Source of the DNA: Mytilus galloprovincialis
Lineage: Eukaryota; Mollusca; Bivalvia; Mytilida; Mytilidae
Assembly: GCF_965363235.1 (NCBI RefSeq)
Contig: NC_134844.1
Span: 53,812,872 to 53,876,871 of the forward strand
Length of the DNA stretch: 64,000 nt
Direction of reading: 5' to 3'
In this document: piece by piece, positions 1 through 64,000 of the stretch
Layout of the letters: every line of letters starts with the position of its first letter
How positions within the stretch are numbered: the first letter of the stretch is position 1
Program-made: the position numbers and the translations under genes
The notes under the pieces: model-generated
Told to the model about the DNA's origin: nothing
Database searches by the model: none
Seen by the model: the letters and a program-made list of their open reading frames with translations, nothing else

Positions 1-80
1 ACTGAACCTACTCCTTTGCGTGTTTGAAAGTGATTTGCTTTTTTAACGTCACCTGAGATTAGCATGTCTCCAGAAAGCAG
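1..80 (-). CDS. Possible next exon of the hydrolase, cut by the window edge
   Basis: An open phase-0 minus-strand reading (LLSGDMLISGDVKKANHFQT) runs from an AAATGAG acceptor at 80 to the window edge. It is placed where the hydrolase must continue. The acceptor is poor and the stretch short, so this is tentative. Confidence 0.3.
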   Translation of the reverse strand, partial: MLSGDMLISGDVKKANHFQTRKGVGS

Positions 81-589
81 CTCATTTCTTTAGCAACGGA
101 ATATTTTGAGGTTTTTGTTCCTTTAAAATATCATTTTTTTTTTTACTTAATTTGGAAAATTGTATGCATGAATTCAGAGCTGCATTCACACATAAATATG
201 GTGTCGGGCTTTATGTACAAAGCTATGCCATACTGTTTTGGAGTTCCTAGTGTCATTTCCGTATACATGTAGTTGTCGACCTGTCCGTATCGCGTTCATG
301 ACTAACTACAGATGCTATTATCATTGAATACCACCCAAGGTATTCACTGATAGAATTTCATATCAGTTTTTCTTCGACTTAAATATGAGTTTTGAATGTA
401 CCCTAAATGAGTTGGTATCTCTATATTCCTATCTCTTTTATCTGATCTAAACATTTATAATTGTTCCTCGTAAATTGCAAATTGAGTGTTTGGTGGACAT
501 GTGGGATTTGAGGATAGGGGTTTTGGTAACTTTTAATACATGCACGTATTTTTGTGCAATCTAAAACGAAATTGTCAGTTTTCACTTAT

Positions 590-810
590 GCCACGTGTGG
601 AGCAAGATCTGCTTACCCTTCCGGAGCACCTGAGATTCCACCAGGTTTTGTTGGGGTTCGTGTTGCTTCGTCTTTAGGTTTATGTGTTGTGCTGTGTGTG
701 CTGTTAGTTGTCTGATTGTGTATTTCTTTTATAACCATGGTGTTGTCAGTTCATTTTCGATTTATGAGTTTGAATGTCCCTGTGGTATCTCTCGCCCTTC
801 TTTCATGGGT
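590..810 (+). repeat. Dispersed repeat family B, copy
   Basis: The stretch with GGGGTTCGTGTTGCTTCGTC, ACCATGGTGTTGTCAGTT and ATGAGTTTGAATGTCCCTGT recurs at 4395-4575. A short piece lies at 2590-2655, and inverted copies lie at 9230-9480 and 19850-19985. Short ORFs here are spurious. Confidence 0.8.
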
Positions 811-1373
811 ACGTTGGAACAAAGACATATCATCATTATACATACTTACGTAATTCAAGTCCTTGCATGTACGTTCTGGAGAATTGTCGGTTTGCGTTAT
901 TCCTAGCTTTTTCAAAATTGCATCTCTTCGGAACATCCTTGCATGTATCTGTAAAGGTATCTCATCAGAATCTATCTTTTCGACTGGCGTGTCCAGTTGT
1001 GAAAAAAGATATATCGTTACTTTTGAAATAGATTCGTTAAAGAGAGCCGGGTTAAATGCTGACTGATATGTGAAATAACTCTCTATCTGAAATTAATTTA
1101 TAAAAATATCAAGAACTTTATAGGTTAAACAACAACATTTTAAATGGATCATGCATCCCTAGTAGGATATTGTTCATTCTACTAGAGCTATATATAACTT
1201 TCTCCGTGCAACAACATATATGTAATTGCATTGCAAAACAATATAAAAAAGAACAAAACACGAAAACAAACATGACAACATTTCAAGCGATATTGCACTG
1301 CATTCATGTTACATGCATACCGGCAAATATTGTATGTCAAGATTTAGTAACACTATCGGATCTTGCTAATTGT

Positions 1374-1975
1374 TGAAGGCCGTGTGGTGATCTGTAGTTA
1401 TCAATTTCTATGTCATTTGATCTCTGATGAAGTGCTGTCTTATTGGCAATCATACCACATTTTTATTTATACAGGGAAAATGCCAATTCCCATCATTGAC
1501 CAGACTTATGTTGTACTGTTACATCACTGTCTCAGGTAAGAGGGAGGGTTGGGATCCTGCTAACATGTTTAACCTAGCCACATTCTATATATTTGTGCCT
1601 ATCTTATATATGTTATACATATTATTGTAATACCTTCTCTGTAACTATGTTTTTGGTTAATGAGAGTAAATTTCGTTTATTCATTCATCCCACTTGAAGT
1701 CCGGAGCCTGTATTTCAGTGATTGTCGTTTGTTTATGTGTTACATATTTGTTTTTCGTTCATGTTTTGTAAATAGATTAAGCCGTTAGTAATCGCGTTTG
1801 AAATGTTTTACATTATAATTTTGGGCCCATTTATAGCTGACTATGAGCTATGGGCTTTGCTCATTGTCACGGTTGAAGGTCGTACGGTGACCTATAGTTG
1901 TTAATTTTTCTGTCATTTAGTCTCTTGTGGAGAGTTGTCTCATTGGCAATACTACCATATCTTCTTTTTTATATT
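1374..1975 (-). repeat. Dispersed repeat family A, two adjacent reverse copies
   Basis: A partial copy (about 1374-1475) is followed by a longer one (about 1490-1975). Hallmarks read on the plus strand are GTACGGTGACCTATAGTTGT, GTCTCATTGGCAATACTACC and ATCTTCTTTTTTATAT. The same family occurs at 7430, 11033, 21598, 41611, 43118, 45590, 46645 and 47390. Confidence 0.85.
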
Positions 1976-2093
1976 TGAATATCAAGTGAATGTATCTGCT
2001 GGTCTAAAAATTTTAGTACAAAAGAGTATCCTTGTTATTTTAACTTCAATCGTAGAAACATTTGAGTATATGAAACACTCATAAAATACTTAC

Positions 2094-2189
2094 ATTAATC
2101 CGAGTTGAATCTGGACCAACAAGATCTGATAACCACATCTGTGATTGTTTAACCCAGTGAGACTTGTATTCTTTTGGGTCTATGGTTAT
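2094..2189 (-). CDS. Hydrolase exon 5 (probable)
   Basis: 96 nt, exactly 32 codons, starting after CCCATCAG and ending at a strong GTAAGT donor, phase 0 on both sides and open throughout (ITIDPKEYKSHW to GPDSTRIN). It was found outside any long ORF from the donor and the codon pattern. The polypyrimidine tract before the acceptor is weak. Confidence 0.6.
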
Positions 2190-5100
2190 CTGATGGGCTT
2201 TTAGTAACGGCTAAAATATACCATTTGGAATCTATTTAAGAATACCGTTTTCACTAATTCTACAGTGTGCATTGATACCTGTTCTTGACCGTTTGATAAC
2301 ATTTTATATAAAAAAAAAAAAAACACACTGAAACGAATGTTCGTCAATTTCATCCAGAAGATTGTACTCGGATTTTTCTATTGAATCATTACAGAAAAAC
2401 ATTCAACCACTCAACTCATTAGAAATATTTATCGACGCTCTATTGTTAGATTTTATCATCTATCTGCATCGAGTGGATAGATTACGGAATCAACATGATG
2501 GCATGGTAGAGTTTTCATATATAATCACCGAGACAATATTGGTTACCGTATATATGTAACATAATGAACCAATCCAGTTTGTTTTCTACTTACCGAGTGA
2601 GTTGACGGTCTTACGAGTTTGAATATCCCTTTAGTATGTTTCGTCTCTCTTTTTGTATGCACTTTTCATTGATAGCATTTTCATTTTTTTATGATATGTT
2701 AAGCATATCCTAGAGCTCCTCTTTTTCATCTACCAATACATATCAATTGCATTTGAATGACTGTGTAAAATACGATGCTTGAGATTTCTGTTTGTAGCCA
2801 GAATGACTTGTGTTTTATACCATATACCGGTATATACCGGTATCAAGTTTGAGTGTTTTTTTATGAGAAAAAAAATGCATTCCAAAAAAATTGATGATAA
2901 TAAGTTTTTAAATCATACCTCCAAAATTTTGCTTGTTTCAACAAAGTAATCATTCAAGGAGTCTAGAACAACTCTACCATTATCCCCTCCACAGTAGAGA
3001 AGGAATGTAGAAATTGGTTGCAGAATGTCTTGGAGTTGATTTTCATATTCTGTGTCTAATGTAATGTCCTGTAGAAGTAGATGGATAGGAAGTTGACCAT
3101 TACTGAATATTCCATGATTTACACCATCTAAAACTACCATTGGATAACGGTATTTTAGACTCGGTTCAGCTTTTATTTCTTGTAGATACTTTCTGTGGGA
3201 AAAACAAATTTGACAAAACGACGATTATTATAATAGAGTAAACGGTACTGAAAGTTATTTTCAACTTTCCAAATTGCGAAAAATATGTTTTCCTATTTTC
3301 TTTTTTCTTTAAAAAAATTAAATTCATTTGATATTTTTTTATCACTTTCAAATTGAGATGTGTAATCACAAAATTAATACCTTGATAATAAAATTGAAAA
3401 CAACATGTTTAATAATTTCATGCATCCCGGAAGCGATTTTCTGGATTTACCTCAATCAAAGACTCCGTCCAAAATATTTGAAAGCCGCATATTTATAAGT
3501 ACCAATACAGATGAATAATAACAAATAAATAAAAAAAAATAAGTGCAAAAAACACAAAAACAGTAAATGGCGTCCAATCGTGCTGATTGTCGCAGTCACA
3601 AACACCCGATTTGTCTTATAGAACTAAAAGCATTTCATGCGCGAAAACGAACTATTTATTAGGGTAACCTAAATATTTGGGATATTTAATTTCTGATTAA
3701 TGTATTTCTCTTCCGCCGGTACTCTATTATATTATCATAAATATAAAGGAAAATTATTATGTAAATTCTATGGAATGTCTTTCGAAAAAACAAAATAGAA
3801 AAGAAACACGTTTTTAATTAAATATTATGTAATTTTTTACACATACCACGTACGAATACAACATGAAATTTAACAAGAACACGCTTTCGAAAGCGATAAA
3901 ATATTTTTGATATATTAGTTATGTATGATTTATCTATTTCCCCTTCGTTTCATCTCCAAGGAACTAACATCAGAGCTCAAAGACATGAAGACGACTTAAA
4001 AAGCATTTTAAAAATCTTGTGACTGTGCATGCATACTTTGTTTTCCCAAAATGTTATAAATCATGTCGTAGGATGTTTTTCTTACAAACATCGCGCTTAA
4101 AAATACCGTTGGAAAAACTCTTTGCGTTAAAGATATTTTAAAGTGTGCAATTTTGAATTAATCGCTCTCACAGAAAAGATTACAAGATATTGTATTATTG
4201 GGTACTATATTCATGGTTCCAAAAACTCTTGTAAAACAATATATCAGAGGACAGTACCTCATTCATTCTTTGGATTGAATACGCGATAGACCAGAAATAC
4301 ACAAGCATATAGTAGTGCTTACCTTTAATCAGGTAAGGAATGGCATAGGTATTTTTCAACGTATTGTATTATCTATTATCGAAGTTTGAAATTCCCAACC
4401 TGAGATCACCCCAAAATTTTGGTGGGGTTCTTGTTGCTAAGTCTTTAGTTTTCTATGATGTGTCATGTGTACTATTATTTGTCTGTTTGTCTTCTTCATA
4501 TTAGGCCATGGCATTGTCAGTTTATTTTCGATCTATGAGTTTGATTGTCCCTCTGGTATCTTTCGCCCCTCTTTTGAAACAGATTTTGTAACTGTGTTAA
4601 CGGAAAAAAATCATAAGACCTACTTCAGCCACTTCAATAACCCTTTTACAGTTGGGTTATATTGGGTTTCTTGATTTACTCACTTGTAAACATTGGCTTG
4701 TGTTGTTATTTTTGTTAATCCGTCTAAATTCCCAATAACAGTCATCGTAGGTACATTCAGCTGCATAAATTTCTGGTCTGACATAACGTGGGTCCCAAGT
4801 AGTATAATTCCACTTACAACATCTGGGTATTCTGACACAAACTGCTGAATTAACGATCCTAAAGTGAGAGAAAAACATGGTGTTGCAGTATCAAAACAGA
4901 TCAAAACTTTAACGTGATTGCAACATAAGTTGACTGCACGAAGCAACATCTGATGGACGAAATATTGAAACTCCAAAGGACACAACCAGATCTGCAAACA
5001 AAACTTTAAATTGTCATTTACGACCATTTCAGTGGTTAAAATATAGCTTTTGCGATCCGGGGGGGGGGGGGGGAGTAAATATAAGTAAAATATACACACA

Positions 5101-8100
5101 AGGTATAAATGAACTTAAATACAAGCGTTGCTATGTTGATTTGTTTGAGCTTTTGATTTTGTCATTTGATGAGGGACTTTCCGTTTTGAATTTTCCTCGG
5201 AGTTCAGTATCTTTGAAATGCTAGCAATTAATGACGTTTTGTTGTTTTAGTGATGTCATGACGAATTCAATTTCCAAATTGGGATTCTGTGATTGACCCT
5301 TGAATGCTAATAGTTACATTACATAAGGATTTTGCCAAATACTCTGAACTTGAATTGCGAATTCAGTTATCAAAATGGGATATCGGTTACAATTTTTAAC
5401 GTTAGATATACCAGACTGTCCATGTCCACCAAGAACTATTTGTAATTTTCCACTGGTCTTCTTTAAACGATACACCTCTGTGTTGATACTATCGACCAGT
5501 CGTAAAACGTCTGTAACCTCATAATGTGTTCCCCTTTTGTTTTCAATTATACCTATCCATAATTGTGATGGACAGAATGCCTGAAGAGCGGTGCCTACAA
5601 AGATATAACTAAAAGTATTGACCACAGATGCATGTTCGAACATCAAGTACAAATATCAAAACCACAGTAAAGGAGCTACCATTATATATCTATATATATA
5701 TATATGGGAGGATTTTGTTCTGCTTTTATTTAGTTGTAATCTCTGTCCTGTCTGTTTTCACTCTATTCTGCCTTCATTTTTTAATAGTTTATCCTGACTT
5801 TTGTTTTACATAAATTGTCTTCCTACCTTTTTTGCGAAGTATTTCATTCAGCCTATTTCATCCTAGCCTGAACCAACGTTTGTAATACCCCTGCTCCAAA
5901 CAAGAGGAGTTATGCTGTTTTTTCGCTGTTTGTCCAAATCACAAATTTCTAGCGAATTTTGCCGAAGCATCTACCAATTATTTCTTCTTAATATTAATTA
6001 GTATAAGCTTAAGCTATTTCAGGTGACATTATGGTATTTGGGTTCTTCACATGCATGCGATATTATTAGTAACATTGTGCTAGTGACCTAATATGATATA
6101 CTAGTATAAGGAGTTAGTAAATTTTATATCGGACAAGAGCTCCTATGATATTATACTGGATTGTTTTAACATAAAGTCACCAAATGGCCGCCATTTGAAA
6201 TAATGTTGATGCTTTCAGTGACAATAGGATAACGTCAATAATACTGGTATTTAAACATTATATAACAAGTGTTGTCATCTACATATATATAACTACCATT
6301 GTACAAATTAATCAAATGTACAGATATAAATTAAATATACTCAAGACATATATGAACCCAAAGAATATTTGTTCACAGGATATATGATTTCATATATACA
6401 CCTTGTCCTGGTAACCAATCAAAATTCAGGATTAGCTTGGATATATCATTCCAGTGTAATATCCATCATTTTTGCATTTCCTATTAGTCGCATATCGATA
6501 TGTGTGTTCTTTACATTGATGCATGAAAAAATAAACCGTTGCATGGGTTTCCTGTTTAAATGGTTTTACACTAGTATTTGTTGTGGCCCTTTATAACTGG
6601 CTGTTCGGTGTGAGCCAAGGCTCCATGTTAAAGGCCGTACTTTGACCACTATAATGGTTTAATTTTATAAATTAGGACTTGTGAAATGGATGGAGAGTTG
6701 TCTCATTGGCACTCATACCACAACTTCTAATAAATAATTTGCCCATTATTTTCTTCCAAAAATGTCTGTACCAAGTCAATGATAATACTTTTGTTTTTTC
6801 AATCCTTCCGTTGGTTGATTACGTTTGATTTTTCCAGCTTTCCCCCTATATAAATTTGGTTATACCCTGGAGTTTGGTATTTATGGTATACTTTATTTTT
6901 TTTCTCCAATGGCAGATATTTGATCGGACTATTCATAACGAACTTCTATTCTTAAATATTATTACGATTTGCTTATGATGGTTCGGTGTCTTCCCGATTG
7001 TCCCACTTTTTGAAATTACAGGTAAAAAAGTAATGAAATTTTGTGGGACAATCGGGAATATGTTTGTGGGACAATTGGGAAGTTTAAATGTGGGACAATT
7101 GGGAAATGTTTTGATAGTGATCATTTTGTTTTTATAATGTATAGCAGTTAATTACAGGTTACTAATCCATGTAACTTATAAAATATTAAGAGAAAAAAAA
7201 ACTGATAATATTTACATATTTTAGTCTTAGATGCATAATTTAAAAAAATAGTTATTATTGGCTTTGAACTAGCTAGCTGTCAGAAAATGCGAGTATTCTC
7301 AGATCTGTACTTAATGTCTTTGTTCTATTAGTAGCCGTCCACGTCCACTCTGTATTTTGGTTACATGCATTACTGTGTGTACACATCTGAAGAGATGTGC
7401 CCTTTTCAACTGAGTTTTATAGTTAATTCTTATGTTGTACTGTTTTAACACTGTTGTGGTTTATTGGGAGGGTCTGGGCCTTCAAATAAGTTTAACTCCG
7501 CTACAATCTATATTTGCTTGTCCTAAGTCAGGTGCCTGTAATTTGGTAGTTGTAGTTTGTTGCTGTGTAAAATATTTGTTTTTCGTTCATTATTTAGTAC
7601 ATAATTTAGGTCGTTAGTTTTTCTCGTTTGAATAGTTTTACATTTTTCATATCAGTGCCTTTTAAAGCTTACAATGCGGTATGGGCTCTGCTCATTATTG
7701 ACGGCCGTATGGTGACCTATAATTGTTAATTTCTGTGTCATTTAGTCTCTGATGGAGAGTTGTCTCATTCGAAATCATACCACATCTTCTTTTTTATATA
7801 GTTGGTGATGAGTCTTGTTGATTGCACGTTATGGCAAAGACAATAGGAATATTGGTAAAACAATCTCTAATATGATGATTATTTGAAAGACAAATCTGGT
7901 ACAAATCTAGACGACAGCTTCGTTATCAATAAAGAAAGTTGTTGCATGGTTGCATGTTTTAGAAATGTCCTCTGACTTCTCTAGTAAAATTGAAAAGGTA
8001 CTAGTGGAAACATTTCCCCATCAACAATTTGCATAAAGGCAGGAACATATACATTGACTGTTAGATATACTGTTCCAAGATAGAGAGTAGAATGTAAATG

Positions 8101-11100
8101 AGTGTAAACCTTTTTAAATTGCATGCAATACTTTTATATTTATTTGAAAACTTTACAGAGAAAATGTTATTAAAATAAATTAATGGTATTGGCAATTGTT
8201 TTATAAATAACGTAACATTGTAGATATATTTCATAAATCAGAGATATGATATTAGTGTTTTTATCTAATGATTTGAAAAAAGCATTTTTTTTTTATATTC
8301 TTTTATAAAATTAATATTTTATAGTTTTATAAAAAAGAATATTTTATATCTTATAAAATTCACATTTAATGTGCAATAATTAATTCTTGTTTATTTAGCA
8401 AAACAAGCAACAGTTACCTTGTTTATCTAAGAACATTTTACTTAATAAAATAATGTGGGACAATCAGAACTTTTCATGTGGGACAATCAGAACTCCAAAA
8501 TTTTAAAAAGTGGGACAATCGGGAATAAACCGATGGTTCCTTATCCCATAAGTTTTTTGTTTGTTTTGGTAATGTTATAATACCAGGAAGGGTTAAGCAA
8601 TCTATAAAAATATAATATTTCTTTCATTATCAAATTTCATTACCAAATTAATGACACGCAATAACGTAATTAAACCCTTTAAACTACGTTCAGTTTTTCG
8701 GTATTCTGGCATTTGGAGTGTACTGCTTGTCAAGTTGTTTTTGTTGTTTAACAATGACCGTCATGCCTGCTGTTTGTTTGATTTTAGTTGTTTTAGTAAT
8801 GGATTGCTATGGTCATAAGGCGGATTCTGCATCGTATACTCATAAAAATTGGTATGTATATATGTTATCGTGTTCTACACCCATATATAGATAGGATTAA
8901 AAAATAGCTTTAATTTCGATATAAAAATGTTGACTCTGTGGCCGTTTTGCATTGGTTTTCCAGTTGTGTTGATTCACGCGCCACTGACGAGTCTAATGCA
9001 ACCGAAAATTATGTATTGGATACCAAATTTCAAGCGGTTTAATAGTTCAGTGAATTTTTTTGGTTATAATTCAAAACAAACAACAGCAACAAAACATTTG
9101 CATTATAAACTTAATTATCTAATTATTTAAATGGAGCCGAGCGTAGAAAATTGATTGAAAATGAACGAATAACTTAACTAATACATAAGTCATTTTTTTT
9201 TTATAAATTATATAAGCGCGATAAAGATCATGAAGAGAGGCGAAAGATACCAAAGGGATGTTCAATTTCACCAAGTCGATACGAACTAACTATGCCATGG
9301 CAAGAATAAAAAAAAATCACGAACCCCATCAAAAACCAGAGTGATCTAAAGTGCTTCGGAAGGGTTGATCCTGCTTCACTTGTGACACCCGTTCTGTGTC
9401 TCATGCAAGTAAATTCGCGGTGATAAGACTCATTTGGTAGGCCACATTCGAGGAAAGAGGACGGGATTGTGGTTACAGCAACTGTAACATATCCGTTATT
9501 TTCTGTGAAACAGATATTCAATAACGATCAACCAATTCATGCATAATTGCGTCTGTAAATTTTCGAGCGAATTATTTCAACTTCAGCACTGACTTAGCTT
9601 TTTTGTTTTAAGATACCATACCAAATTTTAGAATTGATTGATTGATAAAATTGATATCCATTATTTAGTTACCCTGTTATTTCAATACTATATTCAGTTT
9701 CTTGTTTGATCTTTCATGTGTTTTTCGTTAAACAGAAAACGCCAGTTTTGAAAATCTTCATAGCATGTTCATGAAAATCAATGGAACAGAAAAAGGTAAA
9801 ACTATTTACTTTATTATACTGAAGATATGTGTACTTGAAAATTTTATTATATGATACAACTTTTTAGATAGGGATAGGTACACATGCTTTATTCACAATT
9901 AAACCGTATGCGGCTGTGTTTTTCAATTTAATCTGTGAGTGCACATTACATCAAACTTTCAAAATTCAATACAATACTTGTCTTCTTCCTGTAAATTTAC
10001 ATATGGATATATGATTCCATCGTCGGGGTTCGAAATCATTATGTTGGGATATCGAGACAACACCGCCTGCACTGTGTCCGGTGCTCTAGAACGGCAACCC
10101 AGACTGAATATATATATACAGGCATACCATGATACATGGACACATAATCCAATTGAATAATTTCATAATAATTTCCTAACTCTCTGAAAACATAATTTTC
10201 CTAATGTCCGTTATTTTTAAACCTATGTCGTGTTTTTTTTTTATTCATTCATTACACAACTATGAATATGATGAAAACAAATAATTTCAAATCTTTTCTT
10301 ATTTGACTTTCCAATCTTTTTTTATTTTTTTACAGGTTTGAGAAAACATAACAAAGTATTTTCAGCCTTTGCAGCTTCTTTAACCGCGTCAAAGATTTTG
10401 GGAACTGGTGAAGTCGTAAAGTTTAACAAAGTTTGGACGAACGTCAATAATGATTATGATCCGAATACTGGAGTATACACAGCTCCAGAACCAGGGGTGT
10501 ACCAATTCTCATGTTCCGTTATGGCACAAAACAATAAACAACTTCGAGTTTACCTGTGGAAAAATAACGAAAGGACAGTCGCTATTCATGCTGGTTATGC
10601 GAGTTATAATATGGGAACTCTAAATATGATATTAGATCTTGTGAAAGGTGACAAAGTATACATTAAACAACAAGTTGAGAAACAGACATACATCTACAGT
10701 GAATCTGCAAGCAACTTCAACATGTTTTCTGGATATCTAATTCGTTGAATAGTATAAGAATAAAGGTTTAACAAAATTAAACAATATTTTCATTATTTTC
10801 TTTTAAAATTGTCAATTGGACAGATACTAATGGTTATAAGCGCTTAAATTGCAACATTTCGGAGGCTTCATAGACTTCTTTATATTTTCAAAAGTGTTAA
10901 TCTAGACGTTGCGATTGATTTATTACCAGTAGAACAATAAATATTCTGTATTATAAAACTGATTTTATGTTTTCATGACAAAAATCATGATAATTGACTC
11001 CAAGGAAATATTGATTTTCATTTTCTACATTATGCGGTATGGTTTTTTTCTCATTGCTGAAAGCCTTACGGTGACCTGTAATTGCTTATATATATATATT

Positions 11101-11618
11101 TGTCATTTGGCCTAACCATTGGTGCATATGAACGGCGTTCTATGAATAAAAATAGTTGTGTTTTGAATAAAAAAAGTTGTGTTCAATGTAAAAGAGCATA
11201 TATATCCTAAATAGCTCACTCACGCCAAATAATAAACATTATAAGCTTTCTTATGATTTTCGGATATTTTACATTTAACTAAAAGGAAAACGGAGCCGCG
11301 TATTTTGGACGTTTAGTAAGCAATTATTAATCAATCGCACTTGAATTAGATATAAACTTTCAACTGTATTTTTAAACACGACGTAAAAAGAAAGAAAAAT
11401 AACATTGTAAACTATCTCAATTGTTTTGTTTCATTACACTTTATAAATTAGAAATATAAATCATATTTACCTAGGGGTTTGTAAGCTTCAGCTGGAACAT
11501 CTTCCTCGGGAAATAAAATGAATAGGACGGCGTCAGCTCCATGTTTCTTTGCTGTCAGAATTCGATGGCTGACGACAAAAGGCAGAATTGTTCCAAACAC
11601 TAAGAGTATGAATTGCAT
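2094..11618 (-). CDS. Secreted alpha/beta-hydrolase-like protein, spliced gene (exons listed separately; 3' end incomplete)
   Basis: Five minus-strand exons join in consistent phase: 11471-11618, 5412-5594, 4684-4858, 2919-3192 and 2094-2189 (876 nt, 292 codons). Residues 1 to about 18 form a signal peptide (MQFILLVFGTILPFVVSH). The joined product reads like an alpha/beta hydrolase: an early strand and loop (ADAVLFILFPEED), the AEAYKPLG helix start, LWIGIIENK, the nucleophile-elbow region GGHGQSG, then SGIILLGTHV, the acid-loop motif GNLDGLTK and the histidine-loop motif DGVNHGIF. The Asp and His of the triad are therefore visible, but the usual GHSxGG elbow reads GHGQSG, so the expected Ser is Gly. 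This suggests an altered or inactive enzyme; substrate unknown. Intron 1 (about 5.9 kb) holds the C1q gene on the other strand. A further exon probably lies at or beyond the left edge. Fold assignment is fairly sure; function is not. Confidence 0.75.
2919..3192 (-). CDS. Hydrolase exon 4 (histidine loop)
   Basis: 274 nt, acceptor TTCCCACAG, donor GTATGA, phase 2 in and phase 0 out. It encodes KYLQEIKAEPSLKYRYPMVV and then LDGVNHGIFSNGQLP. The His in GVNHG fits the catalytic histidine loop. The remainder, with NYDF-like acidic and hydrophobic residues, has no recognised motif. Confidence 0.75.
4395..4575 (+). repeat. Dispersed repeat family B, copy in hydrolase intron
   Basis: Same motifs as at 590-810 (GGTGGGGTTCTTGTTGCTAA, GAGTTTGATTGTCCCTCTGG). 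It lies just downstream of exon 3 in the transcript direction. Confidence 0.8.
4684..4858 (-). CDS. Hydrolase exon 3 (acid loop)
   Basis: 175 nt, acceptor CACTTTAG, donor GTGAGT, phase 1 in and phase 2 out. It encodes LIQQFVSEYPDVVSGIILLG followed by PTMTVIGNLDGLTK. The Asp in GNLDG fits the catalytic acid after a late beta strand. Confidence 0.8.
5058..5075 (+). repeat. Poly-G tract
   Basis: A homopolymer of about 15 G in intron 2 of the hydrolase. Several such tracts occur in the window, often inside small foldback elements. Confidence 0.9.
5148..5215 (+). repeat. Dispersed repeat family D fragment
   Basis: GAGCTTTTGATTTTGTCATT followed by GGGACTTTCCGTTTTGAATT is closely matched at 13330-13400, where a diverged copy continues further. 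Confidence 0.65.
5412..5594 (-). CDS. Hydrolase exon 2 (nucleophile-elbow region)
   Basis: 183 nt between a TTTGTAG acceptor and a GTATAT donor, phase 1 in and out. It encodes LWIGIIENKRG near the start and IVLGGHGQS at the end. The last residues form the elbow that normally carries the catalytic Ser (GHSxGG); here that position is Gly. Confidence 0.8.
6575..6735 (-). repeat. Dispersed repeat, family A relative
   Basis: Contains GGAGAGTTGTCTCATTGGCA and the flank GGCCCTTTATAACTGGCTGT. A close inverted counterpart is at 20705-20870. It resembles family A at the GTCTCATTGGC end and differs elsewhere. Confidence 0.7.
6977..8539. mobile_element. Non-autonomous DNA transposon with subterminal GTGGGACAAT repeats
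   Basis: The left end carries TTCCCGATTGTCCCACTTTTT and the right end its reverse complement, giving imperfect terminal inverted repeats of about 35-40 bp. CTTAT flanks both ends (6972-6976 and 8540-8544) as a probable 5-bp target duplication. Copies of GTGGGACAATCGGGAA and variants cluster near both ends (three forward copies at about 7050-7110, three at 8455-8525). No transposase ORF is present. A family A repeat is inserted at about 7425-7800. The superfamily is not clear. Confidence 0.7.
7425..7800 (-). repeat. Family A repeat nested in the GTGGGACAAT element
   Basis: Shares TGCGGTATGGGCTCTGCTCA, GTATGGTGACCTATAATTGT and GGAGAGTTGTCTCATTCGAA with the other copies. Its position inside the element means it inserted later. 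Confidence 0.8.
8754..8851 (+). CDS. C1q gene exon 1 (signal peptide)
   Basis: 98 nt from the ATG at 8754 to a GTATGT donor, phase 2. It encodes a hydrophobic leader ending at MDCYG, then a polar stretch. Confidence 0.75.
8754..10748 (+). CDS. Secreted C1q-domain protein, three exons
   Basis: Exons 8754-8851, 9746-9795 and 10336-10748 join in frame to 186 residues. Residues 1-20 are a signal peptide (start MTVMPAVCLILVVLV). A short linker with an N-glycosylation site (NGT, residues 45-47) leads into one C1q domain at about 57-186. The domain shows VFSAFAASL at its start, GVYTAPEPGVYQF at 95-107 and the closing strand FSGYLIR. There is no collagen stalk, so it is a C1q-domain-containing protein of the type abundant in bivalves, where they serve as secreted pattern-recognition lectins in haemolymph; that role is inferred from the family. 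Exon 2 uses the acceptor at 9745; the nearer AG at 9735 would create a stop. A polyadenylation signal follows at 10759. The gene lies antisense within intron 1 of the hydrolase gene. Confidence 0.85.
9230..9480 (-). repeat. Dispersed repeat family B, inverted copy in C1q intron 1
   Basis: AAGATACCAAAGGGATGTTC and AACTATGCCATGGCAAGAAT are the reverse complement of family B motifs at 590-810. Confidence 0.75.
9746..9795 (+). CDS. C1q gene exon 2 (linker)
   Basis: 50 nt between acceptor GCCAG and donor GTAAAA, encoding FENLHSMFMKINGTEK. The phase matches both neighbours. Confidence 0.65.
10336..10748 (+). CDS. C1q gene exon 3 (C1q domain)
   Basis: Acceptor TTTTTTACAG, then an open frame to TGA at 10746-10748. 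It encodes the entire C1q domain. Confidence 0.9.
10759..10764 (+). terminator. Polyadenylation signal of the C1q gene
   Basis: AATAAA 11 bp after the stop codon. Confidence 0.65.
11033..11112 (-). repeat. Family A repeat fragment
   Basis: ATGCGGTATGGTTTTTTTCT and CTTACGGTGACCTGTAATTG match the family A core. Confidence 0.7.
11471..11618 (-). CDS. Hydrolase exon 1 (signal peptide)
   Basis: 148 nt, 49 codons plus 1 nt. The start at 11618 (second in-frame ATG) was chosen because it begins a clean hydrophobic signal peptide; an ATG at 11642 would add eight residues. The exon ends at a CTAG|GTAAAT donor in phase 1. Joined to exon 2 it gives AEAYKPLGTALQAF, as expected near the start of an alpha/beta-hydrolase fold. 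Confidence 0.75.
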
Positions 11619-11649
11619 TTTATTTATTATATATAATATCACATTTTTC

Positions 11650-13260
11650 TAATGCATTGTTTACTGGTGAAATATATACGCTAATCGATTCCTTGTGTTA
11701 TAGTTTACTTTAGCGCATGGTATGAAATATGCCAGCGATTCTGTGTTGATTTCCGAATAAATGGTAAATAATAGTGATGAATAATACTATTATATCTCAA
11801 ATAACAATATCGTAGAATGAAGGATTATGAAATAATACTCCACTTGCTGTGTTTTTCCTCAATGCATCACGGTTGAATTGGGCTATCTGTAAACTTTGCA
11901 AAATACCACAGCGGCTGTCGATTTCGAATGTGAAATAAAACCGCCTTTTCAATCAGAAAATAATCCAAAGATGCATTACTCTTTTTAATTTGTATCGCAT
12001 GTAAAAGAAATTTAAAAAAAAATCACAAATTAATATTAGTATCGAATCAATGCAAAAAACATGAATAAAGAATTTTTAAACTCTCTCATGTTTTCATAGA
12101 AGTACTCCGTTCCTGTATCAAACTGAAAATCGCTCAATAGTCTCGTAAACTTCCGAGGGTTACCGAGGGCAAAGCATAATATCTACATCATTATTTACCC
12201 TTAGAGTTGCATAACCTAACATTATGAGAAAAATATAGTATCATTGTCGGAAAGTAATGGTTATACTTTTAATCAGATGATAGTCTAAGTATACGAGAGA
12301 GAAATGTCAATTGTGATAAGGGCCATTAACTAATATTACACAGAATTATATCTGACATATCAGAAGTTGAAAACGTATATATATATCATAAAATAATTCA
12401 AATATACTATTATTAAAAATACAAACGAGACGCCCTTTCATTTGAGTGTCTTCCTCTAGGGTGTTCGGTTTAAACTTTGACAAATATCAATTAGAAGTGT
12501 CCATTTCCGTTAAAAGTTCATGATTTAAGATAAATATCTTTGTGTCTTCCAATGAAACGGATGTATAATTGAATACCCTTAACCATATCAACCGTGAATT
12601 TGTATGGGAAAGGACAATAACAGGTGACAAAAGTCTCGATTGAAATTACTGTCTAAAAATTTTAATTTTGATACTTTCGCTACTCCAATGTGTCCGGTTC
12701 CATAATTTACAGACTCTCTTGCATTTTCAATTTCTAGATTATATCAATTAATCGTTTTACCCCTATAAACCAATCTGACTCTATATATATACTGCGAAGA
12801 TATATAATTATATGCTGTAATTTTCATTTAATAATAAAGAAAGACCTCAAAACCTCGAGGGTATCTTCTTCCTGTAAGCGTACTGATATTGTCAACCAAA
12901 TTACTATTGTTGATAGAAAATACAATTAACGCGTCATTTAATGGTGTGTTTATTAGAATATATAAAGACGGAAAGATAGATAGAACGATAGGTGAAGAAA
13001 TAGGGTTAGTACTTCATGTTACTCTGACAGATCAAGAGCATGCATAATTGTATAAGAATTGTACGTCAGTTTTTACGATGTATGTTTAAAAAGGATGCAA
13101 TCTTAATATCACATAATAAAGCCATAAGCGTCTAAACATATACTTTTGAGTGGAGGCTTTTTCGACCCTTTTTTATACAATCAAGAAGTTGCACTGGTTT
13201 AAATGTATGAATTCATGACACTTTAAGTCATACAAAGTTTCGTATTGCCATGGCGCCTAT
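11650..13260. other. Region upstream of the hydrolase, no gene seen
   Basis: AT-rich, no convincing exon or repeat copy. The hydrolase promoter must lie in its left part, but no clear TATA box or other element could be singled out. Confidence 0.5.
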
Positions 13261-13314
13261 GAATGAAGTTCAATGTGACACAAGTTTGTTTTCTACATAA
13301 GGAAATACCTGCAT

Positions 13315-13435
13315 GTACCATTCGTTTGAAGTGTTTGAGCTTTGGATTTTGACCATTTGATACGTAACTTTCCATTTTGAGTTTTCCTTTGAGTTCTGCA
13401 TCTTTGTTATTTTACTTTTTCCTTCTAAAAAGGTG
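13315..13435 (+). repeat. Dispersed repeat family D, copy
   Basis: GAGCTTTGGATTTTGACCAT and TTTCCATTTTGAGTTTTCCT match the stretch at 5148-5215. The antisense ORF covering it looks like a product of the repeat, not a gene. Confidence 0.55.
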
Positions 13436-13699
13436 AATACGCCTGGCCATTGTCGTGTATTGCTGAAATTTGCTAAGCGTAAATAAGATTTAACAAGAAA
13501 TCTTTTTACTAATAAAACGTTTTGAACTGCAAAAGTTCTGTCGGATTCTAGCTGCATCCACTTGTTCTGGAACCAAATTAAAATATATCAATTGTTTTAA
13601 CTCTTACTACTTCTTCACGTCCAGAAACTTCAATATTTGATGACGAACTGTAGGAAAAGGTATTTTATATGAAAGTAATTTTGCAATGGATGAAATCAA

Positions 13700-13985
13700 T
13701 GTAATAAATCAATCTAACTGTAGCCTGACAACTTTGACCCAGTCTAACGGAGCTACGGAAAACCCTGGAAGATATCACAAAGACAGTACTCATGTGCACC
13801 CAAGAAGGTAAAAGAAAGAGAGGAAAAACCAAAACTGACATGGAGGAGAACTGCAAAGGCAGAGGCTAGTAAACATCAACAAACATGGTGAACACTACAG
13901 AAAAATGCCAACAACCGACAAAAGGGGAAAATTTTTGTTACTGCCCTACACGTCAATTGCGTTTAAGGGCAGTAAGTAAGTAAGT
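13700..13985 (+). mobile_element. LINE 3'-end fragment with TAAG tail
   Basis: The last 3' part of a non-LTR retrotransposon. It ends in GGGCAGTAAGTAAGTAAGTAAC, the same end as the minus-strand LINE at 40843. The preceding sequence carries decayed remnants of the same basic, KRKRG-type C-terminus. Heavily 5'-truncated and non-coding. Confidence 0.65.
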
Positions 13986-14327
13986 AACAATAGAAACTCA
14001 TTTTTTCATCAGAAAAATTAAATACGGGTATTGCGATACCACAGTTTCAGCTTGTCAGATCGATCTTATTTTATTCTTATAGGTAGTGATGTGAGAGACA
14101 TGCTTCCTCTTTAATTAGATAATTGCATAGAACCCAGATAAATTTTACGAATGTAGCACTTATTTTTCGTTTTATTATTCCAAAGACAAAAGAAGTGATT
14201 ATATTTTCCCATTGTAAATTTCCGTTTACATGTTGCCAAATTTCAGCATGCACCAATCGCTTAATGCTCTGTTCAAACTTTCCGTTCTTTGGTAATTTGA
14301 AGTGTAGATCTTGGGTAACATCAAAGG

Positions 14328-14645
14328 CTGTTAAGGCAGTAACCATTTGATTTTCTGGGGGGGGGGGGGGGGGGCTATGGTTTTTTTTGGAAAAAAAGTT
14401 TGTTTCCAGTTTTAGGAGAAAAAAATAATTTGTTTTTGATTCCGAGAAAAAAAAATTGTTTGTTTCACCCTCAGCTGCCACTATATGTAATGCTAAAATT
14501 GAAAGAAAAAAATTGTTTTTGACTTGTCGCGAAAAAAATAGATTGTTTTTCGCCGCAGGCGAAAAAAAAAGTTTGTACAGAAAAAAAAACCCATAGCCCC
14601 CCCCCCCCCCCCCCCCGAAAATCAAATGGTTGCTGCCTAAGGTGA
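14328..14645. mobile_element. Foldback MITE with poly-G/poly-C arms
   Basis: The left arm AAGGCAGTAACCATTTGATT, then a G run, then CTATGG is mirrored on the right by CCATAGC, a C run, then AAATCAAATGGTTGCTGCCT. The interior has repeated AAAAAAA-TTGTTTG units. The 199-codon minus ORF across it is low-complexity and not a gene. Confidence 0.7.
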
Positions 14646-14960
14646 GTATGATGTAATTAGTACCAAAAGAGTACATGCAGGTGTGCCATCAATATTTCAA
14701 GGAGACGCAGATGACCTTGGTCAATTTTTCATTCTTTCGAATTGAGTGAATTGAATTATTACCAAAAACAATAAAACAAATAATTCTCCCAACACAGTTT
14801 ATAGTTTTATGTGTTATATCTGTGTATTACATGTATTATATGTGTATTTAAAAGTGTCTTTTAATTTGAGTAATAAACATCCATGAACTTAAGTTGATCA
14901 TTTCAGGCTAATGTTCGGGTAATGATTAATTTAACTCGAACTTCAAATAAGCACTATAGT

Positions 14961-14966
14961 TTTATT
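14961..14966 (-). terminator. Polyadenylation signal, homeodomain gene copy 1
   Basis: AATAAA on the minus strand about 85 bp after the stop, in a 3' flank that matches that of copy 2. Confidence 0.6.
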
Positions 14967-15048
14967 ATTATTCAAAAAAAGAAGTATACACAAATAAACA
15001 TCTTACATGTACATACACTAGCACTATAATGTTTATGAAAACAAAAGT

Positions 15049-16731
15049 TTAGAATAGGTAGTTCTGTTCACTAAACATTGCAAACTCTGTGAAACTGGTT
15101 GGCTGGGGACGAAACCTTTTCCTTGACTGATCTCTCTGTTCTTGAACCAGCTGTACATGTGGTGCATATTCCGGGAATTTTTCGAGGAAATAGTTCGGTA
15201 CTTGACGCTTTCTATTATTTGCTCTGCTCCTCTTGTTGGCAAACCACGACTTGACCTGAGGTACTGTAATTCCAGTTGTTATGGCTAAAATTTCTTTTTC
15301 TTCCTCTGACGGGTATGGATTGGCGATGTGTTGCTGGTACCATGCATTCAAGGCTTCTCTGGATTTACCGCAAAGTTGACTGTTCGTGTTGCCATTGTCT
15401 GTGTCTTTCCTCTTACCGGTTAGCTTATGTTTGATGGGGTGTGTGTTTCCGGTGATGGACAGTGTATTAAAACAACGAACTCGTTTGTTTGCCATCCATT
15501 TCTTCACCTGTTTGGCAGATAGGTTTGTTATGTTTAGAAGTTCTTCTACTTCGTCATCGTTAGGATAGGGGTACGTCACATGAGCGTCATACCATTTTGT
15601 CAGTATCTGTGTGTCTTCTGGTTTAATCTGGCGAGGCCTTGACAAACATTTATCATTTTTTGGTTTCTTTTGTTGTTTATCAGTTGTGAGGTGACTTTCT
15701 TCTTCAAATTTGCGCTTTAGTGATAGTCCCCTTGGTGAATTAGTTCTCTGGTCAGTATTTGGTGGTGATGCCTGCTTGCATTGAATGTAATCCTGTGGAG
15801 GTAAATCGAATGATCCCATTACATTTGAAATATGTACTGAAGTAGTTGCACCAAACTGCTGATACAAGTCTGCGCTTTCAGGGAGAACATCGGCAGCTTC
15901 CATGGCCAAACTGAGAACGTCTATGTCCTGAATCGGTGAACTCGTATCATTTGCTGAGAAACTGGTAGATGCTGATTCATCTGAAAAATTCAAGTTTATA
16001 GTTCTTTTTACAGTTTGTTGGATTTGCTTTGGTGTAGTTTCTAGTAACAAGAGTTCGTCTAGATTACGATTTGTGTCTTCTATCAGCTGAAATCGGCAGT
16101 GGTCAAATCTGTCATGAATGAAATGAGAATTTTCTTTTGATGAGCTGACTTCTATATATCTGGCTACTTCCATTGTGCTCACCTCTTTGGAATATCTACA
16201 TTCAATATCTCGAGCTTTTGTCACAACTTGACAGTTCTGTTGAGATCTGAATTGCAGGAATCTCTTCTGAAGATTTAGATGAGCAGTGTGTATATTTGAA
16301 CCTCGACCAACAGTACTGGTCTTGGTATCCCACTTGACGTTCATTAAGTTTGTTGGTACCTGCATATGTAGGCATTCTTCTGCTAACAATTTGGACAAGT
16401 CTTCAAACATTGGGTTTCGTTGCAAGTTCTGTAAATAATTTTCTTTATTATTGTACAGACTGAGAGGTTTCAGTTGCTGTTCATCAGTTATTAGTCGTCT
16501 GCGAGTCTGTTTGCTGTTGATGTTGTTTCCAGGTTGGGCAGGGTGATAATCTGGTTTCCTTTTGAAGATGGATATCCCTGTTACCGGTGACATGCTATTG
16601 GATTTGTTTTCAGATAACAACAGTAGAGACGGTGACAGAAACTGGAGAAAGTCTGGTGTGGTAGTCTCTAATTGGTCGTGGTTACGATCATCTCCAAACT
16701 GGAACACGTGGTTCTTGTATGGGGTCTCCAT
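15049..16731 (-). CDS. Double TALE-like homeodomain transcription factor, copy 1 (intronless)
   Basis: 560 residues in one exon, start [15 protein letters not shown]. In-frame codons upstream are ignored because the second copy (43615) shares this ATG but not the extension. Two homeodomains lie at about residues 363-421 and 455-510. Both carry the three-residue loop extension with PYP ([18 protein letters not shown]) and a recognition helix with WMANKR or WFANKR, so position 50 is Ala and Asn51 is kept. A basic patch ([17 protein letters not shown]) before the first homeodomain is a likely nuclear localisation signal. The N-terminal half, about 95-235 ([36 protein letters not shown]), matches no domain I know but is strongly conserved in the paralog. 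TALE features place it among DNA-binding regulators. The exact class is not recognised; lophotrochozoan-specific TALE genes are one candidate group. Confidence 0.85.
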
Positions 16732-16830
16732 ATCAATGTTTCGTACTGTATATATATTTTGAGTTTTCTTTTTTTGAGTGAATATTTCTATATTTTGCAA
16801 TGCTGAGATTACGATTATTAATGTAACCTT

Positions 16831-17115
16831 TAACACTATATATATTATTTGTTCTTGTTGTTTTGTAAAGTGACGCGAGTCTCATTCTCAATATGACTGA
16901 GTATGTATACAATGTAAGCAAGGTATACAATTATATATGTTATGATAGCAGAGGATATTGAGTTACACAAAATTAGTACCTCATAGTTATTGTTACTAAC
17001 ATCACATTAATCAAGTCATATTGCAAGGTAACTTCAATTGTCTAAGTATTACGTAATGACTTGATAAACGGTGATTTTAAGTAATTACATTAAGTTGTCT
17101 TTAATTTATGTGTGC
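16831..17115 (-). promoter_or_regulatory. Conserved promoter region, homeodomain gene copy 1
   Basis: A TATATATAGTGTTA box lies about 105 bp upstream of the start. Farther up are GAGACTCGCGTCAC, CTCTGCTATCATAACA and ATTAAAGACAACTTAATGTA. All have counterparts in the same order upstream of copy 2. Confidence 0.6.
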
Positions 17116-17119
17116 ATGG

Positions 17120-18330
17120 AGTGATTCACTCTCGGCAAACCTTATGTATGTAAATTACCAAAGTATTCATATTTCTCCTTGTTTGCATAAATTTAGAACA
17201 AAATGTCATAATATATATACTTTTTACTTGTCATTTGTTCAAATTATCTTCCTGGAATGCCTACTTTTTGAAAAGTAACGGATGTTAGCAGAATAATTTG
17301 AATAAATCATGTGTTAATGGGTAGGGATGTAGTTTTTCAGAACACAATTTATTAAGAAGTTAAAAAGTAATTATATATAGTCAATTATCTTAAACCTAAG
17401 AAAATCACTTTTTTCAATTAAATAAAAAAATAATTGATATGGAATGGATTAAAAGGAATATAGAATATAAAAAAAAAACTTAAAAGAAAAAAGAAACAAT
17501 TAAATTTTGAGATGTGCTTTGATCATTCTTAACATCCCTTGCACTTCCAACATGATCCCAAATTGATTCAATATTCAAGACTTTGTATACGAATCTTGCT
17601 CTCACTATACAAATCCTTGATTCAATTAATTGGGGGAAAATATTTATCAAATTACATCATATTGTTATAAGAAATATCAAAATCTGATTCCAATATGTTC
17701 AAACGTTTTCAGTATGGACTTTTTTTTTGACGCCAACACGGAATTTTTTTCATAGTTAGCGAATCCGATTTGTGGTTTACTTCTAAGACTTCCGGTTTGA
17801 GTTGTAAACAAAAGAAAGAATACAATATGTAAACATTTTGGTCGAAAAGTAAGCAAACGCATCATCATACTATTTTGTAAATCAGCAAAATGAATATATA
17901 TACGATTTCTGATTAACAATTTCGGTTTGTTCGAGCTGTCAGTTAGCCAATGATCTAAATTAACTGAGTATCCCTGTACCAGTCCACTACCAGTACTGGT
18001 GGTACCAGGGAAAGGAACCTCTTTCTAGCTTTAGTGATCATCTAAAAAAACTGGCTTTTTTACAGCCACTAAGGCTTTTACACACAATAATGACTGATCA
18101 GTTTGAACAAAACATAAACAATGTTAATTACATTTGTAACCGGAGGGTCGGGTGGCCTTGCTACAAGTTGCGTCACAGTCCCCTCATGTTGATTAAACAT
18201 GTCAGACATGTCTGTCTTGTTTACGTTTTGTCAAAAGTTTGTTTCACTGGGGCTGAGTTCTGGTAAATAAGACCAAACAGATTTTCAGATACTTTATTAT
18301 TCAAAACAAAATGTATACATGCATGATGCA
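17120..18330. other. Region without a recognised gene
   Basis: AT-rich. The only notable items are a near-palindrome around 17982-18012 (CCAGTACTGG centre) and AAACATGTCAGACATGTCTG at 18195-18214, which resembles p53-type half-sites. Confidence 0.45.
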
Positions 18331-18343
18331 GCCATAACATAAT

Positions 18344-19710
18344 GGCACTGGCTACGGTTACATGGAAATGTAACAATAATAAAAATATTATTGTTACATT
18401 GGAGACTAATTGCCGGAATGCAAAGTTGGGTAAGGAACCAATTAATTACGAATGTAACAATAATTATTGAGGCTACGGTTACATTGCGTCATTGTTACAT
18501 GAAAAACAGCAATGTACGCTAGATTTATTAAACTTAAATCTTCTATATAGTTTTGTTGCTTAATTCATTCATGTCTACTAAATAATACTTGTTATAATAA
18601 TAAATTATAAATATTATTATTCAACAAATGGTGTTTAAATAGTTTTAGGTATTAATGGATTTGATGTTCTTAAAGATACTACTTCAAATTCGTAGTGCCA
18701 AAGGCGAAAAATATAGTTCAATGGTTTGTTGTTGAAAACTCGGGCTGAGAAAACTGTTCACTTTTAAGTATTTAACTGCACACCTACTCGTATTACTGTC
18801 ATTATACTTTGAACAAAAGATGAAGAGATTCCTATTACCAATTTTTTTGGGGTGAAAAATTCAAAACTTGCATTGGATGCGTTTGAAACGAAAATGAAAC
18901 AATAGCAAGACACAAATTTCATACAGCTATACAAACGCATTTACCAAAAATTGATACATCAAAAGCAAAGTTTGCTAACTGTGAACTAACACTGTGAACT
19001 TCTGTATACATGTATAAAATTGAGAATGGAAATGGGGAATGTGTCAAAGCGACAACAACCCGAACATAGAGCAGACAACAGCCGAAGGTCACCAATGGGT
19101 CTTCAATGTAGCGAGAAACTCCTGCACCCGTCGGAGGCGTCCTTCAGCTGACCCCTAAACAAATATGTATACTAGTTCAGTGATAATGGACGTCTAAACT
19201 CCGAATTATACACAAGAAACTAACATTAAAAAATCATACAAGACTAACAAAGGCCATGCAAAGGCTCCTGACTTGAGAAGGCGCAAAATTGCGGCGGGGT
19301 TAAACATGTTTATGAGATCTCAACCCTCCCCTATACCTCTAGCCAATGTAGAAAAAACAAACGCACAACACTACGCATAGTAAAACTCAGTTTAAGAGAT
19401 GTCCGAGTCCGATTTCAGAATCCATGGAGGACGTACTATAAAAAAATCAAAAAATTGTATGTTATACTTGTATGTATTGTAAATATAAGATAACGTCTTC
19501 AACTTTTATTATTTAGTACATATTACTAGTCCCATCGAACATTGCTGTTTTTCATGTAACAATAACGCAATGTAACCGTAGCCTCAACAATTATTGTTAC
19601 ATTCGTAATTAATCGGTTCCTTATCCAACCATGCATTCCGGTATTTAGTCCCCAATGTAACAATAATATTTTTATTATTGTTACATTTCCATGTAACCGT
19701 AGCCAGTGCC
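18344..19710. mobile_element. Long-TIR DNA element, Mutator-like (MULE type), non-autonomous
   Basis: Inverted arms of about 170 bp (18344-18515 and 19540-19710) begin with GGCACTGGCTACGGTTACAT. The flanks carry TAACATAAT on both sides (18335-18343 and 19711-19719), a 9-bp duplication. Long arms plus a 9-bp duplication fit Mutator-like elements. The arms contain nested palindromes (TGTAACAATAAT, ATTATTGTTACA). No transposase is present; the interior carries a family C repeat. Confidence 0.8.
19018..19435 (+). repeat. Dispersed repeat family C nested in the long-TIR element
   Basis: GAAATGGGGAATGTGTCAAA, ACAGCCGAAGGTCACC and GGAGGCGTCCTTCAGCTGAC recur at 46055-46205. Confidence 0.8.
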
Positions 19711-19849
19711 TAACATAATTTAGGTAAATAAAATCATTTGATTAGTATTTTCATTTCACCAGTATATATGTCTATTCTTTTCACAAGTACATCTTATATA
19801 TATAATTACATGTAGTAGGTATAATTCCGCCATAAGAATGACAAAGTCT

Positions 19850-19985
19850 TGTACAAGAAGGGCAAAAGATACCAGAGGGACAATCAAACTCATAGATCGA
19901 AAATAAACTGACAAAGCCATATGGCTAAAAAAGAAAAAGACAAACAGACAAATAATAGTACAAACTATCCAGTATTAAGTTGAAG
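19850..19985 (-). repeat. Dispersed repeat family B, inverted copy
   Basis: AAAAGATACCAGAGGGACAA and CATAGATCGAAAATAAACTG are reverse complements of family B motifs. Confidence 0.75.
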
Positions 19986-20704
19986 AAACATCTACAAAAT
20001 TGTCACAATATAATTTCATTTCAATATTCTATTTATTATTTCCGCTCCTGCACTGTAATATTGTTCATTTTGCGTCATCCAATATTATTGTAAAGCAATT
20101 TTCAGCATTTCCGTTACAAGGTGATATCCATATGTTGATGTTTTATGCAGCTAATGTTGTACCGATCCCAACAGTATACATGTACATGTAGATCTTACTT
20201 TGCTGAACATTATTGCTGTTTACAGATTTTCTCTATCTACATGTATAATAGTCTTCAAAATAATAACAAAAAAAAGTGTATATACACATGTAATACCTTA
20301 AAAAAATTCCTTAATTGAATTCTAAATAAAATAATTGTATTATATATTATGATACATGTATCAAGATTGTCATTTAGGAGAGTCCATGAGTTTTGACTCA
20401 AACAAATCTTTCTGGACTCACCATTTTCAAAACTGGTTAGTCCAAACTCCAAAGATACATCAAGATTGAAATATTTTGTATAAACTAAATTTAATACACA
20501 TATCATTTTATAGCAAAAGTTGAAAAGTATATTTGAATTCAATGTCATTTCATTGCTTTATTAGGTCATGGAGACTTAATTGAAAAATTATATTGCAATA
20601 AAATATCTTCTTTTAACTGTTGGACGCACTGACTATGGCCAACAATGATGTGTCCCTGGACTCTCCTTCAAAAATCCTAAGTGAGAACTCTGATGTATGA
20701 GTTT

Positions 20705-20870
20705 ACATTATTCAAAAGATATAAGAAGATGTGGTATAAGTGCAGATGAGACAACTCTCCATCCAAGTCACAATTTTTAAAAGTAAACCATTACAGGTCA
20801 ATTAGAACGGTCTTCAACGCGAAGCATTTGCTCACACCAAACAGCAAGCTATAAAGTTCCCAAAAATGAC
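20705..20870 (+). repeat. Dispersed repeat, family A relative
   Basis: AGAAGATGTGGTATAAGTGC, GATGAGACAACTCTCCATCC and ACACCAAACAGCAAGCTATA are mirrored at 6575-6735. Confidence 0.7.
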
Positions 20871-21007
20871 TAGTGTATACTAATAGCATGCATATTAATT
20901 ATAATGGCAATTTTTAAATGTAAATGTTTACAACAGTTTTTGTTTGCTTTTGGAATTGATAAGTTAAAAATAATTTTGATTTTTCTGTGTTTATTTTTAG
21001 ATCAAAG

Positions 21008-21136
21008 ATGATCACATATCAGAAGGTGTACACAGATCATGTACACTCTAGTACATTGATGAGTCAGTTTACACAGCTCTGGAGAAATCGTTTAATGTGT
21101 GATGCAGATATTGTTACTGGGAATACTGTTATTAAG
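21008..21136 (+). CDS. BTB gene coding exon 1
   Basis: ATG at 21008 just after a TTTATTTTTAG acceptor; donor AAG|GTATCA, phase 0. It encodes the first helix and strand of the BTB domain. Confidence 0.75.
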
Positions 21137-24100
21137 GTATCAGGAAATAAAAAAGCAAAATGTCTGTCCCGTCAACTATATTTGTTGTATGGAAAGATTG
21201 TAAGGTGTATATTTTTGTCTGGCAGGTATCATCTGACCTTGACCTCATTTTCTTGGATCATGTTGAGTTCATGTTATACTTGCAGTACTGGTAAAGATTT
21301 ATGTTTAGGACTATCAACATAAAATCAATAGTTAGTAAAGAAGGCAAGACATTTCAGCGTGTGCACTCTTGTTACATATTAAAGGCACTCCAGAGTACCA
21401 TTTGGTACATTTTTTAACAAATTTTGATTTTTATCTTTTTCACTATCTTTATCTCCTATTTGTGTGGGTTTCTTTTTTTTTTTTTTTTTTTTTTTAAATC
21501 CTTTTTGGTTGATTTAATAAGTTACTAAAAAACCAAGCACCAATATGAAAATTTAGACAAATTATGTCTCATGATACTTAACTTTATCATGTTTATTAGA
21601 CATAAGAAGATGTGGTATGATTACCAATGAGACAACTCTTTTAGCATATTTTCATTTTTTTGTTAGTTCATAATTTATGATTAAATTTTTAAAACTTTGC
21701 AGGCTCACAGATTGGTTCTTGTAGCATCATGTGCTATCTTACAGTCACATGACAACGTAGCAACAGGAACTGTTCTAGAGGTCACATTACCTAGCGACAT
21801 TCCACAAAAGGCAGTTTACATGTTTCTTGAATTTTTGTACCAGGGTCACATGATATTATCGGAAGAGAATGTTGAGGCCATTGAAAAAATTGCCAGACTG
21901 TTACATGCGGGAGATGTTTTAAAGTGTTGTTATGATTTTGCCAAAACAATAAAGTCAGATACTAACAGACAACAAGAAAAATTTAGTTTTCATGAATTAG
22001 TGAGTGTTAATCATATTAGATCAACAAGTTTCATTAAATCTGTTTCCATAGATACAACTCAAGATGACATCAGAGATGACCAGTATTCAGGTCAAAGGTC
22101 ATCAAAAATGGAGACTGCTTTGTCTCAACATTCTGAACATTCATCGCAAGTTAAAACTGCATCATCTGTCTCTTTTAAATCTTCGCCATCTGCTGTCCAA
22201 AAACATAGATTAAATTTAAGTGATCATCAAACATCAAGTTCTTCAAGAACAAAAACAAATTCATCAACAGATTTCTCCGATAGCAGAGACAATTCTTCCT
22301 CACATCATGCACATGGCATTATTGATTTGTCTGACGACTCTCGTCTCAATTCACAGTCTGTTTCTTCTAACCAATCACAAGTGTCTTCTCATCGTAGAAA
22401 CAGTGATCAGACAAGATCATATTCAAATGACCAACACGTTGGATCCAATGTTAGTTCAAAGAGACGACATAGTGATCAGAGTAGACCAAATTCAACGGAC
22501 ACAACTCCGTCTGCTAATAATCAAATGGTGACTTGGGCAAGATCACATGATCAGTATTGTAGATCATTGTCGGAGGAAAGTCTCAACCAAAACAACCTAC
22601 CAAATGTTTCCTTGGGAAGTTACCCAGCTCCGTTTGGTTTTGCCATGCCAGTTATTCCTTCAACCTTATGGAGTGATAAAGCCATGGTGCAGCATTTTAC
22701 GTCACAACAAAATATCAGAAGTTCGTCCAGTAATAGCATTAGTTCATCAACTAGTTCTAAAGCTAGTACCAATCATCAAGGAACCAGAGTTAGTGATTTT
22801 CCAGATCTTCCTATGTGTATAGAACAAGATGATTCAGATGACAATAGGTATGAACAAAACATAAAATAGAAAAACAATGGGTATTGGGTCTCCATCCACG
22901 ACACAAAATCACTACACTTACATAAAAAGCAAAAAAACTCACAAACGATATGGGTTATCCATTCATGACAGGAAAGCAATACATAAAAAGCATAAAAACT
23001 CACAAAAAGCAAAGGACCAGCGCTTTTAAGTCACAGTGAGGCCTTCAAAGTCTGTTCTCAATATAGGTTCGATCAGGGATATTGTTATAACCACTTGAGA
23101 GATTTAACTTTTGAAAAATACAACATTTGGCAAGCAGTTTTAATATTGAAAATTAAACTTAAAAAATTATACAGTCTGCACAATGCAATAGAAAAAATCT
23201 TTATTTATCTGATATTTGTTTAGATTTTGTTTTGTTTGCTAGAAAACTAGATGATTTTTTCCCCTAATGTTGTTGACAACAAATTTCATAATTTAAATGT
23301 AGTTATAAAGGCATAATAAAATATTTATATCTGTATTGCATTACAGTCTGACTCTGTCACAGTACTAGTGAATCAAAGCATATGATATGTTTTTAGAAAA
23401 AAAATCAAATCATGCCAAAAACATGATCCTGTGAAAAGAAAGAATTCAAGATTAAATTAAAAACCAATTGTTCAAAGAACAATTGAAGGTCTTTCCACAA
23501 GTAAAGATCTATTTTATTACCAAAATATTAAAAATCAATCTAAAATGTCAGTTCCTATGGCTTTATAATGTATAAATATGAATTCAAAGCAAAGGTCAAA
23601 ATCTAGAACGTGCAAATTACCAATGACCTTGACCTCAATTTCAAGGTCATAAACCAAGGATCTCAAATCAAAAGCCCTAGGTCTTTATTATGTATGGTTA
23701 ATGAGTTATATCACTTTACGCATAATTCTAAATATAATATTGTCGAAAACTTTTATTTATTGTTTACGCACCCTTTCAACCAAAATTTATAAGTAACGGC
23801 ATGTCACAACTAACAATTTAGTGAAAATAAGATGTTGATATGTTATAAGGTTTTGAAAATAAGTAAAAATAAGCCAAAATAAAAATTTATAATATGACCT
23901 TGACCTTTGACCTTGACCTAATTTTATTTTTTTTGGACCAAGGATCTCAAATCAAAAGACCCTAGGTCTCTATCACTTATGGTTTACCAGTTAGAAATGC
24001 AAATTACTTATATCAAATACATAAGGGGGAATAACTCTCATATGGAGTCTCCGGATAGCTTCGGTCAAAACAAAACTCCTAATCCTGAAGATGTAACGAG

Positions 24101-27100
24101 CAATTTGGTAAAATAAATTTGTCATAATCTTTTACGGTTGCAAAGAAGTAGTGGCCACAAGAAAAACAGTGTTTGGGGAGATAACTCTTACAGCTCAAAG
24201 TATTTAGTTACGCGGTTGTCAGTTTAAAAGCGTATAAACTATACGATATCATATTCCAAATATCTAAGCGACGTCTTTTGAAACAACAAAATTACGCAAG
24301 AAAAAAATTAGGCGGAAGAAAAAAAAAAAATAATAATAATAATAATAATTAAAAACCAATAGTTCAGAGAACAATTGAAGGTCTTTCCACCAGTTCAGAT
24401 CTATTTTGATATTAAAATATTAAAAATAAGTCCAAAATGTCAGTTCCTATGGCTTTATGGTGTTTAAATATGAATTTAAAGCAAAGGTCAAAATCTAGAA
24501 CGTCCTATCAACCTTTGACCTTGACCTCAATTTCAAGGTCACAAACTAAGGACATCGAATCAAAAGACCATAGGTCTTTAATATGTATGGTTAATGTGTA
24601 ATATCACTTTACGCATAATTCTAAATATAAGAGGGGCAAAAACTCCCATTTATGGTCTACGCACCCTTTCAACCAAAATTTATAAGTTACTACAAGTCCC
24701 AACTAACAATTTTGTAAAAATAATTTGTCAATATCTTATAAGATTAATGAAAATGAGTGAAAATAAGCCAAAATCAAAATTTCGAATATGACCTTGAACT
24801 TTAACCTTGACCTAATTTTCATTTTTTTGGACCAAGGACCTCAAATCTAAAGACTCTTGGTCTCTATCATTTATGGTTTACCATTTAGAAATGCATATCA
24901 CTTAATTCAAATGAAAAAGGGGAATAACTCTCATATGAAGTCTCCGTAAAGCTTCGGTCCAAATGAATATCCTAATCCTTAAAATGTAACGAGCAATTTG
25001 GTAAAATAAATTTGTTTTAATCTTTTACGGTTGCGAAGGAGTAGTGGCCACAAGAAAAACAGTGTTTGGGTAGATAACTCTTACAACGTAAAGTATTTTG
25101 TTACGCAGTTGTAAATTTTTAAAGCGTATAAACTATACGATACCATTTTCCAAATATCTAAGCGACATCTTTTGAAACATCAATACTACGCAAGAAAAAA
25201 AATTAGGCGGAAGAAAAAAAAAATAATAATCAGAACAAATTCAATAGGTCTTTCCACGGAAAGGTGGAAAGACCTAATAATCAGAACAAAATCAATAGGT
25301 CTTTCCACGGAAAGGTGGAAAGACCTAAATATTAGAAATAGAAATTGGAAATACCAGTCATTGAAGCGGCACCATTAAATCTATATCATATAGAGTACTT
25401 TAAATTCAGAAATTATTGTGTGAATTTATTATTGTGATTTTGTCATTTTAGCCTAAAATTTTATTTTAATTTTTTACGATATTCAGAAATTCATATAAAA
25501 AAATTCAAAATTGAGTTTTATTTATAGTGATTATAACCCTGTCCCATTTTTCGCAATAATAAATACATTGCAATAATTTATGAATTCAGTGTTAAAGGGA
25601 TATGAAAGAGAAAATGTGGGTTGTTGTTCATTTTTTTAAATATCCAAATGCATTGATAAGTTATATTTAGATTGTATCAAATTTTTATTTACAGGTTGGT
25701 TCTGGATGTTAGTGAAATAGATTTGTCAATGATTAAGACAGAAAGTATAGAAGAACCATTGGATCTACATGTAAAAGGGGCCTTTCAGCTAGAGGAAATT
25801 AACAGTATGTTTTAGATGATCGAGAAATGTTTTAAGTTTTATGATATAATGCAGATGACAATCAGGTCCCAAAATTGAAAAAGGGCAGACAACCTAATGA
25901 CAAAAAAAAATATTTATCATACCTGCCAATTTTGAGGTACTTTAAGCAAAAAAAGAACATTGTACATATGATTACATACAAATGACATTTAAAGGCTGTT
26001 GTTCAGTGGCTGTTGTTTTTTGTTTTTGTTTTTTAGAGTAAAATAAATAATACAAGTTCAACTTTGTCATCTCTTTAAATCCAGCTAATGGGAGAACACT
26101 CTGTAATCTTTGAATTCATTTAGAATGGAATATATATACATTGCTAATTTTGTTAACAATTCAAAGAAGTAAGTACATATTCTATTTAAAGAAAATTTCT
26201 TATGTATACCTGCTATACCCCAATCTGTATCTGCACAGAGTAAAGTTTTATTGAATAATCAAAGTTATGAATTCAGAGTCTTAAATTAAGAGATCAGTTC
26301 TCAGATAAATGTTTCACTGAATTTTACTTCAAAGCTGTACCCAATACATTAAATTAGTTTTTTGGGTAGATCAAATGACTAGTGTCACCCGAAACTCTCA
26401 TTATACAGGCAGTCATTATTATTTTTGTATTAACATTTTTTCTTATAATATCTTACGTTCAAAATTCAATTAAGTAATTTATTAAATCTATAACATAAAT
26501 CATTATTCACAAATAATTAGATATTACTTGATTAATTTATAACAAGTCTACAATTTGTTTTGCCAATAGATATCTAACAGTTTGATTTTAAACCAGTTGT
26601 TAAAATAATTATAATGCTAAACGGAAAATGTGGTTTATGCAGACTTTTTTCTTCTTTAATTAAAGATATCTTCAGATTTTTCTTATTTTGATTTTATTTG
26701 GTTTCTAATTATAAGGAAGGACTATGGTATCCGAGTCTAGTATGGTAAAACCAGATGCCGGCAGCAAACCAGTTCAGGAGAAGTCTTCAGAGAACCAAGC
26801 AAGACAATACCCTAGTACCATCCCATACAGTGCAGCCTACCAACCATCTGTAAATAACGATTATTCAAAACAGTGGTCGGCACAGCTTCAGTCAGCTGTT
26901 GTGAAAAAGAGACCTATGAGCATGTCGTCAAATGTGCGGAAAATCATTCAAGACCTTAATTTAAATAGGCGAGCGCTGGCGAGTCCTGCTTCTCTTAATT
27001 CTCTTGCTGTTGGAAATCACAAACCTATAAGGATGCCCGGAAAGAATAACTATAAAGTCTGTTCCTTGTGCTATAGAAACAAAATCAGAACAAAGTCTGG

Positions 27101-27218
27101 GTATTATGTATACAGTTATTATAAATGTTCTGTTTGTGATGTGCCTCTGTGTATCGGTAGAAGGAAATGTTTCTTAGAATATCATAAAGAGGCAGAAGTA
27201 AATAAAGCAAAAGACTAA
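21008..27218 (+). CDS. BTB-domain protein with C-terminal piggyBac-type zinc finger, four coding exons
   Basis: Coding exons 21008-21136, 21703-22847, 25695-25804 and 26716-27218 join in phase to 628 residues. Residues about 15-135 form a BTB/POZ fold (LWRNRLMCDADIVTG, AHRLVLVASCAIL, AVYMFLEFLYQGHMILSEEN, IARLLHAGDVLKCCYDFA), usually a dimerisation or cullin-adaptor module. A long Ser/Gln/His-rich low-complexity middle (about 150-410) follows. Exon 3 contains an IKTE sumoylation-type motif at about 438-441. The C-terminus has a Cys/His cluster: Cys 577, 580, 599, 602, 607 and 613, and His 618 (VCSLC, YYKCSVCDVPLC, KCFLEYH). This matches the pattern of the zinc finger at the end of piggyBac transposases. 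No DDE domain is visible. The likely role is a nuclear DNA-binding adaptor or repressor, inferred from the two domains. The exon 1 acceptor at 21000 implies an upstream non-coding exon, not located. Confidence 0.8.
21168..21400 (+). repeat. Dispersed repeat family E in BTB intron 1
   Basis: GTCTGGCAGGTATCATCTGA and CCTTGACCTCATTTTC recur, diverged, at 33640-33860 and 38808-39085. Confidence 0.6.
21598..21645 (+). repeat. Family A repeat fragment
   Basis: AGAAGATGTGGTATGATTAC followed by CAATGAGACAACTCTT is the 5' motif of family A. Confidence 0.8.
21703..22847 (+). CDS. BTB gene coding exon 2
   Basis: Acceptor AACTTTGCAG, donor AATAG|GTATGA, phase 0 in and phase 2 out. It holds most of the BTB domain and the low-complexity Ser-rich middle. 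Reading past the donor would stop at 22869. Confidence 0.85.
23458..25233 (+). repeat. Tandem duplication of an 0.89-kb unit in BTB intron 2
   Basis: Copies at about 23458-24350 and 24351-25233 start with AACAATTGAAGGTCTTTCCA and end in AAATTAGGCGGAAGAAAAA. They are similar but clearly diverged. Both carry clusters of TGACCT/TGACCTT half-sites in fixed positions. Short ORFs inside are not genes. Confidence 0.85.
25245..25327. repeat. Two identical short hairpins
   Basis: TAGGTCTTTCCAC, a short loop and GTGGAAAGACCTA occur at 25245-25276 and again at 25296-25327. They echo the GGTCTTTCCAC start of the adjoining 0.89-kb units. Confidence 0.85.
25695..25804 (+). CDS. BTB gene coding exon 3
   Basis: 110 nt, acceptor TTTATTTACAG, donor GTATGT, phase 2 in and phase 1 out. 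It encodes LVLDVSEIDLSMIKTESIEE, an acidic segment with a sumoylation-type motif. Confidence 0.75.
26716..27218 (+). CDS. BTB gene coding exon 4 (zinc finger and stop)
   Basis: Acceptor ATTATAAG, phase 1. The frame is open to TAA at 27216-27218. It carries the C-terminal Cys/His cluster. Confidence 0.8.
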
Positions 27219-27444
27219 AATCATAACAGATCTTTATAAATATGTTTGAATTCTTATACTAGAATATGAGATCTTGTTAAATTTTTCATGAGTTCATTTA
27301 TATAAAACCATATCATATCATCAAATCAAGATATTTTTTGACATGGAGGCAGCTGTTTAATTTTTTCTCTCTCAAATATTTGGTAAAGTTGTTACTGATG
27401 CAGTAGTTTTTTGTCTTAAGAGAATTTCTAAGTAATTCAAACTT

Positions 27445-27450
27445 AATAAA
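27445..27450 (+). terminator. Candidate polyadenylation signal of the BTB gene
   Basis: AATAAA about 230 bp after the stop, followed by a GT-rich stretch. Other AATAAA copies lie farther on, so this may not be the only one used. Confidence 0.4.
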
Positions 27451-27519
27451 GTCGTGTTCTGCATTTATTTTGTTTTTTAACCAGTTTGATTTTTTTCAAT
27501 TTCATAATTTATAATTAAG

Positions 27520-27677
27520 GAATAACTCATGGAAGCCATAGATTGTTGGAAATTTACACATGGCCTGGGCCATGATATTCGAATTTTATCCTTGGCATTA
27601 GCAAGATAAAATTAACGAATATCACGGCCCAGGCCATGTGTAAATTTCCAACAATCTATGGCTTTCATGAATTATTC
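27520..27677. mobile_element. Short foldback element (hairpin, arms about 75 bp)
   Basis: The left arm (GGAAGCCATAGATTGTTGGA, TTTACACATGGCCTGGGC) is mirrored almost perfectly on the right, leaving a loop of only a few bases around 27598. It looks like a MITE or a recent inverted duplication; no clear target duplication was seen. Confidence 0.75.
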
Positions 27678-27679
27678 GA

Positions 27680-29815
27680 TTCTGACAGGACAAATACGGT
27701 CATCAAAATACTGATGTGAGGGTTGGTTTGGTGTGTGTGTGTGGCTGATCTTTTTTACTCCCTGTTAGATAAGGCTCAAATATCTTAATAAATCCATAGC
27801 TTGCATGGGTAATTTCGTGAATAACCGCTAGAAAAAAACTGTTTAATTCTTCTAATTCTCAAACCCAACATTTGCCATTTTCAATTTACACAATTTTCTC
27901 ATAAGCTTCCGTCAAATCCAAAGTTGACATTTCGTAACTAAGGAGCCGCCATGTTGACTTGCTGAAATTGGTAAATATGCAAATAATGCAACAGAATAGA
28001 AAATAAAACAAAACCTACCTCAAAAATCAGTTTTAATACAATATCATATGAATTTCAATGGTTTACGTAACAGAAAACTTTTCACTTTAGCGGTTTTATT
28101 TGTATGACGTGATGTTTTGAATTGACTTAAATGCGCCAAAAAATTTAATAGACTTTCGCGGAATTTTATTTTATTCTTATTTTGTTGATTTCTACGAGCT
28201 TTTGTGCATTACTTCTTTTTATAATACATCCGAATAAGAATAACAGTTATTTTTGTCTTTTTTTAATTGCACTTTTTGAAACAATAAAATCGACAAAGGG
28301 TCTGCAAATAGGTTCCAATACATGTAGATTTATGTGGGAAGTATATTGTAACAGCCATTATTATGTATATCTCTGAGTCTGTGCTAAGTATAGATATATC
28401 GAGAATTTTATCACAGTGTTGTTTATAAAGAGAAAGAAGCACGTCATATTAGAATTTCTACTTAATCATCGAAAGATCAGCAACTTATTAATGTACAGAC
28501 ATTGATTAATGGGAAAAAACTACACTTTAATGCATCAAAGGTTCTTGAGTTCACTGTTTTTTAATTTCATATTTTCTATGTAATAAAAAAAATTCATCAG
28601 CTTGTCATTGTAAGGAACAAGTAGGCCGAACAAATACAATCAAGTTGTTTAAAGGGAAACAACTGCAATTTACTATCTTAATGATTAGAAAGTTCACAAT
28701 ACCTGTATATTTATTCTGACAGTTGAACCATTGTTTACAAGTGTTTTCATACAAAACTTACAAAGAAATGTGCATGTATTTATTATTGCAACTGTTTAAC
28801 AACCTTTACAAGATTATTTTTTGTGATTTCAGGAAATGGTACATTCAATATCCATAAAAAATAATGATTCCAAATTTTAATTGCAATTTTATTTTTTACG
28901 AAAGACCTATCCACGCCACAATGTTCTGCAGAATAAAAAAAAGCACAAATTTCTAAAATACAATAAAGATAAAAACTAGTGTGCTCTTTACCAAATTTTT
29001 TCTTTAGAATTAATGTTTGATCTATGGAATTATTCCTATTCTCATGCAGTTGGAGTAATACAAATATTTTGCCAGTGGATTTTTGTGTTCAGACTTTTTA
29101 TAACTTTTAATACAGACCTCATCCATCATACAGATAAATGATACGTTTGAGTTTAGTATTTTTGGTTGTGATATTTCATGATTAATTTATTGTACATACT
29201 ATTCAGTAAAAGAATCACACTCATGTTTTTGTCTTTTTGTATTGTTTTAGTTCATTGTTGGTCGAAATAAGATTTAGGCATAAAAACAATTGTCATAAGA
29301 TTTTAGTTGTGATAAATGGGCAAGGCTGCATGATAAAAAAAAATCTATATTTAGTATTACATTCACAAATATATACTACTTATGATACGTCTTTATCCCA
29401 ATGAATGTTTATGATGTTCTTTTATATTAAAGTGTAAATTTGGAAATGAATGCATTCTTTAAAATTGAATACAGATGTGAAATTGACGGTTTGTAAAATC
29501 TTCTTTATATAGATAATGATTCCAGTCACAAATTTTTGAATTTATTGAATATTCTTCTATACAGTTAATACTACACTGTCATCTTTCTTTAAAATATTAG
29601 ATCTCAATACTAGTCACAAAGATATATTATCCATAAAGCTAGAGTAATCTATATTTTGAAATGGGCATTTTTTACCAACGGCACATCTTATTACTTTGTA
29701 AAGGTCACAAATCTCATTCATTCATTTTAATTCCAAGAACTTAAAAACTTCTCAATTGCCTTTTAAAATTACACTAAAGTGCTATTATATAATATGCACT
29801 GGATGTGCACCTTAA
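27680..29815. other. AT-rich region downstream of the BTB gene, no gene seen
   Basis: No convincing exon. It may hold further 3' untranslated sequence of the BTB gene. Confidence 0.4.
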
Positions 29816-29820
29816 TGTGG

Positions 29821-30030
29821 GTCTCATTGAGGTCTAAGCGTGACGCGGGATTGCCGATTTTTTGTAAGCGTGACACGTGAAAGTCAAATTATTGTGTCGT
29901 GAAATCGGGAAATGAGGTCCAGCAGGACCCGGGAAATGACAAAATAATAAAAATTGCTTACGTACATAGTGTAAGCGGGATACGGGAATCTGACAAAACA
30001 GTAAGCAGGATCCGAGATCAGAACCCCCAA
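29821..30030. repeat. Repeat with four TAAGCG-type motifs
   Basis: TAAGCGTGACGCGGGA (29836), TAAGCGTGACACGTGA (29865), TAAGCGGGATACGGGA (about 29972) and TAAGCAGGATCCGAGA (about 30001) share one 16-bp pattern. The stretch is GC-richer than its surroundings, which suggests an inserted repeat. Confidence 0.55.
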
Positions 30031-30049
30031 TGTTTTCATAACATAACAA

Positions 30050-31390
30050 ACCATGATGTACAAAAATGTAATATACAATCAGCGATCATTTTTCAGCTTT
30101 ATCAATTCATCAATTCAATAGCTATTACCAGTAGGAAAAATTGTTTATGATAAATGGTCAGAAAATTTTGTAGTAGATTATTTTACGCATGGAATGTCAA
30201 AGAGAGTCTGTGACTCTTTTTACAAAAAAAAAATCTTATAATTAGATAGATCTTAAAACGTTTGTAATTTTTTTTTATAAAATTTGAATCTCTGTATGAA
30301 AGTTCTACATTTGTATATATGTATACTATTTAGTACAATATTTTGTACAGATATACATGTATTTATTGTGTATTAAAGTATATAAGGCAGCATTACATAT
30401 TGTAAATATTGTTGTAGATTATTTTTGAGTCGGTATTTAATTTTTTGACATAAACATGCTAGTTTTATTTAGTGAGGCCTACATATATTAATAGACAGGT
30501 TTGGATGTAATTTACTTAATTCGAACTACTATCAGTGATTGAAAATTATTCTTATCAATCCCTTTCAAAGATTTTAGAATTAAGCAAAACTTAAAAACTT
30601 GCCAACTGATTGTCAAAAAATGCAACTCAAATTTTAGTTCGTATATTTTTCATCTTGATGTTGGTGTAATGGAAAAGAATATTTTTTTTACCAAATAAAA
30701 GGGTGTCAATAGATTGAGAAATTGAAGACATTGAATCAATTCTTCTATTTATTTTTAAAACACAAGTAAGTTGCCTAATTCTACACCTCTATATTTGCCA
30801 AAATTGATCACCCAATTGCAAATTTTAGTAGTTTCGCCAATATGGCAATTACCTCCTCAGCTTTTCAAAAAATCATTTGTCATAGTGTTGTTTCATGAAG
30901 TGTATTCAACCTGGTTGAAATAACTCCGATTAATGTCCTAATCTTTAGAGTTTGAACTTCACAAAAAAATTATGGTTTCTTTTTCTTGTATTAATCTTGA
31001 AAACCGCACACAAACCAAAAAAGTGCTTACATCATACTTTTTACTGTTATCAGAAGCCTTATTTTTGAGTGGATTTTTCTTTACTCAAGAAACTTTTCCT
31101 TATTTCACTGAATTGAAAAAGTTGTCTTATAATGAGAAACACACAAAGAGAGACATGGTATGCTGTTTATGACAGTGTAGGCATTATATTCTTGTCAACA
31201 ATGTAATTATATATAATAACCATTAGGTCAGTTTATGGGAAACAGGTAGTGGTAGGTCAATGATATTTGGTATGCATTTGTATAAGCATTGACACATCTC
31301 ATTTTCATGAGTGATTTCTAGTGTAAACTCATGATGGTGATATTCACTGCAAATAATTGATTGCTTGTTGGTGTTATAACTTTTTGGTTA
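30050..31390. other. AT-rich region, no gene seen
   Basis: Only short ORFs with AT-driven composition. No repeat family recognised. Confidence 0.4.
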
Positions 31391-31395
31391 ATTCG

Positions 31396-31598
31396 TGGCA
31401 GTCAGTTTTTATTGGTGGAGGAAGCTGGAGTGCCCTGAGAAAACCACTGACCTTTGATATGAAAATAAGAATCCTAGACAATTAAGTTTGGAGTCAAGTG
31501 TACCCGCACATTAGTGAGGTTCAAACTCACAACCTGAGTGTTGACTGGCTAGTGATTACAGTAGGAGAACTACTTAGAACACTTGGCCACCGAGGCTC
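31396..31598 (-). mobile_element. tRNA-derived SINE (tRNA-Leu-like head)
   Basis: On the minus strand the head begins GGAGCCTCGGTGGCCAAGTG, with an A-box-like TGGCCAAGTG and a T-arm-like GTGAGTTTGAACCTCAC. The body then ends with GGTTTTCTCAGGGCACTCCA and GCTTCCTCCACCAAT, a conserved SINE core shared by many metazoan SINEs. Too diverged to be a tRNA gene. Confidence 0.7.
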
Positions 31599-32614
31599 CT
31601 CTGTATATCAAATTTATGTGATATGATAGGGTTGTTTAATGATTTGTTTTCATTTTCTATCCAATTTATCACTGTGATTCAGCAAGCAGAAGTTTATCAT
31701 ATGAGATCATATAATGTGGTTGATTCTCTCAATTGATAATTAAATCTTCCACAAAAAGTAGTACTTTGATTCTTTTTGCTGTTTGTTAACTTTTAAAAAA
31801 AAAATGATTTTGAGACTAACCTAAGGAAAAACCTTGACATCATTGAAAGAAACAGTATTACATTTATTGTATCAAAATATTTTTATTGTTTATTGCTGAA
31901 TAATATGTGTTAATGAGGGTGAAATTGGGGTTATGTGTATTATCAGATAATGCCTTATTAATATTTACATATCTACATTTAACTTGTTGTAATGACAGCA
32001 TACATGTATAAGGAATAACCAGTTATTGAGCCATGATTTGAGAATGGGGGATGTGATGCCCTAATCAATTTTACTAAGTCAGTTTACAAGATTTTTGTTA
32101 TCTGCTTTTTGCCAAAATTTATATTTATGTTAATTCAAATATAAAAACTCTAATAGGTGGAATGTGCTGGGTACACACTCCCCCTCCCTCTCCAATCTGC
32201 CCCTTATTGGTAATGTCGTGTTCTATAATCTGTATGATAATTTGAAATTACTCATTTGACAATAATGTAAGAAAAAATGTTTTGAATTATTTTAAAGTTT
32301 TTTGTTTGAAACAAAATTATTATGGTTGTCTATTAACTATCATTTTCTTTGATAAATATCATTTATATGGTTATTTAGCATTTGTTTGATTTTGTAAAAA
32401 AAAATGATTTTATGTATCTAAACATTACAAAACTATAAAAACAAGACAATTGTTCCTGTATTATAATGATAAATATTTCTATTGAATCTGTGATGTTAAC
32501 AGATATTTTTATTCTTACATCCCAAAACTATATACCTTTCTTTAGATAATTTATATCAATGAATACTGAATACATAGAGAATATTGACTTTGCTGAATAT
32601 AGATACTGTAAAAT

Positions 32615-32752
32615 TTGCAGGGTCGGATCCAGTCATTTTAAAAAGGGGGGGGGGGTTCCAACTATATGCTCCCATTCAAATGCATTGATCGTCCAAAAAA
32701 AGGAGGGGTTCCAACCCCCCGACCCACCCCCCATGGATCCGCCACTGATTTG
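32615..32752. mobile_element. Small MITE with GGATCC-type ends and G/C runs
   Basis: CAGGGTCGGATCCAG on the left is mirrored by GGATCCGCCACTGA on the right, with G and C runs just inside. A related element lies at 38616-38790. Confidence 0.65.
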
Positions 32753-32759
32753 ATATTGA

Positions 32760-33635
32760 TACAATGTATATTGAAGTAAAAAATGCTGCAATTGTAAAAA
32801 CTCTAATTTTAATTTAGATATTCTTCTACATAATATACCTATTGGTTGTATATTTAACTCACTGGCCCAGTTGTTGACTCTTTGACACATTCCCCATTTC
32901 CATACTATATTTTAAGAATCTCGTTTATTAATTCTGACCTTCACTTTTCCAAGAGTCACAAAAATAAATGCCAAATTAAATCGTCATATTGCAGACAGTA
33001 TTATCCTGGTCTATATTTACTTTATCTGATGATTAATTCTGAATTTAGATTTGTACTTATTATTATTTTGTATCATACCTATTTTTAATTTACATGTAAA
33101 ACATGTTTGTTGTTTGTTGTAATTTACAAAAAAACAGAAATAAAAAAAAAATACCATATTTTTTTTTTTTCAGATCACTTGGTCAAGTGAGGGTGTGACA
33201 TAATTCCATCACTCTGTGTTTGTGGTCTGTCTGTAAAATTTACCAAATCCTATCCCTTGAAACCACTTTCTATAGTGAAACCAAACTTGACTATACTAAA
33301 AGATATGATGAATTTCAATGAGACAGAATCCTTTCAACACAAAAGAATAACAAGATATTTGTAGATTAACACACAGCCTTAATAATATGAGTCTGACTCT
33401 GTACAAAATGTTCTATTTGCCCAAAGTCTTCAATAGTTGTGAATGAATTTAAGAAATTCTGTCAAATATCTACCATTTACACCGTGCCTACTGACCAATG
33501 AACATAACAATGTGCACTGTAATACAACATATATGAGTAAATAGGGAGAAGGGGTATTTTTTTCCTATCTCATGTAAAATATGACATGATTGTAAATCTT
33601 GCCGCAGGTTAACACTATTTGTATAAATCTTTATA
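32760..33635. other. AT-rich region, no gene seen
   Basis: No exon or repeat recognised, apart from a T-run followed by CAG at about 33160-33174 that could be a fortuitous acceptor. Confidence 0.4.
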
Positions 33636-33639
33636 TTTC

Positions 33640-33860
33640 AGAACTAGAAGTCCTGGATACTTCACAACTTATTTTCAGTTTCCATCTGAGTCAGTTGATC
33701 TGACATATGTCTGTTATCCTTGACCTCATTTTCATTGGTTAATGATTGTGTAATGATTGCCAATGAGACACCTATCCATTACATGTTAATGCACTCAGAA
33801 GGACATCAATAAGTTTTAATACTTTAATAACTATAAGCAAATGGCAAACCAACAATAACC
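33640..33860 (+). repeat. Family E repeat with a family A fragment, left of the satellite
   Basis: AAGTCCTGGATACTTCACAA, CCTTGACCTCATTTTCATTG and AATAACTATAAGCAAATGGC match family E. TGATTGCCAATGAGACACCT at about 33757 is from family A. Confidence 0.55.
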
Positions 33861-34017
33861 ACCGTATTGCAATCTCCAGACTTGGACAATCACATAACAT
33901 AAAGACTGTGGCAAGTTTCATATCGGTGAAACCTCAACACTCATCTTATCTGGGAGAGTTGTGTATTAGATTGCTTTATTGTAAAAGAAAAAAATCAAAC
34001 TTTAAAAATCAGGTAAA

Positions 34018-37000
34018 CAAGGCTTGATTAGGATGGTCCACACAAAGCACTAAAATAAACAAGTAACAAACAGACTTACCAGTAAGACACAAAGCACTGA
34101 TTAGGATGGCCCACACAAAGCACTAAAATAAAGAACTAACAAACAGACTTACCAGTAAGGCACAAAGCACTGATTGGGATGGCCCACACAAAGCACTAAA
34201 ATAAACAACTAACAAACAGACTTACCAGTAAGACACAAAGCACTGGTTAGGATGGTCCGTACAAAGCACTAAAACAAACAACTAACAAACAGACTTACCA
34301 GTAAGACATAAAGCACTGATTAGGATGGTCCACACTAAAATAAACAACTAACAAACAAACTTACCAGTAAGACACAAAGCACTGATAAGGATGGTCCACA
34401 CAAAGCACTAAAATAAACAACTAACAAACAGACTTACCAGTAAGACACAAAGCACTGATAAGGATGGTCCGTACAAAGCACTAAAATAAACAACTAACAA
34501 ACAGACTTATCAGTAAGACACAAAGCACTGATTAGGATGGTCCACACAAAGCACTAAAATAAACAACTAACCAACAGACTTACCAGTTAGACACAAAGCA
34601 CTGATTAGGATGGTCCACACAAAGCACTAAAATAAACAACTAACAAACAGACTTACCAGTAAGACACAAAGCACTGATTATGATGGTCCACACAAAACAC
34701 TAAAAAAATAACTAACAAACAGACTTACCAGTAAGACACAAAGCACTGATAAGGATGGTCCACACAAAGCACTAAAATAAACAACTAACAAACAGACTTA
34801 CCAGTAAGACACAAAGCACTGATAAGGATGGTCCGTACAAAGCACTAAAATAAACAACTAACAAACAGACTTACCAGTAAGACACAAAGCACTGATTATG
34901 ATGGTCTACACAAAGCACTAAAATAAACAACTAACAGACAGACTTACAAGTAAGACACAAAGCACTGATAAGGATGGTCCACACAAAGCACCAAAATAAA
35001 CAACAAACAGACTTACCAGTAAGACACAAAGCACTGATTAGGATGGTCCACACTAAAATAAACAACTAACAAACAGACTTACCAGTAAGACACAAAGCAC
35101 TGATTAGGATGGTCCACACAAAGCACTAAAATAAACAACTAACAAACAGACTTACCAGTAAAACACAAAGCACTGATTAGGATGGCCCACACAAAGCACT
35201 AAAATAAACAACTAACAAACAGACTTACCAGTAAGACACAAAGCACTGATTATGATGGTCCACACAAAGCACTAAAATAAACAACTAACAAACAGACTTA
35301 CCAGTAAGACACAAAGCACTGGTTAGGATGGTCCACACAAAGCACTAAAATAAACAAGTAACAAACAGACTTACCAGTAAGACACAAAGCACTGATTAGG
35401 ATGGTCCACACAAAGCACTTAAATAAACAACTAACAGACAGACTTACCAGTAAGACACAAAGCACTGATTAGGATGGTCCACACAAAGCACTAAAATAAA
35501 CAACTAACAGACAGATTTACCAGTAAGACACAAAGCACTGATTAGGATGGTCCGTACAAAGCACTAAAATAAACAACTAACAGACAGACTTACCAGTAAG
35601 ACACAAAGCACTGATAAGGATGGTCCGTACAAAGCACTAAAATAAACAACTAACAAACAGACTTACCAGTAAGACACAAAGCACTGATTAGGATGGTCTG
35701 TACAAAGCACTAAAATAAACAACTAACAAACAGACTTACCAGTAAGACACAAAGCACTGATAAGGATGGTCCACACAAAGCACTAAAATAAACAACTAAC
35801 AAACAGACTTACCAGTAAGACACAAAGCACTGATAAGGATGGTCCTTACAAAGCACTAAAATAAAAACTAACAAACAGACTCACCAGTTAGACACAAAGC
35901 ACTGATTATGATGGTCCACACAAAGCACTAAAATAAACAACTAACAGACAGACTTACCAGTACGACACAAAGCACTCGTTAGGATGGTCCACACAAAGCA
36001 CTAAAATAAACAACTAACAAACAGACTTACCAGTAAGACACAAAGCACTGATAAGGATGGTTCTTACAAAGCACTAAAATAAACAACTAACAAACAGACT
36101 CACCAGTAAGACACAAAGCACTGATTATGATGGTCCACACAAAGCACTAAAATAAACAACTAACAGACAGACTTACCAGTACGACACAAAGCACTCGTTA
36201 GAATGGTCCACACAAAGCACTAAAATAAACAACTAACAAACAGACTTACCAGTAAGACACAAAGCACTGATTATGATGGTCTACACAAAGCACTAAAATA
36301 AACAACTAACAGACAGACTTACAAGTAAGACACAAAGCACTGATAAGGATGGTCCACACAAAGCACTAAAATAAACAACTAACAAACAGACTTACCAGTA
36401 AGACACAAAGCACCGATTAGGATGGTTCACACAAAGCACTAAAATAAACAACTAACAGACAGACTTACCAGTAAGACACAAAGCACTGATAAGGATGGTC
36501 CACACAAAGCACTAAAATAAACAACTAACAAACAGACTTACCAGTAAGACACAAAACACTGATTATGATGGTCCACACAAAGCACTAAAATAAACAACTA
36601 ACAGACAGACTTACCAGTAAGACACAAAGCACTGATTAGGATGGTCCGTACAAAGCACTTAAATAAACAACTAACAAACAGACTTACCAGTAAGACACAA
36701 AGCACTGATAAGGATGGTCAACACAAAGCACTAAAATAAACAACTAACAGACAGACTTACGAGTAAGACACAAAGCACCGATTAGGATGGTTCACACAAA
36801 GCACTTAAATAAACAAGTAACAAACAGACTTACCAGTAAGACACAAAGCACTGATAAGAATGGTCCACACTAAAATAAACAACTAACAAACAAACTTACC
36901 AGTAAGACACAAAGCACTGATAAGGATGGTCCACACAAAGCACCAAAATAAACAACAAACAGACTTACCAGTAAGACACAAAGCACTGATTAGGATGGTC

Positions 37001-38574
37001 CACACTAAAATAAACAACTAACAAACAGACTTACCAGTAAGACACAAAGCACTGATTAGGATGGTCCACACAAAGCACTAAAATAAACAACTAACAAACA
37101 GACTTACCAATAAGACACAAAGCACTGATTAGGATGGCCCACACAAAGCACTAAAATAAACAACTAACAAACAGACTTACCAGTAAGACACAAAGCACTG
37201 ATTATGATGGTCCACACAAAGCACTAAAATAAACAACTAACAAACAGACTTACCAGTAAGACACAAAGCACTGGTTAGGATGGTCCACTCAAAGCACTAA
37301 AATAAACAAGTAACAAACAGACTTACCAGTAAGACACAAAGCACTGATTAGGATGGTCCGTACAAAGCACTAAAATAAACAACTAACAAACAGACTTACC
37401 AGTAAGACACAAAGCACTTATTAGGATGGTCCACACAAAGCACTTAAATAAACAACTAACAGACAGACTTACCAGTACGACACAAAGCACTGATTAGGAT
37501 GGTCCACACAAAGCACTAAAATAAACAACTAACAGACAGACTTACCAGTAAGACACAAAGCACTGATTAGGATGGTCCGTACAAAGCACTAAAATAAACA
37601 ACTAACAGACAGACTTACCAGTAAGACACAAAGCACTGATAAGGATGGTCCACACAAAGCACTGAAATAAACAACTAACAAACAGACTTACCAGTAAGAC
37701 ACAAAGCACCGATTAGGATGGTCCACACAAAGCACTAAAATAAACAACTAACAGACAGACTTACCAGTAAGACACAAAGCACTGATTATGATGGTCCACA
37801 CAAAGCACTAAAATAAACAACTAACAGACAGACTTACGAGTAAGACACAAAGCACCGATTAGGATGGTTCACACAAAGCACTTAAATAAACAAGTAACAA
37901 ACAGACTTACCAGTAAGACACAAAGCACTGATAAGAATGGTCCACACTAAAATAAACAACTAACAAACAAACTTACCAGTAAGACACAAAGCACTGATAA
38001 GGATGGTCCACACAAAGCACCAAAATAAACAACAAACAGACTTACCAGTAAGACACAAAGCACTGATTATGATGGTCCACACAAAGCACTAAAATAAACA
38101 ACTAACAGACAGACTTACCAGTAAGACACAAAGCACTGATTACGATGGTCCACACAAAGCACTAAAATAAACAACTAACAGACAGACTTACGAGTAAGAC
38201 ACAAAGCACCGATTAGGATGGTTCACACAAAGCACTTAAATAAACAAGTAACAAACAGACTTACCAGTAAGACACAAAGCACTGATAAGAATGGTCCACA
38301 CTAAAATAAACAACTAACAAACAAACTTACCAGTAAGACACAAAGCACTGATAAGGATGGTTCACACAAAGCACCAAAATAAACAACAAACAGACTTACC
38401 AGTAAGACACAAAGCACTGATTAGGATGGTCCACACAAAGCACTAAAATAAACAACTAACAAACAGACTTACCAGTAAGACACAAAGCACTGGTTAGGAT
38501 GGTCCACACAAAGCACTAGAATAAACAAGTAACAAACAGACTTACCAGTAAGACACAAAGCACTGATTAGGATG
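34018..38574 (+). repeat. Satellite array, 73-bp unit, about 62 copies
   Basis: The unit consensus begins GACACAAAGCACTGATTAGG and ends CTAACAAACAGACTTACCAG followed by TAA. Units vary at fixed points (GATTAGG, GATAAGG or GATTATG; AACAGAC or GACAGAC; CCACAC or CCGTAC), and some lack the CAAAGCAC segment. The variants recur in blocks, giving higher-order structure; for example the unit with CACCAAAATAAACAACAAAC occurs at 34989, 36941, 38018 and 38372. No reading frame runs through it. Confidence 0.95.
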
Positions 38575-38615
38575 TTCCTGATTCATTGATCGGAAAAGGT
38601 TTCATGGTAGGATAA

Positions 38616-38790
38616 TATCATCAGTAGCGGATCCAGGGGGGGGTTCCGGGGGTGCGCACCCCCCCCCCCTTTATTTTTGCCGATCAATGCATTTGTATCG
38701 GGACATATGTTTTGCACCCCCCCCTTTGCCCTGGGTGCCCTGGGTTAGCACCCCCCTTTCGAAAATTCCTGCATCCGCCCCTGATCATAA
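38616..38790. mobile_element. Small MITE with GCGGATCCAG-type ends
   Basis: CAGTAGCGGATCCAG on the left is mirrored imperfectly by CTGCATCCGCCCCTG on the right, with G and C runs inside. Related to 32615-32752. Confidence 0.65.
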
Positions 38791-38807
38791 TACTATAAAC
38801 ATCAGGT

Positions 38808-39085
38808 CAACTAAATTTAATGGAATGGTTGAAAGTTGTAAATGTGTGAATCAACCAGGGTTACTCTTACCTTGATCTCATTTCCATGGGGTTAGTAACT
38901 ACTTTTACAACTAGGGTTATTGTCAATTTGTTTTTGTCGAATCTGCGAGATATATAATGATCCGGTGGCGGCAGCGTTAACTTACTTCTTAAAAGCTTTA
39001 TATTATAGAAGGTGGAAGACCTGGATGCTTCATACTTAGTATATAGACGGCCTCTTGATATGAAATGTCTGGCTGTCATACACAT
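38808..39085 (+). repeat. Family E repeat, right of the satellite
   Basis: CAGGTCAACTAAATTTAATG, CTTGATCTCATTTCCATGG and GAAGACCTGGATGCTTCATA match family E copies at 21168 and 33640. Confidence 0.55.
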
Positions 39086-39139
39086 CAATCCTACATTCCG
39101 TCGGCGGCGGCGCCGTCCACAAATATTCATTTCAGTGTG

Positions 39140-40110
39140 GATAAAGTTTTTGAAATTTTTTCTTAAACTGTTCTGGAATTTTACTGAACTTTGACAGAAA
39201 CTTTTTCATGATCATAAGATGGTATACAAAAGTAAATTTTGTAAAAAAAAAATCCTTATTCGTATTTTGTTTACATCGGATTCTACTGAGTGTATAGCCA
39301 AAGGTAATATCTTTGGTTAGCTTGCTTGTTAGCTGAACCGTGAAGTCATTGTTAGCTTAGGTAAACTACCCTTCTTTAAGAATAGACCAGTCCGACAGAA
39401 AACCAGTCTATCTGTCTGTTGGACTATGCTACTTCAATAGGAGGGTAGTATACCTGACCTAATAATGACTTCACGGTTCAGCTAACAAGCAAGCTAACCA
39501 AAGATATTACCTTTTGCTACACACTCAATGGAATCCGCTGTAATATGAATGGATTTAGTTTTTTTGCCAATTAACATTACATTCATTCAGTAGTTCAAGT
39601 TTAACTTTTTTAAACTATCCTGGAATTTTACCGAACTAAGACAGAAGCTTGTTTATTGTCATAAGAAAGTATCCAGAATTTCATTGTGTAAACAAAAAGT
39701 CCTGTTTATCCGTATTTTATGTGTAAATGGACTTAGTTTTTTTCTGCCAGTTAACATTTTCGTACGTTCTGTGGTTAAAATGTTTTAAGATTTTAATAAC
39801 TTTCTCAAACTATTCAGGATGTGTTCCAAACTTGAATAGAAACGTGTTAATGATCAAAGGCAAGTATCTAGAAAGGAATTTCGTAAACATTTATTTCCTG
39901 TTTTTCTGTATACATATTACTTATAAATGGACTGTTTTCTTCCAGTTAACATTACTTAGACTGCAGTTAAAGTTTTTAAAACTCTTATTAGATTCATTAA
40001 CCATCCTGGATATTTACCAAACTTAGACAGAAGCTTCACGTAACAATCAAAAGATAGAATCTCGAGGAAAAATTTTAATAATTGTTTCTCCATATTTTGT
40101 TGAGCCTGCG
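39140..40110 (+). repeat. Diverged tandem repeat, about four copies, interrupted by a MITE
   Basis: The pattern AAACT-TCCTGGAATTTTACC-GAACT, then GACAGAAGCTT, then a CATAAGA-type stretch recurs at about 39165, 39612, 39815 and 39998. Each is followed by a Tcc-rich stretch and, in several, CCAGTTAACATT. Spacing is about 185-200 bp apart from the MITE insertion. Confidence 0.6.
39277..39537. mobile_element. Palindromic MITE, arms about 95 bp
   Basis: The left arm CGGATTCTACTGAGTGTATA to TTAGCTGAACCGTGAAGTCA is mirrored by TGACTTCACGGTTCAGCTAA to CACTCAATGGAATCCG. The centre is about 60 bp. It is inserted in the diverged tandem repeat. No target duplication is evident. Confidence 0.8.
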
Positions 40111-40842
40111 ATAAACTGATCTTCCTTTATTACAGATTATTTTACGGTTACGAATGAAAATCATGTCAAAACTTCACAACTGAGACCCATCAAAACACCC
40201 TGAGAGATAATTGTCAACAAAACAGAACCCTATACCGGCTCTATGTTTATAAGATAATTTATAGGTTATATGTTTCGTTGAATTTACTGTTTTGCTTTTG
40301 TCGTTGGATTGATGTCTCAGTGAACCGTTATTCATTTTTTTTATATTAATGTGCAAAATTACTGCAATTTCTCTTCTTGAATTTACTCTTCCTAAAATAA
40401 AAAATAAATGACGACACCTGTCCTTATTTTTTATCTTGATATTATTACACATGTTAAAAGTCATATAAAGAGCCTTGAAATAAAACAGGACAATTTTTCG
40501 TTTCCTATAGATACTTTCCTTTCTTTAATGGTGATGTTCCTTTATAGCTCTTTATTGTTATCCTTGACGTATACCTTATATCTCCTTTTATGCATATTAA
40601 TACCATGCACAGTGTTGATATGTTTTGTTGGATTTACTGTTAAGTTTGCATGTGCTACTCTGATATAAATACTATGCGCTACTATATATGTGCTGATATT
40701 AGACACTTGTTTTAATATATCTTGCTTAGCTTTTATTCTCCATGTGCTATCTATGCATTAATATATATATGTGATGTCTGTATGTTTGTGTTGTATGTGT
40801 ATCTGATGTTATTACATGTATGTTTTGTGATTAATATCAGTC

Positions 40843-41610
40843 GGTTACTTACTTACTTACTGCCCATTACGCCCATTGGCGTGTGGGGCAGCAACGAAGT
40901 TTCTCCACATCTGTATGTTTTGTGCCATCTTCTTCAAGCTCCCCCAAGTATGTTGGAAATTTGCCATCTCAGACTCAACTGTGCACCGCCATGTTATTTT
41001 AGGTCGTCCTCTGCGTCTCTTTCCCTCTGGGGTCCAGAACATTGCTGTGTTTGTAAGTTCTTCAGGGCTCTTGCGTAAAACATGGCCAATCCATCTCCAT
41101 CTTCTCCTGCTAATGAGTATGCTGATCTCTTCCTGTTTGCATTTAATGAGGAGGTCCTGGTTGGTGATTTTTTGTGGCCAAAATATCCTTAGGATTCTCC
41201 TCAGACTCTTGGTATGGAATGTAGAGAGCTTTTGTTGGTCTGCCTCTGTCATTCGCCAACATTCAGAACCATACAACAGGATAGGTAGTATACAACTGTT
41301 GTATAGTTTTAGCTTTGTCCGGATGGTGTATTGACCGGATTTCCATACGGGCTGCAGGTTATTGAATGCAGCTCTAGCTTTTGACAGTCTTTGTTTGATG
41401 TCAGTGTTGGCTCCACCATCTGATCTTACAGTACTTCCTAGGTACGTGAAGGTATCGGTCTGTGGTAATGGTTTCCCGTTTATTATAATTGGTGCTGGGT
41501 TATTAGTGTTTAAACTCATTACTTCAGTTTTCTTAGTGTTTATTTTGAGACCTATATGTCCTGCATACTTTTCTATTCGACTGGACTTTTCCTGGATATA
41601 TTGGTGAGTG
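40843..41610 (-). pseudogene. 5'-truncated LINE (non-LTR retrotransposon), C-terminal part of reverse transcriptase
   Basis: The minus reading is open from about 41603 to 40857. It contains GLKINTKKTEVM, TYLGSTV, LPILLYGSECW, LRRILRIFWP, RRRWRWIGHVLRK and RRRGRPKITW, the thumb and C-terminal region typical of LINE reverse transcriptases of the RTE/CR1-like type. The catalytic FADD box and endonuclease are absent, so it is a dead 5'-truncated insertion. The 3' end is a TAAG tandem tail (plus strand TTACTTACTTAC at 40847-40859). At about 41610 it abuts a family A repeat. Confidence 0.85.
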
Positions 41611-42090
41611 TGCGATAGCCAATGATTGCCGATGAGACAACTATCTACAAAAGACCAAAATGACACAGACATTAACAACTATAGGTCACCGTACGGCCTT
41701 CAACAATGAGCAAAGCCCATACCGCATAGTCAGCTATTAAAAAAGGCCCCGATAAGACAATGTAAAAGTTAACAATTCAAACGAGAAAACTAACGGCCTT
41801 ATTTATGTAAAAAAAAATGAACGAGGAACAAATATGTAACACATAAACAAACGACAGCCACTGAATTACAGGCTCCTGACTTGGGACAGGCACATACATA
41901 AATAATGTTGCGGGGTTAAACATGTTAGCGGGATCCCAACCCCCTAACCTGGGACAGTGGTATGAACAGTACAATATAAGAACGAACTATAAAAATCAGT
42001 TGAAAAAGGCTTAACTCATCAGATGGACAAAAATACAAGTGGACGTAGCCCGGTAACCCGACTTTAAATAAAGATTACTTTACTTTACTG
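41611..42090 (+). repeat. Dispersed repeat family A, long copy
   Basis: The most complete copy here. It runs from AATGATTGCCGATGAGACAA through GGTCACCGTACGGCCTTCAA and GGGTTAAACATGTTAGCGGG to CCCGGTAACCCGACTTTAAA. It carries no coding capacity. Confidence 0.85.
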
Positions 42091-42462
42091 CTTGTGTTAT
42101 GTCGTTCTGTTGATGGCTCATTGGCGTATCAACACCTCTATGTATCTATGTTAGCAAGGATTTGTACAGTGACATTATATATACCAATCCATGATGTTGA
42201 TTATTTTTTGTAGAGCTTTTACTATATGAGAATGTCAGAATAAACGTTTTCTTAATTATTTTTTATTTTATTTTAAAAGCTGGTTTTTCTCCTTTCAATG
42301 ATGAGGAATAGTTAACACAAAGATTTCATTCTTAATGTTTGAAATTTTCGAAGGATGTTTCGTTATGCAAGTTGCAATGGCGGAATTAAGCCTGTGTCAC
42401 CAATTTTTATCTATTTTGAATACCTGAAATATAAATTTCGAGTGAAAATAAAAACATTCCTT

Positions 42463-42481
42463 GGGGGGGGGGGGGGGGGGC
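42463..42481 (+). repeat. Poly-G tract
   Basis: About 18 G after ATTCCTT. Confidence 0.9.
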
Positions 42482-43117
42482 ATTTATTTTTTTCGACTTT
42501 CCTAAATAGAATAGTTGTTTAATTGATTGTGACTTTTTTATGAATACGTGTATTTTATACTTGCAAAATGAGGGCGTGTGTGTTATACTTTTTTTGTTGG
42601 TCCCAACAGACACCCATGTTACAAACACAGATTCAAACTGCAGATCGATTTTCTTTCTCTATCCTCGTGATTTTTATCAAGGGATTCATCATTACTATCT
42701 GACGATGAAATGTTTTGACAAGATGAATTAATACTAGACATTTCAAGAAATTCAAAACAAACAAGTGCGAAAATTGTATTGTTCCTTGATGGTCTTGTTA
42801 TGCAGATTATTTAAAAAATGATTGCTCTAAAATGTAAAGATGTAAATCAAGAATGTTGATTATCTAACACTTGAAATATTGTTATGCCCTTGACCAATTT
42901 CTCAACGCAATTGCAGCTCCAGTATTATAAAAGATTGTGATTCGAGAGACGCATTTTTTTTTTCGATAATTATTTATCAACTTACAGCAAAACATACTAA
43001 AGGTTTGTCTTCTTTAATATAAACTAGTATATCTTATTTATTTTAACCATAAAAATGTATATTGGTATGAAATATGAATTACCAATATAAGTACAGGGTT
43101 TTTGCCACTATGTATAA

Positions 43118-43205
43118 AAAAGAAGATGTGGTATGATTGCCAATGAGACAATATTCTCTCCACAAGAGACCAAATGACACAGAAATGAACAACTATAGGT
43201 AACCT
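43118..43205 (+). repeat. Family A repeat fragment
   Basis: AAGAAGATGTGGTATGATTG and CACAAGAGACCAAATGACAC match the start of family A. Confidence 0.85.
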
Positions 43206-43299
43206 ACGATTAAAACAAACTTTGATAATTAATAAATACACATCTAAAGTGCTATAATTAGTTTACTTAATTATTTACACATAAAAAAAGTTGTTTTTA

Positions 43300-43512
43300 A
43301 AAATAATTAAAGACAATCAATTTAATGTAATTACTTTAAATGGTTTTAATCAAGTGTACTATTATGTTATTTATAATTGATACGGGGTTCTTATTCGGAC
43401 AGCTCAGTTTGCTCTGCTATCATAACACACAAGTACACACTTTGCTTCCGTGTACACATACTCAAATTGAGAACGAGACTCCCGTCACTTCACGAAAACA
43501 CTATATATAGTG
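43300..43512 (+). promoter_or_regulatory. Conserved promoter region, homeodomain gene copy 2
   Basis: ATTAAAGACAATCAATTTAA, CTCTGCTATCATAACA, GAGACTCCCGTCACTT and a CTATATATAGTGTTA TATA-like box (about 105 bp before the ATG) occur in the same order as upstream of copy 1. Confidence 0.6.
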
Positions 43513-43614
43513 TTAAATATTACAGTTTAAATCATAATCTCAACATTGCACTATAAAAAAATATTCTCTCGAAAAAAAAAAAACTCAAAAAGATATACTG
43601 AAAGTAGCTTTGAT

Positions 43615-45309
43615 ATGGAGACCCCATACAAGAACCACGTATTCCAGTTTGGAGACGATCGTAGCCACGGCCAATCAGAAATTACAACGCCAGATTTTCT
43701 CAAGTTTCTGTCACCGTCTCTGTTGTTGTTCTCTGACAACAAATCCAATAGCATGTCACCGGTAACAGGAATATCAATCTTCAATAGGAAACAGGATGAT
43801 CCCCTAGTTACATCTCAACCTTTACACTGTTTCCATGGAAACAACATCAGCAGCAAACAGGCTCGCAGACGACTACTCGCTGATGGACAGCAACTGAAAC
43901 CGTTGTACAAAAATAAAGACAATTATTTACAGAACTTGCAACAAAACCCAATGTTTGAAGACCTATCCAAGTTGTTGGCAGAAGAATGCTTACATATGCA
44001 GGTACCAACAAACTTACTGAACGTCAAATGGGATACCAAGAACAGTACTGCTGGTCGAGGCTCAAATATTCACCTTGCTCATCTTAATCTTCAGAAGAGA
44101 TTCTTGCAATTCAGATCTCAACAGAACCGTCAGGTTGTGACAAAAGCTCGAGACATTGAATGTAGATATTCAAAAGAGGTGAGCACAATGGAAGTAGCCA
44201 GATACTTGGAAGTCAGCTCCTCACAAGGTCAGACTCATTTCATTCATGACAGATTTGACCAATGCCGATTTCAGCTGATAGAAGACACCAATCGTAATCT
44301 AGACGAACTCTTGTTACTAGAAACTACACCAAAACAAATCCAACAAACTACGAAAAGAGCTATAAACTATAGTGCTTCAGATGAATCAGCATCTAACAGT
44401 TTCTCATCAAATGATACGAGTTCACCGATTCAGGACATAGACGTTCTCAGTTTGGCCATGGAATCTGCCGATGTTCTCCCTGAAAGTACAGAATTGTTTC
44501 AGCAGTTTGGTGCATCCGCTTCAGCTCATATTTCAAATTTAATGGAAACATTTGATTTACCTCGACAGGATTACATGCAATACCAGCAGGTAGCACCACC
44601 CACTGACCAGACAACCAATCTACAAAGACGGCAATCACTAAAGCGGAAATTTGAAGAAGAAAGTAACCTTCCAATTGACCAACAACATAAGAAACCGAAA
44701 ACTGATAGATGTCTGCCAAAGACACGCCAGATTAAACCAGAAGCTACACAGATACTGACAGCATGGTATGACGCTCATGTGACGTATCCATACCCTAACG
44801 ATGATGAAGTAGAAGAACTAGCAAACATTACAAACCTCACAACCAAACAGGTGAAGAAATGGATGGCAAACAAAAGAGTTCGTTGTTTTAATACTCTATC
44901 CATCACCGGAAACACACATCCGATCAAACATAAGCTTACCGGAAAGAAGAAAGACACAGACAATGATAACACGTACAGTCAACTTGGCGGTAAATCCAGA
45001 GAAGCCTTGAACGCATGGTACAAGCAACACATCGCCAATCCATACCCATCAGAGGAAGAAAAGGAAATGCTAGCCATTACAACCGGTATAACAGTACCTC
45101 AAGTCAAGTCGTGGTTTGCCAACAAGAGGAGCAGAGCAAATAACAGAAAGCGTCAAGTACCAAACTATTTCCTCGAAAAATTCCCAGAATATGCACCACA
45201 TGTACAGCTAGTTCAAGAGCAAAGAGACCAGTCAAGGAAAAGGTTTCGTCATCAGCCCACCAATTTCACAGAGTTTGCAATGTTTAGTGAGCAAAACTTC
45301 TTATTCTAA
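43615..45309 (+). CDS. Double TALE-like homeodomain transcription factor, copy 2 (intronless)
   Basis: 564 residues, one exon, starting [15 protein letters not shown]. It is a close paralog of the gene at 15049-16731 and lies on the opposite strand. It has the same two homeodomains with PYP loop extensions (TYPYPNDDE and ANPYPSEEE) and WMANKR and WFANKR recognition helices, the same basic stretch ([17 protein letters not shown]), and the same conserved N-terminal region ([20 protein letters not shown]). Differences are mostly conservative and spread along the protein, with a small insertion near residue 65-75 ([13 protein letters not shown]), so both copies appear to be under constraint. An upstream in-frame ATG at 43546 is not shared by copy 1 and is disregarded. 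Function is expected to be sequence-specific DNA binding; the target is unknown. Confidence 0.85.
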
Positions 45310-45392
45310 ACTTGTGTTATCATAAACATTATAGTGCTAGTGTATGTACATGTAATATATTGATTTTTGTATACGTCTTTGTCTTGAATAAT

Positions 45393-45398
45393 AATAAA
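45393..45398 (+). terminator. Polyadenylation signal, homeodomain gene copy 2
   Basis: AATAAA about 84 bp after the stop, preceded by the conserved 3' flank CATAAACATTATAGTGCTAG that is also found after copy 1. Confidence 0.65.
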
Positions 45399-45587
45399 AA
45401 CATAGTGCTAATTTGAAATTGTAGTTTGAATATTCATTACAGATAGTCTTTAACGATAAACAGATTCCTGGAGGTTTACTGCTCAACATATGTTTTACAC
45501 CACAAAAAAACAAAGGTATCTCGTGAAAATATTAGCTAGGGTCGGAGAAGTTGTTTTTCATGATTGTTTAGTGTATAAAATATAAAA

Positions 45588-45870
45588 AAAGAAGATGTGG
45601 TATGATTGCAAATGAGACAACTCTCCCGTGACAAGATACCAAAATGACGCAGAAATTAACAATTATAAGTCACCGTACGGCTTTCAACAATGAGCAAAGC
45701 TAATACCGCATAGTCAGCTATAAAGGGCCCGAAATGACAATGTAAAACAATGCAAACGAAAAAAAAAAACTAATGGCCTTATTTATTAAGTACAAAAAAT
45801 GAACGAAAAACAAATTAAAAAACGACAACCACTGAATTACAGGCTCCTGACTCTAGTTCACTAAATTCCA
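45588..45870 (+). repeat. Dispersed repeat family A, copy
   Basis: GAAGATGTGGTATGATTGCA, AAGTCACCGTACGGCTTTCA and CACTGAATTACAGGCTCCTG match family A. The copy ends early. Confidence 0.85.
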
Positions 45871-46054
45871 AAGCCTGAAAAGGTGACCAAAAGTATCCCC
45901 CTTGGATATTGATGGCACATCTGCATGTTTGTCTGAGAAATTAACAAAATAAAAATAATTTTGCGTCATCAACGAATCACACTTCAAAAAAGACACTTTG
46001 ATGTCAGCAATATTCAGGTTACTCTGGCCTCCTTTATTGACAAGATATACATAT

Positions 46055-46205
46055 TAATAAAATTGGAAATGGAAAAGGGGAATGTGTCAAAGAGACAACG
46101 ACCCGACCATAGAACAGAAACAGCAGAAGGTCACGAATATGTCTTCAATGCAGCGAGAATCTCCCGCACCCGGAGGCGTCCTTCAGCTGGCCCCTAAACA
46201 AATAG
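46055..46205 (+). repeat. Dispersed repeat family C, copy
   Basis: GGAAAAGGGGAATGTGTCAA and GGAGGCGTCCTTCAGCTGGC match 19018-19150. Confidence 0.8.
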
Positions 46206-46644
46206 TCCTGACTTGTGAACAGATTTAAGAATTCTAAACAGAAAGGCCATTTTTATGTTAACCTGAACCAAAGTTCCTTATGTATTATAGGGGATCAATC
46301 AAATTTATAACTATTCAGCTGCATGTTTAATTTCATTCACCGGGTGTTTAAGACTGCACCCAGAATAAAGTGTCAATGAAGGATGGCATATGTCAGCTTA
46401 TATACTGTCCAATGTGCTAGCATCATAATACACCGCCACATTGTCTCAGTTCGGCTCAAAGCAAATATTCACTTCATAATGTGCTTATTGCAAAGAAAAT
46501 ACTTGATATATTTGCCACAAGCAATCGCATTTCCCATGTTTGTCACGGTTTGTGTTTTTAAATAAACATTTGTTCCGATTCACTGAGACAATTGATTTAA
46601 ACTAAACAATGGGTTCCAATCGAGAAAGCGAGATTTCATTATAA

Positions 46645-46700
46645 AACTAAGATGTGGTATGATTGTCAACGAGACAGCTATGTACACTAGAGACCAGAGA
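46645..46700 (+). repeat. Family A repeat fragment
   Basis: AAGATGTGGTATGATTGTCA followed by ACGAGACAGCTATGTACACT. Confidence 0.75.
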
Positions 46701-47273
46701 ACGTTGTGATCAGAAACTTCACATTCTTTATTAAACAACACTTTATAATTATGCAAAGCTCAGTTTGCAATGTAGTCAATCCTCTGTCTCCCAGTACGAA
46801 GAATATATTTTGTTTTCAATTATTAGCAAGCCAACTGTTTCTGATTTGTCTCTGTAGACATCAACGTTGAGGCAGCCAGTGCAGATATGTGATTGACTTT
46901 TCTGTACATTGTACCTTTTTTACGTACATTATCTTGTAAATGACAGATTTGCTGGTACGACTCAAGCTTGTCCGCATGATAATGTTATATGGGGGTTTGT
47001 TTTTATGTATAACTGAGTTTGGTGATTTAAGGTAAACATACTCTATGCAGAGGCGAGTTTAGGATGATGGAGATTATAGCCTTTGTATGAGGTCCATTAT
47101 ACGAGGTAACTTCGACCCAAGAGAAGCATATTGACTGAGGACGAAGTTGATCTTTGATTAATATGGCTCGAAGTTTTAGGTTCCTTTTGGTCCTGTACCG
47201 CTTCCACGATTTTTTGGTGGTATTTGTTCGATAATGTCTTTCGAATGTTTTGCGTTTTAGTGTAGATATTTCA

Positions 47274-47299
47274 TGAGACTACTATAATAGTAGTCTCAG
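47274..47299. repeat. Short near-perfect palindrome
   Basis: TGAGACTACTA followed by TAATAGTAGTCTCA; about 11-bp arms meet at the centre. Confidence 0.8.
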
Positions 47300-47384
47300 A
47301 TATTTCTAAGATGAAAATTCGTGTAAAATATCTTTTTGGTTAAGGACTTGACTCATATCTATTTTGACAAAAAAACTACATAAA

Positions 47385-47578
47385 TAAGGCCGTTAGTTTG
47401 TCGTTTGAATTGTTTTACATTGTCTTATCGGGGCCTTTTATAGTTGACTATGCGATGTGGGCTTTGCTCATTGTTGAAAGCCGTACGGTGACCTATAGTT
47501 GTTAATTTCTGTGTCATTTTGGTCTTTTGTTGATAGTTGTCTCATTGGCAATCATACCACATCTTCTTTTTTATATTG
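47385..47578 (-). repeat. Dispersed repeat family A, reverse copy
   Basis: CCGTACGGTGACCTATAGTT and CTCATTGGCAATCATACCAC, ending ATCTTCTTTTTTATAT. Confidence 0.85.
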
Positions 47579-47929
47579 CATGTATTAGGTCAAATATGTT
47601 TTATTTTTTACAGCATGTCATTCTTCCACTTTGTACCAGAATCGCAGAAAATTAATAAGATTTATTATGACTTTGTTATTGTTTTCATAATACATGTATG
47701 CATTAATTTTTGCCAGCGGTCATTAAATAAACAATTATCAATCATTCGTTGAGTTATTATATACTATATGCAATATATAGTGAGTACCATTGCTCTGAAA
47801 TGTCTAGACTTCTTTTACTTATTATGCTTGAATTATGTTGTTCAGTGAATTATGTTGAAATGACATGAAGTTTTTACTTCAATTAACATATATATTTTAC
47901 ATTATCAATGAATCATAAAAATGTTTGAG

Positions 47930-48100
47930 GTCAGATGAGCCATACCAGACAGACATGTACACCTACACCAGATATATTGGTCCTATTGCCGGAGAAACAG
48001 ACCAAACTACAAAAACATCGACAAGTGATCCATGCCAAAAAGGTCGAATTCATATGAACCATGCTAGACAGACATGTACACCTTACACCATTTCATTCTC
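47930..48100 (+). repeat. Imperfect direct repeat, spacing about 118 bp
   Basis: CCATACCAGACAGACATGTA with CACCTACACCA (47940) and CCATGCTAGACAGACATGTA with CACCTTACACCA (48058). No known element recognised. Confidence 0.6.
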
Positions 48101-48205
48101 CAAACATAAATGACCCATTGCTCTTTTAGTGTCTTTAAAGGAATACTAGCTGCCAAATTTATGTTCACCGATTTGACTCAAATTCTCATATTTTATGTTA
48201 TTTAT

Positions 48206-48535
48206 AACAATGTAAAACATTTTTCCAAACTATCAAAAATATCCAATTAACAATTTACAGAACATGGTCCCAATAAGGTGTTGCTTCGTTTCGTGTGAAA
48301 TTTAGCCAAGACGCCATCTAATTAACTATCGAGTTGACCTTCTATGACCATATATAAGCGATGTAAACATAAACAATGTGAAACATTTTTCCAAACTATC
48401 AAAAATATCCAATTAACAATTTACAGAACATGGTCTCGATAAGGTGTTGCTTCGTTTCGTGTGAAATTTAGCCAAGACGCCATCTAATTAACTATCGAGT
48501 TGACCTTCTATGACCATATATAAGCGATGTAAACT
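48206..48535 (+). repeat. Recent tandem duplication, two 166-bp copies
   Basis: Copies at 48206-48371 and 48372-48535 are nearly identical; both run from AACAATGTRAAACATTTTTC to GACCATATATAAGCGATGTA. Only a few differences were seen. Confidence 0.9.
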
Positions 48536-48904
48536 TTAACACAGATATAAATAGATTAAGCAACTCGTGCAATTGGATTTTCATAGTATAGATTTTAAAA
48601 TTTATGTTTATCGTCGTTTTTACCTTTATAAGAATGATTTTGTGTGGATCGAATCAGTTAATCAAATCATTTACCTTTGTTTCACTTTCAATGTTGACAT
48701 TCTTTCCCTTTAAATACCCGTATTTACAGTATCAAATAAAGGTATCCTAATACTCATAATCAAGGAGTATTTCACATGAAACCAGAATGTATCCATAGTA
48801 CACAGATGCCCCACTCACACTATCATTTTCTATGTTCTGTGGATCGTAAAATTGAGATAAAAACTCTAATTTTGAAAACACACTGCATTCGATTTTAAAG
48901 GTGC

Positions 48905-49120
48905 AAGCTCACAATGTGACAGTCCACAGAAAGATATGTCACTTTGACCAGGTCACATTATTCGGACTCCCAGCTGACCAGTCTTTGCTCTTATTCCTTA
49001 ATGCGTACTCGGGAGAAAAGCAGCAAATATCACTATTATTGTCTTTGGTTTGACCCAGATTCGAACCATCAAACCATTGCACTCCAGGTGACCAAGCTAC
49101 CCTGAGACCATCCAGGGGAT
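48905..49120 (-). mobile_element. tRNA-derived SINE with conserved Meta-like core
   Basis: On the minus strand, GGTCTCAGGGTAGCTTGGTC (A box) and GGTTCGAATCTGG (B box, complement of 49055-49067) form a tRNA-like head. Downstream, GACTGGTCAGCTGGGAGTCC and GAATAATGTGACCTGGTC resemble the central domain reported for bivalve SINEs. The tail is near 48905. Confidence 0.7.
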
Positions 49121-52100
49121 CATTGTCAAGAAAATATAATATAAAAGATTTTACTTTGAAATAGTGATGTTTATTACAATTCTTGGTTTTTTGTGCTTGC
49201 ATTTCAAACAGTTAATTCAATGCAATAACAAATGAAAAAAAAAAGGTTTCTACAACTCCATAATATAAATAACAATTATATATATACACAAAGTAATGAG
49301 AGGTTTTTCCCTGAATGCATGTACAATGATAAAATTAGGAAAGATTTTAAAAACAGTATTTTAATCAGTCACAGGAGAGAATCACACAACAATTCAACCC
49401 TAAAAATGGAACATTTTTAATCTCTCAAAGATTTGGTAAAAATCAATTATTTTTTGCACTTTTAATGTATTAAATTCATATTTAAATTTGTTTGCAAAAA
49501 AATCAGTAGATTATTTATTATCAATAAATAAAAACCTTTTTCATTGAGAGGTATAAACATTTTAAACAAAACAATAACAAGATTTTTTTCTCCAGTTTCC
49601 CAGAAATATAATTTGGTTTTAAAAACAGAATAATATCAACAATTGATTGAAATTCAAAATAATATCAGGTTTCGAGTATTATAAGAGTAGTCTACACTAC
49701 ATGGTTTAAAGAAATTATTTCATAACTACACTAGTGATATTTTAAGTAAGTATATAATTTTACTTTTCATAAGTAATTTTCAAAATGATTTTTTTTTTAA
49801 ATTCTAAAAACTTAAACAGTATATGAAGTCTAAGAATTGTTTGAATATCTAAGATCATGCCCCTACTATTCTAACTCTTGGTATATCTGGCTAAAAATGC
49901 CACTTATACAGAATACACGACTGTGTTCAAGAAAATCTATGTTTATGTGTTATGTTTACAAAGACATAACCTTGTAAAAAACTACGAAAAATTGAAAATG
50001 TGCAAAACATTTAGAAATATGCAATTAAAATTAATTAAATGATATATGAAATGTGTTGAAAAGCATAATTTATATCATGACATTGAACCCATGATCGACT
50101 TTATCATAATTGACATTTTCTACGTTAGTTTATGTTATCTAACCCATATTTAAGGCCCATCTACTGAATATATTTTGAAAATCAGACAGCACAATCATAT
50201 AAATCAGATTTCTACAGAAATAACTTTGACAAACTGTGAAATTTATATTTCTTCAGCAGTTAAGAAATAAACCACAAGAGATTTTAATCGATTTTTATAC
50301 TATTTCCCAAAACACAGAATTTACATGTTTACTCTTAGTATTGTCTGACAAGAGTTCAAATTAAATGTGTTAAGAGAAGTTAAAAAAGATGAAATTCAAA
50401 TTTAGGTTCCAAGGCTATCTGACAGCTAGGAAGGAAATTCTAAGATTTACAAAAAAATACATAACCAAATTTGTATGGCAAATTATGAATTTTATTATTT
50501 ATAACACAATAATTTTACTATGAATAAGTTTGATATTTTACCTTTGACGAACCCTAAATAGGTCTTACAGAGAAATGTATAATAGTAAGTAGTTTATAAA
50601 GGAGACATTAGAACTTAAAGAGTTATTTCCCTTAACTGTAAGATTTCGCAATATGATAAATCTAATTGATTGATTCATACAATAGAAATGTTCCCAGAAT
50701 AAACTGGAATCTTTTAAGAGTTGATTATATGAGCATATCATATAATAATAACACTTTACATAGGGACTGATTAAAACAATACAAGATTTCAATTTAAAAC
50801 AAAGTAAAACAAATCATAACTATGGATTTCATACATTATCAATGTTGTGAGGTTTTCTCATTTACATCTGATGAATATTCATTTTCATACATACTCATGA
50901 ATATTCATATTCTTACATCATATGGTATAAAATTCACAAATACATGATCTTCCCTTTCATACTATGTAGACAATAAAGCCTATTAAATGTGTCTCAAATG
51001 AATATGAAAAAGTTTTCTTCTCCCTCTAAGTATTCTAATTAACAAGAATGACTGCAGTTGAATTATACACAGCTTCAATCTTAGAAAATAGTCAGAAAAT
51101 TCTTATTCTGTGATAAAATAAATAATAAATAAATACCCTCCATATTGGTAAGTAAAACTTCACTGGAAGTATGAATTCTAGACAAGGTTAACCCCTTGCT
51201 TCAAACTTGAATGCGGATAAGCATTGTCATATTTTACATGAAATATAGCTATTGAAATTTCTCAATGTTAAAACGTTTCATAAAATTATCATTTTTGATT
51301 TTTTGCAGTGAATTACACATAATTTTTTTCTGTATTATCCAAGCTACTACTAGATGTAATCTCATATCATCAAATCTTCCGAAAAAATGATAAAAATGAA
51401 TATCGTCAAATGTTAAATGCCAATTGACTGCCTTAAATGTTGTATTGTTATCATCTGATGCAATAATTATAGTCTCATTACCAACAAAATTGACAATAAT
51501 GAGTTACAATTTCAGTACAAAAAGGTCAAATTTAATATTTGTCCTTTGAAAAGATATTTAGATTTTTCTAATTGAGCCAACCTATTTAGCGAAATAAAAA
51601 AAAAGTATAATAGTATATAAGTTTCACAAAAGTTGTCCCTCAAAATTAAAAAATTTAAACTTTATTACATTAAGTAAATTATCACAGATAATCTCCTTAT
51701 TTGTAAAAAATGTTTAATCACTTTTCATTTTTTCTGTCACTATTTATTTCACAAATGTTATGAATCCACAGTTATAGACCATCTATAATAAAAATATGTA
51801 GAAGTAAAATGTATACTTAAGTAGGTAACAGTAAAATTATATAAACTCTTAAATAAAATGTTTTAATGCAAAAGTAAAAACTAAAACGAAAGTTAAAATT
51901 ATGAGTTTTGATATTTCTCAGTATAATTTCGGACACTTGAGCACAATGCATTTATAACTTGTCAGGAAAAAAAAAAGCCCCTAACATTGTGTAGAAAAAA
52001 AGCCTCAGAAATATTAAATGCGGTATTTGATAAATAATTTTCTTTAAAAAAAAAACCCATTATATTTCAAGAGTCAAAGATTTTCATATAAAGAAATATT

Positions 52101-53255
52101 TTAATGAAAATTGTAGGTGATAATCACAAATTTTCAAGTATACATTTTAAAAATAAATTTAAAATGTAAAGTGAATTGTTCATTTAATCCTTATAATGTG
52201 GTTTTTCATGATTGGGCAAGTAATTTCATACATTTTATAAATTTCATTTCACTAGTAAAATAAGCCAAATTGGCTTCACATGCGAATGTTCTGCTAAACA
52301 GATATTTTAAAATCTAATAAGATGACATTTGTAAAACTAGTGTAGTAATTGAGAAAATTGCTCAAATCTGTGCAAATCTAAGTCATCTGTGACATTGATG
52401 ATGAATTTGATAATAAATCTCAAATATCAGAATAAAATAAAATGCAGAAGTGTACATGAAGTGTTTAATAATATGAATTAAGAATTAAAATAAACAAGTT
52501 GATATATTTCCTAATTATTATGATACTGTAACTTTTTATATGAAATGTACATTTATAATTAAGATTGCATTGTGGGAACTATATCAATTGAGCTTAGTTC
52601 TGCATAGGTTTATTCTGATTTTTCCATTCATTCTTAAGTGCAGTTGAGAGTAAATCATGAAAGTGCTGATAAAATGAAACTTTGGAGTCTATTTACAATT
52701 GCTATTATTTATAACATGAGCAAAAATTTCCATTCATAACTAAAGAGTTTGCATTGAAGTTGTCAACCCTTTAAAATTTGTAATTTGTGCACCAAAAATT
52801 CATTCATATACAGTGAATATTTTCAACCCCATAACTTAAATTATTCCTCTATGTTATAACCATAGAAATTCAAGAAAAGAGCTAGCCACATTGAACTAGA
52901 TTTTAATACTTTTTATGCAAAGCAGACCTTTGCCATGATATAAACCCTTTAAAAGCCAATAAAAGTCTCACATGGGAATAAAACTTATAAAATTCTTGCT
53001 CATGTGTATGTTTAAGTAAGTACACCATACACAAAAAGTGACAAAGATATAAAAATATTCAAAATGATAATAACGTGATCACAGTCTCTTTGCCTCATAT
53101 ACTCTATAACATCATTTATAACAAAAACAGAATCACACATGGGTTTGTCCTTCAATATACTATTTACACTTTTATACAGTAACAAGTTTTAATATTTCCT
53201 TTCATGATAAATGTGGTGCTTCAAATGTTCATTTCCCTTCCCCTTCCCTAACTCC

Positions 53256-53292
53256 CCCCCCCCCCAAAAAAAAAAAACAACAAAAAAAACCA
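53256..53292 (+). repeat. C-run and A-run low-complexity tract
   Basis: A run of C followed by A runs broken by single C residues. Confidence 0.8.
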
Positions 53293-54777
53293 AAACTACA
53301 AACTACCATAAAACTGAAAGCAAATTAAAATGATCAAACCTTAATACAAGAGATTTTTAAATAAAGTTTTCGAACAAAATCATAACAGGGTTTAAAAGAA
53401 TAAGATATTATTTTAAATTGTTGGATTGCTTTCTCCTTTACACAAAATCTTCTTTTCATCAAATTGTAATCATTTCCTAGAATATCAGGAATTATCACTT
53501 GAAATTTAAACATTTCAACAATTGTTTAACCAGCTGGTTCAAACATAAGTAAGGCCACATTTATCATGGAAGATTCTATAACATAGATTGTACAAATTTA
53601 AGATTAAGTGAAGAAATATACATCAAGTAATACTAAGGACCAATGAATATTGAACTATGAAATATTCAGTCCATTACATTTTATGAAAGAGAAAAGTTTT
53701 CCAACCTTAACCCTTAATTTGATATGTATTTCCTTCGTTGAAATACAACCCAGTTTCACACATCTTCTTAACATTTTATATTTGAGGAAAAAACTGGATT
53801 GACTCCAGATAGTTTATGAAGGAGCTGATGTAAAGTTTTTTAGAATATTTAATGAAAATGTATACATTTAACTACAAGATAAATATGTAGCATATTACAA
53901 TGGTATAAATTCATTAAATAATAATTCTTTGAAACAATTTTAAGTTATCTCCCCTGGTATAATAGAATAATATATCTACCATTCTAAATAATTTTTGGTA
54001 TTCATGATTTCATAGATAAAATTTTAATTTTAAATAACATGATTTTATCATAAATTATGATACACAATTGTTCTTCTTTGCAATTATCCATTGCTCATGA
54101 TTTGCATTGTTTTGATGGACCTTATGATAAAACTGATAAAAAAAAAATTGAAAGTATCATTGTAAAACATTTACACTACAATCACACTTAAAACCCATCT
54201 GTTTTACTCTTACATTTGACAAGGGAACAGTACCTACAGCAGGGAACAGGTTCAAACTGCTTGGATACAACTGTACAATGTAACATTGGGAATGTTTTCA
54301 TCTTAACACATCTATTTAAGGATAACACTGTTAAAAATTTCTCTCATCAAGTATCCTTACAATTTTAAAGGGGAACTGATGTGGCTTGGCAATTATATCA
54401 GTCCCCTAAAAGGAATCGTAGGTTGCATGGTTAGAGGAATTTTAAACAAAGGATAAAAACAACAGCTGAACTATACTGAATTAAAAAAACAAACGCAATT
54501 TGGTTCAAGTTTCAATTGATAACCATCAGGATCTAATGCATCTTTGGTGGTGAAAAACACCTTAATATAAATTTATCATTCTGCAATTATCCACAATAAA
54601 AATAGCACTTTTGGGAAAATAGTCAAGGCAAAATATGATTTTTTCTTTTTTAAAACTGTCATTATTGAACTTAATTATATAAATAAAAGTAAACTAATAC
54701 AGCTCTATACTAAATGAGACAACTTAATAAAAATATAATAAAAGTCAAAACATACTACAGAATACTAAAAATAAAAA

Positions 54778-54875
54778 CAATTTGGTAGCTGCGAAAAGAA
54801 AATGAGATTCAAAATGTACAGCATAACGATAAATTGGTAGCTGCAAAAGAAAATGAGATTCAAAATGTAAGAGTA
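54778..54875 (+). repeat. Short tandem duplication, two copies of about 51 bp
   Basis: AATTTGGTAGCTGCGAAAAG and AAATTGGTAGCTGCAAAAGA, each followed by AAATGAGATTCAAAATGTA. Confidence 0.8.
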
Positions 54876-55255
54876 TTTGTTTTACAACTGTGTAAATCTT
54901 TCAGACAAATCATGACGTCTGTTCAAGCAATCTAAATTGTAAACCAAGTAATTTCAAACCCTAATCCAATCTCTTTGGCAATTCAAGCTCAACTTTGAAG
55001 TTTGGTTTGTAAAAGTTTAAAACAATTATCATTCCATTTTCACAGCAATTTTTCACTTAATTTAAAGGTTAAATGGAATTCAATTTGCCAACCTAACAAC
55101 TGAATATCTCTTCATTATACTGACAAGTGCATCATGATTGTTAAACAGTAAAGTACAAATAAAAAACATTTGTAGAAACATTGAAAGTTTTGTTTTCAAG
55201 TGCTCTTTGGTTCCATGTAATTGTTTTCAAATGAGTATTTAAGCAGGTTAGACGT

Positions 55256-55612
55256 TTTGCAATGTCAAACTTGAAAAAAAGATAAATGATTTCTTCAACA
55301 GAGATTACCCCTCATGAAAAGTAGAATTCAATCTGAATGTCCATAATCACAGCTGATGCTCGCCCCCTCATTTTTTTGCAATGTCAAACTTGAAAAAAAG
55401 ATAAATGATTTCTTCAACAGAGATTACCCCTCATGAAAAGTAGAATTCAGATTCTGAATGTCCATAATGTCAGCTGATGCTCGCCCCTTTATTTGTTTTG
55501 CAATGTCAAACTTGAAAAACAGATAAATGATTTCACCAGAGATTACCCCCTCATGAAAAGTAGAATTCAGATTTTGTATGTCCATAATCACAGCCAATTC
55601 CCTCCCTTACAT
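55256..55612 (+). repeat. Three tandem copies of a 120-bp unit
   Basis: TTTTGCAATGTCAAACTTGA followed by AAGATAAATGATTTCTTCAA occurs at about 55256, 55375 and 55497. The copies differ by a few bases and small indels. Confidence 0.85.
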
Positions 55613-55884
55613 TTTTAGATACAATTATGTATGAAAGAACAAATAGTGAAGAAAACCATCGTGGATGAGTTCATTTCAATAATTGTAATAGTATTGTGTG
55701 AAATATTTAAGGAATGATATTTCAAGGATAAAATTTAGACCTCAACAAAAAATTTAAATCTAAAAAACATACTGGAATCCAAAAAAAAATCATCCTAATC
55801 AAAATTAGTTAACAAAACCACAAACTTTATCCCCCAGGATTATAAATGTTTTAAAAGGAAACATCAATGATAATAGCTTATTTA

Positions 55885-56075
55885 TTTTTCAAACATTGTT
55901 TTAATCTATAGTCAATTTCAAATTTCCAATATTTAATATTATTTTTTTGTCTACAAAAATTTTGTACATTATTTTTTATTCATAGTCCATTTCAAATTTC
56001 CAATATTTGATATTATTATTTATGTCTTGAAAAATTTTAAACATTATTTTTACTCATAGTCCATTTCAAAGTTCA
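55885..56075 (+). repeat. Three diverged tandem copies of about 75 bp
   Basis: ATAGTCCATTTCAAATTTCC followed by AATATTT and a T-rich stretch at about 55909, 55983 and 56056. Confidence 0.7.
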
Positions 56076-57855
56076 ATATAAAAAAAATCTTAAATTTTTC
56101 AAACAAAAACATATGCACCTGATTGTGGGAATTGAAGAATAGCCAGAACAGATCAATATTAGGAGTAGTTAAGTATGGTTCTGACAAGCAGATTAATTGG
56201 TAAGAGAGGACAAAATTGTATGTAATTTCTAAACAATCAATAAAACAAGGTAATTGTAGCCAAAATATAGAGGAGGGCGTAAAGGGTTATTTTCGTGGAA
56301 AGTGTTTTGTCAATTTCTTTCACCTGCAGCCGTGAAAAAGTTGCATTATTTCCTTGTTTTGTGAAATCGGTAAAAAGATCAATGTGCAGGAAATTTTTAA
56401 TTGCTCGCTCATCGTGAAACAGCGATTTTATTTTGCTTTCTTCCATGCAGATACCCCCCTTTATGCCCCTCTATAGAGAATTGCCTTAAACTTACACCAT
56501 AAAAAACTTATCAGGAATGGCACTTGTTCTGTAATAGCCGTCTGGGGAACTTTTTTACCATTGAATGATTGAATCATAGATGAAAAAGTGGGTTGTTTTT
56601 TTTAACAACAAAGAGCAAAAATCTAGATTTTGAAAACTGCCTTGATATTCATCGTTTTAGTTCAGGAAATTGACTTGCTTCATCTATCATTTGTGAAATT
56701 ATTTGTAACATTTATGTCCAATGCCTTTTAGCAGTTATTGAAAATCATCTTTCTAGACTAATGTTTTTGTAAAAATCGGAAAAAAGGTCATCATTCAATC
56801 CTATCACAAAGCTTTTATCATACAAAAAAAATCATTTTTTTATTACTTCGAGATACAATTTTTACTTTCAGTATATTTACATTTAAAAAAGAACAATTCA
56901 TAAACGACTAATCAACTAATCAACTATTATATGGAATATTATTCTGTCAACTGTATGCGCAGTATTCTTAATAAATAATTTTCAAGAAAGTTTGCCTTGG
57001 GTGTTATCTTCACTAAAATAGCGCTCATTTGCATAAAATGAATTTGCCAAGGGAATTGTCTGAAAATCAACTTTTTTTTTCTCTCTTTAACTATCTTGTG
57101 AAATGAAGATGAAAGTTATCTTCTTAATTTGCAAACAATTGATCTATTACTACTAGCTGAAAACCTGCTGTCAGGCCTGTTATGAAATGACGTCAACTCG
57201 AACAATTCTATCTTTACGTTTTTCTAAACATTACCTCAAATGTTGGAAGAAAAAAGCAAAGTGATATATAGTCAGGAGAGATCTGAAAGGCACAGCATGA
57301 ATTTATTACAAATTTTAAGCTTTTGATGCTGTTTCTAACAATCCTTATCAGATCGTTGTGATAAAAATAGATAAGGGGATTTTTATAAACTTACATAAAT
57401 TTATCATCATTTCTAAAAACAAAAGTTTTCTCTGTTTACATTTTACAGTGATGTTTTGTTATGTTTGAGTATGTGCTTTTGGTCAGTTTTTTTATTTAGA
57501 GTTGTGGTCAAGTTTGTCAACAGTAAGCTTAACTGATATTTTCTTATCATTTTTTCTTATAAGTGGAAAAAAAATCTAGTTTATTTCAGGATTTACATAG
57601 ACCTGAACCCTGTACCACAAATTTAAGACAAAATCTCATGTAGAGGTCACTTATGCATGAAGATCAAAAGTTAAACTCCTTTCAGCATGAAGATCAAGAT
57701 TTTATAAGTAGATTAACATGCTATTTAAATTTAGTCTTGGAAAAGCTGGCATTTGGCAAAGAATTCCTAAACTTGGCAACCCCCCACACAAAAATCTTAG
57801 TTCTCTAGTCCTAGTAAAAAGACTTCTTTTAAAATGAAAGTTAAAAGCTATTTAA

Positions 57856-58251
57856 GGATGTACTTAGGTGAGGTAAGGTGAAAATTAAGAAATTAAGACA
57901 TTAAAATTGATACTATAAGCTGGTAGAGCATCAATTAAGGATAAAGTTAAGCTAAAAATATTGATAGGTCATGGATCTCCTTTTCGAGATATTTGAGATT
58001 TAAAATTTGGCGGGAAAAGGCCGACTCTGACTTCTACCTTATATTTGCATTGGTATTATTTGTGTCTCAAAACAGAAGAAAGAAAATCAAGAATCTCCTA
58101 AAATTTTGGTAAATGACCTTTCATGAGCTATTAAGTCTTATATGAAAAAATAAATGGGTGTTATGGGGCAAAATATTTTACATTGTATTGTATGGAAAAA
58201 TACCAAGGAGTCAGAACATTTTAAACTCCAAAACCTCACCTAAGTACATCC
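57856..58251. mobile_element. MITE with TTAA target duplication (piggyBac-like)
   Basis: GGATGTACTTAGGTGAGG on the left is mirrored by CCTCACCTAAGTACATCC on the right. TTAA lies directly outside both ends (57852-57855 and 58252-58255). 396 bp, no ORF. TTAA duplication is the hallmark of piggyBac-type elements. Confidence 0.8.
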
Positions 58252-59639
58252 TTAAGGTAATATGATGCTTCATTTTACTTATGTAATGACTGAAGTTTTT
58301 AGTTTGATGTTTAATTCAGATTTTTTCCGAATGTTAAAAAATGTTTCAGTGAAATGCCAGAATAACAGAGTTCAACAGAAATTATGCAGAGGTACAGCTT
58401 GTTAGACTACACAATTCAGATCCCGAATTACACAAATCTTTAATTTAAATAATTTTTTTCTTTCTTTCTTTTTGTCAATTCAGTTTTTAAAAGAATTTCA
58501 AAATAATATGAATGATTCTAGTTTCAATACATAGGTAGTGTGCTTGAACTTTGTACAAACTAAGAAAAGTAGGGCAGAGTTTTTAAAATGATTATTACAT
58601 AAAGATGACAATATAAGGCTATTTATTATTTAAACACCCTGACGTACATTCTAAATAGTATATTTCATAGTTTTCATGGATTGGGTCCAATGTTTAATGA
58701 AATAATAAGTTTAAATACTTCACAAAAATAAGTAAATAAACCCTAACCTAAATCTTTGGCACAAAATAATAATGAATTAAATGGCTAGTTGTATCAGTCT
58801 CAATGATTTAACACATATAAATCTGTCTCTTAAGTAAAATGAGTTGATTGTCAAATTAGCACTCAAACTTATAGAAAAAACACTGCTAGGTTTAAGCTTC
58901 AGGTATGATGTTTGTTTGTAAGCATGTATTGGAAAAGTGAAAAAGATACGTATGAAAATGTTGTGCTTATGAATTGAATCCTCCACAATATTTATTATTT
59001 ATTAAGTTTAGTGGCCTGAAAAAAATCATATGTCTTTTGAAATCAGGAGGTAAACAGTAAAGACATTTGATAATATTATTAGAAGAACTCAAAGCAATTA
59101 TTTATTATTCAACTAACTGGTCAACATAAAAACCCTGCAAGTCCAAGCCAAGATTACGAAAAATTCACTTACAAGCCAGAAAATCCTTCACCAACATGTA
59201 TAAATCTACATGGTTTGTGAGCCTCTTTTTAGAAATATTTTATAATCCTAAAACATTTTTACTAGCCTGTCTTAAGGGCTTGTGCTCAATGATAAAAAAA
59301 AATGTTATTTATACATTTTTAGAATCCAATCCATTTAAAAATTTTGTTTTGATTTGATTATTCTTTTAACAAATGAACTACGGTGAACTTTCTCCTTGTT
59401 TATAATTAATCTTATAAAGTGTGGAGCCAAAAAGTTACCATGTAGGCAGCTAAAGACTTATTTATACAGACATCCAGAGAAATAAATTTGTCAATTTCAT
59501 TACTAACTAATACATAAAAGGGGTAATCTAATGAATAAAATATTGTATCCAAAAGGTCACAACAATATAGATCAGTGTCTACTGGAATCAAAAATCATTA
59601 CATCCCTAATAGCTTCTGTCATCTCTCCATCTACATGGA

Positions 59640-60125
59640 TTTCACTTTAAGGGGACTAATTTTCTTGTTATCAGTAAAAATATAGATTCAAAGATTGTTT
59701 ATATCACTGTTTAAAATTCTGGGCTTTTAATAATCAATAATGAAAGATTTAAAGGGACTAATTTTCTTATTATTGTTTATAGTTATTGCAGATTTTTTAT
59801 CCCTGGTTAAAATTTTGGGCTAAATCAATGACAGATTTCAACTTAAAGGGACTTATATTCTTGCTATCTGTTATAGTTATTGCAGATTTTTTACCCCTGG
59901 TTAAAGTTTTGGGCTAAATCAATGACAGATTTCAATTTAAGGGGATTAATTTTCTTGTAATCGGTTATAGTTATTGCAGATTTTTTTTTATCTCTCTTTA
60001 AAATTTTTGACTATATCAATAATGACAGAATTCACTTAAAGGGGACTAAAAAGTTATTGCAGATTTTATTTTTATCTCTGTTTAAAGTTTTTGGCTATTT
60101 CAATGATGACAAATTTCACTTTACA
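59640..60125 (+). repeat. Diverged tandem repeat, about four to five copies of about 115 bp
   Basis: TTAAGGGGACTAATTTTCTT, GTTATAGTTATTGCAGATTT and GGGCTAAATCAATGACAGAT recur at about 59648, 59750, 59845, 59936 and 60038. Copies are most alike in the middle. Confidence 0.8.
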
Positions 60126-61497
60126 GACCAATTCTAATTTCTGTCATCAATTATTTGGTAATTTTACAAATAATTAATACATAGATTTTGAATAACCAGT
60201 TAAATCTTATAGTTTTTTTGCATTGTGTTTTAACAAAACATCTTATTACTTTGAAAAAGCTTGAATAAGTGTTATTTTTATAGACATGGATTTAATAATG
60301 ACTTTTATGACAGTATTGACTTAATTCATGTTACATGTTTTTCCTTATAAAGAAAATGTTTTAAAAAGTGGTGAAAACAATGTCTAAACAGAAAATATCT
60401 CAACTGTTCTAATATGCTAATTTTTGCAAAATTCATATTTTAAATTCTTCAATTGAGACACTTGGAAGATTTTTGTTTACTCTTTTCAAATTTTTAGCTA
60501 TTTGACCTAAAAATATAAAATTACAATAACACCCAAGGCTTAAACTTTACACATTTAAAAAACTTTAAAAAAAAATAAAATAAAGCTACTTTAGAATGAA
60601 TTATCATAACCTGACAGGTTTTAAGTTACATGTTCAAAAGGAAAGAGAATCTTAAACAAGAAAAAAACTTGTTGATAAACACATTAACTGAACAAGAAAT
60701 AGATATTAACTACAAATAGTAATCAATCCAGTTTGCTGAAAATTCTAATTTTCAAATTGACATATTTATATGATAACCTTCTACAGAAAATGGGTTTTAA
60801 AACCGATTATCTTAGATTTGTTAAAACTCCTGCATAACAGTTCTTTTCAAAATGATTAGAAAACCCAATTAATGCATTTCATTTTGTGCAAATAATATTC
60901 AAATTGACACTGTGCCATTATAATGAAATTCAATAAGCGCTGTGAGATTTCTCTGGAACTTGAATGATGCACTTCAAGCTGATTTAATGTTTATAGCTCT
61001 CCATTCATAGCAAATTTAAGGTTATTTCAAAATAAGGAAGTTAAAATAAAATCCATTAGTATTTGATTGGTAAACTTTTACACTTATCATCTTTAATGGA
61101 TTTCTTTCATGATTTTTACTCTAAAATAGTGGATCACTTAAGTAATTGGTATACCTATTTACCGATTTTAAGGGCTTGGACTTTATTACAACTGACCTAA
61201 ATCTTATCAATTATGAAGCCTCTTGACCTAATTACATTTAACAAACAATTACTCTTTGAAGTCAAAGGCAAGTTTAAAACTAGTTTATTATTTTTTCAAC
61301 AGTAAGATTAAAATTCTTTAACATGTAGCTTTGTAATTCTAAAATACCACCTATAAAATGGACAAACCAAAATCTTTCTACAAAATTTAATCACAGTTCC
61401 ATTTGTTGGAAGTTTTAAAAGCAAGAAAGTTATTAAAAAGGGAATTGAAGACTTTCAGTTCTGACCTATATACAGCCTCATTATGTTAAAAAAAAAA

Positions 61498-61610
61498 ACC
61501 ATGATATAAAAATAAGGAGATGTGGGATGATTGCGGCCAATATGACAACCATCCACATAAAATCAATAAGTCTGAAATTTTAAACAATAAAAACATAAAA
61601 AGTGGAGCCT
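61498..61610 (+). repeat. Family A repeat fragment, diverged
   Basis: AAGGAGATGTGGGATGATTG followed by CCAATATGACAACCATCCA. Confidence 0.55.
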
Positions 61611-62531
61611 GACTATTATCTGTCCTCACTTATTAATTTCAAATGACCTTGACATTTACCAAAAAGGTGAACTTAGCTATGATCAAGAAAACTTCTAACC
61701 AGCTACCAAATTCAATTACAAATGTTGGTTGAATATGGACCAATATATGGTATACCCACTTCAAAAATCAAATGGAATTCAGCTAATGAAGTTAATGGCA
61801 CACATTAGTTTAATATTTAGTGGAAGACATTCTAGTATTTATCTTTTTTTTTCATCTTCAAAATATGTTTTACAAGCAAGAAATAAAATTTCTTTCACTG
61901 TTCTAATTTGTGCTTGTTTGGTGTAAAAAGCGTTAATTGTTTCTATCTCAAGTTATGTTACCCGATTTTAACAGAATTTTGTCATAAATTGTCACACCCC
62001 TCTTTTTGTCACCTATACAATAATCTGAGATAATAGCTTTCCGCTTTCATTAATGATCTGCTTAAAACATTGCTCTAAGCAGAGACTATCTTGTATCTTT
62101 CAAAGAGGGCTAAGTAAATATCCAGATGTGGAATTTGTTTTATATCATACTTTTGGTCCATCTTCAACCAAATTAAAAATGTGCAAACTATGTCAGGAAA
62201 GACAGAAAAATTAGCAAATAAATGTATCATTGCAAAAATATCTACAACTAAAAAAACTTAATATAATATAATCTATACAAAGCTTAATTAAATATAAGGC
62301 TGCATCTATTATGCTTTAAAATATCATATAATGGTAATATTGTCACAAATGACCCTAATTTGTATTGAGCAGGACGTGAGACTAAAATAAAAACATATAA
62401 TAAACAATAATGACAAAAAAATAAAATCTATACACATCTTTCATACATTAACATAGCCAGCATTTCTAGAAACAAGTTGGATCCATTTTTGGTATCGGCA
62501 CATGGCATAGGGGTCCACTAATGGGGGATTT

Positions 62532-62688
62532 CTACCCCTGTGTAATGTATCCACTCCCTATAATGAAGTTGTTATGACTTGCCAATAATAGAACACACAT
62601 GCTATCAATTGATGCGATATGATAATTCCAATGAGTTATCTTCCCTTTGTTTAGCCAACAGGTGTTGTCAATATCGTAATCTTCGTTT
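62532..62688 (-). CDS. Possible terminal exon of a minus-strand gene (tentative)
   Basis: A TTCTATTTTCAG acceptor at 62689 precedes an open frame to TAG at 62532 (NEDYDIDNTCWLNKGKITHW onward). A second frame from the same acceptor ends sooner, after ITILTTPVG. Neither is recognised. The minus orientation would fit the long AT-rich tract to the left being its 3' untranslated region. Confidence 0.25.
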
Positions 62689-62699
62689 CTGAAAATAGA

Positions 62700-63590
62700 A
62701 AAAGAAATGAAGCATGAGTTATCAAGGATTCCTAACCTTTTAATGAGATAAAAACAACGGCTAATCAATTAATGTGCATTGCTTTACACATTTGTAACAG
62801 AATTAATACATTTTTTGGATAAGAATGTTGTTACCTTCTTCTGAATGAAGTCTGTTAACAAATCAATTTGACTTGGAGGTTGATGGGTTTCATCTTGTCT
62901 ATTTCTGTTTGTATTACCCGTTTTAATTAAGTATTCACAAATGTCAAAATAGTGTTCTTAAAACATGAAATCTGCTGTTTAAAACTAGCATTGCATTTTA
63001 ATGATACTTCTGTAAGTTATGAAAATATGGCTCCAACATTTTGGTATCTAAGTTCATGAAATATACCAAACCTATTGTAAACCAAACATTTCTGATGGGG
63101 AATCAAAGTGACATCTCTTTAAGGACAATAGCATCAATTAAGTCAAGGATTTATGTAAATAAATATGTCAGTAATTGTCTGTAAATTCCTTTATCTCTCA
63201 ATCATATTTGAAGACCCAAAGTTTTGCATGTTGTAAAGGGATACATGACAGTATGAGGGAATTAAGGCTTTCGCTTTAAAAAAACTATGATTCAAACACA
63301 ATGACATGATGACCTAGAATTGCCTATAAAGGGGCATGTAACTGTATAAGAAACATGAGAGAAGGGCTAAATAGTTGTACTGATACAAACAAAGTTTAAC
63401 AGTATATATATGCACATTGTGACTTGGGTTTTTGCTTTAAAATTACTATTGCTTTAATAAAGAGATTAAGGCATAGACATTCTTACAATATAAGGTCTAT
63501 TCCCACTTCAAATACTATTTGTCTTTTGTTATGATCATAGTTTTACAGAATACATGTTTGGAAACTATTGTTCTATTGAAAAATGAACTT
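62700..63590. other. Region without a recognised gene
   Basis: AT-rich with no exon or dispersed repeat recognised. Confidence 0.4.
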
Positions 63591-63594
63591 AGTT

Positions 63595-64000
63595 TTGCAA
63601 GTAAAGGCGTACATAACTATAGGAGGGAAAACTAATGCTCTTGTAATATGATAAAACGCTAGTTTGGCAAGTGAAGCCGTTCATAACTATATGAGAGAAA
63701 GCTTTTGCTCTTATATGATACACCCCTAGTTTTGCAAGTGAAGGCGTTCATGACTATATGAGAGAAAACCATTACTTTTAAAATTATTGTTCATATGATA
63801 TGATACAACCCTAGTTTTGTAAGTAAAGGCGTACATAACTATAGGAGAGAAAGCTATTGCTCTTATGATATGATACAATCCTAGTTCTGTAAGTGAAGGC
63901 GTTCATGACTATATGAGAGAAAACCATTACTTTTAAAATTACTGCTCATATGATATGATACAACCTTAGTTTTGTAAGTAAAGGCGTACATAACTATAGG
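63595..64000 (+). repeat. Tandem repeat running off the right edge
   Basis: TAGTTTTGCAAGTGAAGGCG followed by CATAACTATA-GAGAGAAA recurs at about 63590, 63660, 63728, 63811, 63880 and 63969, with spacing alternating between roughly 68 and 85 bp. It continues to the last base. Confidence 0.85.

Follow-up and report, generated by a model that had tools for sequence, protein, structure and literature searches.

The window, a stretch of 64,000 nucleotides of Mytilus galloprovincialis DNA, contains two genes, B1 (43615-45309, plus strand, 564 aa) and B2 (15049-16731, minus strand, 560 aa), which were identified from open reading frames, profile matches, a genome search and alignment. Both frames are intact. 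As read from the DNA the genes are divergently oriented, B2(-) B1(+), with one coding exon each, and their protein sequences agree at 473 of 557 aligned positions (84.9%).

Gene structure and encoded domains

The Homeobox_KN profile (PF05920) matches two stretches in each of the two proteins, with whole-protein E-values of 4.3e-29 and 1.5e-30 (the B2 protein was searched minus its initial Met), and the Homeodomain profile likewise matches twice in each protein. The B1 homeodomains lie at about residues 366-428 (44710-44898, plus), where WM replaces WF in helix 3, and at about residues 450-512 (44962-45150, plus), their ends being set by counting from the conserved Trp. In B2, the profile matches and the PYP loop place them at about residues 362-424 (15460-15648, minus) and 446-508 (15208-15396, minus). 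The PYP loop is present in both homeodomains of all five two-homeodomain paralogues described below, B1 and B2 included. Frames and profiles agree with an earlier note on this DNA, which had assigned two TALE-type homeodomains with this loop to each gene.

Upstream of the homeodomains is a PADRE-type domain, recognised in B1 (residues 104-239; 43924-44331, plus) because it is homologous to the region preceding the homeodomain in SPILE-type genes that have a single one, and in B2 (residues 99-234; 16030-16437, minus) by alignment to B1. An AlphaFold model of B1, with the two window proteins as input alignment, has a mean pLDDT of 39.3 and a pTM of 0.20. Two predicted three-helix homeodomains are visible, with block means of about 60-79, and the PADRE-like region is modelled as helical and is unreliable.

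The genes had been described as intronless, which is correct for the coding region; DNA alone leaves room for an intron in the 5' UTR. A single exon had also been thought unusual, a view that does not hold, as in at least three single-homeodomain SPILE-type genes (L016, L017 and L019) the upstream domain and homeodomain also share one open frame. It is very unlikely that the frames are exons of larger spliced genes and the single-exon structure an artefact of reading DNA. Some SPILE-type genes do give grounds for the idea, since the homeodomain frame is too short for the upstream domain in L024, L027, L028, L029 and L035, and acceptor-like sequence is present in L024, L027 and L028. In contrast, all five two-homeodomain copies have ATG-to-stop frames of 556-640 aa, four starting METP[YH]K and the fifth MDYQ, in B1-B3 AATAAA follows the stop codon's first base by 85-94 nt, and homology between B1 and B2 stops 210-230 bp 5' of the ATG.

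Inverted duplication and selection

DNA alignment delimits two duplication arms, 43403-45486 (plus) and 14866-16962 (minus), that are 85.5% identical. This 2.1 kb of homology takes in about 210-230 bp 5' of the ATG and about 180 bp 3' of the stop, so the earlier claim that it runs through both promoters and 3' flanks is correct only over these short distances. Two short homologous patches lie just outside the arms. B1 and B2 are under purifying selection, with an overall dN/dS of 0.24; the ratio is 0.083 for the block of homeodomains, 0.20 for the PADRE-like region and 0.71 for the spacer. With full frames and these ratios, the duplicates are intact, as had been proposed.

The genome search found five full-length two-homeodomain TALE genes, four on the chromosome of the window (C7) and one on another, so that the pair noted previously is real within the window but not confined to it. 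The C7 copies form two divergent pairs, B2(-) B1(+) and B3(-) B4(+). This shared arrangement would fit an older divergent pair that was duplicated as an inverted block, followed by conversion between the window copies, a history we consider unlikely. Synonymous divergence between B1 and B2 is low in codons 210-289, equally low values occurring in 24 of 5000 permutations (over windows of 40, 60, 80 and 100 codons the counts are 292, 111, 24 and 41 of 5000), as conversion would predict. However, non-synonymous change is not reduced in the same stretch, which conversion alone would not leave, and the tree gives (B1,B2) and, weakly, (B3,B4; 64/67), with which two separate in-place inverted duplications fit equally.

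Probable placement in SPILE-B and origin of the two homeodomains

The earlier note held two tandem TALE homeodomains without introns to be unusual, a view that a well-described family with the same architecture would overturn. Such a family has been described from molluscs and annelids under the names SPILE-B and TALE clade IV (in the available text of PMC6118893 and PMC8524836). The architecture is not new, and we reject the idea that it is unprecedented.

In a tree taking each homeodomain separately, 23 SPILE-type domains split from 15 domains of IRX/TGIF/MEIS/PKNOX/PBX type or from the PDB with support of 98.9/100, placing the window homeodomains inside the SPILE clade. Their assignment to TALE is supported. 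The SPILE-type label of single-homeodomain genes is itself drawn from this tree and from homology of the upstream region. Membership of a canonical TALE family was rejected: PBC, MEIS, PKNOX, TGIF, IRX and MKX are single-homeodomain groupings, the window proteins have two homeodomains, and these stand apart in the tree from canonical-type and PDB domains. The best PDB match is PBX1, to the second homeodomain (HD2). Homologues of the upstream region precede the homeodomain in L016 and in L017/L019 (hhalign probability 92.7% and 90.8%), with scores reached in none of 100 column shuffles.

B1 and B2 thus have the features described for SPILE-B, namely two TALE homeodomains, placement with SPILE-type domains, a PADRE-type upstream region and C-terminal blocks, and membership rests on these descriptions rather than on alignment with published SPILE-B proteins. 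The PADRE-type call was made through L016 and L017/L019 rather than through a published PADRE sequence, and the blocks C-terminal to the first homeodomain (HD1) and to HD2, conserved in all five paralogues, were likened to those of SPILE-B by description, not letter by letter. We consider it very probable that B1 and B2 are inverted duplicates within SPILE-B (TALE clade IV), and a role and an AGUGCU-based turnover are proposed for them below. With the window pair, the expansion of SPILE-B already known in bivalves would reach five copies in a single genome.

The tree omitted 11 of 44 KN matches, in which two-homeodomain genes are counted twice (three SIX-like, one MEIS-like partial exon and seven weak), and a homeodomain match at C12:39571133 lies outside the study set; the 13 single-homeodomain SPILE-type genes are therefore those extracted, and the set may be incomplete.

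The HD1 and HD2 clades each span all five paralogues, with moderate support (81.7/92 and 75.4/82). Because these include the copy on the other chromosome, the two-homeodomain state predates the duplication in the window and, judged from these sequences, was not created by it. AU tests of internal duplication against fusion of neighbours, run on 56 columns, reject none of the seven trees (p-AU 0.32-0.69), constraints 5 and 6 being equal in likelihood to the ML tree and carrying no information. That these tests leave the relation of HD1 to HD2 undecided gives some room for an independent two-homeodomain TALE family merely resembling SPILE-B, and a second homeobox gained independently is on record in the leech H. 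robusta, in TALE-XIX A (available text of PMC6118893). Such convergence is hardly to be expected here, as the two-domain layout, the PADRE-type upstream region and the blocks after the homeodomains occur together in five paralogues, as described for SPILE-B/TALE-IV.

A hexamer after the stop codons and a proposed role

AGUGCU is the most over-represented hexamer after the stops of SPILE-type genes. Of 18 such genes, 16 have it no more than 200 nt from the stop, compared with 3 of 27 other homeobox ORF ends (L005, L006 and L092; Fisher p = 1.9e-7). Some of these 27 control ends may be the ends of exons and not genuine stops; a further control, L007, was dropped as its frame runs off the locus. 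All 3' ends were taken from ORFs rather than transcripts, and the background level is 3.4% per 200 nt. Among 13 diverged representatives, 11 hold AGTGCT against 0.5 expected, and none holds its reverse complement. The element is absent after the stops of B4 and L018 among the 18 genes, and at 18 of 26 sites the next base is A. In B1, AGTGCT lies at 45333-45338 and, directly after AATAAA, at 45404-45409 (plus); the B2 sites are at 15020-15025 and, again directly after AATAAA, at 14950-14955 (minus).

The sharing of AGTGCT across SPILE-type 3' flanks appears to be new. Among the matches listed in the open literature, no title indicated mollusc work on AGUGCU or on mature sequences with a matching seed, none was plainly relevant to microRNAs in oyster embryos, and SPILE with mRNA degradation or 3' UTR gave nothing beyond the SPILE papers cited here; these matches yielded no microRNA with the complementary seed, AGCACU. 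In killifish, AGUGCU is not a target site of miR-430 but that microRNA's own seed (available text of PMC6127099), so this known embryo-clearing microRNA does not explain the element.

From its distribution, AGUGCU may be a candidate tag for removal of SPILE messages in the early embryo. We give about even chances to the broader proposal that AGUGCU(A) is a post-transcriptional tag common to the whole SPILE family, recognised by a single trans-acting factor that clears the transcripts as quartets are specified. It is possible, though at less than even chances, that the hexamer is inherited or tied to 3'-end formation and has no part in transcript turnover. All genes with the element are paralogues, so part of the sharing reflects common descent; in B1, B2, B3 and the three C9 genes a second copy is no more than about 11 nt from AATAAA; three controls also have it; and in zebrafish pdx1, the action of Rbm38 was unchanged when a predicted Rbm38 site, AGUGCU, was deleted (available text of PMC12866639). 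However, in 12 of 16 genes the distance from the first base of the stop to the first copy is 26-46 nt, and in most of these that copy is away from AATAAA; the element is also strand-specific. For every two-homeodomain gene pair except B1-B2, nine in all, synonymous sites are at or near saturation (pS 0.73-0.83), making chance retention unlikely.

B1 and B2 most probably encode transcription factors, with a PADRE-type upstream domain and two TALE homeodomains, both predicted to bind DNA. Their predicted early expression would be a brief switch-on at about the 16-cell stage, helping to specify second-quartet (2d) blastomeres by analogy with the mussel Mytilisepta and the limpet, and either a microRNA (seed AGCACU) or an RNA-binding protein would act through AGUGCU to remove or confine the transcripts. 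In the available text of PMC8524836, the three Mytilisepta B genes are expressed in 2d at the 16-cell stage, limpet SPILE genes act in quartet-lineage specification, and one or two cell divisions suffice for SPILE expression to shift. Its authors infer that mRNA degradation is what localises SPILE transcripts, and the available main text makes no mention of a UTR element, UTRs or microRNAs. The hexamer common to 16 of 18 SPILE-type genes offers a concrete target for mutation, and small-RNA data can be screened for the seed AGCACU. Drosophila Notch target genes share 3'-UTR boxes, and the AGUGCU(A) tag, if real, would be their molluscan counterpart.

Two-homeodomain TALE genes are reported as three in the oyster and three in Mytilisepta, with 'two homeodomains' and a 'modified PADRE domain' as B-clade features (PMC6118893 and PMC8524836, available text); that of PMC7566022 contains nothing on such genes. 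As seen in these sources, several multi-homeodomain proteins, Hdx, dve/Compass, Zfhx, Zhx/Homez, Mux and Dux, are outside the TALE class (PMC6118893). Like B1 and B2, SPILE-B (limpet NfSPILE-B; mussel MvSPILE-3, -4 and -5; PMC8524836) comprises mollusc TALE genes with two homeodomains, a modified PADRE-type upstream region in most, and duplication in bivalves. Table 1 of that paper gives two to three copies in three bivalves, compared with five here, four of them as two divergent pairs on one chromosome. TALE clade IV (oyster TALE7, 8 and 14; Pinctada; annelids; PMC6118893) also has two TALE homeodomains with a conserved block after each. Some annelid members have introns inside the homeoboxes or one degraded or truncated homeodomain, whereas all five copies here retain both homeodomains intact in one coding exon.

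The two-homeodomain genes and their family placement

Both open reading frames proposed in the earlier note were confirmed in the window (C7:53812872-53876871), B1 at 43615-45309 (plus strand, 564 aa) and B2 at 15049-16731 (minus strand, 560 aa). Homeobox_KN and Homeodomain each match both proteins in two stretches, bearing out the proposal of two homeodomains (HD1 and HD2) per protein. Seventeen matches to the Myticin-prepro family, every one above its cut-off, occur in the genome; myticins are peptides of Mytilus mussels, and the host is therefore most likely a mytilid mussel. A six-frame search of the 1.38 Gb genome with B1 gave 27 matches, and those near full length represent five genes, B1-B5. 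B3 (C7:54000969-54002627, minus strand) and B4 (C7:54005722-54007404, plus strand) match B1 over most of its length, and B5 (C12:36758478-36760283, plus strand) has two matches to B1 within a single frame of 647 codons. On C7 the genes are arranged as two divergent pairs with approximately 143 kb between them.

A tree was built from 38 homeodomains: 10 from B1-B5, 13 from single-homeodomain SPILE-type genes of the same genome, 10 canonical-type domains of the same genome, and five PDB-chain segments (PBX1, extradenticle, MEIS2, PKNOX1 and TGIF1). All 23 SPILE-type domains split from the other 15 with support of 98.9/100. HD1 of the five B genes forms one clade (81.7/92) and HD2 another (75.4/82), so the two-homeodomain state most likely predates all five copies. 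AU tests of which domain lies closer to the single-homeodomain genes rejected none of the alternatives. HD1 carries WMAN in all five copies, with Met following the helix-3 Trp where Phe is usual, and HD2 carries WFAN in all five; both retain the recognition-helix Asn, Arg and Arg, which would contact DNA.

The window genes are best assigned to the spiralian SPILE-B (TALE clade IV) family, as new members. PMC6118893 reports two homeodomains in most sequences of TALE clade IV, which has annelid and mollusc members. Novelty of the architecture is therefore not supported, and the earlier note's description of known animal TALE classes as single-homeodomain is true of the canonical classes alone.

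The 13 single-homeodomain SPILE-type genes (L015-L019, L024, L027, L028, L029, L035 and L070-L072) lie elsewhere in the genome, several clustered at C7 23.03 Mb, C4 82.8 Mb and C9 53.86 Mb; those on C9 are strongly divergent. Two more homeobox matches occur outside the window at C7:54049261-54054928, 42-48 kb past B4, and similar-scoring matches are paired at C7 10.50 and 20.46 Mb. Together these are perhaps another expanded homeobox family on C7.

Selection and locus history

B1 and B2 proteins are 84.9% identical, and the remaining nine B-gene pairs 37-58%. B1 and B2 share 2.1 kb of homologous DNA (85.5% identity), from 210-230 bp upstream of the ATG to about 180 bp past the stop, with two short patches just outside. 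Our own Nei-Gojobori count gave a dS of 0.31 and a dN of 0.075 (ratio 0.24) for B1 versus B2. By region, the block of the two homeodomains with linker and tail gave a dN/dS of 0.083, against 0.20 for the PADRE-like region, 0.28 for the N terminus and 0.71 for the spacer. These ratios indicate that both copies have been kept as working proteins. In the other nine pairs pS is 0.73-0.83, at or near saturation.

If an older divergent pair had simply been duplicated as a block, B1 would be nearest B4 and B2 nearest B3, but B1 and B2 are nearest each other. This points either to an in-place inverted duplication in each pair or to later conversion homogenising B1 and B2. Codons 210-289 show low synonymous divergence of mild significance (as low in 24 of 5000 permutations, and in 292 for a 40-codon window), but non-synonymous change is undiminished there, and hence they are no clear conversion tract.

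A dispersed repeat occurs at 1697-1976, 7384-7803, 41622-42025, 45578-45852 and 47377-47577, in pieces of about 180-410 bp that are 77-91% alike in the window; it adjoins several two-homeodomain genes and is also present in the loci L068 and L069. Mobile-element remnants at 26724-27218 and 40857-41672 comprise one zf-Tnp_2 match and one ORF that by eye resembles the terminal part of a reverse transcriptase from a retroelement. The ORF at 21820-22869 has a weak, below cut-off BTB match at its start.

The AGTGCT element downstream of the stop codon

Comparison of the B1-B5 3' flanks revealed AGTGCTA close to the stop in B1, B2, B3 and B5, with B4 lacking it, and its generality was then checked. 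AGTGCT lies within 200 nt past the stop in 16 of 18 extracted SPILE-type genes (not B4 or L018). After near-paralogue reduction it is present in 11 of 13 representatives, against a first-order Markov expectation of 0.5, and ranks first by observed/expected ratio among hexamers found in at least four of them; its reverse complement is found in none of the 13 within 200 nt of the stop. Three of 27 further homeobox ORF ends whose flank is adequate carry it (L005, L006 and L092; Fisher p = 1.9e-7 for 16/18 and 1.0e-5 for 11/13), and so do 3.4% of 200-nt stretches drawn at random from other loci. None of the ten canonical-type TALE ORF ends has it within 200 nt, a poor control as these are mostly probable exon ends. 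The p values are post-hoc, the motif having been picked after looking; by our own calculation, its presence in 11 of 13, with a probability of about 4% in each, is still very unlikely by chance once all 4096 hexamers are taken into account.

For 12 of the 16 genes, the first copy lies 26-46 nt past the stop codon's first base, and eight of the 16 sites in the 11 representatives fall at 20-50 nt (binomial p = 0.0016). Across all 26 sites the next base is A in 18 and the preceding base T in 18. MicroRNA sites favour an A opposite microRNA position 1.

The element seems to be a new, testable feature of the whole SPILE family, and a family-wide 3' element is the kind of signal expected for SPILE localisation by mRNA degradation, as inferred in PMC8524836. 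We put the chance that it is functional in SPILE-type genes at about even; alternatives are that it is a functionless inheritance or is tied to 3'-end formation. A search for a trans-acting reader of AGUGCU found none, and the papers listed for the motif and the matching seed include no mollusc study, judged by title. The words UTR, untranslated and microRNA are absent from the main text of PMC8524836. In zebrafish, PMC12866639 describes AGUGCU as a predicted Rbm38 site that is dispensable. In killifish AGUGCU is the seed of miR-430 and not its target site (PMC6127099), so miR-430-like targeting does not account for the SPILE element.

Between B2 and B1, at 34025-38578 (plus strand), lies a 73-bp tandem array of about 63 copies. 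A 151-base query from it gave 29 genomic matches, all inside the array, in a search that passes over very frequent words. The plus strand of the array has 109 occurrences of AGCACT, which is complementary to the SPILE 3' element, and none of AGTGCT; AGCACT is expected in about 2% of shuffled 73-bp units, and its occurrence may be coincidence.

Proposed role and the upstream domain

Architecture, clade, copy number and constraint of the B genes are direct observations. The proteins would be transcription factors that regulate early zygotic targets via one or both homeodomains, their activity probably limited to one or two cleavage cycles. An AlphaFold model contains two three-helix homeodomains and is of low confidence elsewhere (mean pLDDT 39).

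B1 residues 104-239 were compared with the regions upstream of other SPILE-type homeodomains by profile-profile alignment with 100 column-shuffled controls. They matched those of L016 (probability 92.7%, E = 4e-7) and L017/L019 (90.8%, E = 1e-6), scores reached by 0 of 100 shuffles. L018 was borderline (1.2%, 1/100 shuffles as high), and L015 (0.3%, 20/100) and the three C9 genes (0.3%, 19/100) were unsupported. Residues 104-239 are thus a putative PADRE-type region, likened indirectly to the published PADRE, a domain upstream of the homeodomain, by its description and not by its sequence. In PMC8524836, a PADRE-type region is reported for most A/C members of SPILE, for D and for most B members, with clade E lacking it, and the pattern of upstream homology found here agrees with that distribution.
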